This document shows positions 1 through 64,000 of a stretch of 64,000 nt of DNA, piece after piece. The stretch is taken from positions 1 through 64,000 of the forward strand of contig CAIPKV010000062.1 of the NCBI GenBank assembly GCA_903865745.1, written 5' to 3'. The stretch comes from an uncultured Verrucomicrobia subdivision 3 bacterium. GTDB lineage: Bacteria > Verrucomicrobiota > Verrucomicrobiia > Limisphaerales > UBA11358. Positions within the stretch are counted from its first letter, which is position 1. The number at the start of each line of letters is the position of its first letter. Both the position numbers and the translations under genes were made by a program. The notes below the pieces were generated by a model. The model did no database searches. It saw nothing but the letters and a program-made list of their open reading frames with translations, and was not told where the DNA came from.

Positions 1-189
1 AAACACGCCGGCAAAACCTTCGCTTTCGTGGTCGGACAAAACACCGTAACCGCCGCCGGGCAGGATGACGACCGCCGTGTCGTTGAAACTTTTTCCGAAC
101 GGCGTGTAAATATCGAGTGTGGGAATGTGCTCCGGCGCGTCGTCGCGGACGAGGTCGGACGGATTGGAATAGAGCGGGATGGTTTTCAC
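1..189 (-). CDS. Alpha/beta hydrolase (acetyl-esterase/BD-FAE-like), partial, truncated by window edge
   Basis: Reverse-strand reading from GTG at 189: MKTIPLYSNPSDLVRDDAPEHIPTLDIYTPFGKSFNDTAVVILPGGGYGVLSDHESEGFAGVF; PGGGYG oxyanion-hole style motif. Confidence 0.75.
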   Translation of the reverse strand, partial: MKTIPLYSNPSDLVRDDAPEHIPTLDIYTPFGKSFNDTAVVILPGGGYGVLSDHESEGFAGVF

Positions 190-193
190 AAAT

Positions 194-1282
194 TTACATG
201 ATGCTGCCCGGCCAGCGGTCGGGCCTCGGCGGACGCTGCTGGTGCGATCCCCCGCGCTGCGTGGACAGACCCGTGACGAGGCCGGGCTGGAAACACACGG
301 ACGGGACTTTGGGTTGTTCGGGCGCGGTAATGAGTTTCAACACCATTTCCACCGCCGCCTTGCCCATGTCATAACGCGGAATGCTCATCGTGGTGAGCGG
401 CGATTCCAGAAAGAGGTCGTAGCCGTCGTCGTTGTAACCGGCCAGGCCGAGGTCGTCCGGGAAATGAAGTCCCAGTTGATGGATGAAGCGTTGAAAATAT
501 AGCGCGTGAAAATCCGATGAACAAAAAATTGCGTCCGGTCGCTTTGATGTCTTCAAACAGTCCAAAATATCCACGCCGCAACGCCGGGTGTCGGCGGGCA
601 GCAACCGGGTTGGCAGCTTGTGTTCCGCCATGACCTTCGAGTAGCCGGCGATCCGGTCCGCATGGCTGTAATGCTCGCCGCTTTCCGTCGAGCTGAACGC
701 GATGCGTCGGTAGCCTTGCTCCAGCAGATGCTCCGTCATGATGCGCGCGCCGGCAAAGTCATCCACATAAACCGCATTACTCTTACGCTTTTCATTGAGA
801 TACACCACGGGCAATCCGCTCGCGGTCACCACTCTTTCCAATTCAGGCGTCAGCAGCGAAACGTGATTGATGATGAGTCCGTCCAGATGCGATTCACGGA
901 ACACCTGCGGAATCGGATTGGTGTCCGCAGTGGGCCGGGATGGCAACCGCACCATCGTCACCTGATAACCCTGTGCGGCGGCGGTGTCATAAACCCCGGC
1001 ACGAAACTCAGGGCGATCCTGTTCCACGGCCTGCGACACATTGGCGGTGAAGTAACCCAAATTGTAAAACCGGCGCATCCGCATCGCGCGGGCGCTGCTG
1101 TCCGTCCGGTAACCCAGCTTCGCGGCGGCGGCGAGAATCTTCTTCTGCAACTTCTCCGATGCGCCAATCTTGCCCGTCCGTCCGCCCAGCACCGCGCTCA
1201 CCACGGCCTGGGAAACACCCGCCGCCGTGGCGACATCATCTTGCGTGGCCGAAGGTTTGCGAATTTTAATTGTGCGTTTCAT
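194..1282 (-). CDS. LacI-family transcriptional regulator
   Basis: N-terminal HTH (TQDDVATAAGVSQAVVSAVLGG) plus periplasmic-binding-like sensor domain; internal ATG at 1282 preferred over ORF start 1426. Confidence 0.9.
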   Translation of the reverse strand: MKRTIKIRKPSATQDDVATAAGVSQAVVSAVLGGRTGKIGASEKLQKKILAAAAKLGYRTDSSARAMRMRRFYNLGYFTANVSQAVEQDRPEFRAGVYDTAAAQGYQVTMVRLPSRPTADTNPIPQVFRESHLDGLIINHVSLLTPELERVVTASGLPVVYLNEKRKSNAVYVDDFAGARIMTEHLLEQGYRRIAFSSTESGEHYSHADRIAGYSKVMAEHKLPTRLLPADTRRCGVDILDCLKTSKRPDAIFCSSDFHALYFQRFIHQLGLHFPDDLGLAGYNDDGYDLFLESPLTTMSIPRYDMGKAAVEMVLKLITAPEQPKVPSVCFQPGLVTGLSTQRGGSHQQRPPRPDRWPGSIM

Positions 1283-1390
1283 GATAGTAAGTTCATGATG
1301 GCAGCAAAGCCCGCAACCGTCACCCGCAAAGCAAAAACCCGCGCCGGACAAGCTTTCAGATTTTGTTTGCGGTTCATTTGCCGATGATTC

Positions 1391-1406
1391 TATTATGCGT
1401 ATAATA
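1391..1406. promoter_or_regulatory. Candidate LacI-family operator, palindrome TATTATGCGTATAATA
   Basis: 16-bp palindrome with central CG and one mismatched pair, between divergent LacI and GH94 genes. Confidence 0.6.
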
Positions 1407-1437
1407 ATCATGTCAACACCAAACAAAAACCAAGCTC

Positions 1438-3840
1438 ATGCGCTACGGATATTTTGACGGCCCGAACCGGGAATATGTGATTGAGCAGCCGGACACGCCC
1501 CGCGCGTGGTCGAACTATCTCGGCTCACGCAAATACGGCGGCATCATCACCGCCGGCGCAGGCGGTTACAGCTTCACCCGCTCGCCTGCCGAAGGCCGCA
1601 TCCTGCGTCACCGCTACAACAGCGTCCCGATGGATTTGCCAGGGCGGCAGTTTTATATCCGTGATGCGGCCAGCGGCGATTTCTGGACCGCAGCGTGGCA
1701 GGCTACGCAGAAGCCACTCGATCACTACCAAACCGAAACCCGCTTTGGTCCGGGCTATGCGCTGATCACGAGCAATTATTCGGGCATCCGCTCTGAATCC
1801 CTTTATTTTATTCCGCTGGATGCCGAGCACGAAATCTGGCGGCTGCGCGTGACAAACACCGGCGGCACAGCCCGCACGCTCGATGTGTTTTCGTTCTGTG
1901 AATTTACGACCGAATGGAATCTCGTCAACGACACGCTCAATCTCCAATACACGCAATACATTGGCGAGGCACGCTGGCAGGACGGTTTCATCGCTGCGTC
2001 TTCCTGCGGACGGTTGCCGGAGGATTCAGCCAATTTTGCCAACCGCGACCAGTCGCGTCACTGGTGGATGACACAGCGCGGCGGCAAAATCGTCGGACAC
2101 GATTGCGACCGCGAGGCGTTCCTCGGCGCTTACGGCGGATTTCATAATCCGGCGGCGGTGGTCAAGGGCGCATGCGCGAATAGCCTCGGATTTTCCGACA
2201 ACACCTGCGGCGCAATCCAGAGCCGGCTCACGCTCCCACCCGGCGCTTCATCCGAAGTGTTGGTGCTGCTGGGCATTGGTCGCGCAGAAACGGTCGGCAA
2301 AAATGTCGCCAGACTTTACGCCGATGCTTTGCGGGTGGACGCCGAACTCGCCGCGCTAAAAGCCCACTGGCACGGATTGCTGGAAACCATCACCGTCCGC
2401 ACGCCCGACGCGGAATTCGACCACATGGTCAACACCTGGGGCGCTTACAACGCGCTGATGACTTTCGAGTGGTCGCGCTCCTGCTCGCTCGTCTATACCG
2501 GCGACCAGCGCGACGGTTACGGTTTCCGCGACACGGTGCAGGATTGCCTCGGCGTCACCGCAATGCTGCCGCAGGATGTTCGCGAGCGACTCTTGCTCAT
2601 GCTTTCGGCGCAGGATTCCACCGGCGGCGCGCAACCGGAAGTCCGCCCGTGGTCGCACCAGCCCGGCAAGATGCCGCCGACGCCGGCTTCGCATTATCGC
2701 TCCGATGATTGCCTCTGGTTTTTTAACGCGATTCCAGCCTATGTCGCGGAGACGGGCGACAGTGCATTTTACCAAATGACCGTTCCATTTGCCGACAAAG
2801 GGGAAGCAACGGTGTTGGGTCATTTGCGGCGGGCAATTGAATTTAATCTGGAACGCTGCGGCGCAAAGGGCTTGCCCTGCGGCTTGCTTGCCGATTGGAA
2901 CGATTGCCTCAAGCTCGGCTACAAAGGCGAGTCCGTGTTCGTCACATTTCAACTCCGCCTTGCGCTCAAGACCTACGCGGAAATCTGCGCATCGCTAGAT
3001 CTGGCCAAGGAAAAGGCGTGGGCGGAAACCGAACTCGCCGCACTCGACAAGAAGATCGCAGCCGTCTGCTGGGACGGCGAGTGGTTCATCTGGGCGATTG
3101 CCGAGGATGGCACAGTTTTCGGCACGAAGAATTATCCCGAAGGCCAGGTTTACTTGAACACGCAGGCATGGGCGATTCTCTCCGGCGCGGCTTCCAAGGA
3201 GCAATCCGCCCGTGCTCTCGCCGCAGTGCGGGAACGACTCGCCTCGGAATGGGGCGTCGCGATGTGCGCGCCGCCGTTTGCAAAGACACCGGTGAAAGTC
3301 ATGCGCGCCGTGCTCTTCAATCCGGGCAACAAGGAAAACGGCGGCATCTTCTCGCACACGCAGAGCTGGGCCGTGCTGGCCGAAGTGCTGGCGGGCGACG
3401 GCGACACCGCGTGGCGCTATTTTCGTTCATTCTTGCCCGCCGCGCAAAACGACCGCGCCGACATCCGCGAGGTCGAGCCTTATGTTCATTGCCAGAGCAC
3501 GCACTCGCAGTTCTCGGAAAAATTCGGGCGTTCACGCGTGCCGTGGCTTTCCGGCACGGCGTCATGGGCGCATTTCACCGCCACGAATTATCTTCTTGGC
3601 ATCCGACCAGAAGTCGGCGGCTTGCGCATAGATCCGTGCATCCCGAAAGACTGGCCGGATTTCACCGCCACCCGCAAATTTCGCGGCTTGACGCTGCACA
3701 TCGAAGTGAAAAATTCGGCTGCGAAAAATCGAGGCGTCACCCGATTGGAAGTGGATGGTAAAATGATTGCCGGGAATTTCATCCCGGCAGCGCAGCTCCG
3801 CGATGGGACAAAGATTGTGGCGCAAATCGGAATTCCATAA
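1438..3840 (+). CDS. GH94-family glycoside phosphorylase (cellobiose/chitobiose phosphorylase-like)
   Basis: 800 aa; MRYGYFDGPNREYVI, GYGFRDTVQDCLG, LLADWNDCL motifs typical of GH94. Confidence 0.9.
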   Translation: MRYGYFDGPNREYVIEQPDTPRAWSNYLGSRKYGGIITAGAGGYSFTRSPAEGRILRHRYNSVPMDLPGRQFYIRDAASGDFWTAAWQATQKPLDHYQTETRFGPGYALITSNYSGIRSESLYFIPLDAEHEIWRLRVTNTGGTARTLDVFSFCEFTTEWNLVNDTLNLQYTQYIGEARWQDGFIAASSCGRLPEDSANFANRDQSRHWWMTQRGGKIVGHDCDREAFLGAYGGFHNPAAVVKGACANSLGFSDNTCGAIQSRLTLPPGASSEVLVLLGIGRAETVGKNVARLYADALRVDAELAALKAHWHGLLETITVRTPDAEFDHMVNTWGAYNALMTFEWSRSCSLVYTGDQRDGYGFRDTVQDCLGVTAMLPQDVRERLLLMLSAQDSTGGAQPEVRPWSHQPGKMPPTPASHYRSDDCLWFFNAIPAYVAETGDSAFYQMTVPFADKGEATVLGHLRRAIEFNLERCGAKGLPCGLLADWNDCLKLGYKGESVFVTFQLRLALKTYAEICASLDLAKEKAWAETELAALDKKIAAVCWDGEWFIWAIAEDGTVFGTKNYPEGQVYLNTQAWAILSGAASKEQSARALAAVRERLASEWGVAMCAPPFAKTPVKVMRAVLFNPGNKENGGIFSHTQSWAVLAEVLAGDGDTAWRYFRSFLPAAQNDRADIREVEPYVHCQSTHSQFSEKFGRSRVPWLSGTASWAHFTATNYLLGIRPEVGGLRIDPCIPKDWPDFTATRKFRGLTLHIEVKNSAAKNRGVTRLEVDGKMIAGNFIPAAQLRDGTKIVAQIGIP

Positions 3841-4359
3841 GCATCGTGATTTATGAAGAAAGCAGTTTCATCCAGTGGTGTTAAAATATCCCCAAGCCCG
3901 GTCGTTGGCTGCCAGATGAATTGGGAGGTGGGCTGGACAAAGAACGGCGGTGTGAATTTGAGCGGGGTCGGTGGGGGCGTGAATTCGCCCGAAACCTTTT
4001 ACGACTACCTTCGCCCGCAGACGATTGCGCGCACGTTATGAAACTGAGCCAGACCCGAAAATGGTCCCTCTGAGGTGTGGAGAATTTTTAAATCGAATTG
4101 TGACAGTGAATCATCATTGGCCAATAACTTCTATCGTTTAACGACTCAGCGAGACGACGAACTGGAACTCAATATTTTCCGACCGTCATTCTCACCGGAA
4201 ATAAATTTGAGTTGTTTAACACCCTTAAAAAACAGGGGTTTTTGCGTCATCAATCAGCTTAAAACACCATTCTAATTCTCACTTTTATTCTCACTTTGTC
4301 TTTTAAAAAAACCAAAGCCCCTGTTTTTACCTTGTTTTAATGGAGTTTGTGAAGATTGG

Positions 4360-4430
4360 AGCGGGTGAAGGGAATCGAACCCTCGTCTCAGCCTTGGGAA
4401 GGCCACATTCTACCATTGAACCACACCCGC
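4360..4430 (-). tRNA. tRNA-Gly(CCC)
   Basis: Cloverleaf read by eye: acceptor GCGGGTG/CACCCGC, anticodon loop TTCCCAA, T-arm GAGGG TTCGATT CCCTT, discriminator U. Confidence 0.92.
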
Positions 4431-4490
4431 CTACACTGATGAGGAATATTTTTACCAAACCATTGCGCACGCCGCAACTGCTTTGCCGGA

Positions 4491-7304
4491 TTAAACCGCA
4501 GGCGCCAATTTGCTCACGGCTTCCTTGAGTCCGGCGGCGATGGTTTCCAACCGCTTCGGCGCAGTTATTTTGCCACCCCCAATATCACTCACATAAAAAC
4601 TGTCAATCGCCGCCCCGCGCTCGGTTACAATCCGCGCCGCAGCGATGTCCAGATGAAGTTCGGTGAACGTCTGCGAAATGGTGTAAAGCAATCCCAGCCG
4701 GTCTTCGGTCTCGATTTCAACCAGCGTGCGCTCGTCCGAAGCGTCGTTGTCGAACCGGACCTCCGTCTGCATCCGCTCGCCGAAATAAGCCGAATAGCTG
4801 GAACGCGCCGCGGTCTGCTGGGCGATGAGCGTATGGAAATCGATGGCCTCGCCGGTCAGCACCTTCTCCAGCAGGTCGGAAAATTTTTCGCGCTGATCCC
4901 GTTCGGCCAGGTTGCCGGTCCCGGCGTCGTTGACAAAAAATGTGTCGAGCGCGATGCCGTCGGCGCGCGTGAAGATTTGCGCGCCCAAAATGTTCAGGCC
5001 GGCCGCGCTCAAGGAGCCGGCGATTTTGCCGAAGAGTCCCGCGCGATCCCACGTGCAAACTTTTACGAGGCTGTAGCCACGGTCGCGTTCATCAATCCAG
5101 GCGGCCACCGGCGCCAGCGCCCGCGAACCTTCCAAAATCAGCCGGTGCATGAAGCGGTGGGTTAGCTCCAAGTCGTCCTGAATCTGCGCAGGAGTGTAGA
5201 TTTCAAAATATCGCTGCGGCAACTGGCTGAAATGCGCGTCCAATTCCTCATCAGTGATCCGACGTGGCGCGAGTTCACGCACGAAGTCGCGCACTTCCGC
5301 GCGCGCTTGCTCGGAAGCGCGGCGGAATTCCGTGCCGCCCGTTAGCAAGGCCATGACGCGGGAATGTATCTGCCACAACAGCGAATCTTTGAAGCCGCTC
5401 CACAGCTTGTCGCTCGTACCCTGCGAATCGGCGAACGTCAGCAGGAGCAGCAGGTTTAACTTCTCCGGCGTGCCAACCTGGCGCGCGACATTGCGGATGA
5501 CCGACGGATCGTCCAAGTCGCGCCGCTGCGAGACGGTGGCCAGCAACAAATGGTTTTCGACGAGGAATTCCACCGTCTCCGCCGCCGCCGCATCGAGCTG
5601 CAAGCGTTTGGCGGCGCGCATGGCGAGCGTGGCCCCGGCCGACGCATGCTGGCCTTTCTCGTGCGGGGCCGCCTTGCCGACATCGTGCAGCAGCAGCGCG
5701 AGGTACAGTACGCCGGGGCGCTCAAGTCCCTGAAAGATCGGCTCGTAGAATTTGTACGGCGGTTCCTGCGCCTCCCAGATTTTGTCGAGCTGTTCAAGAC
5801 AGACCAGCGTGTGTTCGTCCGCCGCGTATTGATGGTAAAACTCGTGCTGCACCAGGCAGGTCAGCTTGCCAAACTCAGGAATATATTTGCCGAGAAAATT
5901 CACCTCGTGCATGGTGCGCAACACGTGCGCCACCTCGCCGCGCCGTTCGAGGATCGTCAAAAAAGTCTCGCGCACATGTTCGTCGTTGAGGAACTCGCGG
6001 TTCACCAGTGAAAGCTGGTTGCGAATCAATTGCGCGAGGTCGGGATGCAAAGTCAGATGCCGTTGTTGCGCGTGCAGAAAAACCCGCATCAGCCGGCGGG
6101 GTGAATCGCGAAAGATCCGGTTGTTCGCCGCGCGGACCTCGCCATTTAAAAACAGAAAGCCATCCACCGCTTCGGGCATCTTGCGCGGCGCAGCCCCGGG
6201 CAGCATGCGCCGCAAGCGAGTGAGCCGGCTGGTTTGCTGCGGCGAAAGCAAGGCCATGCGCTGCTCCAGCGTCCGGGTGATGAGATAGATATTTCTCATG
6301 TGGACGTAGAGGTCGCGCATGAACTTTTCAATACGCTTGCTGGGCGAACGGTCAGCGTAGCCGAGATTCGTGGCGACGGCCGGCTGTAAATTTTTCCCCA
6401 ACACATCCTGCGGCCGGTTGGTGTTGTAATGCAGCTCCGTCCGGACGCGCAGCAGAAACTCGTAGGCGGCTTCCAGCTGCTTGCGCTCGGCCTCGCTGAC
6501 AAATTCCTGCGACTGCAAATCCCGCAGCGACCGCGTGCGATATTTGAAAAAGGACATCCACAGCAAATTCTGGAAATCGCGCAGGCCGCCGCAGCCGTTT
6601 TTTACATTCGGCTCCTGCATGCAGGCGGAGTTACCGTACTTCGCCCGCCGCGTGGCCTGGTCCTCGAGCCGCGCGGCTATGTATTTATCCTCGTAGCCGA
6701 GGACGCATTTCTGAACAACAGCCTTTTGAAATTTAGTGAAGAGGGCCGCATTGCCGGCAATCAGCCGTGACTCGATGAGCGAGGTCTTGGACTGCATGTC
6801 AGCGTTGGCCACATTCACACAATCTGCGAGGTCGCGTACGGAGTAGCCGATTTTCAGCCCGATATCCCAGAGCGGATAAAGAATCCCGTCAATCAGCTTG
6901 GCGAGATAGGGGAGCGGCTTGGTCCCGGCGACCTGTCCCTCGTGCAGGAACATGAAATCAATGTCGCTGTGCGGGTTCAATTCCGCGCGCCCGAAACCGC
7001 CGATGGCCACCAGCGCGATGGGCGGAAATTCCTTCTGGGCCTGCGCGGATAGATTTTTTTGGGCGGTCTCCCAGAGATGCCGCAACAGGGCATCGAGGAT
7101 GGCCGCGCGCGCCTGGGCGTTTTCCTGCCCGTCCGCGCCGGCCCGGTGCAGCAGTTTGAGCCGGTGGGATTCAACCTTGAGAAAATTCTTGTAGCGCGCG
7201 AGTTTTTCCGCCGGAGTAGCGTTCGGTGAAAAGGACAACCGCGCTTCAGCGGCAGCCTCGATTTTTTTTAACAGGTCCTGCACGTGCGCATAAATTGCTG
7301 GCAA
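4491..7304 (-). CDS. glnD: [Protein-PII] uridylyltransferase / uridylyl-removing enzyme
   Basis: 937 aa; nucleotidyltransferase GGFGRAELNPHSDIDFMFLH, HD domain LLHDVGKAAPHEKGQH, two C-terminal ACT domains. Confidence 0.95.
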   Translation of the reverse strand: MPAIYAHVQDLLKKIEAAAEARLSFSPNATPAEKLARYKNFLKVESHRLKLLHRAGADGQENAQARAAILDALLRHLWETAQKNLSAQAQKEFPPIALVAIGGFGRAELNPHSDIDFMFLHEGQVAGTKPLPYLAKLIDGILYPLWDIGLKIGYSVRDLADCVNVANADMQSKTSLIESRLIAGNAALFTKFQKAVVQKCVLGYEDKYIAARLEDQATRRAKYGNSACMQEPNVKNGCGGLRDFQNLLWMSFFKYRTRSLRDLQSQEFVSEAERKQLEAAYEFLLRVRTELHYNTNRPQDVLGKNLQPAVATNLGYADRSPSKRIEKFMRDLYVHMRNIYLITRTLEQRMALLSPQQTSRLTRLRRMLPGAAPRKMPEAVDGFLFLNGEVRAANNRIFRDSPRRLMRVFLHAQQRHLTLHPDLAQLIRNQLSLVNREFLNDEHVRETFLTILERRGEVAHVLRTMHEVNFLGKYIPEFGKLTCLVQHEFYHQYAADEHTLVCLEQLDKIWEAQEPPYKFYEPIFQGLERPGVLYLALLLHDVGKAAPHEKGQHASAGATLAMRAAKRLQLDAAAAETVEFLVENHLLLATVSQRRDLDDPSVIRNVARQVGTPEKLNLLLLLTFADSQGTSDKLWSGFKDSLLWQIHSRVMALLTGGTEFRRASEQARAEVRDFVRELAPRRITDEELDAHFSQLPQRYFEIYTPAQIQDDLELTHRFMHRLILEGSRALAPVAAWIDERDRGYSLVKVCTWDRAGLFGKIAGSLSAAGLNILGAQIFTRADGIALDTFFVNDAGTGNLAERDQREKFSDLLEKVLTGEAIDFHTLIAQQTAARSSYSAYFGERMQTEVRFDNDASDERTLVEIETEDRLGLLYTISQTFTELHLDIAAARIVTERGAAIDSFYVSDIGGGKITAPKRLETIAAGLKEAVSKLAPAV

Positions 7305-7358
7305 ATCGCCGGCAAGGCAAGCGTTGCCTCAATGACTTTCATCATTCTGCAGACGGAC

Positions 7359-8663
7359 TCACTCGCAACACGGTGCCAGCACCGCATCCGCCATTCCGTG
7401 TACGATTTTTTTGTCGGCCGGTACAATTGTCGCTAGCACGCCCCCGAGCGCCGGTCGCGCGGCGTCACCCTCGCCGGAAACAAAATAGTACGGACATAGC
7501 CGCGCCCGGCCTTTCATCGGCACCACTTCATTCTTCGCAAAATCAAACCAACTTGCGTTCACCTGCGACGGCTTGTGAAACCGTTGCAACACACTCGGAG
7601 ATTGTTCAAAGTCGCGCAAAGCTGCGTCCACCGCCGCGCTCCAGTCCGCCTGCGACAAATCGCTGCCGAGATAAACCCCGCGCGCGCCCCACGCATTTTC
7701 TGAGAAGCCGGACACCTTTAAAATCAGGTCGCGCTCTTTCTGCGATAACGTCTTCAACTGCGCCCAGTCCGTGAGATTTAGTTCAGGAATCGCCGCGTGC
7801 GGCGGCATCGGTGTCGGGTCGACGAGCCACGTGTAAGGAATAACTTTCTTCAGGCGCGCGAGGAAGCCTTCACCTAATTCCTGGCGCCAGAAGTTTTGGA
7901 GGTTGCGGTTCCATAGCAGCGCGAACAGCATTTTTTCCTCGAACAGCGGCTTTGGCGGTGGCGTGAGGCGAATCTTCTTTTCGGCGGCTAGCGCGAAAAT
8001 CTGTTTGGCATTTGCCACGTTCGGCAAATCAAACAGCTCGAAGAAACGATACACCGCGTCGCCATCGGTAAAATTGTTGAATTGCGAATCGCGAACCACA
8101 AAGCGCTCGCCAAGCTGCGCGGAAAGCCATGCCATTTCTGGCCGATACGTTTTCGCCTCTTCCGACACAACGATATTAACCTGCTTTGCATCGCCAAAGA
8201 TGGATTCGAATCCGCGCAGCATCCCATCGTTGCCACCCAGAACCTGCGCTTCGGTTTTGGAGTAAGTCTGATTCAACCATCCCGTCAGCCCAATACCGCC
8301 GGGCACCGAATCCAGCTCCGTAATACTAAAACCATTCTCGGTCAGCAGAATGTCAGGACGGATTACGCGTGGCACTTCATTCTTAAAAGCGGCTGAGCGC
8401 TGAAGCTCAATCAACTCGCGCGGCTTGCCTAAGTCCAACCAGCGCGCGACCCATTCTGGCTGTTTGCCTTCGACGCTCTTGCGATAAAGCAGATTGGTCG
8501 CGCGATAAAATTGCAGCAGCACGCGCCCGAGCGACTCAATTTCCTGCGCCAGATCTTCGCCGAGCGGAAAGGGCGTCGGCGAAATCTTCCATTCCAATCC
8601 GGCGAAGAGTCCGCCAGCGGGAATGGCATCGCGGATGAACTTGGCTTGTTCGGCGGCGTTCAC
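7359..8663 (-). CDS. Conserved hypothetical, possibly circularly permuted ATP-grasp fold
   Basis: 434-aa ORF; RPDILLTENGFSITELDSVPGGIGLT segment resembles ATP-grasp-type proteins (weak). Confidence 0.65.
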   Translation of the reverse strand: MNAAEQAKFIRDAIPAGGLFAGLEWKISPTPFPLGEDLAQEIESLGRVLLQFYRATNLLYRKSVEGKQPEWVARWLDLGKPRELIELQRSAAFKNEVPRVIRPDILLTENGFSITELDSVPGGIGLTGWLNQTYSKTEAQVLGGNDGMLRGFESIFGDAKQVNIVVSEEAKTYRPEMAWLSAQLGERFVVRDSQFNNFTDGDAVYRFFELFDLPNVANAKQIFALAAEKKIRLTPPPKPLFEEKMLFALLWNRNLQNFWRQELGEGFLARLKKVIPYTWLVDPTPMPPHAAIPELNLTDWAQLKTLSQKERDLILKVSGFSENAWGARGVYLGSDLSQADWSAAVDAALRDFEQSPSVLQRFHKPSQVNASWFDFAKNEVVPMKGRARLCPYYFVSGEGDAARPALGGVLATIVPADKKIVHGMADAVLAPCCE

Positions 8664-8666
8664 AAA

Positions 8667-9947
8667 TCAGGCGCGGATTTGTCCGGTGCCGATGCCGAGC
8701 CATTTGTAGCTGGTCAATTCATCCAAGCCCATCGGGCCACGCGCGCCAATCTTGTCGGTGCTGATGCCAATCTCCGCGCCCATGCCGAACTCACCGCCGT
8801 CAGTGAAGCGCGTGCTGGCGTTCCAATACACCGCCGCCGAATCCACCTCGGCGAGGAACTGCTGCGCGTGCGTCTCATTCTTCGTGACGATGCTGTCCGA
8901 GTGCGCCGAGCCGTAAAAATTAATATGGTCGATCGCCGCGCGCACGCCCTCCACCACGCGCACATTCAGGATGTAATCGTTATACTCCGTGAAATAATCC
9001 TGCTCGGTAGCCGACTTAAGCCGCAGTTGAGGGTTGAGCGTTGAAAGTTGAGAGAAAGCAACCGCGTCGCAGCGTAGCTCGACTTTTTTATCAGCGAGTC
9101 GCTGCGCCATCGGCGGCAGAAACTTTTCCGCCACCGCCTGGTCCACGAGCAACGTCTCCGCCGCGTTGCAGACGCCGGGGCGCTGCACCTTGGCGTTCAG
9201 CACAATCTCCTCGGCCATCTTCAAATCCGCGTCGGCATCCACGAAGACGTGGCAGACGCCCTTGTAATGTTTGATGACCGGCACCTTCGAGCAGTCGGCC
9301 ACGGCGCGGATGAGGCTCTCGCCACCGCGCGGCATGCAGAGGTCAACGTATTGCGTGAGCGACAGCAAAATCGGTATCGCCTCGCGGTCGGGCGTGGGCA
9401 CCACCTGAATCGCGTGTTCGGGAAAGCCCTGGCAGGCGGCCTTGCCGGCGTCAATCATCACCCGGGCAATAATCTGATTGGAGTTCAACGCCTCCTTGCC
9501 GCCGCGCAGAATCGTCGCGTTGCCAGATTTGAAACACAGGCTCGCGGCATCCGCCGTCACATTCGGGCGCGATTCGTAAATGATGACCACCACGCCAATC
9601 GGCGTGGAAATCTTTTGCAGCTTGAGGCCGTTCGGGCGAAGGCGCTCGTCGAGAATCCGTCCCACCGGATCCGGCAGCGCCGCGACTTCGCGCAAACCTT
9701 TCGCCATGCCGGAAATTCTTTTGTCATCCAGCTTGAGCCGGTCGAGCATCGCGGACGAGAGGCCGTGGCTCGCGCCAAATTCCATGTCCAGCGCGTTGGC
9801 GGACTTGATGGCGTCGGCGTTTTGCTCCAACGCGGTGGCCATCGCGAGCAGGCAGGCGTTTTTCTCCGCCGTCGTGAGCTTCGCGAGTTCGCGCGACGCG
9901 GCCTTGGCCTGCTTGGCCAACCGCGTCATCTGTTCCGTCAAATTCAT
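8667..9947 (-). CDS. proA: Glutamate-5-semialdehyde dehydrogenase
   Basis: VDLCMPRGGESLIRAVADCSKVPVIKHYKGVCHVFVD and NASTRFTDGGEFGMGAEIGISTDKIGARGPMGLDELTSYKW; internal start MNLTEQM preferred. Confidence 0.95.
   Translation of the reverse strand: MNLTEQMTRLAKQAKAASRELAKLTTAEKNACLLAMATALEQNADAIKSANALDMEFGASHGLSSAMLDRLKLDDKRISGMAKGLREVAALPDPVGRILDERLRPNGLKLQKISTPIGVVVIIYESRPNVTADAASLCFKSGNATILRGGKEALNSNQIIARVMIDAGKAACQGFPEHAIQVVPTPDREAIPILLSLTQYVDLCMPRGGESLIRAVADCSKVPVIKHYKGVCHVFVDADADLKMAEEIVLNAKVQRPGVCNAAETLLVDQAVAEKFLPPMAQRLADKKVELRCDAVAFSQLSTLNPQLRLKSATEQDYFTEYNDYILNVRVVEGVRAAIDHINFYGSAHSDSIVTKNETHAQQFLAEVDSAAVYWNASTRFTDGGEFGMGAEIGISTDKIGARGPMGLDELTSYKWLGIGTGQIRA
9026..9053. repeat. 4 x 7-bp tandem micro-array (GTTGAgg) inside proA
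   Basis: gttgagg gttgagc gttgaaa gttgaga. Confidence 0.85.
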
Positions 9948-10022
9948 GGACGTCAAATTAACTGAATTACCCTGGAAGTCAAAAATCGGCATCGCCGCGC
10001 GCAACCACCCGCCGCACCCACG

Positions 10023-10697
10023 TCACTTCAAATTCATGTTGCCGCCGAGTACCGTTGTGAAGAAATCTCCGCCGCGCAGCGCCACCAGCACCGCCAGACC
10101 GGCGAGGTCGGCGGGCGTCTTCACATTTTTCATCACCAGATTATCAATGCCGATTTTCTGCGTGCGATTGTTACTGGGATTCTTCAAATCAATAAACCGC
10201 GCCGTGCCGACCGACACGTTCAGCGCATCGATGCCCTGAAAATCCAGCCCCGTCCGCTGCTTGAACTCTTTTAGCTGCTGGCTGTTCCCGCCCGCCGGGC
10301 TTTTGGTCGGCAGCGCGACGCCGAGCGCGAAGAGGTTCGTCTGGCCGGCCTCATTGCGCACGATATCGAGTTCGCCGAGATTGAAGCGCATGAGCGTGAG
10401 ATGAATTTTATTTTTCACCAGCGCGTCGCGGTCGTACTCCACATGAATTTCCGGAATGTTGAGAAACGGCGTGCCCCCGAACGCGGGCGGATTATAGATT
10501 TTAAAATCTGTGATCGTGATGACCGGCTCAATCAAGCCGAGATGAAACTTCCCAATCTCCGCGTCCATGCCCGTCTGCGCGCGAATCCGGTTTTCCGCCA
10601 CCACGCGCAGAATGGTATCCAGCGACAACAACAACCCCACCGCCAGCACCACAAGCAGCAGCACCAATACGAAGAACCATTTTAGAATTCGTTTCAT
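10023..10697 (-). CDS. AsmA-like / membrane-anchored hypothetical protein
   Basis: 224 aa; N-terminal TM helix, then RIRAQTGMDAEIGKFHLGLIEPVITITDFKIYNP. Confidence 0.65.
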   Translation of the reverse strand: MKRILKWFFVLVLLLVVLAVGLLLSLDTILRVVAENRIRAQTGMDAEIGKFHLGLIEPVITITDFKIYNPPAFGGTPFLNIPEIHVEYDRDALVKNKIHLTLMRFNLGELDIVRNEAGQTNLFALGVALPTKSPAGGNSQQLKEFKQRTGLDFQGIDALNVSVGTARFIDLKNPSNNRTQKIGIDNLVMKNVKTPADLAGLAVLVALRGGDFFTTVLGGNMNLK

Positions 10698-10704
10698 CCA
10701 GTTA

Positions 10705-10790
10705 TTTTCGATTTACGATCTACGATTTACGAGCGGCCATCGTGACACGGCCATTGTTTAAATCGTAAATCCAAAATCGTAAATCGTAAA
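10705..10790. repeat. Inverted pair of 4 x 7-bp arrays: (TTTACGA)4 - 30 bp - (TCGTAAA)4
   Basis: ttttcga tttacga tctacga tttacga at 10705-10732; tcgtaaa tccaaaa tcgtaaa tcgtaaa at 10763-10790. Confidence 0.9.
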
Positions 10791-11447
10791 TCACTCACCC
10801 ACATCTTCCGGGCGCACTTCCAGGCATTCATCCTGGTCCTCCCAGATGACCGCCGCGTAGCTATCCAGCAACTTCGGCGCGAGTTCGGCGCCGGCGATGG
10901 CCAGCAGCTTTTCCGCCGAGAGCGCCGCGTTCTCGTAGGCGGCATCGTAGTTGCCGATGCGCTTGCGCTGGCGATCATCCCAATGCGCCACGGCATGGAC
11001 CGGCTCATAATTCTTCGCCCACGGTTCGAGGACTTCGCGCAATTCCGCCGGCAACTCATCGAACGGCACCAGCACCTCATTGCAATGCTGGCAGATCAAA
11101 CCCTCCGTGCGGACATCGCGGGTGAGCAGCGGGAGGAACGGCGCGCGACAGCAAGCCGAGGCGGCGTAGGCGGCGGGCGGAGTGGCGAGGCGCTTGTGCC
11201 AGATTTGCCGGCCATGCGCGACTTGGGCGGCGAGGCGATACGCGCCGACGAGCGGATGCGACAGGCGCCACGCGCGCCCTTCCAGCTGGCCGAGCGTCTG
11301 GGCGAGCCAGCGGCCGAGCGTGAGATCATCCCACTCCGCGAAGGCGCGGCCGTATTCCGTCCACAACGAATCGAGCGGCGAATTGGCGGGCATATCCATC
11401 CGAGCAGTCTGGCGCGGAGGCGCGGATTTGTCGAGTGGCGTTGGCAA
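10791..11447 (-). CDS. Conserved hypothetical protein with CxxC (CQHC) motif
   Basis: 218-aa ORF, SLWTEYGRAFAEWDDLTLGRWLAQTLGQLEGRAW...GLICQHCNEVLVPFDELP. Confidence 0.6.
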   Translation of the reverse strand: MPTPLDKSAPPRQTARMDMPANSPLDSLWTEYGRAFAEWDDLTLGRWLAQTLGQLEGRAWRLSHPLVGAYRLAAQVAHGRQIWHKRLATPPAAYAASACCRAPFLPLLTRDVRTEGLICQHCNEVLVPFDELPAELREVLEPWAKNYEPVHAVAHWDDRQRKRIGNYDAAYENAALSAEKLLAIAGAELAPKLLDSYAAVIWEDQDECLEVRPEDVGE

Positions 11448-11500
11448 AGTCTTCCGTTCAGGCGCGCACCGGCGTATTTCTCCCGCGTCCCAATCTTTTT

Positions 11501-11773
11501 GCTGAGGAAAAATCCCATATTCATGCTGAAAAATCTCTCGGACTTACGGAAGTAAAACATTTTTATACGGATAAATTTCATTTTCTTCCGGAATATTCCC
11601 TTATTTATACGGAAGAATGTCGGGGACTTCCGCATAAATAGCATTTTTACGCGGAAGAAAATCGCGCATTTCCGGACAAATTTCATTTTATTGCGGATAA
11701 ATCCCATTTTCTTCCGTATGAAAATTGTATTTGTGCGGAAGAATCTCATATTTATCCGGAAGAAAATCATTTT
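11501..11773. repeat. Degenerate 21-bp tandem repeat array, AT-rich, about 13 units
   Basis: Units such as tatccggaagaaaatcatttt, tgtgcggaagaatctcatatt, tatacggataaatttcatttt, tacgcggaagaaaatcgcgca, in register at 21-bp steps. Confidence 0.93.
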
Positions 11774-11960
11774 ATTCCCGCCAAAAAACGTGGTTTTGTC
11801 CTGTCTTGGGACATATTTAACCCTAAAAAACAGTTTTACCGGTTTGGGACCCCTTTTTAGGCGCATTCCCGGTAAATCGTTCGCCGGGGCTTAAACCCGA
11901 TGGCTGTGAGATTTTTTAGCCGGGCTTAGCGCTTTCAAGTCTTGGCAACTTGGCGTTAAA

Positions 11961-12515
11961 TCATGTCGCCAGCGGTGCACCCACATTGAGGCCGTGCTTT
12001 AGGCAATACGCGCCGTTGTCCACATACTTCTGCGCCCACCATTTTAAACCGGCACGCTCTTCCTTGGTCAGCTGGCGCACCACCTTCGCCGGCGCACCCA
12101 GCACGAGGGAGCCGGGCGGGATTTTAACCCCCTGCGTCACCAGCGCCTTCGCGCCGATGATGGATTGTTTGCCAATGACCGCCCCATCCAATATCACCGC
12201 GCCCATGCCCACGAGCACTTCGTCGCCAATGGTGCACGCATGCACAATGGCGCTGTGGCCGATGGTCACCCAGTTGCCCACCACGCACGGATGCTTGTCC
12301 GCGAGGTGCAGCACGGCGTTGTCCTGCACGTTGGCATGGTGCCCGACGACGATGCGGTTGATGTCGCCGCGCAGCACCGCGCCATACCAGACGCTGCTGT
12401 GCGCGCCGAGCGTCACGTCGCCGAGGACCACGGCGGTCTTGGCGAGATAAACGTTCCGCCCAAGCTTGGGCGAGCGGCGGAGGAATTTTTCGAGCTGCGG
12501 CGCGAGTGCATTCAT
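11961..12515 (-). CDS. Gamma-carbonic-anhydrase-like hexapeptide-repeat protein
   Basis: Left-handed beta-helix repeats; GAVLRGDINRIVVGHHANVQDNAVLH...GHSAIVHACTIGD. Confidence 0.9.
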   Translation of the reverse strand: MNALAPQLEKFLRRSPKLGRNVYLAKTAVVLGDVTLGAHSSVWYGAVLRGDINRIVVGHHANVQDNAVLHLADKHPCVVGNWVTIGHSAIVHACTIGDEVLVGMGAVILDGAVIGKQSIIGAKALVTQGVKIPPGSLVLGAPAKVVRQLTKEERAGLKWWAQKYVDNGAYCLKHGLNVGAPLAT

Positions 12516-12528
12516 GAGGGGGAATTTA

Positions 12529-12638
12529 ACGCAAAGACGCTAAGCAGCAAAGTCGCAAAGGGAACTTGACAAAAACCAACGGGAGCCGTCAGCCTAGAAC
12601 CCAAAGCCTCGCGTCTTGGCACCTTGGCGTCTTTGCGT
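12529..12638. repeat. Inverted pair of 4 x 8-bp micro-arrays: ACGCAAAG-type and CTTTGCGT-type
   Basis: acgcaaag acgctaag cagcaaag tcgcaaag (12529-12560) and cctcgcgt cttggcac cttggcgt ctttgcgt (12607-12638). Confidence 0.88.
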
Positions 12639-12710
12639 TAAAAACTCTTCAGCGTGGCGTCGCATTTTCAAATTGGTCGGATGCGCGACCAGTGCTAGAG
12701 TCACGCCGTT

Positions 12711-13640
12711 GTGACGAAACCTGTTTCGAGCCGTCCTGTGCCGCCGCGCCGCAAGCTGCCGCGCTCGTTCAAGGATTTGACGCCGGCGAAGCATTTCAAC
12801 CCGCGCACGTTTTTTCAGGAAATGATCTGGAAGGGCTGGCTCACCAAACGCACGGGCACGCATCGGCCGCCGATTTTTCCCAAATTAAAACGCCGGCAGG
12901 TGGCCATTACGTGGATTGGGCACGCGTCGTTCCTCATTCAATTCACCGACCTGAATGTGCTGGTGGACCCGAACTTCGCCAACTGGCTGTTCCTCATGAA
13001 ACGGCTCAAGCGCGCCGGCCTGCGCCTCGGCGATCTGCCGCCAATCGATGTGGTGCTGCTGACGCACGCGCACTTCGACCATTTCCATAAGCCGACGCTG
13101 CGGCGGTTGCCGTCCACCAAGATCGGCGTGATGCCGTGGGGCGTGGGCGACCTCGCCAAAAATCTCGGCTTCGCGCGTGTGGTGGAGCTGGATTGGTGGG
13201 AAAGCTTTTCGCAGGGCGATTGGAAGGTGACGTTCACGCCGAGCCAACATTGGGGCGCGCGGACCTTGCACGATCAGCATCGCGGCTACGGCGGCTTCGT
13301 GCTGGAACATCAGGGCCGGAAAATCTATCACTGCGGCGACAGCGCGTACTTCGACGGCTTTAAGGAGATCGGCGAGAAGCTGCGCCCGGAAATCGCGCTG
13401 CTGCCCATCGGCGCGTATCATCCGGAAAGTTTCCGCAAGGTGCACATGGGGCCGGATGAGGCGGTGCGGGCGTTTCAGGATTTGCGCGCGAAAGTTTTTG
13501 TGCCGATGCATTTCGGGACGTTCAAGCTGTCGTTTGAGGCGATGGATGAGCCGCTGCGCTGGCTGAAGGAAATTACGGCGCAACAGAAACTGACGGCGCG
13601 CTTGAAAATTCTCGACGAAGGCGTGCCGAAGGTGTTTTGA
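12711..13640 (+). CDS. MBL-fold metallohydrolase (NAPE-PLD/UlaG-like)
   Basis: WIGHASFLIQF, LTHAHFDHFH, YHCGDSAYFDGFKEIGE. Confidence 0.9.
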   Translation: MTKPVSSRPVPPRRKLPRSFKDLTPAKHFNPRTFFQEMIWKGWLTKRTGTHRPPIFPKLKRRQVAITWIGHASFLIQFTDLNVLVDPNFANWLFLMKRLKRAGLRLGDLPPIDVVLLTHAHFDHFHKPTLRRLPSTKIGVMPWGVGDLAKNLGFARVVELDWWESFSQGDWKVTFTPSQHWGARTLHDQHRGYGGFVLEHQGRKIYHCGDSAYFDGFKEIGEKLRPEIALLPIGAYHPESFRKVHMGPDEAVRAFQDLRAKVFVPMHFGTFKLSFEAMDEPLRWLKEITAQQKLTARLKILDEGVPKVF

Positions 13641-13661
13641 TGGGCAAACTTATTTAGCACC

Positions 13662-15137
13662 ATGTTTGAATTTGAACTTCCGGAAAGATATCGCCATTAC
13701 ATCCCGCTCGCCGTCTGGGCCATCGTCGCGGCGGTACTGATTTTCATTCCGCTAAAGATTATTGAATGCGGTTATCTACCCGGCGATGATGCGCTGCGGC
13801 ATTGCGCCAAAGCCGTGAGCGGCAAGTCGTGGACGGATATTCTGGTGCTCAATAGTTCGTATCGGCTCGACCATAATCTCGGCTGGCATGCGCTGCTCGG
13901 CTTCATCCACCGCGCGACCGGCTGGGGCGCGGAAGGTCTTGTCATCCTGTGCGTCGTCGGCCTATTCATCGCGGCGAATGCGGCGCTGCTGCCGTGGCTG
14001 AAGCGGCCGGAGGCGTGGCTGGTCGCGCTGCTCGCCTCGATGATTGTGTCGGACTTGCCGCAGCGATTGCTGCTGGGTCGCCCGTTCGCGCTGACCATTG
14101 CGGTGCTGATGATTATTTTGTTCGTGGCCCAAAAAGCGCGACCGGACCGGAAACATTTTATTTTATTCACGGCGCTCATCACCTTCGCGATTCTTTTTCA
14201 CGGCGTCTGGTATCTGTGGGTGCTGCCGGTGGCGGCGTTTGCCTTTGCCGGGGAATTTGGCTGGGCGCTGCTGCTAGCGGGCGCGTGGCTGGCGGGTACT
14301 GCGCTAGCCGCGCTGTTGACCGGCCATCCGGCGGATTATCTATCACAGGCGGTGACCATGATGGTCGGGGCCTTCGGCCAGCACGCGACGAACCGGACGG
14401 AGGTCACGGAATTCCAGCCGTTCGCGGGTGATATTTTGGCGGTTGTCATCGTCGGCACGCTGGTGCTGCTGCGCTATGTGACCAAGCCGGACGCAGTAGC
14501 CTTCACGCGCAACCCGGCCTTCTGGCTCATGTGCGGTTGCTGGATGCTGGCGTTCCGCGTCGGCCGGTTTTGGGAAGATTGGGGCTGGCCGTCGCTGATG
14601 GTGCTGATTGTGGCGGAAATCGAATTTCTATTCCTCGCGAAGTTCACCGCCGATTCGACCAAGCGCCTGCTGCTGACACTCATCTTGGGGGCAGCCACCT
14701 TTCTCGCGGTCACGAGCGATTGGAATAGTCGTTACACAAAAAATCTGACGTGGCAGTTCCTCTCGGTGGCGGATCATCCCGAACTCGCCGGCTGGCTGCC
14801 AGACGACGGCGGTATTTTGTATGCCGCTGATATGGGAATTTTCTATCAGACCTTCTACAAAAATCCGAACGCCAACTGGCGCTACATCCTCGGCTACGAA
14901 CCGGCGCTGATGCCACCGGATGATTTTGCCACCTATCACAGCATTCAATGGAATAATGGCGATGCCAAAGCCTATCTGCCGTGGGTGGAAAAAATGAAGC
15001 CGGCCGATCGTCTTGTCATTGGCGGCAGCGGCGGCGAACGGCCAGACATTCCGCAACTGGAATGGAATTACGGTGTGAGCGGCCTCTGGATCGGGCGGTT
15101 GCCGGGCAATAACTTCCGCCTCGTGACGCCGCGCTGA
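13662..15137 (+). CDS. Multi-pass membrane protein, hypothetical
   Basis: 491 aa with many hydrophobic segments. Confidence 0.7.
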   Translation: MFEFELPERYRHYIPLAVWAIVAAVLIFIPLKIIECGYLPGDDALRHCAKAVSGKSWTDILVLNSSYRLDHNLGWHALLGFIHRATGWGAEGLVILCVVGLFIAANAALLPWLKRPEAWLVALLASMIVSDLPQRLLLGRPFALTIAVLMIILFVAQKARPDRKHFILFTALITFAILFHGVWYLWVLPVAAFAFAGEFGWALLLAGAWLAGTALAALLTGHPADYLSQAVTMMVGAFGQHATNRTEVTEFQPFAGDILAVVIVGTLVLLRYVTKPDAVAFTRNPAFWLMCGCWMLAFRVGRFWEDWGWPSLMVLIVAEIEFLFLAKFTADSTKRLLLTLILGAATFLAVTSDWNSRYTKNLTWQFLSVADHPELAGWLPDDGGILYAADMGIFYQTFYKNPNANWRYILGYEPALMPPDDFATYHSIQWNNGDAKAYLPWVEKMKPADRLVIGGSGGERPDIPQLEWNYGVSGLWIGRLPGNNFRLVTPR

Positions 15138-15196
15138 AACCAAGATGACCGGGGACCACGGCAATCTCAGCGCAATCACTCCCGCACGAAGCACCG

Positions 15197-15856
15197 TCAG
15201 CGAAGTGACAGCGCGTCGCACTGTTTTGCGAACGCGAAATCTTTTTCCGTCAGCCCGCCAGCGTCGTGCGTGGTAAGTGCGAGCGTGACTTTGTTCCAGC
15301 GGATGTCCACGTCAGGGTGATGGTGCGCCTGCTCAGCCAGTTCGGCGACGGCGTTGACGAATTTCATCGCGGTGGGAAAATCCTTGAACCCGTATGTGCG
15401 CGAAATGATTTCGCCGCCACGTTTCCATTCAGGCAAAGTGGACAGGGCAAGAATAATTCTCGCCTCGTCCATTTTAATCTGGCCGGCGGCAAAACTTTCC
15501 AAAGAATCCAAGCTGACCCTCGCGGCCTCGCGGAATAAGCTGAAACTGGTTTGCAAAGACCAAACCCACGCCAACACGCAAATGGCCATGCCCCACAAGG
15601 CCAGCCAACCACCGGCCGCCGCCGTCTTTGGCGCGTCGTTGAACATCATCTGGTAATACCCTGCGAGATTGCGAAACGCCCAGATGCAGAACATCACAAA
15701 GCCGGCGAGGAACAAGAATAGTTGAAGAATGCCTTCGACCCAGCGACCGGCTAGCAATGTGCCGAGGCCAGGCGTACCAAGCTGGTTCAATAGCGCGGCG
15801 TTGCGCGCCTGGGTGCGACTAACTCTTTTCCGCGTTGAAGATGGTTTCATACGCAA
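15197..15856 (-). CDS. N-terminal transmembrane segment fused to C-terminal pterin-4a-carbinolamine dehydratase domain
   Basis: C-terminal LPEWKRGGEIISRTYGFKDFPTAMKFVNAVAELAEQAHHHPDVDIRWNKVTLALTTHDAGGLTEKDFAFA; N-terminal LFLFLAGFVMFCIWAF and LALWGMAICVLAWVW. Confidence 0.82.
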   Translation of the reverse strand: MRMKPSSTRKRVSRTQARNAALLNQLGTPGLGTLLAGRWVEGILQLFLFLAGFVMFCIWAFRNLAGYYQMMFNDAPKTAAAGGWLALWGMAICVLAWVWSLQTSFSLFREAARVSLDSLESFAAGQIKMDEARIILALSTLPEWKRGGEIISRTYGFKDFPTAMKFVNAVAELAEQAHHHPDVDIRWNKVTLALTTHDAGGLTEKDFAFAKQCDALSLR

Positions 15857-16796
15857 TCATCAACGCCGCAAACCCGACGGGAACCGAGAGCAGGATGCCA
15901 ACGCAGCACATACAAAACCCCGCGACGTTTAGCAGCGAAATCAAAATGATCAATCCAAACACCTGCCACCAATGTTTGTTCACCATCTTCCAACTCGCCT
16001 TCATCGCCGTGCCAAAATCCATCTGTTTATCTACGATGAGCGGCAGTGTAAATTTCCAACAGACCGACAGGTAGGTCGCCGGAATCGCACAGACCAGCGC
16101 CACCGGCAGGGTCGCAAATAAAACGGACTTCAGCGCATCAATGGTAGCCGGATCCAGCGGGTTCCCAGGATGAATATGCTGCAATTGCCCCACGAGCGGA
16201 ATTAATTTGATAATGAACATTACAATGAACGGTAGCATGCACAGCCCGACCAGTAAGCCGGTCACTAGCACACCTAGAAACAACTGGCCAAAGGCGCGCC
16301 GGAAGCCGGAAAAAATGTCGCCAATCTCCGCTGGCTGACCCCGGTTCACCCGGATGAAAAGATAAAATATACCACCCATCAGCGGCCCGGAGCAGATGAA
16401 GTTTGCAATTGAAAATAACGGGCCGATGACCGGAACGCTGGCCAGCCCGCCAATCGCCCCCTCAATCAGAAAATAAAGCAGCACACCTACAAACAGCAGG
16501 CCTAGATTATTTTTCACCAGCTCCCAGCCGCGCGCGATGCAGCCGCCAAGGTCGAGCTCATAATCGCGTTCCGCAAAATCGGCGGCCGATACGAGCGGTG
16601 CAATCGTTACGGGCGGCTGGGCATAGGTATCCGCAAATTCCGGAAACTGGGCGAGCGGGCGGAATTCCGTGTCACCTTCGCCTTTCGCCAGTGACTGCGC
16701 ATTAAGCCGACCCTCGCCGATCCATTTGCGCACTTCCTCGTCTGTGACCGGGCCGTATTCCTTGCCGTCGCCGCCGATGATGAGATAGTTGGCCAT
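15819..16796 (-). CDS. GYF_2 (DUF4339)-type N-terminal domain plus multi-pass membrane domain
   Basis: ANYLIIGGDGKEYGPVTDEEVRKWIGEGRLNAQSLAKGEGDTEFRPLAQFPEF then hydrophobic helices. Confidence 0.8.
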   Translation of the reverse strand: MANYLIIGGDGKEYGPVTDEEVRKWIGEGRLNAQSLAKGEGDTEFRPLAQFPEFADTYAQPPVTIAPLVSAADFAERDYELDLGGCIARGWELVKNNLGLLFVGVLLYFLIEGAIGGLASVPVIGPLFSIANFICSGPLMGGIFYLFIRVNRGQPAEIGDIFSGFRRAFGQLFLGVLVTGLLVGLCMLPFIVMFIIKLIPLVGQLQHIHPGNPLDPATIDALKSVLFATLPVALVCAIPATYLSVCWKFTLPLIVDKQMDFGTAMKASWKMVNKHWWQVFGLIILISLLNVAGFCMCCVGILLSVPVGFAALMIAYETIFNAEKS

Positions 16797-16859
16797 ATTT
16801 GCTCCTGTTTGCTGTTGTTTCTAATTCATTGCCGCCAACGAAGCAAGCCGCTTTGCCAT

Positions 16860-17969
16860 TCATTCATTCCGCACGAACATTTTTCCCGGCAACTGTTTCA
16901 CTAGCCGTTTCATTTCCAATCCGAACAGCGCCACATTCACCGTCGAGCTTGGCAAATTGCTCGCCCGGATAATTTCATCAATACTGCGCTCATCGTCCAC
17001 CGTCACGGCGTCATAAACTTTCTGCTCATTCACATTTAGCTCAATCGCCGGCAGTAAGCCGGCTGTGTTGGCGTTCGCGGGTTGGTTGCGGGCGGGAAAC
17101 AAGTATTCGAACTCGCTTAAGATATCCTCTACGCCTTCGCAGAGCTTGGCACCTTTCTTAATAAGTTCGTGGCAACCCTTGCTGCGTGGCGAATCAATCC
17201 GCCCCGGCACGGCAAAAATCTGCCGGCCATATTCCGTTGCAAAGTTCGCCGTAATCAGCGCACCACTCGTCAAATTTGCCTCGACGACAACCGTGCCCAA
17301 GGTCATGCCCGCGACGATACGGTTGCGGATAGGAAACGACTGCTTATCTGCTGGGCGATTGAATGGAAACTGCGTGATGACAGCGCCATTAGCGGCGATC
17401 CGCTCAAAAATCTCGGCGTTCTCAGTGGGGAAAACCAGGTTGATTCCCGTTCCTAGGACGGCAATCGTCCGGCCTTTGCCGCTCAACGCACCCTGATGCG
17501 CCGCCGTGTCAATGCCCCGCGCCCCGCCACTCACCACCGTTACACCAGTGTAAGCAAGCTGATACGCCAGCTTGCGCGCGGTCTCAATCCCATAATGAGT
17601 TGTCATGCGGGAGCCAACCATTGCGACTGCATTTTTGTCCTTCGCGGTCAGCTCACCCTTGCAATACAAAACCAGCGGCGGATCATAAATCTCTCGCAGC
17701 GAGGGCGGATAATTTTCATCGGATTGAATCAAGACATGGCAGCCGAAATCGGCGATGCGTTTCAATTCGGCAACGAGGTCAATGGTTTTCTCCCAATTTG
17801 AGATCGCCTCGGCAGTATCCTCGCCAATATTATGAACGCGGGTGAGTTCATGTTTGGAGGCGGCTAGGATTTTCGGGGCCTCGCCAAAATGCTCCAGCAA
17901 CGACCGGACACGCACCGGCCCAACGCCTTCGATGAGGTTCAGTGCAATGAATGCTTCCCGCGTGTCCAT
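16860..17969 (-). CDS. dprA: DNA-processing protein DprA
   Basis: [49 protein letters not shown]-terminal winged-helix-like domain. Confidence 0.95.
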
Positions 17970-18073
17970 GGGGTTTGATAAGGGCTGGCACCGGCAGCAG
18001 CAAGGATTGTTTGTGCGACCTCAAATTCGCTCTTGTCATCCAGCTTTTTCCTGATAGTTTTACGGCCCTTTTT

Positions 18074-18319
18074 ATGAAAACGGACATTCATCCGAAATAC
18101 ACGGACGCCGAGATTCGTTGCGCTTGCGGCAACGTTATCAAGACGCGTTCCACCAAGCAGACCATCATCGTCGGTATTTGCAACGCCTGCCATCCGTTTT
18201 ACACGGGTCAGCAGAAGTTTGTGGACACCGCCGGCCGCGTGGACAAGTTCCAACAGCGCGCAGCCAAGACGCTCGCCGCGCAGGCCGAACACGCCTCGAA
18301 GAAAAAGAAAAAAGCCTAG
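18074..18319 (+). CDS. rpmE: 50S ribosomal protein L31
   Basis: [62 protein letters not shown]. Confidence 0.96.
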
Positions 18320-18331
18320 CTTTACCACCCA

Positions 18332-18382
18332 AGCCGCCCGTAGCGCCGGAAATTTTCCGGGGTTGCGGGCGGCTCGTTTTTT
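18332..18382 (+). terminator. Intrinsic terminator after rpmE
   Basis: agccgcccg...ccggaaa/ttttccgg...cgggcggct stem followed by T-tract (cgtttttt). Confidence 0.85.
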
Positions 18383-18465
18383 ACAACGTAAAGATTGCGT
18401 TCGTGAATTTAGTGCCGTTCACACCAACTCCTTGTTCTGGAGTTTTTATCCATGGATAAAATAAA

Positions 18466-19545
18466 ATGGATTTAAGTCCGCACATCCAAAAATTCCGCAA
18501 ACGCTTCGCTGAGCTTGAATCCTTGTTGAGCGACCCTGGAGTTTTCAACAATCCGCAAAGCGCTCAGGAATTGTCGCGCGAATACGCGCGACTCAAAGAC
18601 CTTGTCGCGGCGAGCACAGTGTATTCGAATACGCTAGCGCAGCTTGAAGAAAATCGAGAGCTGCTTAAAACCGAGCTGGCCGATTCCGAACTTGCGCAGA
18701 TGGCGAAGGACGAAATTGCGCGCCTCGAAATGAACGCGACAAAACTGGCGCAGCAAATCCAGTTTGGCCTTGTGCCACCGGATCCAACCGACTCACGCAA
18801 CACCATTGTGGAAATCCGCGCGGGTGCCGGCGGCTCGGAATCTGCTCTGTTTTCGGCTGATTTGTATCGAATGTATTGCCGATACGCCGAGACGCGCGGT
18901 TGGAAGATCGAGACGCTTGATTCCAGCCCGTCCGACCTCGGTGGATTCAAGGAAATCATTTTTCAGATAAATGGCACGGATGTTTTCAAACGGCTGAAAT
19001 ACGAAAGCGGCGTCCACCGCGTTCAGCGCGTGCCGGCCACCGAGGCACAGGGCCGTATTCACACGAGTACTTGTACTGTGGCTGTATTGCCGGAGGCTCA
19101 AGAAGTGGATGTGGAGATTAAACCCGACGACATTGAAGTCTCCGTCTGCCGCGCCTCTGGCAAGGGCGGGCAAGGTGTGAACACCACCGACTCTGCCGTG
19201 CAAATCCAGCACAAGCCGAGCGGCCTCACCGTGCGCATCGCCGACGAACGTTCGCAGATTAAAAACCGCGCGAAGGCCATGACCGTTTTGCGTTCGCGTC
19301 TGCTCGATTTAAAAATCGCCGAGGAAAACGCCAAATACGCCGCCCACCGGAAAGAACAAGTTGGCACGGGCGACCGTAGCGAAAAAATCCGCACCTACAA
19401 TTTCCCCCAAAATCGCGTGACCGATCACCGTATTGAGGTAACACTTTATAATTTATCCGTGTTCATTGATGGAAGCCTGGACGAATTGATTGAGCCATTG
19501 ATAACGCACGACATGGAAGAAAAACTGGCAGCATTGCAAACATGA
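18466..19545 (+). CDS. prfA: Peptide chain release factor 1
   Basis: GGQ motif ASGKGGQGVNTTDSAVQI; RVQRVPATEAQGRIHTSTCTVAVLP. Confidence 0.95.
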   Translation: MDLSPHIQKFRKRFAELESLLSDPGVFNNPQSAQELSREYARLKDLVAASTVYSNTLAQLEENRELLKTELADSELAQMAKDEIARLEMNATKLAQQIQFGLVPPDPTDSRNTIVEIRAGAGGSESALFSADLYRMYCRYAETRGWKIETLDSSPSDLGGFKEIIFQINGTDVFKRLKYESGVHRVQRVPATEAQGRIHTSTCTVAVLPEAQEVDVEIKPDDIEVSVCRASGKGGQGVNTTDSAVQIQHKPSGLTVRIADERSQIKNRAKAMTVLRSRLLDLKIAEENAKYAAHRKEQVGTGDRSEKIRTYNFPQNRVTDHRIEVTLYNLSVFIDGSLDELIEPLITHDMEEKLAALQT

Positions 19546-20120
19546 GTTTACCCCCGCATATCAAAGGATTGATTTTCGACTGCGACGGCACGCTCGCTGA
19601 TACGATGCCATTGCATTGGCACGCCTGGCAGATGATAACGCAGCGGCACAACCTCCATTTTCCTGAAGACCGGTTTTACTCCCTTGGAGGGGTGCCATCG
19701 CGCGACATTTTAAAAATGCTATCGGAGGAGCAAGGCCGTCCGCTCGACCACATCGCCGTGGCACACGAAAAGGAAAATGCCTACCTGCCTATGATGGCAA
19801 AGGTCGAGCCAATCCATGCGGTCGTGAAAATTGCTAAAGAAAACTTTGGAAAAATTCCGCTAGCCGTGGCGTCCGGCGGAACACAGAATATTATCTGCGA
19901 CGTGCTGGAACACCTAAATATTCGGCATCTTTTCGCGGCAATAGTTACCAGCGAGATGGTTAAAAACCAGAAGCCCGCCCCGGACATTTTTCTAGAAGCG
20001 GCACGGCGGATTGGCGTGGAACCGAAATTCTGCCGGGCCTACGAAGACACTGACTTGGGCTTGCAAGCGATTCGTTCCGCCGGAATGGACGCAGTTGATG
20101 TCCGCAAGTTGCGCGACTGA
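19542..20120 (+). CDS. HAD-superfamily hydrolase (beta-phosphoglucomutase-like)
   Basis: FDCDGTLADTMPLHWHAW; ATGA overlap with prfA. Confidence 0.9.
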   Translation: MSLPPHIKGLIFDCDGTLADTMPLHWHAWQMITQRHNLHFPEDRFYSLGGVPSRDILKMLSEEQGRPLDHIAVAHEKENAYLPMMAKVEPIHAVVKIAKENFGKIPLAVASGGTQNIICDVLEHLNIRHLFAAIVTSEMVKNQKPAPDIFLEAARRIGVEPKFCRAYEDTDLGLQAIRSAGMDAVDVRKLRD

Positions 20121-20126
20121 ATCAAC

Positions 20127-20831
20127 TCACCAAAACTGCCAAGCACCGCGAGTGACCACCCAAATACCGAGCAGTAAATTGGTAATGGCATGAGCCGTCA
20201 TGGCGTCACCCAGACGGTTTTTGCGAATAACGAGCCATTGAAACGCAGCGCCGCACAAGATGCCGGCGAGCCACTCGTTATGCGAAATCCCGAAGACAAA
20301 CGCTGTGACAAAAAACGGGGTTGGTAAATATTTATTCAGCGGCACGGCCAAAAAATTCTGGCTGGCTATGTAGCGATACAAAAAGGAGCGGTAAAAAACT
20401 TCTTCCAGTGGCGGTACAATAAAAGTTGACCCAAGAATTCGCACAGCTATGAATAGCCAAGCAAGCGTAGAGCCAGCGCCAAACTCATTGTTGGGATTCC
20501 ACACGGCAACGGTTTTTTCCGGCAGATGCGAAACCCCAAGCTTCACCCACAGTGAATTTTGTGTCGTCCATTCGCCGCTGATGCCGACCCACAAAGCAAA
20601 AATGCCGGTGCCGACCAATACGGCTTCCCACGAAACCACCCAGCGCATTTCTGTAACGAATGGGCGCATTTCCCAAATCAGCCATGCGCCTACCAGAGTT
20701 TTAGCAAAATAAACCCAGAAGGCGGAAACCGCCCCAAATTTCCCCTGTAACGCCGTGAGCAGGACAAAAATGACGAATGGCGCGACGCGGACGCTGGCGG
20801 GGCTATTGTGGATTTTTCCTAAGAACCGCAT
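20127..20831 (-). CDS. CPBP/CAAX-type intramembrane protease (exosortase-associated CAAX protease-like)
   Basis: EEVFYRSFLYRYI and FGISHNEWLAGILCGAAFQWLV motifs; several TM helices. Confidence 0.82.
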   Translation of the reverse strand: MRFLGKIHNSPASVRVAPFVIFVLLTALQGKFGAVSAFWVYFAKTLVGAWLIWEMRPFVTEMRWVVSWEAVLVGTGIFALWVGISGEWTTQNSLWVKLGVSHLPEKTVAVWNPNNEFGAGSTLAWLFIAVRILGSTFIVPPLEEVFYRSFLYRYIASQNFLAVPLNKYLPTPFFVTAFVFGISHNEWLAGILCGAAFQWLVIRKNRLGDAMTAHAITNLLLGIWVVTRGAWQFW

Positions 20832-20834
20832 GGG

Positions 20835-21317
20835 TCAGTCGCCCATGCCGAGTTTGATTGCCTTGCCGGTAGAATCTACCAGAGTGACCGTGTATTTGGT
20901 GATTTCGGTCACGCGGTATTGGAGATAATGACTACCTACAGAAACGGTCTTGCCATCAACAATCGCGGTGGGCGCGGTAGGTGTATAAAAAATACCCTGG
21001 AGTTGAGGGGCATCCGGAGGGTTCGACGGGGGTGGTGCGATTGGCGGAACTACGACCGCCGCCGCCGCTTCAGCAGACTGTGTAGCCTCCACCGGTGCGG
21101 GTGGGGCACTAACAATCGCTTCAACTGAATGATGCGCTACGGCCCAAGCTATGAAAAATATCGCGATGACAATCAGCAGGATTACGAGCGCCGGGGCTAG
21201 CCACACGCTGACCGGGGTTGATTCTTTGACGGGCGGTAGCGGCGGCAGCGGGGTCTGCGGACCACGCGGCGTATGGTCCTGCCGGGCGCGCTTCAAGGCG
21301 TCGTTGATAAGGCTCAT
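20835..21317 (-). CDS. GspB-like secretion accessory protein
   Basis: MSLINDALKRARQ N-terminus, one TM helix, C-terminal LQGIFYTPTAPTAIVDGKTVSVG. Confidence 0.75.
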   Translation of the reverse strand: MSLINDALKRARQDHTPRGPQTPLPPLPPVKESTPVSVWLAPALVILLIVIAIFFIAWAVAHHSVEAIVSAPPAPVEATQSAEAAAAVVVPPIAPPPSNPPDAPQLQGIFYTPTAPTAIVDGKTVSVGSHYLQYRVTEITKYTVTLVDSTGKAIKLGMGD

Positions 21318-22129
21318 GCGTGGATGTTTCCTTCCAGTTCACGGATGGCGCGACCAATCATCCGATAATTGATGCGACGGCTCCGCTCAACAAAACCAGC
21401 CAGCAGCGCCTTGTCGCAGACGGCGTTGACGAGCCGGGGAATCCCCCCGCTGTAGCGGAACACCCGCCAAACCGCCGGCGTAGTGAAGCCCGGCAACCCA
21501 CGCGAACCCGCCAGCGACAACCGATGGTGAATATATTGTCCCACCTCGGCGCAGGTCAACGCGTTCAGATGATATCGCACCGTAATCCGCTGGCGCAGCT
21601 GCTTCAGGCGCGGGCTGTTTAGCCGGTCACGCAATTCCGGCTGCCCCATCAGCACGATTTGCAGCAGCTTGCGGTCATCAGTTTCAATGTTAGAAATCAG
21701 CCTCACTTGTTCCAGCAAATCTTCCGTCAAATTCTGCGCCTCGTCCACGATTAAAACCGTCTCGCGCCCGGCCAGCGTCTGTTTCAATAGAAAATCACTG
21801 ATGGCCGCAATCGTCTCCAAACGGTCCTTGCCTTTGACTTCAAGCCCGAATTCCGTGGCAATCGCCTTCATCAATTCATCGCCGCTCAGCACCGGATTCA
21901 GAATCAAAGCCGTAGAATATTTCCCGTCCAATTGCTCCAGCAATGCGCGGCAGAGCGTCGTTTTACCCGCGCCGACCTCACCCGTGAGCTGCACGAAGCC
22001 CTTGCGCTCGCGTATGCCATAGAGCAGATGGTTGAACGCTTCGTGGTGCTTGTTGCTGTGGAAAAGAAAGCGCGGGTTCGGCGTGATGTCGAACGGCGCA
22101 AGCTTCAATCCATAAAACTCCAAATACAC
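21314..22129 (-). CDS. ExeA/GspA-like AAA ATPase
   Basis: FYGLKLAPFDITPNPRFLFHSNKHHEAFNHLLYGI, Walker A GEVGAGKTTLCRAL, Walker B TVLIVDEAQNL; ATGA overlap with the GspB-like gene. Confidence 0.92.
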   Translation of the reverse strand: MYLEFYGLKLAPFDITPNPRFLFHSNKHHEAFNHLLYGIRERKGFVQLTGEVGAGKTTLCRALLEQLDGKYSTALILNPVLSGDELMKAIATEFGLEVKGKDRLETIAAISDFLLKQTLAGRETVLIVDEAQNLTEDLLEQVRLISNIETDDRKLLQIVLMGQPELRDRLNSPRLKQLRQRITVRYHLNALTCAEVGQYIHHRLSLAGSRGLPGFTTPAVWRVFRYSGGIPRLVNAVCDKALLAGFVERSRRINYRMIGRAIRELEGNIHA

Positions 22130-22244
22130 GCTCGCCTTCTACCAAAAAGCTCCGGCGCGCGCAAAGCAAAGGTTTTGCCGGCCCGCCGCCACGCGCGGAA
22201 AAATCTTCCTTCGGCGCGCGCTTTCGCCCAAATTTTGCGCACGC

Positions 22245-23447
22245 ATGAAGCTGCTTGTCTTTGCCCACACGCCCCCGCCGCACCACGGCCAGAGCTACAT
22301 GGTGCAACTCATGCTCGAAGGCTTCGGCGGCGACGCGCGCAACAGAAAATCCTCCCCGCCCCATCCGCTCGGCCTCGAATGCTACCACGTCAACGCCCGC
22401 TTCTCGCGCGGGATCACGGACATTGGCGAATTGCAGGGCACCAAAATCCTCCTCATCTTCTGGTTTTGTCTGCAAGCCCTCTGGCTGCGGTTCCGTTACG
22501 ACGTCAAAAACTTTTACTACGTCCCCGCGCCCGGCAAGCGCGTCGCTCTTTATCGCGACTGGCTGGTAATGTTCCTGTGCCGGCCCTTTTTCAAGAACGT
22601 CATCCTGCACTGGCACGCCGCCGGCCTCGCCAAGTGGCTCGAGACCGAGGCGGTCATCGGCTTCCGCGCCGCGACCTACCGGCTCTTCCGGCCCGTTGAT
22701 CTCAGCCTTGTGCTCTCGCGCTACAACTTTGCGGATGCCGAAAAACTCCTCTCCCACCGCGTCTGCATCGTCAACAACGGCATTCCCGACCCCTGCCCCG
22801 ATTTTGAAAAAACCCTTCGCCCGCATCGCCGCAACCGCTTCGAACAGCGCCAGCGCCTCTTCAACGGCGAATTCTCCGGCCCGCCGATCACGGTGAACAT
22901 CCTCTATCTCGCCCATTGCACCCGCGAGAAAGGCCTCTTCGCCGCGATTGACGGCATCCTCGCCGCCAATCGCGAACTCGCGCACCGCAAGTTGCCCCTC
23001 CAGTTAAAATTCATCGCCGCGGGCAACTTCGTCACCGAAGCGGAGCAGGCCGATTTCAACGAACAGCTGCGCGACCCAGCCGTGGCGGCCGTCGTCAGCC
23101 ACGCCGGGTTCGTCTCCGGCGAGCGGAAGGAACAGCTCTACCGCGAGGCCGACCTCTTCCTATTTCCGACGCGCTACCTCGGCGAAAATCAGCCCGTCAA
23201 TCTCATCGAGGCGATGGCTTTTGGTCTGCCGCTGATCACCACCCGCTGGCGGTCGCTCCCCGAAATGCTGCCGCCGAACTATCCTGGCCTCGTGGCTGAC
23301 CAGGATGCGGACCCGATTGCCGCCGCCCTGGTAAAAGTCCTCGCCAGCGAAAGCGGCGAGCTGGTGCGCACCCGTTTTACCGACAACTTCACCATCGAGC
23401 GCCACCTCGCCACCCTCGCGGAAGCCCTCCACCGCGTTGAAGAATGA
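22245..23447 (+). CDS. GT4-type glycosyltransferase
   Basis: ADLFLFPTRYLGENQPVNLIEAMAFGLPLITTRWRSLPEM. Confidence 0.88.
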   Translation: MKLLVFAHTPPPHHGQSYMVQLMLEGFGGDARNRKSSPPHPLGLECYHVNARFSRGITDIGELQGTKILLIFWFCLQALWLRFRYDVKNFYYVPAPGKRVALYRDWLVMFLCRPFFKNVILHWHAAGLAKWLETEAVIGFRAATYRLFRPVDLSLVLSRYNFADAEKLLSHRVCIVNNGIPDPCPDFEKTLRPHRRNRFEQRQRLFNGEFSGPPITVNILYLAHCTREKGLFAAIDGILAANRELAHRKLPLQLKFIAAGNFVTEAEQADFNEQLRDPAVAAVVSHAGFVSGERKEQLYREADLFLFPTRYLGENQPVNLIEAMAFGLPLITTRWRSLPEMLPPNYPGLVADQDADPIAAALVKVLASESGELVRTRFTDNFTIERHLATLAEALHRVEE

Positions 23448-23448
23448 A

Positions 23449-23528
23449 TTTACGATTTGCGATATACGATTTACGATGCCGCTCCTTGTTCGTATGAGAC
23501 TCGTACATCGTAAATCATAAATCCGAAA
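23449..23528. repeat. Inverted pair of 4 x 7-bp arrays: (TTTACGA)4 - 24 bp - (TCGTAAA)4
   Basis: tttacga tttgcga tatacga tttacga (23449-23476) and tcgtaca tcgtaaa tcataaa tccgaaa (23501-23528). Confidence 0.9.
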
Positions 23529-25180
23529 TGAAGCTCGCCCTGCTCCAACTCAATCCGACCATCGGCGCCTTCGCGGCTAATCGCGAAAAACTGCTGCGCG
23601 CCTATGCCGACGCCGTGGCGCGCGGGGCGGAACTGGTGCTCGCACCGGAACTTTTCCTCTGCGGTTATCCGCCGCGCGATCTGCTGTTGCGCGACGATTT
23701 CATCGAGGCGAACCTCGCGGCCCTGCACGCGACCGCCGCCCAGATTGGGGCTGCCCCATTGGTTCTGGGCTACGTCGAAAGGAATTCGGAGCGGCCCGGT
23801 CGCGCCCTGCAAAACGCCGCCGCCGTCTTGCAACAGGGAAAAGTCATCTGGCGCACCGCCAAAAGCCTGCTGCCCACGTACGATGTCTTTGACGAAGACC
23901 GCTATTTCGAGCCGGCCAAAAAAGTTGAACCGTTTGTTTTCAACGGCCTCAAGCTGGGCATCACCATTTGCGAGGACATCTGGAACGACGAAGATTTCTG
24001 GCCAGAACGACTGTATCGCCGCGACCCCGTGAAGGAACTCGTCGCGCAAGGCGCGCAGATGATTCTGAACCTTTCCGCGTCGCCCTGGCACGACGGCAAG
24101 CAGCAGACGCGCCTCGAGATGCTGCGCCGCGTCGCGCGCGATGAGCAGGTGCCGCTCGCGCAGGTCAATGCCGTCGGCGCGAATGACGAGCTGATATTTG
24201 ACGGCCACAGCGTCGCGCTGGACGCGCGCGGCGAAGTGCTGGCGCTCGGCAAAGGGTTTGCGGAAGACATTTTGGTGGTGGAACTGGGCGAAGTCCAAAG
24301 TCCAAGGTCCAAAGTCCAAACGGAGTTCCCCGTGCGCGAAGAACTTTTGTTCTCCGCGCTGTCGCTGGGCATCCGCGATTACGTGCACAAGTGCGGGTTC
24401 AAGTCGGTCATCCTCGGATTGTCCGGGGGCATCGACTCCGCGCTCATAGCGGTCATCGCGGCCGACGCGCTGGGCGCGGAAAATGTCCGGGGCGTCTCCC
24501 TGCCCGCGCGGTATTCGAGCAGCGGCAGTTTGACGGACGCCGAAAAGCTCGCGCACAATCTTGGCCTCCATTACGACGTCCTGCCGATTGAGCCGGTGTT
24601 CAACGCGGTCGAGGCGCAGTTGAAAAATGTTTTTGCGAATACCAAGCCCAATGAGGCGGAGGAAAACATCCAGTCGCGGCTGCGCGGCGTGACGCTGATG
24701 GCGCTCTCCAATAAATTCGGGGCGCTCGTCCTGACCACCGGGAACAAGTCCGAGATGGCCGTGGGTTATTGCACGCTGTACGGCGACATGAACGGCGCGC
24801 TCGCACCCATCGCCGATGTGCTGAAGACGGACGTTTACAAAATCGCGCAGTGGGTCAACCGCGACCGGGAGATCATCCCGGTGGATTCGATTACCAAGCC
24901 GCCGAGCGCGGAGCTGCGCCCGGGCCAGACGGATCAAGATTCTTTGCCGCCGTATGAAATTCTCGATGCAATTCTGGACAGCTACGTCGTCAAGAACTTG
25001 AGCAAAGCGGAAATAATTGCGCGCGGCTTTGACGCGGCGGTCGTCAACGACGTGGTGAACAAAATCAACTTCAGCGAATACAAGCGGCGGCAGGCCGCGC
25101 CGGGGCTCAAAGTCTCGCCGCGCGCCTTTGGCATGGGCCGGCGCATCCCGGTGGCGCAGAAATTTCGGACGCCCGCTTAA
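23528..25180 (+). CDS. nadE: Glutamine-hydrolysing NAD+ synthase
   Basis: N-terminal nitrilase-like domain, C-terminal ILGLSGGIDSALIAVIAADALG, TGNKSEMAVGYCTLYGDMNG. Confidence 0.95.
   Translation: MKLALLQLNPTIGAFAANREKLLRAYADAVARGAELVLAPELFLCGYPPRDLLLRDDFIEANLAALHATAAQIGAAPLVLGYVERNSERPGRALQNAAAVLQQGKVIWRTAKSLLPTYDVFDEDRYFEPAKKVEPFVFNGLKLGITICEDIWNDEDFWPERLYRRDPVKELVAQGAQMILNLSASPWHDGKQQTRLEMLRRVARDEQVPLAQVNAVGANDELIFDGHSVALDARGEVLALGKGFAEDILVVELGEVQSPRSKVQTEFPVREELLFSALSLGIRDYVHKCGFKSVILGLSGGIDSALIAVIAADALGAENVRGVSLPARYSSSGSLTDAEKLAHNLGLHYDVLPIEPVFNAVEAQLKNVFANTKPNEAEENIQSRLRGVTLMALSNKFGALVLTTGNKSEMAVGYCTLYGDMNGALAPIADVLKTDVYKIAQWVNRDREIIPVDSITKPPSAELRPGQTDQDSLPPYEILDAILDSYVVKNLSKAEIIARGFDAAVVNDVVNKINFSEYKRRQAAPGLKVSPRAFGMGRRIPVAQKFRTPA
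24293..24320. repeat. 4 x 7-bp tandem micro-array (GTCCAAA) inside nadE
   Basis: gtccaaa gtccaag gtccaaa gtccaaa. Confidence 0.93.
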
Positions 25181-25716
25181 ATGGAGTAGTCGTACAAGTG
25201 CGCGGTGGCCGCCGCCAAGACGGCTTGGTAGCAATCATCCACGGGTTGCACCGCCGTATCGATGTAGTTGCTCGCTTCCTGCGGGCGGGGCGGGTCAAAA
25301 GGATATTCAATCAACTGCTTGATCTGGCCGGCTTGCGCCCGATGATAGATACCTTTGGGGTCGCGCTCGATGCACACGGCCAGCGGCGCGTGGATGTAAA
25401 ACCAGACGAGCTTGCTCCCCAGCGTCTTGCTGACGAGGTCGCGCTGACTATGTTCGGGGGCCATCGTGGAGACGACGACGTTCAGCCCCTGCTCGGTGAG
25501 GAGCCGCGCCATTTCGGCGATGCGGCGGTGATTCTCCAATCTGGCCTCGGAGCTGTAGCCGAGGTCCGAGCAAAGCGACGCGCGCATGGTATCCCCGTCC
25601 AGGTAAACCACCGGTAGGCCGCGGTCGGCCAGACCATTGCGGAGGCGGACCGCCAGCGTGGTTTTGCCGGCACCGGAGCGGCCAAAGAGCCAGAAGATTT
25701 TGGTCAGGGCATGCAT
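25177..25716 (-). CDS. cysC: Adenylyl-sulfate kinase
   Basis: WLFGRSGAGKTTLAVRLRNGL, VVYLDGDTMRASLCSDLGYSSEARLENHRRIAEMARLL, CIERDPKGIY. Confidence 0.92.
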   Translation of the reverse strand: MHALTKIFWLFGRSGAGKTTLAVRLRNGLADRGLPVVYLDGDTMRASLCSDLGYSSEARLENHRRIAEMARLLTEQGLNVVVSTMAPEHSQRDLVSKTLGSKLVWFYIHAPLAVCIERDPKGIYHRAQAGQIKQLIEYPFDPPRPQEASNYIDTAVQPVDDCYQAVLAAATAHLYDYSI

Positions 25717-25817
25717 TTATTGCGATAAACTCTTAATTCTCAGCGTAAAGACCGAATTACCGAAGCCAAGGTTACTTGAGATAAGTGCAATAATCCATTC
25801 ATCTCTGGCGTCAAACC

Positions 25818-26090
25818 GGCTAAAAGAGCGTCCGGCGTGACTCCGAAGACGCGCGGCGTCGCTCGAACACCGCGCGGCGCGACTCCGAACCTCGGCGGCG
25901 CGGCTCGAAAGGCGTCCGGCGCCGCTCCGAAGGTGCGCGGCGTGACTCGAAAGGTCGCCGGCGTGGCCCCGAAGACGCACGGCGCGGCTCAAAACCTCCC
26001 CGGCGCGGCCCCGAAGTCATCCGGCGCGACTCGAAAGGTGCGCGGCGCTGCTCCGAAGACGCGCGGCGTGACTCCGAACCCGTCCGGCGC
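25818..26090. repeat. Degenerate 21-bp tandem repeat array, GC-rich, about 13 units
   Basis: Units such as gactccgaagacgcgcggcgt, ggctcgaaaggcgtccggcgc, cgctccgaaggtgcgcggcgt, gactcgaaaggtgcgcggcgc, in register at 21-bp steps. Confidence 0.95.
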
Positions 26091-26179
26091 TGCGTCGGGG
26101 GCTTGGCGAGTGGGTCGATCTGGCTCACCGGGACCGCCGCTGAGGCGGGGAAGGGTGGATGGAAAACTCCGAAGTCCGT

Positions 26180-26334
26180 CCTCACCCCGGCCCTCTCCTC
26201 CGAGGAGAGGGAGAAACGTTCCCAGCGGCTTGGGAAATACCGCCGCCGGGATTGGCGGGATAACCTACCAAACCCACGGAGGCGTCCGCTGCCGGTTCCT
26301 TCTCCCCGGGGGAGCAGGCTAGGATGAGGGCGAG
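26180..26334. repeat. MITE-like element with imperfect ~35-bp terminal inverted repeats
   Basis: Left cctcaccccggccctctcctccgaggagagggagaa, right ccttctccccgggggagcaggctaggatgagg; related sequences near 47176 and 47442. Confidence 0.7.
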
Positions 26335-26485
26335 CTTCGGGTACAATCTAAATGAATGGGAAGGGCGGCGGAATTGATTCGCCGGGCGGTGGGACGTTGC
26401 CGAGCCGCGCCCTTTTATGCGCGCGGACATTTTTGAGGGTTGCTTTGAACGGCTGGCCTCATAAAATTAGAACGTTGTTTTGCCG

Positions 26486-28696
26486 ATGAATAATCCGAAC
26501 CCAGTTTTTATTGTCGGCGTCTTTCGCTCGGGCACGTCGCTGCTCTGTTCCCTGCTGAATCAGAATCCCCAGATCGCCCTGATGTATGAGTTCGATATCT
26601 GGAACTTTCCGCGGCCGCTCCTGCCGCTCCGGTTCAGCCGTAACTGGGCGGAGCGGATAGAATTTTACAATCAGGCGCTGTCCCGGCATCAGATGGTTTC
26701 GGAACGAGATTTGCGCGGACTGCACCGGATTCGTACGCCGCTGGATTTGTATCGCGCGTTTGGGGAGCGGAAGGGCGCGGCGGTGAGCGGGGAGAAGTCG
26801 CCGTTCTATTGCGACCGGTTGGAGCAGCTCCATAAACAATACCCGAACGCTTTTTTCATCATCGTGTGGCGTCCGCCGGTGGAGATTTTCCGGAGTGTGC
26901 TCAAGGCGGGCAAGACGTCGCGATTTTTTGGCAAGCCGGGGATGTTGAGCCGGATGATTTTCCAGCAGGAGCAGCTCATTCGCCAGACCCGCCGGATCGA
27001 GCACAAGGGGGCGCGGATTTTCCGGGTGGAATATGCCAGCGTGGTGGATGAGACGGAAAAAGTCTGTCGCCAGGTCTGCGATTTTTTGAGTGTGCCGTTC
27101 GACAACCGCATGTTGCATCTGAACAAGGCGGACTTGTCGGCCATTTACAAGGCGCCGCATCACGCCTACCTGCGGCGGGGCATCGTCGAGCGGCAAAAGT
27201 ACGCTGAGGAGCTGGTGCCGCCGGCCATCGTGGAGAAGCTGGAGCGTTACCGGCAGCGCTGGGAGGCGATGCAGGCGGACTGGCTCAAGCCTACGGGCAC
27301 GACGGGGTCAAAACCTGGCGCACTCGAATTGGTTTATCACACCGCTGCGGGAAAGATTTGGACTTGGTATGACTCGCTGGTGCGGGCGGGTTTTGAATTT
27401 TTCCCGCTGCCGTGGCTGCGCGCCTATCGCCTGCTCAAGAGCTGGGTGGTCAACCCGCCCTCGGGCGCGGTGGATGAGAACACCTCGATACTCAAAGACT
27501 GCCAGGAACACTGGCCGACCATCCTGACGGCGACGGGGCTGCTCGGGTTCGTCGCCATGTGCCAGCTCCACGCCAACCCGCACCTGATGTTCGTGCTGTT
27601 TTATTCGATTCCCTGCGCGCTGCTGGCCCTGGTGGTGAACGTGCGCTGGGCGACGTTGTTCGTGCTGCTAGGCTCGTTCCTCATGCCGATGATCCAATAC
27701 GACGGAGATAGCGATTACCGTTCCACCGTCGTGATTGTCTGGAACTTCATCAGCCGCTTCATCTTGATGGAAGCCGTGGTGCTGACGCTGGGCCGCATCC
27801 GTCAGGAGTTTCGCGCCTTGGAGAATCAGGGGCAAGCCGTGGAAGTCTCGAAGCCGCACCTGACCTTTTCCATCATCACGCCGAGCTTCCGGAATTCCGC
27901 CTGGCTCAAGTTGTGCATCGCCTCGGTGGCCAACCAGCACGGCGTCGAGCTGGAACACATCGTCCAGGATTCCTGTTCGGATGACGGCACGCAGGACTGG
28001 CTGCCCCGCGACCCGCGCGTCAAAGCCTTTATCGAAAAGGATGCGGGTATGTACGACGCGGTCAACCGCGGTTACCGCCGCGCCAACGGCGATATCCTGG
28101 CGTATCTCAACTGCGACGAACAATACCTGCCCGGCGCGCTCGCCGCCGTGGAGAAGTTCTTCCTGGCGAATCCCGAGGTGGAAGTGCTGCTCGCCGGCAG
28201 CATCGTGACGGATGGCGATGGTAATTATGTCTGCCACCGGCACGGCATGGTGCCCAATCCGCACCATATCTGGTATCGCTTTCCCGCGTTGACGAGCTCC
28301 ATTTTCATACGGCGGAGCGTCATTGAAAAACGCGGCATCTTCTTCGACACCCAGTGGCGCGACCTGGGGGATTTCCACTGGATGCTGGAGCTGCTGCGCC
28401 AGCGCGTGCCGATGGCGGACGACCCGATGTTCACGTCGGCCTTCGCCGACACCGGCGATAACATGAACCTGAAGCCGAACGCCGTCCGCGAAAAGGCGGC
28501 GACTGACAAGATGATTCCTGCGCGCGTGCGGCTGGGCAAGCCGTTGTGGATTTTGAACCACCGGCTACGGCGAATCTTGCACGGACATTTCTCGCTGGAG
28601 AAAACCAGCTATGCCATCTACACCAAGACCAGCCCGGACCAGCGCGTGACCATTGATGTGCCACATCCCACGGCCATCTGGTGGAGCCGGCTGTAA
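26486..28696 (+). CDS. Fusion: sulfotransferase domain - TM segment - GT2 glycosyltransferase
   Basis: N-terminal VFIVGVFRSGTSLLCSLLNQNPQ (PAPS-binding-type loop); hydrophobic middle; C-terminal FSIITPSFRNSAWLKLCIASVANQ...DAGMYDAVNRGYRRANGDILAYLNCDEQYLPGAL. Confidence 0.9.
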   Translation: MNNPNPVFIVGVFRSGTSLLCSLLNQNPQIALMYEFDIWNFPRPLLPLRFSRNWAERIEFYNQALSRHQMVSERDLRGLHRIRTPLDLYRAFGERKGAAVSGEKSPFYCDRLEQLHKQYPNAFFIIVWRPPVEIFRSVLKAGKTSRFFGKPGMLSRMIFQQEQLIRQTRRIEHKGARIFRVEYASVVDETEKVCRQVCDFLSVPFDNRMLHLNKADLSAIYKAPHHAYLRRGIVERQKYAEELVPPAIVEKLERYRQRWEAMQADWLKPTGTTGSKPGALELVYHTAAGKIWTWYDSLVRAGFEFFPLPWLRAYRLLKSWVVNPPSGAVDENTSILKDCQEHWPTILTATGLLGFVAMCQLHANPHLMFVLFYSIPCALLALVVNVRWATLFVLLGSFLMPMIQYDGDSDYRSTVVIVWNFISRFILMEAVVLTLGRIRQEFRALENQGQAVEVSKPHLTFSIITPSFRNSAWLKLCIASVANQHGVELEHIVQDSCSDDGTQDWLPRDPRVKAFIEKDAGMYDAVNRGYRRANGDILAYLNCDEQYLPGALAAVEKFFLANPEVEVLLAGSIVTDGDGNYVCHRHGMVPNPHHIWYRFPALTSSIFIRRSVIEKRGIFFDTQWRDLGDFHWMLELLRQRVPMADDPMFTSAFADTGDNMNLKPNAVREKAATDKMIPARVRLGKPLWILNHRLRRILHGHFSLEKTSYAIYTKTSPDQRVTIDVPHPTAIWWSRL

Positions 28697-28714
28697 GCGA
28701 GTGGCGCCGGCGGT

Positions 28715-30412
28715 TCAGGGTTTCGGGGAATCTGCTTTTAGAATGACGATTTTCCCGGCATAGGGCGGAAGCCAGTGATAATAATCATATTCTTTTATAG
28801 GCGTGTAACCGGGCATATTTCCGAAACCAATCCGATACGTATCATTCTGCACCCACCAGGGGCTCTTGGGCGGACTGGGCCGGTAGTGCGGGTCATATAG
28901 ATACATCCCATTAAATTCAAAGCCGCCGTCAATCTCCTTGGGCTGAATCTTCAAGTTGTCCGTCAGATAATGCAACGCCTCCCAACGGCTGCGGTTCCAG
29001 GTCAAAACATCCCGGGTGCCGCAAATTGCATACAAGCCATAACCCAGCAGGAGAGCCACCACAGCAAGGCGCAATAACCTGGGAGCAGTTCGAAGGTGGT
29101 TAGGGAATATCGCCACCAAGCCGGCCGCCAGGAGCGGGATGGGAGAGATTAAATAGCGGTCATAAAAATAGCTCAGGAGAAATGGGGGCAGATAAATCAG
29201 GGCCGTGAGCAAAAGAAATACACCGGCCGCCTCGGTGCTGTCCAGCCCAGCCGACCATGCTTTCGGAATCAGCCGGCTGGCACCTAGGCCAATGGCGGCC
29301 AGCAACAAGATGGCGCCCACCATGCTGAAGCCGGTTACCACGAGCCAGAAACTGGTCGGCAGCGGGATTTTATGCAGGTGCAACACGCCGGTGTCATGCA
29401 AACAGTCCGCACTGAACACCTCCCGGCTGATGACGTTGACCCCATTGGGCATGAGCAGAAAATGCAGGCCTTGCATCCGGGCATTGAAAAACGCGGCGAG
29501 GGCCAGAATTACCGTTGTAAAGACCAGCCAGCGGACAGTCTGGTCCCGCTGAAATTTCCACCAGCCCCAAGTAATTCCCAGCAGGACCGGCAACAAAAAC
29601 CAGCCCAGATAAAGCGCCATGATGTACAAATTCTTAGTGACGGCAAAGACGGTCCACAAATGCCGCAGGGCATTGTGGAGCTCGTCATTTTTCATGAAAT
29701 AAAGCGCCGGAAGCCGGCCCGTGGCCGCAAGCCAACGTTGAAAAACAATCAGGACCACCGCGCAGAGCGCCAAGGGCAGGGCGGCCCGCACAAGGTTCCG
29801 CAGCGATAGCCCGTTTTTCAGAACCAACCCGATGGCAAAAGCCAGGGGAATACAAAGAGCGGTCTGCCGGGTAAGCGTGGCGGCCACGGCGCAAAAGGTG
29901 CCGGCGACGAGCGCCTGATTGGAACCGGTGCGCAAGTGACGGACCCAGCAAAGTGCGGTGACCAGGGTAATGGCCGTATAAGTCACGTCCGTCATGAACG
30001 TAAACGACAGGAGATTATAGATGGGAGAAAACGCCAAGGTAAGGGCCGCCACAATTCCTAACCACCTCGGCTGGCGCAGCTCGCGCAACAGGAAATAGGT
30101 CGACAGAATGCCCAGCAAAGCCATAGCCAGCGTGGACAGCCGGAGGGCGTTGTAGGAAAACCCCGCCGGCAGGCAAAAAAGAGAGCCCCACAGCGTTTGG
30201 GTAATCAGCGTCATGCTCGTCCAGCCGGTCGGGTGAAAGTCACCGGTGGCCAGCAGGTGCTGGACGGCCTGGGCAAAAGACCAGTCATCACCAATGGGGA
30301 AATTTCCGAACGGATTGATCACCGCCACGCAGAGGCCGCAAATCAGCGCGATGCCTAAGGCATCCCGCGCCGCCGTCGGCAAAGGAATATGAGGTTCGGT
30401 TGGTGATTCCAT
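28715..30412 (-). CDS. Multi-pass membrane protein, GT39/ArnT-like
   Basis: NPFGNFPIGDDWSFAQAVQHLL... and many TM helices. Confidence 0.75.
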   Translation of the reverse strand: MESPTEPHIPLPTAARDALGIALICGLCVAVINPFGNFPIGDDWSFAQAVQHLLATGDFHPTGWTSMTLITQTLWGSLFCLPAGFSYNALRLSTLAMALLGILSTYFLLRELRQPRWLGIVAALTLAFSPIYNLLSFTFMTDVTYTAITLVTALCWVRHLRTGSNQALVAGTFCAVAATLTRQTALCIPLAFAIGLVLKNGLSLRNLVRAALPLALCAVVLIVFQRWLAATGRLPALYFMKNDELHNALRHLWTVFAVTKNLYIMALYLGWFLLPVLLGITWGWWKFQRDQTVRWLVFTTVILALAAFFNARMQGLHFLLMPNGVNVISREVFSADCLHDTGVLHLHKIPLPTSFWLVVTGFSMVGAILLLAAIGLGASRLIPKAWSAGLDSTEAAGVFLLLTALIYLPPFLLSYFYDRYLISPIPLLAAGLVAIFPNHLRTAPRLLRLAVVALLLGYGLYAICGTRDVLTWNRSRWEALHYLTDNLKIQPKEIDGGFEFNGMYLYDPHYRPSPPKSPWWVQNDTYRIGFGNMPGYTPIKEYDYYHWLPPYAGKIVILKADSPKP

Positions 30413-30650
30413 CGAGATTTTAAAAAATCATTTTGCCCTGAACGAACTGCCCGGGCGGACGGCGAGCCAGCTGGGCTGATTTCTCTTGGGCCGTATTTCG
30501 ATAATGCTGTTGCAACGTTTCGCTTCCGTCAAGAAACGTTGGGCGGACTGAATCAGTCAATGTCGCAAACCCAAAAGCCCTCCCATAAATTTGACGGTTG
30601 ACTGCGCGCCAACGAACCCTAGTTTGTGCGCAGCCAATGCCGACCCGGTG

Positions 30651-31916
30651 ATGAAAATCCTGCTCTCCACCTACTCCTGCTTTCCGTGCCAAACCTCGGA
30701 GCCGGGCAACGCCTGGCGGACCATCAACGAGGCGCTGCGCGAACACGAGGTCTGGGCCATCATCGCCGATGCGCACCAATATCGCGAACTCACCGAGCCG
30801 GTGCTCGCCCGGAATCCGCTGCCGAATTTTCACCCGATATTTTTCAAGCTCCCGCCCACGCTTCAATGGATGAGCCGGCACAAGGGCACCAGCGCAATTT
30901 ATTACCATCTCTGGCAGGAAAACTTGCGCGGTCTCGTCCGTGACCTGCACGCGAAAGTAAAATTTGATTTGGTTCACCACGTCACCTATGGCCGCTACTG
31001 GTCACCCAGCGGATTGCGAGAATTGAATCTGCCGTTTATCTGGGGCCCAGTCGGCGCGGCGGAAACACCTCCGCGCGAATTTGTTTCCGAACTGTCCTTC
31101 AAGTATCGGCTCATCGAAGCTGCGCGCGATGGGGCGAGACATTTTTGCGAACAAACTTCCGCCCTGCGCGAGACCGCCCGCGCGGCCACTATCGCCATTG
31201 GCGTTACTCGCGAAAGTTGCGCTGCGCTCACCCGCCTTGGGGCACGCCGCGTGGAGCAACTGCCACAGATCGCCTTGACGGACGCCGACCTGGCGCAATT
31301 CGCCGCGCTGCCTGATCCGCCGCCGGGGCCGCTGCGCGCCATCTGCATCGGGCGGCACGTCCATTGGAAGGGGTTTTATCTCGCCATCCGCGCATTTGCT
31401 CAGTTCGCCAGCAAAAATACGGACGCCGAACTGTGGATTGTCAACGACGGCCCGTTCCGCAGCGAACTGGAAAAAACCGCTGCACAAACCGGCGTAGGCG
31501 CGCGGGTGAAATTTTTTGGTACGCTGCCGAAATATGCTGACGTGCTGGAAAAGCTCGGCCAGTCGCACGTCCTGCTGCATCCGGCGCTGCACGAGGCATT
31601 CGGCAATGTCTGTGCCGAGGCGATGGCGGCCGGCCGACCGGTCGCGTGTCTGGACATCGGCGGGCCGGCGGCGCAAATCACGCCGGAAACCGGCTTCGCC
31701 GCACCGACAACCAATCCTAAGGAAGCCGTCACTGCACTCGCCGGTTTTCTGGAAAAAATTGAGGCTGACCGCGCGCTGCTTGCCACGATGTCGGCGGCGG
31801 CGCGGGCGCAGGCACAGAAACATTTCGCCATGCGCGCGATCAACGAGCAGATGCGACAGTTTTATGCGGCAGCGGTGGCGGAGCATGGGGAAAAAGCTGA
31901 CATTTCAAAAAGCTGA
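30651..31916 (+). CDS. GT4-type glycosyltransferase
   Basis: MKILLSTYSCFPCQTSEPGNAW...SHVLLHPALHEAFGNVCAEAMAAGRPVACLDIGGPA. Confidence 0.9.
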   Translation: MKILLSTYSCFPCQTSEPGNAWRTINEALREHEVWAIIADAHQYRELTEPVLARNPLPNFHPIFFKLPPTLQWMSRHKGTSAIYYHLWQENLRGLVRDLHAKVKFDLVHHVTYGRYWSPSGLRELNLPFIWGPVGAAETPPREFVSELSFKYRLIEAARDGARHFCEQTSALRETARAATIAIGVTRESCAALTRLGARRVEQLPQIALTDADLAQFAALPDPPPGPLRAICIGRHVHWKGFYLAIRAFAQFASKNTDAELWIVNDGPFRSELEKTAAQTGVGARVKFFGTLPKYADVLEKLGQSHVLLHPALHEAFGNVCAEAMAAGRPVACLDIGGPAAQITPETGFAAPTTNPKEAVTALAGFLEKIEADRALLATMSAAARAQAQKHFAMRAINEQMRQFYAAAVAEHGEKADISKS

Positions 31917-31933
31917 AAATCTAACATTTTAAA
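31894..31933. repeat. 5 x 8-bp tandem micro-array (AAGCTGAA-type)
   Basis: aagctgac atttcaaa aagctgaa aatctaac attttaaa. Confidence 0.7.
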
Positions 31934-32496
31934 GCCACAAGGTCAGCGGCGGCGACAGACTTATCGCCGTACATTCTTTCCAGCGCCTCCTCGACGGACG
32001 GGCCGGTCCAATAGCCCGGACGATCCTCGGGCCGGGGACGGCGGCGGGGTTCATCACCAAAGGGCAGGCCGATGGCGAGGCACTTCAACTTAAAGGCCAT
32101 CTCCGTGAGGCGGCAAATTTGCGGCAGGGACATTTGATGACGGCGCGGGTTGGTCGCCCGTTTCAGCCACTCTTTCGAGGCCTGAATCACCGCCTGCGCG
32201 AGCTGAAATTCCTGGAGCCGGAAATTTTCAAGATCCGACTTGGAGGTGGTGATGGCGCGCTGAATCACGTCATCCAAGGCGGACTGCGTGGCATCCGCGA
32301 GGCGGGTTTCGAAAGCAGCGACGCGCCCGGGCCAGTTGAATTTTGCCGAGAGGCGGCGGATGGCACCTAGCGGCCGACCGGTCGCTTCGGCGGTGGTGCG
32401 GTGGGAGCGCCGCCCCTTGAGCCGCAGATAAGCGGCGAAAGCGATAAAGTCGGCGGGCGATTCGCCGGGTTGGAGCTGCCAGAGACGAGGAGGCAT
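31921..32496 (-). CDS. Phage terminase small-subunit-like DNA-binding protein (hypothetical)
   Basis: WQLQPGESPADFIAFAAYLRLKGRRSHRTTAEATGRPLGAIRRLSAKFNWPGRVAAFETRLAD pattern. Confidence 0.6.
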   Translation of the reverse strand: MPPRLWQLQPGESPADFIAFAAYLRLKGRRSHRTTAEATGRPLGAIRRLSAKFNWPGRVAAFETRLADATQSALDDVIQRAITTSKSDLENFRLQEFQLAQAVIQASKEWLKRATNPRRHQMSLPQICRLTEMAFKLKCLAIGLPFGDEPRRRPRPEDRPGYWTGPSVEEALERMYGDKSVAAADLVALKC

Positions 32497-32501
32497 GAGA
32501 A

Positions 32502-32529
32502 GTGTTGAGTGTTGAGTTTTAAGTTATGA
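32502..32529. repeat. 4 x 7-bp tandem micro-array (GTGTTGA-type)
   Basis: gtgttga gtgttga gttttaa gttatga. Confidence 0.7.
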
Positions 32530-32915
32530 ATGGTGGAGGAGGGCGGGCAGCTTCTAGAATTTGACCGTTATTTGACCGTGGAAGGGCATTTTTTCAGGGG
32601 GTCAAGTTCAGACACGAATTACCCGAATTGGCAGGAACCGCCATGGATTCGCTCGCGGGCGGAGTGACGGGAACCGCCGGAGCGGGATGATAGGCCTGAC
32701 GGATGGCGGCCGCCCATTCAGGTGAAACGGTGACGGGCGGTTTATCACCCCGCCGCCGGGCGGGCGGCGGAAACCAGTCCGGATGCGTTTGATGGAAACG
32801 AATCAGGATGGTCAACGCCGCCGCGAGTTCCGAGAACGGGTTGGGCCGGGGCTGTGCGCGCGGCCCCCGCTGGAAACGCGAACGATCGCCCTCCCGCCAG
32901 TTCCGGCGGATGGCC

Positions 32916-33326
32916 CTATGGCTGCCAGATTTGGATGCGGTCGGCATATTCATCCTCGGGAAGGCGATCCACGGCGCTGACAAACTGCATCGGGCCGGCC
33001 TCCTTTTGTAATTGGCGCTGCAGGCTGGCCACATGGGTCAGGAGACGCCCAGTGGACAGGGTCGCGAGGTCGCGCCGGGCCAGCTCGGCCTCGGCGGCGC
33101 GAAGCTGGTCGCCCAGCAGTTGCATGCGCGCTTCGCCGGAAGCGAGTTGGGTGTGCAGCCGGTTCTCCCGCTCAATCGCGGAGAGATTGGCAATGGTGTG
33201 GTGATGTTTATGGCTCCACGCAATGAGCGTGGTCTTGGTGACGTTGAGTTCAGCGGCGATACGGGTGTACACCCAGCCTTGAACGCGTAGATCAATAAAA
33301 CGCTGAACGGTTTTCTCATCGTGCAT
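32916..33326 (-). CDS. HTH-containing protein with coiled-coil tail
   Basis: MHDEKTVQRFIDLRVQGWVYTRIAAELNVTKTTLIAWSHKHHHTI. Confidence 0.65.
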   Translation of the reverse strand: MHDEKTVQRFIDLRVQGWVYTRIAAELNVTKTTLIAWSHKHHHTIANLSAIERENRLHTQLASGEARMQLLGDQLRAAEAELARRDLATLSTGRLLTHVASLQRQLQKEAGPMQFVSAVDRLPEDEYADRIQIWQP

Positions 33327-33672
33327 AGGGTCCTTTCTGACCGGAAGCGATTAGGCAAACCGGTCGAGTCGGCCTTTTTTGGCAGGCAGACGGTTGATGG
33401 TTACGGTTAAAATCCGGGCACACCCAAGGCGTGCCAGACTCACACCCCATCCCGCCGGGAAAGGCCCAAACGAGCGTTTGGAAGCAGCGACATCCTCTAA
33501 TCCAGCAGCGCCGCCACTGGACCCTGCGAACACCGCCCGCAGGAACAAAAATGTTTTTGCCGGTCAACTAACACCGCGCGGCGATGCAGTCGACAAGGGA
33601 ACCCTAACAGAGTTTGCAAGCGCGTCAACAACCATAAAAAAGTTAAATGGGAACGGGCACCAGAAAAGACTG

Positions 33673-33702
33673 TCCGCAGATTTCACCGATTAACGCAGAT
33701 TT
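33673..33702. repeat. 3 x 10-bp micro-array (CGCAGATT-type)
   Basis: tccgcagatt tcaccgatta acgcagattt. Confidence 0.75.
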
Positions 33703-33765
33703 TTTATTTTTAAACTACGGATAAAACCAAGGCAAAGTTTGGGAAAGGGCTAAGGCTGATCCAAC

Positions 33766-33792
33766 CGCGAAATACACGAAATACGCGAACGG
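33766..33792. repeat. 3 x 9-bp micro-array (CGCGAAATA)
   Basis: cgcgaaata cacgaaata cgcgaacgg. Confidence 0.75.
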
Positions 33793-33846
33793 GTCCGGTC
33801 TTCAGGATCAACCGAATTACCTGAGAGGATACACTGGACAAGACTG

Positions 33847-33876
33847 CCTGCAGATTTCACAGATTGACGCAGAAGT
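33847..33876. repeat. 3 x 10-bp micro-array (second CGCAGATT-type copy)
   Basis: cctgcagatt tcacagattg acgcagaagt. Confidence 0.72.
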
Positions 33877-33906
33877 TTTTTTAACTGCGGAACGGCCCTT
33901 CACGTT

Positions 33907-35001
33907 TTACGACTCACGAAAACGGGCGCGCAGACCGAGCAACGGTTTTTCCAAAAGATAATAGGAGGCATGCGCGGCCAGCAGGGTGGTGGCAAGCCAG
34001 ATTGGGAAGCTCGTCCACCACGCGTCTTTGACGCCGAAGATGGTTTCGCCGGTGCCACAAAACATCTGTTGCCAGATGTAGATGGAGTACGACAAAACGC
34101 CGAGGTGGCGAACCCATTTCCAGTTCAGCACCCGGTAGAATCCCCGCGTCGGCCACAATACGCTTTGGAGAAGCAGCAGTCCAAAGCCAACCGACCAACT
34201 GGAACCTGTAATCATGACCCCGATCCTAGTTGGCAGGTGCAATTTTTGTAGAATGGCTGGTGTAATTATCAAGCCCAGCCCAGAGACAGCTGTGGCCATT
34301 GGGGATTTACCAAGAAAATCCTGTAGCCGCTCCCGGTGACGGGTGAACAGTACCGCCGCCAAACAGCCATAAGCCAGCGCATCGCAATTCAACAAAAATG
34401 AGGCACTGTTAAAGAGAGAATACAAATCGTGAGGATACCAGTTTTTGCAAGACATCATTCGCAGTATTGGAACCAATATTAATGGCATTGTTAATACTTT
34501 GATTAAAGCTTTTCCACCTTTGGTGCTATTCAATACCAGCATCAAAACACCGGGCCAAAGCAGGTAAAACTGTTCCTCTACCCCCAGAGACCAGAAATGA
34601 GCGGTGCCCTCGGGAGCCCCAAAAAAATTTGTTGTAAAGGTCACATTGGCGAGCCATATGGATAAGGGCTGGGAATAGCGGGTCAAAAATCCGAGGACAA
34701 ACAGATAGAAAAAATAGACCGGCAGAATCCGCAGGGCACGACGCAGGTAGAAATGTTTCAGGCTGATGGCGCCGTGCTTCGCCTGTTCCTGTAGCAACAG
34801 ATAAGTGATGAGAAACCCGCTGATGACAAAGAAAAACAAGACCCCCATCGTGCCGATATGAAGCCAGTCAATTAGGATGGGGCTCAACCAAGCAGGAAAA
34901 CCGGCCGTGAAACAAGAATGACAAACCAGCACGAGAGCTATGCTGACAGCGCGCCAGCCGTCCAATGAAGGTAGTTTGATGGATACTTTTTGGGTCAACA
35001 T
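33907..35001 (-). CDS. Acyltransferase 3 family membrane protein
   Basis: SLDGWRAVSIALVLVCHS...FFFVISGFLITYLLLQE...HFWSLGVEEQFYLLWP. Confidence 0.93.
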   Translation of the reverse strand: MLTQKVSIKLPSLDGWRAVSIALVLVCHSCFTAGFPAWLSPILIDWLHIGTMGVLFFFVISGFLITYLLLQEQAKHGAISLKHFYLRRALRILPVYFFYLFVLGFLTRYSQPLSIWLANVTFTTNFFGAPEGTAHFWSLGVEEQFYLLWPGVLMLVLNSTKGGKALIKVLTMPLILVPILRMMSCKNWYPHDLYSLFNSASFLLNCDALAYGCLAAVLFTRHRERLQDFLGKSPMATAVSGLGLIITPAILQKLHLPTRIGVMITGSSWSVGFGLLLLQSVLWPTRGFYRVLNWKWVRHLGVLSYSIYIWQQMFCGTGETIFGVKDAWWTSFPIWLATTLLAAHASYYLLEKPLLGLRARFRES

Positions 35002-35072
35002 TTACTGTGCTGGTCACGTGTGATTATTGGATTGTCTTGTGTAAGTCAAGCGCCCAGACTTTTATATAGCAC

Positions 35073-35705
35073 ATGTCCATTGAACAAACACCCTTCAACT
35101 CCAGAAACCCATCAAACACCAAACGACTCCGTAATTTTCTGCTTGTCCCCCAGATTTTACGGCTAGCTTGGGCAGACGCTCGCGATTACCTGACCCGGCT
35201 GTTCATACGGGCTTCGTGGAAGCGACAGGGGCTGCTAATTTTTCCAGCCGCCCGCCTGTATTACGAATCACGATCACAAATAAAAATTCATGGCCGCTGT
35301 TCCATCGGTAATTTTTCGGTCCTGCTGGTGGGCGAATCTCAAAATCCCGTAGGTTTTCCATTGTTGGAGATTGGCAATCATGTCCACATAGGGGAACAAA
35401 CAAATATCCGTGCGTGCGGCGGTTTCATCAAAATCGGGAGCAACGTGCTCATTGCTAACCAAGTAACAATGGTATCAGCAAATCATGGAACTAAACTAGG
35501 AAAATTAATGATTGACCAAGAAATTAAGCGAGGTGATATCTTGATTGAGGATGATGTTTGGATTGGAGCCGGAGCGGTCATTCTTCCTGGAGCAATTGTT
35601 CGCAAGGGAGCGGTGATTGCTGCCGGTGCAGTGGTGCGGGGAGAGGTACCGTCCAATACTATTTTTGGAGGGATACCGGCAAAAAAAATTAGTGAGCGAA
35701 TTTAA
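35073..35705 (+). CDS. Hexapeptide-repeat acyltransferase
   Basis: ILIEDDVWIGAGAVILPGAIVRKGAVIAAGAVVRGEVPSNTIFGGIPAKKI. Confidence 0.9.
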   Translation: MSIEQTPFNSRNPSNTKRLRNFLLVPQILRLAWADARDYLTRLFIRASWKRQGLLIFPAARLYYESRSQIKIHGRCSIGNFSVLLVGESQNPVGFPLLEIGNHVHIGEQTNIRACGGFIKIGSNVLIANQVTMVSANHGTKLGKLMIDQEIKRGDILIEDDVWIGAGAVILPGAIVRKGAVIAAGAVVRGEVPSNTIFGGIPAKKISERI

Positions 35706-35742
35706 TTACAACGTGCCATAAACAATTTAAAGCCATTAAACT

Positions 35743-36564
35743 TTGAAGACAAATCTAATAAACCTTCTACAAAAGAATATGCCATCGCTTTTGGAGGTAT
35801 ACCGCTCCATTAAACTGCGGCTTTATTTTAGACGCCGCTTCAATTCGCATCAAGAACGCTACAGGCGGCTGATTTACGGGAAAAAAGAAATCACGGTGAT
35901 ATCTGGCCCGTTTCGCGGCCTGCGCTATTTCAATAAAATCGTGTGGGGATCAATCACTCCCAAGTGGATTGGTAGTTATGAGGACGAGCTTACCGCGGTA
36001 ATTGAGGACATCATCCAGAGGCCTTACTCGGTTGTTATGGACATCGGCTGCGCCGAGGGTTATTACGCAACGGGGCTGGCCTATCGCATGCCGCGATCCC
36101 GGATATACGCCTACGACACGGATTTTATTTCACGCCACCAAACCCGCCAACTCGCCCAGTTGAACACCTTGACAGATCGGGTGTTTGTCCGGGGTTTTTG
36201 CAGCCATGAAGAAATTTCCCGGCACGTCGACCAGCCCGCACTGATTATTTGTGACATCGAGGGCTTTGAACGAGAACTCTTGAACCCCGACGCCTGTGGG
36301 GCACTGAAAAAAATGGACATTCTGGTTGAAGTCCACGAAGGCGAAGGGAAATGGAAGCCTAGTACCTTGGATTTATTAAAATCGCGGTTCGCCGGCACAC
36401 ACGCATTGACTGAAATAAATGCTACTGACCGGGAAAGCCAGGCAAACAACTTCATCGAGTCCGGGACTACCAACCTTAACCGGGATCAAGTACGCGAGGC
36501 TATGAATGAACATCGCTCCAACGGATATCTTTGGCTCTGGATGGAAGTACGGCAAACTGGTTGA
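35743..36564 (+). CDS. FkbM-like SAM-dependent methyltransferase
   Basis: VVMDIGCAEGYYATGLAYRMPRSRIYAYDTD; ICDIEGFERELL. Confidence 0.8.
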   Translation: MKTNLINLLQKNMPSLLEVYRSIKLRLYFRRRFNSHQERYRRLIYGKKEITVISGPFRGLRYFNKIVWGSITPKWIGSYEDELTAVIEDIIQRPYSVVMDIGCAEGYYATGLAYRMPRSRIYAYDTDFISRHQTRQLAQLNTLTDRVFVRGFCSHEEISRHVDQPALIICDIEGFERELLNPDACGALKKMDILVEVHEGEGKWKPSTLDLLKSRFAGTHALTEINATDRESQANNFIESGTTNLNRDQVREAMNEHRSNGYLWLWMEVRQTG

Positions 36565-36568
36565 ACTA

Positions 36569-37819
36569 TTAAAATTTTTCAGACTTGATGCCAATTGCCT
36601 GCCTCCTTAACCAGCGTACAGGCTGGGTAAAATAAAACGGATTTTTCGCGGTAAGCGGAATTTTAATCCGCCACTTTTTCGGCCAATCGGTAACGGGCGT
36701 TTGTACCGGAAATTGCGCCAGCCAGCCGTCGGTCATGGCTTCCACAGAAAACTTCTTTTTCACGCGCGCACGAGCAGCAGTAGATTTGGCAGCCAGCTCG
36801 TCGCGGTGTTCGTGCAGATGGATGATGGCGCGGGCATAGCCGACTACGTCATTGACAGGCACAAGCATGCCGGTGGTCGGGTCCACCATCTCTGGAATGC
36901 CGGCGGGCAAATCGCTGGCCACCGGCACAAGTCCGTAGCCCATTGATTCCGCAACGCTCAATCCGAAGCCTTCGTAGTCTGAAGTGAGCAAAGAAACATC
37001 ATGCTGTTTCAGTACGGTTGGCACTTCGGAATAATTCACCCAGCCGGCAAAGGAAACGGTCTGGCTGGGTGAAACTGATTTCAACCTTTCCTCAAGCCAA
37101 CTGCGGTCCTCGCCTTCGCCGGCAATGGTCCAGTGAAACGGGATGCCACTGGCGCAGAGCTGCGCATAAATTTCCGGGAACAGTCGCACGCGCTTCTGTT
37201 CGTGACACAGCCGTCCCAAGTAAAGAATGCGCAGGGGCCTTTGGAAATCGCGCACGGGCAGTTCACTATCTGGGCACATCGGTACGCCGTAGGAAAGATA
37301 CGCCACTGGCACGCGGGCAAATTCCGGCATCGCTTCGGCCCGGAATTTCATGGCCGGCGAAACCATTGCCACCAAATCCAGCCACGGTGTGTAATGCGCC
37401 ATCATGGCATAGACATTGGGATCATCTGACTGGCCCATGCCCACGCGGAACACACCCGCCGGCAGATAGCGCAAGGGCTCGAACGAAATCGCCCCAAGCG
37501 TGGACACGACCGCCGTCGGCTGAAACCGGACGAGGTTTTGCAGGATGATTTTCAGCCGGTCTTCAAAAATCTGCCGCCGCTGGTCGAGACATAGGAGGGG
37601 GATTTTTTGCCGCTGAAAATCGGCCGCCATGGGATTATCCCATTCCAAGCTGAATACTTCCACGGGAAGGCCGCGCCGAACCAGTTCGCCGGCAAAATTG
37701 ATGAGGAAGGTGGTGGAGCCGCCCGCCGGCACACCGCCGGTAACGAGGGCGATGCGGGGAACTTGGGGAAGCTGCCGGGACGGATGCACCACCATAGAGT
37801 ATAAAAAAACGACGGACAA
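36569..37819 (-). CDS. GT4-type glycosyltransferase (start may be 37795)
   Basis: RIALVTGGVPAGGSTTFLINFAGELVRRG...DVSLLTSDYEGFGLSVAESMGYGLVPVASDLPAGIPEMV. Confidence 0.9.
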   Translation of the reverse strand: MSVVFLYSMVVHPSRQLPQVPRIALVTGGVPAGGSTTFLINFAGELVRRGLPVEVFSLEWDNPMAADFQRQKIPLLCLDQRRQIFEDRLKIILQNLVRFQPTAVVSTLGAISFEPLRYLPAGVFRVGMGQSDDPNVYAMMAHYTPWLDLVAMVSPAMKFRAEAMPEFARVPVAYLSYGVPMCPDSELPVRDFQRPLRILYLGRLCHEQKRVRLFPEIYAQLCASGIPFHWTIAGEGEDRSWLEERLKSVSPSQTVSFAGWVNYSEVPTVLKQHDVSLLTSDYEGFGLSVAESMGYGLVPVASDLPAGIPEMVDPTTGMLVPVNDVVGYARAIIHLHEHRDELAAKSTAARARVKKKFSVEAMTDGWLAQFPVQTPVTDWPKKWRIKIPLTAKNPFYFTQPVRWLRRQAIGIKSEKF

Positions 37820-37922
37820 AACAAGTTTAGAACTGAGCCAAGCCGAGTCTGGCGACCGACGCGGTCAAAAGGTAATTCCTTGTGACCCAGCAGGGCAGAC
37901 CTTATTTTAACCGCCCGACCTG

Positions 37923-38783
37923 ATGTTACATAAACTGCGAGTTTTGGAGGCGCTCCGGGGCAATGCCCTGCGGCAAACGCGCATTTTGCTGCGCCTGAAA
38001 CCCCGCCCCAAAACACCGGTGCTGGCGCTGCCGGTTGATAAAATCGTCGGCTACCATGCGCTCATCTGCCGGCGGCTAACCGACCTGTGGCCGGCGGGCC
38101 TGAGCGTGGCCGGGGAATCCGTCTGTGAAATCGGCCCGGGCGACTGCCTAGCCGCCGCCGCTTATTTTATCGCCCAAGGCGCGGCCCGGGTGGATTTGGT
38201 GGAACTGGAGCCGCCGGTGGTGAATGCCCGGCAGCGGCAGGTCCTGTCCGCATTGAAAAAACTCGGCTTCCCCATTGCGACAGAAGTGATTGGGGCGGGC
38301 GAGGCACCGCGCCTGAACGAACGCCTGGTGAGCTACCACCGACATCGGCTGGAAGAGTACCGGGCGGAAAACCGGCACGCGCTGGTATTTTCCCACAATG
38401 TGATGGAGCATGTGGAAGATTTGGCCGCTGCCTTTACAGCCTGCTATCGCGCCCTGCGTCCCGGCGGCCGGATGTTGCACATCATTGATCTGGGCGGGCA
38501 CGGCCAGTTTGAGGACCCGATTCCGCCGCTGGATTTTCAGACCTATCCCGACTGGCTGTTCGAATGGATGTATCCGGTCCACCACCGGAACACCCGGCGG
38601 TTTTTGGCGGATTACCGGCGCGCGGTGGCGGCGGCCGGTTTTAAGACCGTTGAAATCCAGGCGCTGAGGACAGCAGACCAGGCTTATGTGAAAGCCATCC
38701 ACCCCCAGTTGCGACTGGCAGCCCGGCAACAACCCGTCGCAGACTTGGCGGTAATCGAGTTTTCCTTAAGTGCAGTGAAATAA
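37923..38783 (+). CDS. SAM-dependent methyltransferase
   Basis: VCEIGPGDCLAAAAYFIAQGAARVDLVELEPP...FSHNVMEHVEDLAAAFTACYRALRPGGRMLHIIDLGGH. Confidence 0.85.
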   Translation: MLHKLRVLEALRGNALRQTRILLRLKPRPKTPVLALPVDKIVGYHALICRRLTDLWPAGLSVAGESVCEIGPGDCLAAAAYFIAQGAARVDLVELEPPVVNARQRQVLSALKKLGFPIATEVIGAGEAPRLNERLVSYHRHRLEEYRAENRHALVFSHNVMEHVEDLAAAFTACYRALRPGGRMLHIIDLGGHGQFEDPIPPLDFQTYPDWLFEWMYPVHHRNTRRFLADYRRAVAAAGFKTVEIQALRTADQAYVKAIHPQLRLAARQQPVADLAVIEFSLSAVK

Positions 38784-38818
38784 ATTTTAATACGGCCTGA
38801 AGGATTATCAAGCAAGCC

Positions 38819-39748
38819 ATGAAACGAGCCTTAATCGCGACCCTGTTCAACGAGGCGGACAATGTGTCCCGCTGGTGGGATTGTCTGATGCGGCAGACCG
38901 TGTGGCCGGATGAAATCGTCATAGTAGACGGCGGCTCGACCGACGGCACCTGGGAAGCACTTCAGGAACTCGCTCGGCAATCGCCGATACCAGTGAAGCT
39001 GGAGCAGCGGCGCTGCAATATCGCCGCCGGCCGTAATCAGGCTATCCGTTTGACCGACGCAGACATTATTGCCGCCACGGACGCGGGCAGTTTTCCTGAA
39101 CCAGAATGGTTCCACGAAATCATCCGGCCCTTGCTGGAGGATGACAGTGTGGACTGCGTTGGAGGCCTGAATGTTTCCGATCAGGAAAATGCTTTTTCAA
39201 ACTATCTAGCACTATTCGAACCACGAACGGATTTGGAGGCAGCCATAGCCGCTGGCAACACCGAAGTACACCCCTCTTCGCGCAACATTGCGTTTCGCCG
39301 GGCAGCGTGGGCGGCTGTGGGCGGCTACCCGGAATGGCTGACGTTAGCTGCCGAAGATACTCTATTTAATTGCGAATTACACGTCGTCGGAAAAAAATTT
39401 CTGCTTAATAAAAAGGCGGTCGTTCATTGGTCGGTGCGCGACAGTGCGGAAGCCTACTTGAAGCTGCTTTATCGGAATGCCTACGGCTCGGCGGAGGCAC
39501 GGCTGGATGCGTCCTATTTTTTACGAAAATCGTTGATCACATTTTTTCCACCGCTGCTGCTGCTCTCGCGCCACCGATTCCGGCACCTGAAATTTCGCTA
39601 TGGCAAAAACGCGGCCAGCACCCGGGGCTGGCTGGCGGGTTATTTCAAAGGTAATAAACCGCCAATCGGCTGGAAACGGGTGGATGGAGTGTTGTTAAGC
39701 CCCGAAGCGCAGAGTTATTTGGCAAACAATCGACATCGGCATGAATGA
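38819..39748 (+). CDS. GT2 glycosyltransferase
   Basis: IATLFNEADNVSRWWDCLMRQTVWPDEIVIVDGGSTDGTWEAL. Confidence 0.92.
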   Translation: MKRALIATLFNEADNVSRWWDCLMRQTVWPDEIVIVDGGSTDGTWEALQELARQSPIPVKLEQRRCNIAAGRNQAIRLTDADIIAATDAGSFPEPEWFHEIIRPLLEDDSVDCVGGLNVSDQENAFSNYLALFEPRTDLEAAIAAGNTEVHPSSRNIAFRRAAWAAVGGYPEWLTLAAEDTLFNCELHVVGKKFLLNKKAVVHWSVRDSAEAYLKLLYRNAYGSAEARLDASYFLRKSLITFFPPLLLLSRHRFRHLKFRYGKNAASTRGWLAGYFKGNKPPIGWKRVDGVLLSPEAQSYLANNRHRHE

Positions 39749-39780
39749 AGAACGCCTTAGCCGGAACCGGGCAGTTCAAC

Positions 39781-39810
39781 CACGAATGGACACGGATGGA
39801 CACAGATGCG
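39781..39810. repeat. 3 x 10-bp micro-array (CACGGATGGA)
   Basis: cacgaatgga cacggatgga cacagatgcg. Confidence 0.88.
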
Positions 39811-39916
39811 GCTGGTTCAAATTGAGGCAACCGGACCCACTGTTCGGAGTGAGGGTGGGTTTACAGGCACTACCAGTTGGCAAAGTGAACCGCAATAATA
39901 CTAGCGAGCAATAAAA

Positions 39917-41068
39917 ATGAACCCTCCCTTAAAAGTTCTGCTGGCCAGCGCCGGCGGCTGGCATCTGCGAAGCACCGCCCGGGCATTCGCGGAACGCGAC
40001 GCCCTAGCCGGATTATGGATTACGGGCAAAAACAACACGGGGATTTCGACGGAACATTTCCGGCGGGGCTGGCCGTTTCATCTGGGCTTGAAACCCTTCC
40101 TGCATGGGGCCCCGCAAATCTGGAGTGAGCGGATGTTTTATGCGCTATTTCCGCTTTGGAAGAGCTGGTTTTTGGCGCAGCGCTTCCCTGATTGCAACGT
40201 GGTGCAGGCCATCATGGGCTTTGCCACCGAGCCGTTTGACCGTGCAGAAAAAAACGGCGCCTTAAAAGTCGTGGATTGTCCGAACAGCCATCCCACGAGC
40301 TACTACGGCTACTGGCAGCGCGAATGCGACCTTTGGTGTCCGGGCGAAAAAGTCCCGATCCCGCAATGGATGTTTGCGCGTATGAACCGCGAGCTGGAAC
40401 GCGCCGATTTAGTGCTGTGTCCTTCCGACTTCGTACGCGACACGATGCGCCTGAACGGCATCCCCGCCGAAAAATGTTTTGTGAACCCCTTTGGCGTAGA
40501 TACCAGTACGTTTCGACCGCGTGAAACTGTCCCTGAAAAAATCCGTTTTGTCGCCATCGGCACGCTTTGTTTACGCAAAGGCTACCAGTACCTATTCCGG
40601 GCGTTTGAAATTGTAAAAACAAAACTACCGGAAGCCGAACTAGTCTGCGTCGGCGAACTTAAAGCCGACCTTCGGCACGAACTAAAGAAATGGCGGGAAA
40701 CTTTTTCCCATCTGCCGCATACCCCCCACGCGGAGCTGGCTAAACTGCTGGCGACCGGCACGGCCTTGGTCATGCCGTCCCAAGAAGAAGGCTTTGCCCG
40801 TGTGCTGTCCGAGGCGATGGCGGCGGGCCTGCCGATATTGGCCTCCTACGAAAGCGGCGCAACCACTTTAGTGGAAGACGGTGTGGAAGGTTTCATCGTA
40901 CGCGGGCGCGACCCGCAGCACATTGCCGAGGCGATGATTCGCGTGGCGACTGACCGGGAGCTGAACCACCGGCTGGGCGAGGCCGCATATGCCAAAGGTG
41001 CCATCAAGAACACCTGGCAGGATTACGGCGACCGACTACTGGCGGAATATGCCAAGCGGTTAAACTAA
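39917..41068 (+). CDS. GT4-type glycosyltransferase
   Basis: TALVMPSQEEGFARVLSEAMAAGLPILASYESGATTLVEDGVEGFIV. Confidence 0.92.
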   Translation: MNPPLKVLLASAGGWHLRSTARAFAERDALAGLWITGKNNTGISTEHFRRGWPFHLGLKPFLHGAPQIWSERMFYALFPLWKSWFLAQRFPDCNVVQAIMGFATEPFDRAEKNGALKVVDCPNSHPTSYYGYWQRECDLWCPGEKVPIPQWMFARMNRELERADLVLCPSDFVRDTMRLNGIPAEKCFVNPFGVDTSTFRPRETVPEKIRFVAIGTLCLRKGYQYLFRAFEIVKTKLPEAELVCVGELKADLRHELKKWRETFSHLPHTPHAELAKLLATGTALVMPSQEEGFARVLSEAMAAGLPILASYESGATTLVEDGVEGFIVRGRDPQHIAEAMIRVATDRELNHRLGEAAYAKGAIKNTWQDYGDRLLAEYAKRLN

Positions 41069-41149
41069 AAGCTGACGCTGAAAAGATAAAGAAGGAAGGG
41101 TACCGCCAAGCAAACCCAGACGTTTAGAAACGATTATCTGCTATTTCTC

Positions 41150-41911
41150 CTAACCTTTCGGAGTAGCTACGAGCCAGCCGATGTCGGGGCAACGCCGTTC
41201 GGACATTAACAGGCGGGATATAATCGGTAGCCGGAACAGCCACGGTACATTGGGCGAAATGTCTTGGCGGCGGCGGCGTGTGGGCCGGAGATCGGCGACA
41301 GCATGAGTCATGGCGAGGGCTTTTGCCAGCCCTGCGCGCACACCGGGAACAAAATAGTCATGCGTTTCAATCAAAAAAAAGGCGTTAGGACACAGTTTTA
41401 GGGTTTGAATATCCAGCAGCTTGCCCTCGAAACCTTCGCAATCGCTTATGATTAGGAGCCGGAAATCCGGATCAGCTGGCAAGGAACTTAAGAGCGTCTG
41501 GAGCCCGGCAACCGTACATTCGCCCCGGATTTCAATACGGTCCGGCGGCACAGCATTTCGCCGGACATTGGCCAGCAGATTTTTCCGCCCAGCTTCGGCC
41601 ATTTCAAACGCAACCACCTTCTGAGCCAGGCGGCGATGCAGGAAACCAACGGCATACCAGCCTTCGGCCGCCCCGATATCAATGACCAGGTCAAAAACCG
41701 GGAGTTGTCCCAGCCAGACATGGAGTTCCGACTCATAAGTGCCCAGCAGCTTAGGAGTCAACACACTGCAATTGGCGACCGAACCCCAGCACATTCCTTG
41801 GAAAGGTCCACCCCGGATGTTCCAAATTTTCCGGGAGCGGAGCACGCATTGGACGCAAAAATCAAAGCACCAAAATAGGCTCCTGTAAAATAATGCTTTA
41901 ACTTTGGACAT
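41150..41911 (-). CDS. FkbM-like methyltransferase, distant paralog of 35743-36564
   Basis: LVIDIGAAEGWYAVGFLHRRLAQKVVAFEMAEAGRKNLLANV; ISDCEGFEGKLLD. Confidence 0.78.
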   Translation of the reverse strand: MSKVKALFYRSLFWCFDFCVQCVLRSRKIWNIRGGPFQGMCWGSVANCSVLTPKLLGTYESELHVWLGQLPVFDLVIDIGAAEGWYAVGFLHRRLAQKVVAFEMAEAGRKNLLANVRRNAVPPDRIEIRGECTVAGLQTLLSSLPADPDFRLLIISDCEGFEGKLLDIQTLKLCPNAFFLIETHDYFVPGVRAGLAKALAMTHAVADLRPTRRRRQDISPNVPWLFRLPIISRLLMSERRCPDIGWLVATPKG

Positions 41912-41992
41912 GCTGGTGAATCTTCCGGATTTATAAGTTTACTGGCAAGCGGCAAATCAGTTCCACTGCTTGAACCCTATTGTATTTCCTGA

Positions 41993-43159
41993 TTATCGGT
42001 GCGGTTTGATTAGTAGTTCCTGATAAATCTCCAAATGCCGCCGGGCGATGACTTCGGGATGATAGCGTTGGCGCATGGTTTCGGCAGCCTGGCGGGGCGA
42101 GGGCGAATCCGCCGTCAGCCAGCGGGCCAAGGCATTTTCCAAACCGGTGTAATCGTCCGGCGCAAACAACTCCGCGCTGTCCACGCGGCTGGCGATTTCA
42201 GCCACTCCACCCACGCCGGCACCGAAAAATTTCAGGTTGCGCGCCAGCCCCTCGGCCACCACCAAGCCGAAGGCTTCCTCGGTCGGAAAATGAATCAGAG
42301 CCGCCGCTTGGTCCATGGCGGCGATGAGCTGTGGCGCAGTCAGTACGCCCAGATTACGCGCATAACCGGCGGCTTCGGCCGATGCCAGTTCGCGGTTAAA
42401 CGCGACGCCGTAGGCTGATTTCGGCGCGAGGTCGCCGACAAACTGCCATTCGAACTTCAGGCCACGCCGGTGAAGGTTGCGGGCTAAGGCGAGCAGTTCC
42501 AACTGCTGTTTGCGCGGCTGCAGGATGCCGACGTTCAGCAGTGCCGGAACGCCCGTTGGTTTTGAGGCCGGCACATTGTTAAAAAATTCCAAGCGCAGGG
42601 CATTCGGTACCCGCCAGGTTTTGGGCGCGAGGGGGGCGACAAGATTTTCAGTGTAGGCAGAATTGCAAAACACGCCGCCGGTGCGGCGCAGCGTAAAATC
42701 CTCCAGCTTCGCCGTCAGCCAGTAGTAATCCCCAAATCGCGCCTTAAAGATCGGCGCGATGGCCCGCATGTTGCCGTGAATGGTCACGACGCTGGGAAAG
42801 CCGGAAAACACCGCGCTGATGGCGCAGTCCCGTTCCGTACCCTGAGCATGGACGACATCCGGTTGCAGTTCGCGCAGTTTTTTCCGAGTGGCGCGGATGC
42901 AGCCCTGATACAGGGTCCGGAGCCAGCCCAACTTTGGTACCAGCAACTGGTGATAAAAGATGTTCGGGGCGATTTTAGCGGGCGAGCGCACCGGCTGCTG
43001 CACACAGGAGACGACATGGATTTCCACTTCCGGCAGTCCCGCGAAGCCTTGCAGCAGCGCCTCGGGCGCGGTGCCAAGGCTGGGCAGCGGCCCGTCATAC
43101 TGGCCACCGGGAACGCGGGCGTCCGTGGTCAGCAGGGCGATTTTTAAAGGCCGGCTCAT
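41993..43159 (-). CDS. GT4-type glycosyltransferase
   Basis: PDVVHAQGTERDCAISAVFSGFPSVVTIHGNMR...AALIHFPTEEAFGLVVAEGLARNLKFFGAGVGGVAEI. Confidence 0.92.
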   Translation of the reverse strand: MSRPLKIALLTTDARVPGGQYDGPLPSLGTAPEALLQGFAGLPEVEIHVVSCVQQPVRSPAKIAPNIFYHQLLVPKLGWLRTLYQGCIRATRKKLRELQPDVVHAQGTERDCAISAVFSGFPSVVTIHGNMRAIAPIFKARFGDYYWLTAKLEDFTLRRTGGVFCNSAYTENLVAPLAPKTWRVPNALRLEFFNNVPASKPTGVPALLNVGILQPRKQQLELLALARNLHRRGLKFEWQFVGDLAPKSAYGVAFNRELASAEAAGYARNLGVLTAPQLIAAMDQAAALIHFPTEEAFGLVVAEGLARNLKFFGAGVGGVAEIASRVDSAELFAPDDYTGLENALARWLTADSPSPRQAAETMRQRYHPEVIARRHLEIYQELLIKPHR

Positions 43160-44325
43160 CGCAGAAAGACCTCCTTACCGGGCAATCGACTGCGCAAGCC
43201 GAAGGGCAGGCGTTCCAGCAGCCCACGAGGCACGGGCATCCGTTGGGACCGGCTTGGGGCAGCTTCGATTTTTTCCAGTTCCGCCAGCAGCGTTGCCATA
43301 AATACATCCGGCCGCCGATTCGCGACCAGCTCCTGAATCTTTGGGCGCTGGGCAGCACCCCGGGCTGACTTCATTAAATCGCGAATCAACGCCGCCGCTG
43401 CCGCCAGGTCGCCTTTGGGGTACTGCGGAAATTTATTCGTCCGCAGCAGTTCCGTGGCCTGGCAGGGGATGGCTGGCATGATGGGCGGCACGCCGGCGGC
43501 CATGGCTTCCAGCGCCACCAGCGGACCAGTTTCATACTCGCTGGTGCAGACCAGAAAATCCCAGCGGCCATAGGTTGCGGCCATCTGCCGCTCGTCCAGT
43601 CGCCCGAGAAAACGCACATTACGGCCCGCCAGCTTTTGCCGCAGGCCAGCCTCGGCAGGCCCGGTACCGGCAATTTCGAGCCGGTATTTAACACCCAGCA
43701 GATCCAATTGCGCGGCGAGTTCCACCAGGCGTCCGACACGTTTCTGGTCCACTTCCAAACGTCCTGAATAGCCAATCACCAACGCTTCGGAATCTCTTTG
43801 CGCGGGTGCGTCGAAAAAGCTTTCGCTCAAAGGATACTCCAGCGCGGTCACGGGTACGTTACAAGCTGGAAGTTTTTGGAGCTGCCGCGCCAGGTCAGCG
43901 CCGCTGGCCAGGATAGCGTCGAGATAACGAATCCGCTGCGGCAGCAGCGCAAAGACGTCCGCACTGTTGGTGTGGAGGTAGAGGACGCTTCGCCGGTGTG
44001 GAATACTGCCGCCCAGCATGGTCAGGCCGGCGAAATTATGGAATACCAGCGTATCCGCCGTCACGCGCTGCGGCAGCAGCTGGGCGCGGGCGGCCACGGC
44101 GTTCATCGAGCGGTCCGGACGCAGCCGGATAATCTGCGAATTTTCCGACGGACCCGTGTCGAGCAGGCTGATAGCCCCGCTGGACGGGTCATGCCGCACC
44201 ATGAGTTTTACCAGCGTCTCCAGGCCGCCCAAACGGTCTAACGAAGCGGAAAGGTGCAGCCGCCGGAAATGGCGCGCGCCCGCCGAAGGCGATATTTCGG
44301 GATGATTTGGGGCTGGCGGCGGCAC
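43156..44325 (-). CDS. GT4-type glycosyltransferase
   Basis: DFLVCTSEYETGPLVALEAMAAGVPPIMPAIPCQATELL; ATGA overlap with 41993-43159. Confidence 0.9.
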   Translation of the reverse strand: MPPPAPNHPEISPSAGARHFRRLHLSASLDRLGGLETLVKLMVRHDPSSGAISLLDTGPSENSQIIRLRPDRSMNAVAARAQLLPQRVTADTLVFHNFAGLTMLGGSIPHRRSVLYLHTNSADVFALLPQRIRYLDAILASGADLARQLQKLPACNVPVTALEYPLSESFFDAPAQRDSEALVIGYSGRLEVDQKRVGRLVELAAQLDLLGVKYRLEIAGTGPAEAGLRQKLAGRNVRFLGRLDERQMAATYGRWDFLVCTSEYETGPLVALEAMAAGVPPIMPAIPCQATELLRTNKFPQYPKGDLAAAAALIRDLMKSARGAAQRPKIQELVANRRPDVFMATLLAELEKIEAAPSRSQRMPVPRGLLERLPFGLRSRLPGKEVFLR

Positions 44326-44358
44326 GGGCGCGATTATGGAAACGGGCTAAGCGGCGGT

Positions 44359-44554
44359 CAATCGTTTAGGATAAAAAGCTGAAAAACTGAAATACTTAAA
44401 AACTAAAATCGGGAAGCGGAATTTAATCGCCAAGACACCAAGAACGCCAAGTTTTTATAAGGAAGCTAGGAAGGCAGGAATTAAAATCTGCCACAGAGAC
44501 ACAGAGACTAGCAGAAAGTAGAAAGCTGAAACTCCGAAAAGCTGAAATCTTAAA
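44359..44554. repeat. Composite micro-array cluster, left flank of GT2 gene
   Basis: tcaatcgtttaggataaaa; 4x8 at 44376-44407; 3x9 at 44427-44453; 3x8 at 44461-44484 and 44492-44515; 4x8 at 44523-44554. Confidence 0.85.
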
Positions 44555-44693
44555 TCAGGCAAGGACGGGTTGGCGCGGGCACCAGACGCTATTCCGTTCG
44601 ACAAATTCAAAGAGGTATTTAGACTGGAATAATGATTTTTACGGAGATAATTCAGCGGGGCAAGATAACCAAACTGTTGGTTTTACGGGCAGC

Positions 44694-45752
44694 ATGAGCC
44701 AGCCCGTCGTCAGCTTCATCGTCCCGGCCTACAACTCGGCGGCCTATCTTAAGGCGTTTTGTGAATCCATCCTCGCCCAGACGTTCCCGGATTTTGAGGT
44801 GCTGATTGGGAATGACGGCTCGACCGACCACAGCGAAGAAATCCTGCAACCTTATTTACGCGATCCGCGTTTCCGGCTGATTGGCTGGCGCCCTAACCGG
44901 GGGATGCACTACGGCGTCACGGTGTTGCTCAACGCGGCGCGCGGCACCTACTGGTGTCCGCCCGGCACGGATGATATTTTGGATCCGCGCCTGCTGGAAC
45001 GCCGGGTGGCGCGGCTGGCAGCGCGGCCGGAAGCCGTCTTAATCCATGGGCCGGCGCATTGGATTGACGAGCGTGACCAGCCTTACGTCACGGATATCAC
45101 CGGGCGGGCGCTCCCCGAACTTAGTCGCCGGCTGCCGGAAACCATGCCGGCAGAACGCATGCTCCGTATTTTACTGCAACACAATCTGATCAACTGGCCG
45201 TCCACACTGGTGCGGCTGGATTTAACCCGGCAGGTCCTGCCCTATTTTGCACCCTACTGGCAACATACCATGGACTGGTCGCTGTGGCTCATGCTGGCGG
45301 CCACCGGCTTTGATTTTCTTTGGGATGCCGAGCCGATGATCCAATACCGGATGCATAGCCAGTCGCTGAGCGGATCGCCGCAGAAAAAAACCATCCGGCA
45401 AATTGAACGCAAGCTAACGCCGCTCCATGCGCTTTACACGGCCAGTCTTTATTCACCTCTGGCAAAAGCCGTCTGGCTGGAACAGCGCACGTCACTTTAC
45501 CGCTGGTGGCTGGTTACGGCCGCCGCTTTGCGCCGACAGGGGGCGCTTAAGCCCCGCGATCTACTGCTCGCCGCCGCCGCCTATCGGGGCGGATTACCGC
45601 AGCCAGTAAGTTTGAGTAAGGAACTGGCCAGCCACGGTCTGCCGGCCATTTTACAATACCGGCGGGAGAAGGCCGCCAACCAGCACCAACTTTTCGAAGT
45701 TTGCGGCTTTTCCCTGATCGACGATCCCGTGTTCCGCCAGGTAAGGGATTGA
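44694..45752 (+). CDS. GT2 glycosyltransferase
   Basis: VVSFIVPAYNSAAYLKAFCESILAQTFPDFEVLIGNDGSTDHSEEIL. Confidence 0.93.
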   Translation: MSQPVVSFIVPAYNSAAYLKAFCESILAQTFPDFEVLIGNDGSTDHSEEILQPYLRDPRFRLIGWRPNRGMHYGVTVLLNAARGTYWCPPGTDDILDPRLLERRVARLAARPEAVLIHGPAHWIDERDQPYVTDITGRALPELSRRLPETMPAERMLRILLQHNLINWPSTLVRLDLTRQVLPYFAPYWQHTMDWSLWLMLAATGFDFLWDAEPMIQYRMHSQSLSGSPQKKTIRQIERKLTPLHALYTASLYSPLAKAVWLEQRTSLYRWWLVTAAALRRQGALKPRDLLLAAAAYRGGLPQPVSLSKELASHGLPAILQYRREKAANQHQLFEVCGFSLIDDPVFRQVRD

Positions 45753-45774
45753 AAAAGGAAAAAGCAGAAACAAG

Positions 45775-46009
45775 AGGCTGAAAAACTTAAAAGCTGAAAA
45801 GCTCAAATAAGGCGGAAAGTAACCGCCAAGTCGCCAAGGCCGCTAAGTTTTTAATAACGAAGGCAGGAAGACAGGAATTAAAAACGGCCACAGACTCAGA
45901 GATACAGGGACAAGCAGGTCATTTCAATCGTTTAGGATAAAAAAAGCTAAAAAACTTAAATCGGGTAGTGGAATTTAACGCAAAGGCGCAAAGACCCAAA
46001 GGCGCCAGG
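45775..46009. repeat. Composite micro-array cluster, right flank of GT2 gene
   Basis: 4x8 at 45775-45806; 3x9 at 45822-45848; 3x8 at 45859-45882 and 45889-45912; tcaatcgtttaggataaaaa at about 45924; 4x8 ACGCAAAG-type at 45978-46009. Confidence 0.85.
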
Positions 46010-46047
46010 GCCGCCAAGTTTTTTATAAGGGGGGTGGAAAAGTAAAA

Positions 46048-47049
46048 TCAGGCGGTTAACACTTTTTCGTAAATTGATTTTAACTGCGCCGCCACTGCGT
46101 GCCACGTGGCGGGCGGGGGCGGAGGCAGCAAGGTCGGGGCGGCCTCGTAAAACTTGCGCAGCACCGCCGCCGTGACGGCCACGCTCCCGAGCGGACAATA
46201 AGTTGCCTGCGCACCAAAAACGCTATGAGCCCACGGCAGGTCGCTCAACAGCAGCGGGCAGTCACACGCGGCGGCCTCCTCGGCGGACAAGCTGCGCGTC
46301 TCCATTGCACTCAGCAGCACAAAACCGCGGCCGGCGCGGTAAATTTTCGCCAGTTCAGCTCGCTCGCTGATGCCACCTTCGTAACGGATCAGTTTTTGAT
46401 TTTGCTTCGCGAAGGTAAAAAACTTCTGCGCGTAAGGATCGTGATCGGCATAGGGCTGGCCGATTATCCACAACGGCGTCTGCGCGGCGACAGCGGCCTG
46501 AGCGAGTTCGAGAATGCGCTTACGTTCGGTGATGGTCGCGGCACAGACGAGCCATTCCCCGCGCGAGGTGCGCGGCGACTGCAAAAAAACCTCCTCGACG
46601 CCATTCGGCACAACAAAGATTTTAGCCGGGGCCGCGCCGAACTTGGTGGCCATCAAATGGGCTTCCCAAGGCGTGTTAGCGATACAGGCATCCGCCAGCC
46701 GATAGGATTCCCATTGAAAAGCGGCGGCGAATGAGCGCGGCGCAAAGTTTTCCGCCGCCCAACGGAAGGCACGGCGAGCCAGACGCTGCGCGGTGGTTTG
46801 GGAGCCGGAAGCGGTCAGCAGTTCGGCCATAACCACCTTGAGACCTTTCTTTTGGGCAAACCGAAGCTGATCGGCGGGCATGCGCCCAAAGAAATGGATC
46901 AGTTCGCCCGTCTGCCGGGCATCCCACCAGCGCATGAATTCCGCTTCAACGCCGAGGGCCGACAAGGCGCGCTGCGTCTGCTCAATCTGGATTTGCGCGC
47001 CACCATGAGCGAGCAGCGCGGGCACATGGCAGTCGAGGATGATTTTCAT
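46048..47049 (-). CDS. GT4-type glycosyltransferase (paralog of 47493-48521)
   Basis: MKIILDCHVPALLAHGGAQIQIEQTQRALSALGVEAEFMRWWDARQTGELIHFFG. Confidence 0.88.
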   Translation of the reverse strand: MKIILDCHVPALLAHGGAQIQIEQTQRALSALGVEAEFMRWWDARQTGELIHFFGRMPADQLRFAQKKGLKVVMAELLTASGSQTTAQRLARRAFRWAAENFAPRSFAAAFQWESYRLADACIANTPWEAHLMATKFGAAPAKIFVVPNGVEEVFLQSPRTSRGEWLVCAATITERKRILELAQAAVAAQTPLWIIGQPYADHDPYAQKFFTFAKQNQKLIRYEGGISERAELAKIYRAGRGFVLLSAMETRSLSAEEAAACDCPLLLSDLPWAHSVFGAQATYCPLGSVAVTAAVLRKFYEAAPTLLPPPPPATWHAVAAQLKSIYEKVLTA

Positions 47050-47175
47050 TAGTCTAACAACCCGCCGGTTGGCTACCGAAAAGCGTCTGGGTTTATCATA
47101 TAAATAAATATTTCCAAAACATATTAAAGGTCATAATAGCCCCGCTACCTGAATTCCAAGAGGGGGGGACGAACA

Positions 47176-47250
47176 CCTCACCCCCGGCCCTCTCCCCATT
47201 TGACCCCTCGGCCCCAGTCAAACGCGGAGAGGGAGAATCGCTCCCAGCGT
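47176..47250. repeat. Partial copy of the MITE-like element family
   Basis: cctcacccccggccctctccccatttgacccctcggccccagtcaaacgcggagagggagaatcgctcccagcg. Confidence 0.75.
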
Positions 47251-47441
47251 CTCGACCAAGCCCGGCCACGAGATGGTCCGGATGTAACCAGAAGGGCATC
47301 GGCGCAGGCCGCGTAGCCGGGTTGGCTGACCCGCAGGTCAGCCCTATCCATTGAGCACAGATAACAAGATTAATTGAAACCGCTCGATGATTCATAGGCA
47401 TTTTTAAAACACGTCAAAGGTCCTGACAAACCAGCGCCATG

Positions 47442-47495
47442 CCCCCCCATTTGACCCCTCTACCCCAGTCAAACGCGGAAAGGGAGAATTGCTCA
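47442..47495. repeat. Third, truncated copy of the same element
   Basis: cccccccatttgacccctctaccccagtcaaacgcggaaagggagaattgctca; reaches the stop codon of the neighbouring GT4 gene. Confidence 0.75.
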
Positions 47496-48521
47496 CCGGT
47501 CACCAGCATTTGATTTGCGAGCCAGTACCTGCGTATAAACATGCTTTAAATCCTGCGCGACTTCGGACCAGCTGTGGTGCCGGATGGCGGGAGCCGGTAA
47601 ATTTGGCGCGGCGGCGTAAAATTGTTTTAAGCAGGCGACATTGGCGGTGTTGTAACCAAGGGTCTTAAAGTAGCACGCCCCGGAGCCAAAGCGTTCGCGC
47701 GACCAGTTCTGGTCGGGCACCAGCACCGGCAAGCCACAGGCGACGGCCTCGTGGGCGGACAGGCACCAGTTTTCAAACTGGCTCATCAGCACAAAGCCGC
47801 GGGCGGCCTGAAGCAGCGCCACCATCTCAGTCTGGCTTTCCACAAACGGCTGATGGCATACCCAGCGGTTGTCAATCAACTGTTGGAATCGCAGCCAGTA
47901 AGGGTCGGCGGGGTGATTCGGCTTGCCGACAAACAGAATCGGAACTTCGGCCGCCCGCGCCATTTCGGCGAGTTCCACGAAATATTTCCGACCGGTGATG
48001 GTGCCGGTACAAATCAAGTGGTCGCCGCGCCGTCGGCCCGGACCGGCGCGGAGAAAACTTTCCGGCAGCCCCAGCGGCACTACGGAAATGCGCTCCGGGG
48101 GGACGCGATAAACGGTTTCGAGCACGTTTTTTTCACAGGCCAGGCCGACCACGTTGTGGGCAGCGTGGGTGTAGGTAGCCCAGTTCAACTGATGTTTCAC
48201 CGACCGCGCAACGGGAATTTTCAAAGCGGCTCGAATCAGCCAGCCTTGCACGGCCAGCCGAGGCAACGAACGGTTGCAGGTTTCGGTAAAGAGATTAGTC
48301 ATTACTACGGGCAAGCCGGCGCCCTGCGCGAGATTCAGGAAGGAATTGCTGGGCGTGCCAAAATAATGGATCAGGTCGCCGCGCTGGCCCCGGTCCCACC
48401 AGCGGAGAAAATCCACTTCGACTCCCAGGCTGGCCAGGCCGGCCCGAGTTTGCTCGACTTGAACCTGGGTGCCGCCGGGAGCCAGCAGGGCGGGCACCGC
48501 GCAGTCAATCAACACTTTCAT
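47493..48521 (-). CDS. GT4-type glycosyltransferase
   Basis: MKVLIDCAVPALLAPGGTQVQVEQTRAGLASLGVEVDFLRWWDRGQRGDLIHYFG; internal start preferred. Confidence 0.88.
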   Translation of the reverse strand: MKVLIDCAVPALLAPGGTQVQVEQTRAGLASLGVEVDFLRWWDRGQRGDLIHYFGTPSNSFLNLAQGAGLPVVMTNLFTETCNRSLPRLAVQGWLIRAALKIPVARSVKHQLNWATYTHAAHNVVGLACEKNVLETVYRVPPERISVVPLGLPESFLRAGPGRRRGDHLICTGTITGRKYFVELAEMARAAEVPILFVGKPNHPADPYWLRFQQLIDNRWVCHQPFVESQTEMVALLQAARGFVLMSQFENWCLSAHEAVACGLPVLVPDQNWSRERFGSGACYFKTLGYNTANVACLKQFYAAAPNLPAPAIRHHSWSEVAQDLKHVYTQVLARKSNAGDR

Positions 48522-48577
48522 GCTGCGCAATGTGCCGTCAGGCCGGCGTCCGGGCAACCGGATTTTCAGGCGCCGGC

Positions 48578-49342
48578 TCAACGTTTTTTATAATCGCCCC
48601 GGCTGAAGTATTTTTCGAGCCAGACGTAGGCGCAGATGAACAGATAGCGGCTGCCCATCTCCTTGATTTTCAATTTAGCCTGGCCGAAACGGCGGTTGCG
48701 CCAGGTGATTGGCACGACTGTCCATGAAAATCCACGCACTATGGCCTTGAGGGGTATTTCCACGGTCAAGTTAAAGTGCGGTGCAATCAGCGGTTCACAC
48801 CCTTGAATCACAGTACGGCGATAGGCCTTGAACGCATTCGTCGTGTCGTTCAGCGGGATGTTAAAAATGGCCCGGATGAAAAAGTTTGCGAGCCGGTTCA
48901 CAAACAATTTCACCTGGGGATAATCAATCGTCCCACCGCCTTTGATGAAGCGGCTGCCAAAAACGCAGTCCCAGCCTTCGTTTAACAATTTCCAGTAGCG
49001 CACCGCATCGCGCGCATCGTCGGACTCGTCCGCCATCATGATGACCACGGCATCGCCCGCGCATTGGCGCAGGCCGAATACAATGGCGCGGCCGAAGCCG
49101 TGTTCCCCCGTATTCTGAATCAGCTGCAGCGTGGGGATTTTCGCCTTAAGCTTCTGCAAAACCTCCCAGGTCTGATCCTTGCTGCCGTCGTCTACAACCA
49201 CGATTTCATGCGGAATGTCGTTTAGTGAAAACTCCAAGTGCAAATGCTCAATCGTCGCGGGCAAGGATTCTTCCTCGTCGCGCGCCGGGATGACCACGGA
49301 GAAAAGTTTTAGTTTCGGCGCGGATGGATTAGGCGCATTCAT
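48578..49342 (-). CDS. GT2 glycosyltransferase (dolichyl-phosphate mannosyltransferase-like)
   Basis: LFSVVIPARDEEESLPATIEHLHLEFSLNDIPHEIVVVDDGSKDQTWEVLQKL. Confidence 0.93.
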   Translation of the reverse strand: MNAPNPSAPKLKLFSVVIPARDEEESLPATIEHLHLEFSLNDIPHEIVVVDDGSKDQTWEVLQKLKAKIPTLQLIQNTGEHGFGRAIVFGLRQCAGDAVVIMMADESDDARDAVRYWKLLNEGWDCVFGSRFIKGGGTIDYPQVKLFVNRLANFFIRAIFNIPLNDTTNAFKAYRRTVIQGCEPLIAPHFNLTVEIPLKAIVRGFSWTVVPITWRNRRFGQAKLKIKEMGSRYLFICAYVWLEKYFSRGDYKKR

Positions 49343-50409
49343 CAAGAACCAGAAACCTCTAACCACTCAGGATTTTGTTCCGCGTGTTCGGCAATCTCTT
49401 CCAACAACTGCGGCAAGGAAATTTTTGGCGACCATAGCCAGATTTTCTCCGCGAGCGTAGAATCCAGCACCATCCAGGGAATGTCGAAGGGACGCGGATT
49501 TGCGTCCATGGCCACGGGGTGCCTGCCAAAACGCTCGTCGCACCAGCGGGTCAATTGTGCCAACGACATGGAGTTGGTTACGCCGCCGCTGAAATTGGCG
49601 ATGCGCGGCTGGTTGTTACTGGATGGTTTCATCTGCGCGAGGAGTGCCGGCACTAAATCGCGCGGATGCAGGCAGTCGCGCACCTGATGTCCGCCGCCAT
49701 CAAAGCCAATGTAATTCAGTGGCCGCCGGCGCAGGTGCGAGTTGATCCAGAATGAAAAGATTCCCTGGTCGGCCTTGCCAAACTGTCCGGCACCCGCGAG
49801 CACGCCACAGCGGTTAATCCACACTGGAAAATTAAACGTCTCGCCATATTCCAGCGCAACCGTTTCGCTCGCAAGTTTGCTAGAACCGTAAAGTGAGATG
49901 GGCGGCGCGGTGGAAAAACTCTCGCTCACGCCCGTCGCCGAAACCCCTGCCGGCAACTTTCCATTGGAGGCTGGCCGAAAGGCATCCAGATGAACTTCCA
50001 CGGGCAACGCGGCGAGCGGCGGCACGGAATAGACGCGACTGGTGCTCAACAAAATCAGCCCGGCGCGGTGCACCTTGCAATATTCCAAGATATTGACCGT
50101 GCCCCACAGATTATGCTCGAGTAACTGCCGAGAACTGGTTTTACCATCCACCCCCGCGAGCACGCTCGGATTCGCGGCGGCATCTATCACAAAATCGGCG
50201 GCGGGCAGGGTTTCAAAATCCGTCGCGCTCCGGACATCGGCGTGGATAATTTTTATACCCAGCGCGGCAAGCTCACGCCGGTTCAGTTCACTACCGGGGC
50301 GGATGAAATTATCCACGCCGACAACCTGCAGGCCGGCTGTCGCTTCAAGCAGTGCGCGGGCCAGCGTGCTGCCCACGAAACCACAGATGCCGGTGACGAG
50401 GAGTTTCAT
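49342..50409 (-). CDS. NAD-dependent epimerase/dehydratase
   Basis: MKLLVTGICGFVGSTLARALLEATAGLQVVGVDNFIRPGSELN; YGSSKLASE (YxxxK). Confidence 0.92.
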   Translation of the reverse strand: MKLLVTGICGFVGSTLARALLEATAGLQVVGVDNFIRPGSELNRRELAALGIKIIHADVRSATDFETLPAADFVIDAAANPSVLAGVDGKTSSRQLLEHNLWGTVNILEYCKVHRAGLILLSTSRVYSVPPLAALPVEVHLDAFRPASNGKLPAGVSATGVSESFSTAPPISLYGSSKLASETVALEYGETFNFPVWINRCGVLAGAGQFGKADQGIFSFWINSHLRRRPLNYIGFDGGGHQVRDCLHPRDLVPALLAQMKPSSNNQPRIANFSGGVTNSMSLAQLTRWCDERFGRHPVAMDANPRPFDIPWMVLDSTLAEKIWLWSPKISLPQLLEEIAEHAEQNPEWLEVSGS

Positions 50410-50416
50410 GGGAGCA

Positions 50417-51472
50417 TTAGCTGACGCGGACGGCCTGATAAATCTGTTGCAAGATAGCCTTCAGGTCGTAGTGGTACCCCCAGCTGGGGTAATGCGACTG
50501 GAATTTTCGCACGTCGCTGACATACCAGATATGGTCGCCAATCCGGTTATCCTCGACGTAGGTCCACGAAAGTTTCTGGCCACTGATTTCCTCACACAGC
50601 TGAATTGCTTCGAGCATCGAGCAATTGGAATGGCGGCTGCCCCCCATGTTATATACCTCGCCGACACGCGGCTTCAGGGTAAAATGCCAGAAGGCCTCGA
50701 CGAGATCGTGGCTGTGAATGTTGTCGCGTACTTGCTTGCCCTGATAGCCGAAGACACGATAAGGCCGACCGGTCGCGGTGCATTTCATCAGGTAAGCTAG
50801 GAAACCGTGCAGTTCCGTGCCCGCGTGCGCCGGGCCGGTAAGGCAACCGCCACGGAAAATCGCCGTCTTCATACCGAAGTAGCGCCCGTATTCCTGCACC
50901 AAAACATCCGCCGCCACTTTGCTGGCCCCAAAGAGTGAGTGCTTCGTCTGGTCAATCGACATCGTTTCATCAATGCCCTCGTGATACGGATGGGTCGGGT
51001 CAATCTCCCACCGCAATGCCAGTTCGCGCAACGGGAGCCGGTTCGGCGTATCGCCATAGACCTTATTTGTACTCGTGAAAATGAAGACGGCTTCGGAACA
51101 ATGCCGGCGCGTGGCTTCGAGAAGATTCAGGGTGCCGACGGCATTTACGCTGAAATCCGTATGCGGCTCCCGCGCCGCCCAATCGTGCGATGGCTGGGCG
51201 GCGGTGTGAATAACGACCTTGATCGAGGCACCGAGTTTTTTGAAAAGTTGGTCTACCGCGTCGTTGTCGCGGATGTCCACCGCTTCATGCCGATAATTTT
51301 TAAGATTTTTTTCAAGCTTCGTCCGTGAGATTGCGGTGGAGGCCTCGATACCAAAGAAGCGCGCGCGCATGTCGTTATCCACACCGACGATGTCAAATCC
51401 TTCGGCATGGTAATGCTGACAGGTTTCTGAACCAATCAGTCCGGCTGAACCGGTGACGAGGGCGATGCTCAT
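50417..51472 (-). CDS. CDP-paratose 2-epimerase-like NAD-dependent epimerase
   Basis: [63 protein letters not shown]. Confidence 0.88.
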
Positions 51473-51646
51473 AACATTTATATTTTCTCAATTAAGAAGT
51501 GACAAATGATGACTAAAGTACATGTTGCCAATCGACTCATTCGCTGGCAATGAAATCCTAGATTAGATTTGCACCCAAAGCCACGCCGGTTACAAACTTG
51601 CAGTCGCCAAAACCAAACATTAGAGTTCCGGGAGTTTTTTTTTTGA

Positions 51647-52714
51647 ATGATTCAGATCTCTGCCACCCTTGCCCATGCCCCGCGCGTCAGCGTGGTGATA
51701 CTAAATTACAACGGACAAATGTGGCTTCCGCGTTGCCTCGATTCCCTCGCTCGTCAGACGATTTTTTCGGAAATAGAAGTTGTCTTGACAGATAACAACT
51801 CAGGAGATGATTCCGTAAATATCGCCCAAGAATGGTTCGCTGCAAGCAGAGTGAAAGGGCGAGTCGTTCAGAATGGCAAAAACCTTTTTTACTGCGGAGC
51901 CAACAATAACGGGGCGGCGGTGGCAACCGGAGAATTTTTGCTCTTCCTTAATCAAGATGCCTGGCTGGAGGTAGATTGTTTGGAGAAATTATATACCGCA
52001 ACAAAGCGCGTAGGTGCGGATGCGGCCGCCCCTCTAGTGCTAGATTACGACGACGACAACTATCAAAGCGGCGGCGTTGTCGGGTTCGACTGTTTTGGTT
52101 TAGCTACAGGTGGGCCACCGGCTGAAAAAGTTGTCGAAACTTTTGCCTCACCCGGCTGCAGTTTGTTTATTCGAGCAGAGGTGTTTCATAAGATTGGCGC
52201 TTTTCCACCGGAAATAATGGGGTATGCGGACGAGATTGATCTCTCTTGGCGGACTTGGATAGCTGGCGGGAAGATTGTTTGTGTTCCCCAGGCACGCGTA
52301 CATCACCGAGGGGCGGCTGTGGTAAATCCTAAAGGTCAAACAAAAGTCATTGAACACCGAACGTCAGATTCCAAGCGGTTTCTAACGAACCGCAACAATC
52401 TTTTATGCCTGTTAAAGAATGGCCAGCATATTTTACTATTGCTAGCGGTTCCCCACCTGCTGCTACTGGCCGCAGAAGCTTTAGCTATGCTGATTTTAAC
52501 CCGTCGGTGGAGCCATATACGTTCAGCCTATCTGGCTGCAATCTGGAGCGCCTTTCAAATGCGCAGCCATGTTTTTGAATGGCGCCAACGGATTGCAAAG
52601 TTTCGCAAACGCGGTGATTTTTTTATGTTCCGTTTTTTGAAATTGAAACCCAGCCGGTGGGTGGAAGCTAGGCAGGCGTGGAAGTATGGTCCGCCGAAGG
52701 TGGATGCAAAATGA
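51647..52714 (+). CDS. GT2 glycosyltransferase (rhamnosyltransferase-like)
   Basis: RVSVVILNYNGQMWLPRCLDSLARQTIFSEIEVVLTDNNSGDDSV. Confidence 0.93.
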   Translation: MIQISATLAHAPRVSVVILNYNGQMWLPRCLDSLARQTIFSEIEVVLTDNNSGDDSVNIAQEWFAASRVKGRVVQNGKNLFYCGANNNGAAVATGEFLLFLNQDAWLEVDCLEKLYTATKRVGADAAAPLVLDYDDDNYQSGGVVGFDCFGLATGGPPAEKVVETFASPGCSLFIRAEVFHKIGAFPPEIMGYADEIDLSWRTWIAGGKIVCVPQARVHHRGAAVVNPKGQTKVIEHRTSDSKRFLTNRNNLLCLLKNGQHILLLLAVPHLLLLAAEALAMLILTRRWSHIRSAYLAAIWSAFQMRSHVFEWRQRIAKFRKRGDFFMFRFLKLKPSRWVEARQAWKYGPPKVDAK

Positions 52715-52876
52715 TTACCTCGGAATGTCACCAAGCCTGCTTGCAGGTCCACAGTCAGCACAGCCTTATATTGATATTAGGGCCAAATGACACACGCTCG
52801 CCGTCCAAATGAATCGGTTCATCGTCAATAAAAAAGCAAACTGTTGCTATGCTACAGTTGGAAAATAATCATATAC

Positions 52877-54880
52877 ATGGCAAAGAACCCATCTAAAAAA
52901 CCCCAGGATACAAGAAAATCGACCAGTAATAAGCAGGTACAGCCTACCGACCCAAGTACCCTTTCCCGCCAAGACTCTATTGCTATGCTAGTCACAGCAC
53001 TGTTTTTGATAATATTATCAATTCGGATTCCAAAAGAAGCTGCAAATACAGACTTGGATCCATCATGGTGTTCGGTCCTGTATTTTGCTCATGAACATGG
53101 TCTGCAATTTGGAACCCAATGTGTCTTCACTTACGGACCTATGGGATATTTCACCACGGATCGCTTTACCGGCTTCGAAGGAATGTCGCTATTAGCATGG
53201 GACACATCGCTTTATTCCATAATCTGCATCGGAGTGTGCTTGATAGCGTGGCGTATAAAGTTAGCGTGGCGATGTTTAATGTTGGGGATGTTCATTCTTT
53301 TACCAGCTGTTTGCCACAGCGGATTTGACTTGCCATGCGAAATCGGCCTTTTTTGTTGGGCCATTCTTTGTCTAGTTGAAAATGGCAAATCGCTGATTTT
53401 GAAACTGCTTGCACTGGCCGCATTTGCTGTGGCCTTATCTTTCAGCAAGATGACATTTCTTGTCCTCGCCGGAATTACGCTATCTACGGTGGCTGCGGAC
53501 CTCTGGTTTCGTGGGCGAAGACGATTAACGATCGGCCTGCTCTTGACATTTCTTTTAGGCTCCCTTGGAGTCTGGGCTAACCTTGGCCAAAACCTAACCA
53601 ATTTAGGTGCTTATTTTAAAAATGGGATGGCCATCACCTCCGGCTATGAACAAGCGATGGGCGTGAAACAGTCGGCAAGCCTCTGGGTAGCTATTATCGT
53701 TCTCACGTTATTGGCGATTAGTGCGGCCGCGATACGCTCTGCCAAAGCCAATCTTCCCGGTTCGTTAAATTTATTCTGGCGACGCGGCCTATTATTTGGC
53801 TGGATTTTGGGCTTTATTTTTATCGCTTGGAAACACGGCGCAGTAAGAAGCAATTGTGATTTAGCTGCGGCAGTCATTTTGATCGTGGTATTGGGCTTGG
53901 AGTCTATCCCCGTGTCGTTTCCTAGGACTGGACAGTGGACTCGGTTCCTCGGGCTGGCGTCTTGTATCTGCGCTTTACTGGTTGTTGGCTGGAAGCGACC
54001 AGACTACTTTGATAATTACCCGGCTACGGCGGTGAAACAATTTACTTTTAATGGAAAGACTCTCCTTTGCCCATTCAACTACTTTTTGGATATGGCGGCT
54101 AAATTACAAACTCAAAGTGAGCTTTCCCAACTGCCCAAGATACAGAAAATCGTCGGGCATTCTTCCGTGGACGTTTTTGGATTCTTTCAAGGGTATGCCA
54201 TATTCAACAACCTTAATTATCATCCACGACCGGTATTTCAAGGATACACGGTTTACAACGCGGATTTGATGCATTTGAACGAGGACTTTTATGAATCAAA
54301 AGCAGCTCCTGAATACGTGCTGTTTAATTTGCACTCGATTGATGGGCGCTATCCCCCTTTGGACGATGCGTACCTGTTCAGAGACCTACTCTTCAATTAT
54401 GTCCCCGTTGAAACGGAAAAGCCATTTTTGCTTTTAAAAAAGCAATATTCTAATCTGCCCAAAATGACATTGTTACGCGAACTCACAGTTAGTGTGAGTC
54501 AGCCAATTGACCTGACACAGTTTGGCGACGTTGATCTATGGATGCAGGTTAACATAACGCCCAGCCCGCTGGGAAAACTGCGCAGTTTTTTGGCACAACC
54601 ACCCGAGGTTTATCTTGCTGTTTGGGGTAAACAAGGGCCGGTAACCGGTTTTCGCTCGCCGGTGCCGATGTTATCGGCTGGTTTTTTGGCGAGCCCATTC
54701 GCATTTGCTAATGCCGATGTTTTAAATCTTTACCACGGCCAAGTTGCCCGTCCATCAGCTTGGTCTGTAGAAATTGCCCCCGACACTCGCCAGTTTTGGC
54801 AGAACAAAATTACCTGCCGGATTTTCAAAGTTGAAAATAAGCTCGGTCGCAATGTCACAGCAGAACAACCTCAATTGTAG
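52877..54880 (+). CDS. Large multi-pass membrane protein, hypothetical
   Basis: Long hydrophobic ORF; ATG at 52877 preferred. Confidence 0.75.
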   Translation: MAKNPSKKPQDTRKSTSNKQVQPTDPSTLSRQDSIAMLVTALFLIILSIRIPKEAANTDLDPSWCSVLYFAHEHGLQFGTQCVFTYGPMGYFTTDRFTGFEGMSLLAWDTSLYSIICIGVCLIAWRIKLAWRCLMLGMFILLPAVCHSGFDLPCEIGLFCWAILCLVENGKSLILKLLALAAFAVALSFSKMTFLVLAGITLSTVAADLWFRGRRRLTIGLLLTFLLGSLGVWANLGQNLTNLGAYFKNGMAITSGYEQAMGVKQSASLWVAIIVLTLLAISAAAIRSAKANLPGSLNLFWRRGLLFGWILGFIFIAWKHGAVRSNCDLAAAVILIVVLGLESIPVSFPRTGQWTRFLGLASCICALLVVGWKRPDYFDNYPATAVKQFTFNGKTLLCPFNYFLDMAAKLQTQSELSQLPKIQKIVGHSSVDVFGFFQGYAIFNNLNYHPRPVFQGYTVYNADLMHLNEDFYESKAAPEYVLFNLHSIDGRYPPLDDAYLFRDLLFNYVPVETEKPFLLLKKQYSNLPKMTLLRELTVSVSQPIDLTQFGDVDLWMQVNITPSPLGKLRSFLAQPPEVYLAVWGKQGPVTGFRSPVPMLSAGFLASPFAFANADVLNLYHGQVARPSAWSVEIAPDTRQFWQNKITCRIFKVENKLGRNVTAEQPQL

Positions 54881-55012
54881 GAAACAACCCCTTTTTAAGG
54901 AGCTTAACATCAGTAAATACAATTTTAATTCCACCATCGATAATCATAGTCCCGATGGTCCAACTTTCCGAAGATTGGCTTGTAATTCCAAGACTGCCAA
55001 ATAGCATTCAGC

Positions 55013-55798
55013 ATGAGCAAGTTTGAATGCTACATCACATTCTATTCTGGGACAAACCGAGCCTTAGAAGAATTTGAGAAAACACTCAAACCTCTGGCCA
55101 AAATGGCAGAGCGTTTCAAAACAATTAATGTCGTTTTCTGTCAGGAGGAACTCGCTGGGGTCATTGAAAAGCTAGGAGAATATTTTAATGGGACAGGCAT
55201 CTGCTTTAATCCGCGGTTTCGACGGGTCCGGGAAGGGGTTTTGTTACCGATTTCAACTTACCACTTGATTCAAGAAGAAGGCAATCCCGAAGACTATATT
55301 TACTACAGCGAATCAGACCATATTTTACAGGTTGAAAATAACTTTTGGGAACCAGTTTTATTTGAAGTTCAACGTGGCAATGTAGTTATGCCCCATAGAA
55401 TCGGTAAATATCCTATTTGGTTTAAGGGACGTGAATATTTACAGTGGCAGGATTATCATTTGGGAAATTACAGGAAAGCCGATTATAAAAAACATTCCGA
55501 CTTGTTTGATTCAGTAACGGGTGACTATTCAGCATACTGTGGCTCCCATTTTTGTCTGCGCTCGGTAGTTCAAAAGCATAAACTCTCCATCCCTTGGAGT
55601 ACCAACCGAGCTTGGCTCGGAATGACGGTCTATGCCAACCGTTTTTCTAGGAAACGACTTTTTCCGGGCGTGGCTCCTTACGGGCTTTTGTTAGAAGCTC
55701 CCAGTTTAGTTTTTGAGTCTAACGGTCAGACGGTTTTGAAACCAAAGAGAATAGGTGATTTGCATGTTATTCACCTGTCAAAAAGCTGCCAGATTTGA
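55013..55798 (+). CDS. Hypothetical, possibly glycosyltransferase-like
   Basis: 261-aa ORF; YYSESDHILQVENNFWEPVLFEVQRGNVVMPHRIGKYPIWF. Confidence 0.55.
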   Translation: MSKFECYITFYSGTNRALEEFEKTLKPLAKMAERFKTINVVFCQEELAGVIEKLGEYFNGTGICFNPRFRRVREGVLLPISTYHLIQEEGNPEDYIYYSESDHILQVENNFWEPVLFEVQRGNVVMPHRIGKYPIWFKGREYLQWQDYHLGNYRKADYKKHSDLFDSVTGDYSAYCGSHFCLRSVVQKHKLSIPWSTNRAWLGMTVYANRFSRKRLFPGVAPYGLLLEAPSLVFESNGQTVLKPKRIGDLHVIHLSKSCQI

Positions 55799-55810
55799 TC
55801 CCTCAACATA

Positions 55811-56731
55811 TCACCCGCGCTGCCAGGCTTCAGTAGAGCCGGCTTTCCCAACCAGTTTCAGCCCGGCTTTTGCGAGAATTTGCCGGCACGCCGCGGTCTT
55901 GGCCTCACCAATAATCGAGTCATGAAACTCAATGACCGCCAAGCGGTAATTGGACAGTAAATCTTGAGCTTCCTCCAAGACGACTCCCTCAGCACCCTCA
56001 ACATCCATAATCAGGGCATTGAATGGGCCATAGCGATCATCAAGCTCCTTAAGTGACCGGCTAGGCAAACGAATCTGCACACTGTTCTTTTGCTGTGTCG
56101 AGCCATCCATAATGAGCGATGGGTTTACATAAAAAGTCACCTCGGATGGCACGCCCGCAGCACAATGTTCAATGATGAAACCGGCATTGTTCGCCTGTCG
56201 ATTTTTAGTGAGCCAGGGAATCAAAAAGGGATTTGCCTCAACGACCAAATGCTGGGCGCGGTTTTTCAACAATTTATTGGTCGTGCAAGCGACAACCCCC
56301 AGACAGGCGCCTAATTCAACGACCCGGTCATCGGGAAGCAGGAACTTTTTTATAAGCTCTCTTTCGGCTGCTTCGTAACCTTCCGCTCGGCAACAGGCTC
56401 CTCGCCAACCAATGGTGGTCATGTCGCGCGGAACACTGAAATTGCAGCCGTCAATTTGAAACCTTCCACCACGGATATCCACTAACAAGCCGAGGCAGGG
56501 ATTGAGTATGTAATGGTTGAAAATCTGCGATATTTTGCTTCGCGCTATGACACTTGAGGCATCCTGGTTTGCATAGACAGGAAATTTCATTTTATTTAAC
56601 AAATATAGACAAAAACAAGTAATAATGGCGATAAAATTCGTTATCGGCTGATTTGCCAGAGCGCAGCTCAATTGCTTATGGGGAGCGGAGTTCAGCCAAT
56701 GCCAGATGTGGAAAATTAGATTTTTAAACAC
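55811..56731 (-). CDS. FkbM-family methyltransferase
   Basis: VVELGACLGVVACTTNKLLKNRAQHLVVEANPFLIPWLTKNRQANN; LIMDVEGAEGVVLEEA. Confidence 0.88.
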   Translation of the reverse strand: MFKNLIFHIWHWLNSAPHKQLSCALANQPITNFIAIITCFCLYLLNKMKFPVYANQDASSVIARSKISQIFNHYILNPCLGLLVDIRGGRFQIDGCNFSVPRDMTTIGWRGACCRAEGYEAAERELIKKFLLPDDRVVELGACLGVVACTTNKLLKNRAQHLVVEANPFLIPWLTKNRQANNAGFIIEHCAAGVPSEVTFYVNPSLIMDGSTQQKNSVQIRLPSRSLKELDDRYGPFNALIMDVEGAEGVVLEEAQDLLSNYRLAVIEFHDSIIGEAKTAACRQILAKAGLKLVGKAGSTEAWQRG

Positions 56732-56869
56732 ATGCGGTTACACCGCGCGCACGACTGTCAATCTCCTATGGACTTTGAATGTCAACTCAACTAAAACATG
56801 TTCATGTGTCAACCCCAGCACTGTCCTACAAATTGAGGCAAACCCATTAAACGAATTTAATCTGTCGGC

Positions 56870-57820
56870 ATGAAGACTTCATTAATCGTTGGCGCTAACG
56901 GACAAGATGGAAAATTATTGACCGAACTGCTTCTACGCCGCGGTCATAGAATTGTAGGCATAAGTCGCTCCCAAACTTGGAGTGTGCCGCCTGAAAATTG
57001 GGAAGCCGTGGATATTCTCCGACCCGAATCGGTTTCAGCACTGCTCCAAAGATTACAGCCCGACGAGTGTTATTACTTGCCCGCGTTTTATGGTTCAGCT
57101 GAAGACACCTCATTAACACCCGGAAACATGCTTTATTTTGAGCACAGCTATGCCGTCCATGTGCGCGGACTGATTGTGTTTTTGCACGCTATTGCAATAA
57201 GTTCGTCACAGACGCGATTGTTCTATGCAGCATCATCGCATGTATTCGGAACACCTTGGACGCAACCCCAGGATGAATCCACCCCCTTTAGACCGGAAAG
57301 TATTTATGGTATAACCAAGGCCACGGGCATATATACCTGCAGATATTATCGTCGGGAACTAGATATTTTTGCATCGACCGGCATTCTTTTCAACCATGAA
57401 TCATACCTGCGTCCCGCAAAATACGTATCTTCAAAAATTGTGTATGGAGTTCGCGCCTTTCAAAAAGACCGGTCACAGCGTTTCGAACTGGGTGATTTAA
57501 ATGCCGTGGTAGATTGGGGTTTCGCTGGTGATTTTGTTGAGGCCATGACGCGGATTTTGGCACACGACACAGCGGAAGATTTTGTCGTCGCCACCGGAGA
57601 GGCGCACACAGTCGGTGAATTTCTTCAAATTACTTGTGAAATTGCCGGTGTTGATTGGCGTGAATGCGTGTCCGTCAACCCTAGCCTGCTAAAAAATAAA
57701 ACCAGCAACCTAGTTGGGAATAGTGAAAAACTGCGGCTACTGACCGGCTGGCAACCGACGGTCACCTTCCGGGAAATGATTGAAAAACTCTGGCTTCACG
57801 CCCGCGATAATCAGCGTTAA
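56870..57820 (+). CDS. GDP-mannose 4,6-dehydratase-like SDR
   Basis: [49 protein letters not shown]. Confidence 0.85.
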   Translation: MKTSLIVGANGQDGKLLTELLLRRGHRIVGISRSQTWSVPPENWEAVDILRPESVSALLQRLQPDECYYLPAFYGSAEDTSLTPGNMLYFEHSYAVHVRGLIVFLHAIAISSSQTRLFYAASSHVFGTPWTQPQDESTPFRPESIYGITKATGIYTCRYYRRELDIFASTGILFNHESYLRPAKYVSSKIVYGVRAFQKDRSQRFELGDLNAVVDWGFAGDFVEAMTRILAHDTAEDFVVATGEAHTVGEFLQITCEIAGVDWRECVSVNPSLLKNKTSNLVGNSEKLRLLTGWQPTVTFREMIEKLWLHARDNQR

Positions 57821-57881
57821 ATATTTTACTGGCAAGAATTAGCTACATCTCAACGTTAGTGCGGTTGGGATTAATTGACTT

Positions 57882-58901
57882 CTAGCTCCTCGAAAATTTC
57901 TTTGCGTGTAATTCTCGTTCCGCCAGATCAAGGTCATACTCGGTCATGATCTTCACCATTTCTGAAAAGGAAACTTTAGGACGCCAGCCAAGTTTTTCTT
58001 GAGCCTTGGTGGCATTGCCCAGAAGAAAATCCACTTCACTAGGCCTCATATAGAACTGGTCTATTTTCACATAATCTTGCCAGTTCAAACCAAGCAAGCC
58101 AAAGCTCGCATCCAGAAACTCTCTGATGCTGCGTGATTCTCCAGTCGCGACAACATAATCATCCGGTTTATCTTCTTGTAACATCAACCACATTGCTTCG
58201 ACATAATCCTTGGCATATCCCCAATCGCGTTTGGCGTCAAGATTCCCGAGGTAAAGCTCTTTTTGCAGGCCAACCTTGATGCGCCCAGCGGCCAAAGTTA
58301 TTTTACGCGTGACAAAGTTTTCTCCGCGGCGCTCACTTTCGTGATTGAAAAGGATGCCATTGCTGCAGTGCATTCCGTAGGCTTCGCGGTAGTTGACCGT
58401 ATGCCAATAGCCCGCGACCTTGGCTATGGCGTAGGGACTGCGCGGATGAAACGGCGTGGTTTCACTTTGCGGGGGCGGTGTGGAACCGAACATTTCCGAT
58501 GATGAAGCCTGGTAATAACGTACTGTCTTACCCGCCTGTTTTTGATAGTCACGCGCAGCCTCCAAGAGGCGCAACGTTCCAACATCTGCTACATCCACGG
58601 TATATTCTGGCGTGTCAAAGGAGACGCGAACGTGCGATTGTGCGGCAAGATTATAAATTTCGTCCGGGGCCACGCGCGTGATGATTGTGCGTAGTGAGGA
58701 ACCATCGGTCATGTCACCGTATTCAAGATAAAGTTTTTCTCGCTCGAAATGCCGGGCACCATAGATATGTTCCAACCGCGTACGCGTCAATGAACTGGAG
58801 CGGCGAACGATGCCGTAAATCGTGTAGCCTTTAGCCAATAGTAGTTCCGTCAAATAGGAACCGTCCTGACCCGTTATACCTGTAATCAAAGCACGTTTCA
58901 T
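57882..58901 (-). CDS. gmd: GDP-mannose 4,6-dehydratase
   Basis: [82 protein letters not shown]. Confidence 0.94.
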
Positions 58902-59073
58902 TTGTTTAGTGAAAATCATATTTGTTATCAAATTCTGGCGCAGCAGCAAGCTTCATCTTTTTTAGGTGACAATTAGAAAACCACCTTGACATGCATAGAC
59001 TAAAATACCCAGTATGCCGTTCACTAAATATATCCGAGGAAGCAGTTTAGCTTACTTATACTTGAATCAAAAT

Positions 59074-60099
59074 ATGAATCAGTTTCAACTGTCGATTTGC
59101 ATCGCTACTCTTAATCGGGCCTCATTTCTACAAGAAACTCTGGATACTATTCTTGCCCAAACAAATGATGAGATTGAAATAGTTATCGTAGACGGGGCCT
59201 CCACAGACAATACTTCAGAAGTAGTAAAAAAAGCAGCTGAGCGCTTTAATCGTTTACGCTATTTGCGGCTTGAAAGGAAAGGGGGGATTGATAACGACTA
59301 TTGTAAAGCTGTGGAATTGGCACAGGGTAAATATGTGTGGCTGTTCACTGATGACGACCTGCTTAAGCCGGGGACGATAAAAGCAATCTTGGAGTCTACC
59401 CGAAAGGATTATAGTTTGATCATCATTAACGCAGAGGTACGAACCAAAAATCTGGATATATGCCTTCAACCGTTGCGGGTCGAGCTTACAGAAAATCGTG
59501 TTTACGGAAGCAACATCCCCGATCGAAATCATCTATTGGCGGACATTGGGGGTTACCTATCGTTTATTGGCGCCGTAGTTATCAAGCGTGAGATATGGTT
59601 ACAACGAGAGAAGGAAAAATATTTTGGAACTGAATTTATTCACATGGGGGTTATTTTTCAATCCCCTTTACCAAGCGATACACTGATGATGGCTTTCCCG
59701 TGGATTATTATTCGTTACGGCAATGCTCAATGGGTGTCTAGAAGTTTTAAGATATGGATGTTCAACTGGCCAGATTTGATTTGGAGCTTTCCCGACTTTG
59801 CCGATTGGGCCAAAAAAAAGATTGCTCCCCGCGAGCCTTGGCAGTCATATTCGCAGTTAATTTTTTTACGGGCACAGGGTCGTTTTTCTATAATTGAATA
59901 CAATTCCATCTTAGTTGGGAAAATTTGCTCGCCTTTTCGGCGTTTTATTACACAACTTATTGCCACTGCGCCAATCAGGCTACTAAATTTCTTCGCTCGT
60001 TATTACGCCCGTTGGATTTTGCGCAAGGTTCCAAGTATTGGTCTCTACGAGTTGGAGACTTGGCATAAAGACATCAACTCCAGCCTGGTTTCAAATTAA
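59074..60099 (+). CDS. GT2 glycosyltransferase
   Basis: QLSICIATLNRASFLQETLDTILAQTNDEIEIVIVDGASTDNTSEV. Confidence 0.92.
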   Translation: MNQFQLSICIATLNRASFLQETLDTILAQTNDEIEIVIVDGASTDNTSEVVKKAAERFNRLRYLRLERKGGIDNDYCKAVELAQGKYVWLFTDDDLLKPGTIKAILESTRKDYSLIIINAEVRTKNLDICLQPLRVELTENRVYGSNIPDRNHLLADIGGYLSFIGAVVIKREIWLQREKEKYFGTEFIHMGVIFQSPLPSDTLMMAFPWIIIRYGNAQWVSRSFKIWMFNWPDLIWSFPDFADWAKKKIAPREPWQSYSQLIFLRAQGRFSIIEYNSILVGKICSPFRRFITQLIATAPIRLLNFFARYYARWILRKVPSIGLYELETWHKDINSSLVSN

Positions 60100-60212
60100 T
60101 TTAATAGCTTTAAGAAAATATTTAACGCTGCGCCTTCTTAACTCCATTTTAACCAGACTACCCGGAAATATCGCAGGACTTGAATTAGGATTGTGTGCGA
60201 TTAAAAATTTTT

Positions 60213-62924
60213 ATGATATCATTATTCAATCACAAATCTTCTAGGTTGAACACCTTGCCGGTTTTTATTTCTTGCTTGGCTGGACTTTTGGGAATTCTTT
60301 TTTATAGGAGTTTTGATTCAGACATGGTTCATTTTTCCAACGATGGGCCGTTAGGGCCAAGCCACTCCGCAGCCTCACAGCCACCAGGAATTTTCTCCGG
60401 TATCTGGGGCGATTTGAACTGTTTGGGCGGCAACGGCGGCAGTGCCGCGCCGGATATTAGTGGTTTAATTTCATGGCTACTCGGCTCGGTAGGTTTTGCC
60501 AAATTTTACACACCACTCGCCCTGTTTGCGGTGGGACTCAGCGCGTGGATTTTTTTTAGGCAGCTTAAGTTATCATCACTCGCTACCACCCTTAGCGCGC
60601 TGGCGGCCATGTTAAATTCTGCTTTTTTCGCCGCTGCCTGCTGGGGTGTTGCCTCGCAACAAATCGCGCTAGGAATGGACTTTTTAGCGCTAGCACTAAT
60701 CGTTACCAATACACCCGAAACTCCGGGGCACATCCGCTGGCTTCGACTGGCGCTGGCTGGTCTATGTGTTGGGGTCAATGTGACAGAAGCTGCGGATATC
60801 GGTGCCCTATACAGCCTAACCATCGCGGCATTTGTTTTAGTCAAATCTCTCACCGATGCCAGTAAGCCCATATTGGTACGTACCATTCGTGGTATCAGCC
60901 ACGTGACGGTGGTGGCCATCTTCGCAGGGTTCATCGCCTTTCAGACAGTTATTTCGCTCGTCGGCACACAAATTCAAGGTGTAGCCGGTACGGCCCAAGA
61001 TACCGAGACTAAGGCCCAGCATTGGGATTGGGCTACCCAATGGAGTCTACCAAAAAAAGAAACCCTCGAACTGTTTGTACCCGGCCTGTTTGGCTATCGA
61101 ATGGACACGCCTAAGGACATGATCCCACAATTTCAGGACGCGTATCGCGGAGGCGTCTATTGGGGTGGGCTCGGGCGCAGTCCGGAGTTAGACCGATATA
61201 TTGTCAGTGGCAGTCAAGGCGCACCGCCGCAAGGTTTCATGCGTTTCACCGGCGGCGTTTTCTACTGCGGCATTCTGGTGACTCTCGTAGCGGCTTGGAG
61301 TATCGCGCAATCGTTCCGCCGGCGAAATTCCTGCTTCGCCGATGGGCAGAAAAAACTTCTATGGTTCTGGACAGCGGTCCTGACCGTTTCACTGCTACTG
61401 GCTTGGGGACGGTTTGCCCCGATGTTTTATAGCCTGCTATATCATCTGCCCTATTTTTCAACCATCCGCAACCCAGACAAGTTCCTTTACATCTTCTCGT
61501 TGGCATTGGTGATTTTGTTCGCCTACGGCATTGACGCGCTCTCCCGGCTTTATCTTGTCCGGACGGCTACAGCCAAATCCACCGGGCTGAGCACCCAGCT
61601 CACCGGCTGGTGGGCTAAGGCAGAAAGCTTCGATCGCAAATGGGTCTGGAGCTGCCTTGGTCTGCTCGGCGCGAGCGTGCTAGCATGGTTAATCTATTTG
61701 GGACAAAAGCCGAGTCTCATTCAATATCTCCAAAAAATGGGCTTCCCAGACGCAGATCTCGCCAGTCAAATCGCCACCTTCAGCATTGCGCAAGCGGGCT
61801 GGTTTCTGCTGCTTTTCGCCACCGCCATTGCCTTGGTGACGCTGACTATCGCCGGCTATTTTGCCGGCCCGCGCGCCAAGGTCGGCGCGGTTCTCCTCGG
61901 CGCGTTTCTGCTTTTCGACCTCGTGCGTGCGGATTTGCCCTACGTCATTCACTGGGATTACAAATTGAAATACGAGGTCGGCACACTAAATCCTATCGAA
62001 GATTTTCTGCGCCAACAACCTTACGAACACCGCGTGGCTGCCTTGCCGTTCCGCGCGCCGGAGGGCATGGAACTGCTCGACGAGCTTTACCGCATCGAAT
62101 GGATGCAGCACCACTTTCCTTACTATAACATCCAATGCCTCGACATCATCCAAATGTCGCGCATGCCGGCCAATTTGAAGGCTTACCTCGAGGCGCTTAC
62201 GCCGCGCGGCACGCCGGAATCCGTCCCGTTATTTGCCCGCCATTGGGAGCTAACCAACACGCGCTATCTCCTCGGCGCGGCCGGTTATCTGGACGTGCTC
62301 AACCAGCAGCTTGACCCGGGCCAACATCGCTTCCGCATCGCCCAACGTTTTGAAATCGGCCCCAAACCCGGCTACCTCCAGCCGCAGCAACTCGAAGAGC
62401 TCACCGCCATTCCGAATGACAACGGCCGCTACGCGCTCTTCGAATTCACCGGCGCCCTGCCTCGCGCCAAGCTGTATTCCAACTGGCAGGTCAACACCAA
62501 TGACTCGGAGGTTTTAAAAACGCTTTCCGACTTGAATTTTGATCCGGCGAAAACCGTCCTCATTGATACGCCCGCGAAAGCCCTGCCCACCGCCACCGCA
62601 ACCAATGACAACAGCGGCACCGTCGCGTTCACCAGCTACGCTCCGAAACACATCACTTTCGCCGCGACCAACAGCGCACCGGCCGTCATGCTGCTCAATG
62701 ACCAATACGACCCCAACTGGCATGTCACCGTCGATGGCCAACCGACCGAGCTCATGCGCTGCAATTACATGATGCGCGGCATTTATCTACCCGCAGGCAC
62801 GCACACAATTGAGTTCAACTTCACCCTGCCCCACAAGCTGCTTTACGTCACAATCTCTGCGATGTTGCTGGGTGTCCTGCTCAGCGTTTACCTGCTGATT
62901 GCCGGGCGCAAGCCTCAGTCATAG
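60213..62924 (+). CDS. YfhO-like large membrane protein
   Basis: About 900 aa, many TM helices, C-terminal DQYDPNWHVTVDGQPTELMRCNYMMRGIYLPAGTHTIEFNF. Confidence 0.8.
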   Translation: MISLFNHKSSRLNTLPVFISCLAGLLGILFYRSFDSDMVHFSNDGPLGPSHSAASQPPGIFSGIWGDLNCLGGNGGSAAPDISGLISWLLGSVGFAKFYTPLALFAVGLSAWIFFRQLKLSSLATTLSALAAMLNSAFFAAACWGVASQQIALGMDFLALALIVTNTPETPGHIRWLRLALAGLCVGVNVTEAADIGALYSLTIAAFVLVKSLTDASKPILVRTIRGISHVTVVAIFAGFIAFQTVISLVGTQIQGVAGTAQDTETKAQHWDWATQWSLPKKETLELFVPGLFGYRMDTPKDMIPQFQDAYRGGVYWGGLGRSPELDRYIVSGSQGAPPQGFMRFTGGVFYCGILVTLVAAWSIAQSFRRRNSCFADGQKKLLWFWTAVLTVSLLLAWGRFAPMFYSLLYHLPYFSTIRNPDKFLYIFSLALVILFAYGIDALSRLYLVRTATAKSTGLSTQLTGWWAKAESFDRKWVWSCLGLLGASVLAWLIYLGQKPSLIQYLQKMGFPDADLASQIATFSIAQAGWFLLLFATAIALVTLTIAGYFAGPRAKVGAVLLGAFLLFDLVRADLPYVIHWDYKLKYEVGTLNPIEDFLRQQPYEHRVAALPFRAPEGMELLDELYRIEWMQHHFPYYNIQCLDIIQMSRMPANLKAYLEALTPRGTPESVPLFARHWELTNTRYLLGAAGYLDVLNQQLDPGQHRFRIAQRFEIGPKPGYLQPQQLEELTAIPNDNGRYALFEFTGALPRAKLYSNWQVNTNDSEVLKTLSDLNFDPAKTVLIDTPAKALPTATATNDNSGTVAFTSYAPKHITFAATNSAPAVMLLNDQYDPNWHVTVDGQPTELMRCNYMMRGIYLPAGTHTIEFNFTLPHKLLYVTISAMLLGVLLSVYLLIAGRKPQS

Positions 62925-63680
62925 TCCGGTCGGATGATCTAGAAAAACCCACGGCACGCTGAATTTCTCGGACAGCGTCGCCGCCAGCGCCTTTACGCCG
63001 AAGGTTTCCGTGGCGTAATGGCCGGCGTAAAAAACATTCAGCCCTAGATCCTCCGCCAGCGCGAAAGTCCAATGCGGCCCCTCGCCGGTGATAAAAGTAT
63101 CCACGCCCTCGTCCGCCGCCCGCTGCAATTCCCCACCCGCGCCGCCGGTGACCACGCCAATGCGTTCGCACAACTCATTTCCACCCGGTAACAGCTGCGG
63201 TTTAACGCCGGTCGCCCGCGCCAGCCTCGCCGCCAGTTCTGCCCGCGAAATTCGCGCGACCGCTTTGAAGCCGATGTTCTGTCCGTGACTGAAGAAGAAT
63301 GGCTTTAGGCTTTTCAGGCCCAGTGCGGTGCACAACTGTGCGTTATTCCCTAGCTTGGGGTGCGCATCGAGCGGCAGGTGGGAGCTATAAACTGCGAGAT
63401 TGTTTTCTGCGAGCAGCCGGAGCAGCTCATAATTTTTCCCCGTCCACGGCTGGCGCGGACTCCAGAACAGCCCGTGATGCACGAGGAGCAAATCCGCCTT
63501 CGCCGCGATGGCCAGCCGGACCGTCGTGAGGCTCGCGTCCACCGTGGCGGCGATGCGCGTGACCGTGCCGGAGTTTTCCACCTGCAACCCGTTCACCGCG
63601 CCGTCGTAATCGCCGATTTCGCGCGTACGCAAAATCTGATCGCAATGTTTTACTATGAGCGCGAGTCGTTTATTCGGCAT
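62919..63680 (-). CDS. Nif3-like dinuclear metal center protein
   Basis: DYDGAVNGLQVENSGTVTRIAATVDASLTTVRLAIAAKADLLLVHHGLFW; FITGEGPHWTF. Confidence 0.92.
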   Translation of the reverse strand: MPNKRLALIVKHCDQILRTREIGDYDGAVNGLQVENSGTVTRIAATVDASLTTVRLAIAAKADLLLVHHGLFWSPRQPWTGKNYELLRLLAENNLAVYSSHLPLDAHPKLGNNAQLCTALGLKSLKPFFFSHGQNIGFKAVARISRAELAARLARATGVKPQLLPGGNELCERIGVVTGGAGGELQRAADEGVDTFITGEGPHWTFALAEDLGLNVFYAGHYATETFGVKALAATLSEKFSVPWVFLDHPTGL

Positions 63681-63720
63681 GCGCGATGAAACCAAATTAC
63701 CGCCAAACCGCAAGCGGCAA

Positions 63721-63984
63721 TCAGCCGTGATAGCCCATCGGCTTCAGGAACGTCGTCGTGTCACCGCTCGGCGGCACGCCGTCATGGCGCACCATGGCCT
63801 GGCAGAGCGTCTGATTGATACTGAACGGCGGGCCATGGAGCTGATAGCCGGCCTTCAGCTTACGGTTCACCTTCTCGGCGAAATGATGGAAGCCAGCGTG
63901 ATAATCGTCTTCGTTACTTACGACCACAATGTAGTCAGTAATGCCAGAATTAGCCGCCACGGGGGCATATGCAACACTTGTCAT
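63721..63984 (-). CDS. DUF1737-type small protein
   Basis: YIVVVSNEDDYHAGFHHFAEKVNRKLKAGYQLHGPPFSINQTLCQAMVRHD. Confidence 0.7.
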   Translation of the reverse strand: MTSVAYAPVAANSGITDYIVVVSNEDDYHAGFHHFAEKVNRKLKAGYQLHGPPFSINQTLCQAMVRHDGVPPSGDTTTFLKPMGYHG

Positions 63985-64000
63985 AGGGATGGACGCAATC

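Follow-up and report, generated by a model that had tools for sequence, protein, structure and literature searches.

Can short tandem arrays keep a constant total length whatever the length of their unit, and how would such arrays originate? This question was raised by the window, the whole stretch of 64,000 nt that was analyzed, in which a sequence-only reading had listed about 20 micro-array sites with three to four units of 7–10 bp and had suggested a size-constrained process behind them. The host is an uncultured bacterium, and its nearest named relatives are metagenome genomes of Verrucomicrobiota subdivision 3 (Limisphaerales/Pedosphaera). Its genus is represented by at least 49 species in the genome collection. 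Every listed site was read and scanned for tandem repeats, and a census of arrays was taken from genome stretches of relatives.

The arrays are real and far above chance expectation. In the window, 13 arrays exceeded a simple periodicity score versus 2.1 in shuffles, and with a stricter score (at least 10) the numbers were 10 versus 0.55 ± 0.67 in dinucleotide shuffles. A sample of 0.85 Mb from four species contained 49 arrays of period 7 versus none in three shuffles, and the surplus was present in every species sampled; the other periods up to 14 bp, from 8 bp onward, were rare. The shuffles thus ruled out chance or composition as the source, and the array density far exceeds the composition-matched null that the sequence-only reading had proposed for comparison. 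One relative (G001) contained 68 arrays with 33 canonical words in 0.70 Mb, and its arrays were dispersed genome-wide. Close relatives had about 80 heptamer arrays per Mb, and in small samples of remoter members of the order and class the density was about 9–26 per Mb.

The individual sites did not yield uniform results. The periodicity scan recovered all period-7 sites (9026, 10705, 10763, 23449, 23501, 24293 and 32502), the octamers at 44376, 45775 and 45978 (score 9) and the decamer at 39781. All 9-bp sites failed the scan on their own, as did 12529, 12607, 31894, 33673, 33847, 44461, 44492, 44523, 45859 and 45889. Furthermore, many of the sites are not separate instances. Three couples are the arms of inverted pairs (10705/10763, 23449/23501 and 12529/12607), a composite element is present twice, at 44376–44547 and 45775–45915 (79% identity), and 33673 and 33847 resemble two copies of one element of about 45 bp.

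Two heptamer arrays of the window are located in frame within genes. Four GTCCAAA units at 24291–24320 (plus strand) occupy the interdomain linker of nadE (ORF 23528–25180, plus strand) and encode EVQSPRSKVQT, and four units at 9025–9054 (minus strand) encode SQLSTLNPQL in a gene of the aldehyde dehydrogenase family (8667–9992, minus strand). Between a glycosyltransferase gene and nadE, four ATTTACG units at 23448–23477 (plus strand) form the left arm of an inverted pair, and the TCGTAAA-type right arm at 23501–23523 (minus strand) lies directly before the nadE start codon; the region 23446–23527 folds into a hairpin (z = -3.5). A second pair is situated between two minus-strand genes, with four ATTTACG units at 10704–10732 (plus strand), 7 bp from the start of 10023–10697, and about five TAAATCG units at 10759–10792 (minus strand), and its hairpin has a z of -7.0. 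A further heptamer array at 32501–32528 (minus strand) lies 5 bp away from the start of 31921–32496 (minus strand).

Longer units were found in other contexts. Four octamers of ACGCAAAG at 12529–12560 (plus strand) lie between divergent genes and have an inverted partner at 12611–12640 (minus strand), and 12527–12646 folds with z = -4.6. Three decamers of the CACRGATGRA family at 39781–39808 (plus strand) are preceded by TTCAAC. The composite intergenic element at 44374–44554 (plus strand) is built of AGCTGAAA, CGCCAAG, GGAAGGCA and CACAGAGA blocks, the order of which is fixed, its parts are scattered through the genus, and its second copy is at 45775–45915 (plus strand). The octamer array AACGCAAAGGCGCAAAGACCCAAAGG at 45975–46022 (plus strand) was the most widely matched part of a 2-kb query across the genus. 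The window also contains an imperfect array with nested periods of 21, 42 and 84 bp at 25817–26090 (CGGCGCGGCTCCGAAGACGCG type), the total length of which is unlike that of the short arrays, and repeats with periods of 21 and 42 bp at 11558–11775 (TCCGGAAGAAAATC type).

The placement of the arrays was analyzed in a pooled sample, which includes some orthologous copies, with gene calls from a simple in-house model. About half of the arrays were intergenic and nearly half lay within genes, and their size was alike in both locations. Neighbors with the same word at most 300 bp apart were inverted in 18 cases and direct in none. For 26 of the 57 intergenic arrays an inverted partner was present, usually at a distance of 20–48 bp. 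Intergenic arrays adjoined start codons, according to these gene calls often with a distance of exactly 5 bp, and often formed hairpins that span the interval from a stop codon to the following start codon. Most of the pairs tested fold into strong hairpins, with z values down to -7.3; a junction element (L182) folds no better than shuffled sequences. Within genes, the arrays were mostly single arms in frame that add about 10 residues, e.g., in nadE, trpD, ribD, an aminotransferase gene, a gene of the uracil-DNA glycosylase family and an addB-type gene, among others. A fixed reading frame was considered and rejected: six of the seven AATCCGC arrays in genes of G001 read SAIRNPQSAI, but the frame varies in other species. 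Most relatives have retained an inverted pair of TTTACGA arrays, about 79 bp long, between two divergent start codons (L165–L184, L104 and L105); in L165–L184 its position is mostly around 8.6 kb of the locus, ahead of nadE (10001). The promoters must therefore lie inside this pair or overlap it.

Next, the length of the arrays was quantified. The 98 heptamer arrays had a mean of 29 bp, 45 of them (46%) measured 29–32 bp, and none exceeded 39 bp; a geometric tail would give about 15 arrays of at least 40 bp. AATCCGC was the only heptamer word counted across all 49 genomes of the genus that had enough hits to show the ceiling. Its perfect runs comprised four units in 45 cases, three in 25 and five in two, and longer runs did not occur. 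Continuation past four units was observed in 2 of 47 runs versus 47 of 72 past three (p = 3e-12), and in the five three-unit cases that were inspected with their flanks a degenerate further unit was present. Nearly all AATCCGC arrays begin at AAT and finish at AAT, i.e., at a constant point of the unit, and 26 exact matches were found in G001 versus none in 31 genomes. The decamer family with a TTTAAC-type upstream flank showed a similar ceiling, with three units in 28 cases, two units in 14 and never four or more in 2.94 Mb. Octamer arrays were few and variable (20–43 bp), nonamers were mostly coding repeats near the detection threshold, and arrays of 21-bp units were far longer (53–197 bp). 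A constant total length thus applies to units of 7 and 10 bp, but not to octamers or 21-bp units. Moreover, picking sites with three to four units of 7–10 bp leads to totals of 21–40 bp by selection alone, and part of the length pattern originally noticed follows from this choice.

Orthologous sites were compared between species, the closest of which differ by about 8% in nadE; with a divergence of at least about 8% between relatives, clean single events are rare. The cleanest case was the trpD linker, which has 63 nt with (AATCCGC)4 in G001 and 30 nt without the array in G025, the nearest relative compared. The empty linker has 27–30 nt across relatives, and the array of G001 is a clean insertion of 33 bp relative to G025. 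The seed heptamer is absent at the empty trpD site of G025, and no conserved target could be read from this single clean event. Nine other species have trpD linkers of 45 nt, 15–18 nt longer than the empty form, and most of these contain in-register heptamers of different words. In ribD, linkers of 54 nt with four in-register units occur in many species, and the G025 linker has 33 nt with one unit, i.e., it is 21 bp shorter. The nadE linker has an empty form of 39 nt in many relatives, and its occupied forms mostly have 48–57 nt with at least six words, and non-sister species can have the same word. The gain in nadE is thus 9–18 nt and not about 31, which indicates that these arrays are not simple insertions or were trimmed afterwards. 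In G030 and G031, the nadE units read x x y z and x' y y z, respectively, so that one unit was duplicated and one was lost at constant number.

Empty sites were also found at gene junctions. L182 contains an inverted pair of about 100 bp between stop and start codon, and at least four relatives have a spacer of 6 bp instead. The rnc junction is similarly occupied in G001 and short in G025 and G041. In G031 and G041, the layout of an inverted pair is kept with both arms of another word. A target-site duplication was not visible in the trpD and L182 events, the flanks of which have diverged.

Other elements were observed at the same positions. In non-sister species, REP-like hairpins (GGTGGGGCGAG...CTCGCCCCACC) take the in-frame positions that arrays hold elsewhere, namely in the nadE linkers of L031, L039 and L056, and nadE linkers with such hairpins have about 69–96 nt. 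Another form of REP-like hairpin (GTAGCAGCCGRCGTGAG...) occurs in L040 and L044. At the ribD site, REP-like hairpins are found in the array position in L299, L304 and L307, and a palindrome-like piece of 29 bp (CGGCGCGCACGGAGTGACGCRCC) is present in G030 and G041 (L305 and L309); the sister species G031 (L310) has a heptamer array.

Our tentative explanation, which we regard as the most probable one, is that these are dispersed short tandem repeats of the heptamer type familiar in cyanobacteria and Xanthomonas, which spread as whole cassettes of about 30 bp and are then remodeled in place. A new array would arrive as a complete cassette that comprises four heptamers or three decamers. It would either enter a protein gene in frame, as one arm, where a loop or linker tolerates it, or come as an inverted pair that forms a hairpin of about 80–110 bp and fills a stop-to-start gap. 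Arrival as a cassette is favored by the clean insertion in trpD, by the recurring point of the unit at which AATCCGC arrays begin and end, and by the spread of this word in some species only; the cassette was probably copied from elsewhere in the genome; that many words occur once per genome is by itself no proof of copying. Subsequently, units would mutate, duplicate, get lost and homogenize, possibly by gene conversion or paired slippage, so that the word changes and the unit number stays. The in-register word change points to such remodeling, but it could equally reflect repeated replacement by new arrays. Within genes, heptamers can be gained or lost only by threes (21 bp), and thus the reading frame would hold the unit number; for hairpins, base pairing between the arms may have this effect. 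Insertion of a fixed-length piece was the best of the three ideas of the sequence-only reading, but remodeling in place had to be added to it.

Alternatively, a size-measuring process might write cassettes of about 31 bp (four 7-mers or three 10-mers), irrespective of the word, at tolerated positions, core genes included, and later overwrite the same place at the same length with other words. We regard this as possible, but fairly unlikely. A size-constrained process fits the copy ceilings of heptamers and decamers, the fixed ends of AATCCGC and the 33-bp insertion in trpD, but fails at other periods. A fixed protein footprint as the ruler is unsupported, given the great diversity of the words.

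It is rather unlikely that the arrays are plain microsatellites, made and resized by slippage, with period 7 favored by the size of the polymerase-DNA contact and with long arrays deleted. The four versus one units in ribD and the shifted units of G030 versus G031 do look slippage-like, and the polymerase-contact hypothesis has been reported for bacterial heptamer repeats (Rehm 2015, PMC4692102). However, the lack of a long-array tail, the constant start and end points within the AATCCGC unit, the missing seed at the empty trpD site and the presence of one word at unrelated loci in some species only argue against it. We are similarly doubtful that the arrays are selected functional elements, i.e., junction hairpins in transcription termination, RNA processing or translation with an arm length set by selection. 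Proximity to start codons, the strong folds and the TTTACGA pair kept between divergent genes would agree with this, and a translational role has been proposed for similar TAACTGA repeats (MacGregor 2015, PMC4679880). Yet, nearly half of the arrays lie within genes, mostly as single arms, the words are extremely diverse, the occupancy of a given junction differs between related species, and the L182 element lacks a fold better than chance.

Mobilization by Y1 (RAYT/REP-type) transposases, with the arrays as a kind of REP element, appears very unlikely. PF01797 matches were found in 44 of 49 genomes, and in other species the array positions of nadE and ribD are held by REP-like hairpins, but no conserved tetranucleotide or fixed hairpin lies beside the arrays, and G007 and G016, both incomplete drafts, bear nadE arrays and have no Y1 match. 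Y1 transposases are widespread, but apparently not tied to the arrays. Telomerase-like synthesis of a repeat oligonucleotide from an RNA template, followed by insertion, would yield a short-unit run of fixed length anchored at both ends as in the AATCCGC arrays, but it is highly improbable, as dozens of words would demand dozens of templates, and templated synthesis by a reverse transcriptase is disfavored by the lack of an RVT_1 match in the array-rich G001 and in the genome of the window, each of which is about 97% complete.

Heptamer repeats of bacteria have been noted for decades without a mechanism. The genus offers a natural experiment: across about 50 related species, nadE, trpD and ribD carry a same-sized array of different words or none, and this makes slippage, copying and selection directly testable. 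The arrays also show a route by which core enzymes can gain about 10 residues at once, and they are a warning that such inserts will often be encountered when sequences of this group are aligned or their genes called.

The cyanobacterial heptanucleotide STRR sequences of Calothrix and Nostoc/Anabaena are dispersed tandem heptamers with few consensus words, and they reportedly occur within RNase P RNA (Vioque 1997). They resemble the arrays described here in being tandem, dispersed and inserted also into a conserved gene. In contrast, their words are few and fixed, while one stretch of the G001 genome contains at least 33, and here many core enzymes have in-frame arrays. REP/BIME and the Rickettsia palindromic elements are dispersed hairpins between genes, and the latter also occur in frame within genes. 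These have a conserved palindromic sequence, whereas the arms described here consist of tandem units with variable words; a tetranucleotide plus fixed palindrome was not common to the array flanks examined. In comparison to MITEs, the word in the arms of the inverted pairs varies between copies.

Bacteria have an excess of heptamer repeats, and the GGGAATC repeats of Xanthomonas most commonly have four units and many inverted neighbors (Rehm et al. 2015, PMC4692102). The likeness to our arrays includes the mostly four heptamers, the close inverted pairs and the differences between related species. However, GGGAATC in Xanthomonas and GGGGAYT in Nostoc form arrays of up to 26 units, 89–93% of which are intergenic (Rehm 2015, PMC4692102), whereas here the ceiling is about five units and nearly half are in genes. 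In addition, those repeats have one G-rich word capable of quadruplex formation, while here the words are many, and the main ones (AATCCGC, AACATCC, AAATCGT and AAAGCGG) have no GGG runs and thus lack the G-tracts of a quadruplex. The TAACTGA repeats of Beggiatoaceae precede start codons with 2–6 copies of one word, mostly in one orientation (MacGregor 2015, PMC4679880). They share with our arrays the position just upstream of start codons and the low copy number, but differ in the single word and orientation, and we did not find in-gene arrays with changing words mentioned there. Reports of such arrays in Verrucomicrobia were not found in the literature searched. New aspects are the occurrence in this phylum, the large number of words, the strict upper limit of size, the many in-frame positions within core enzymes and the change of word at constant number across relatives.
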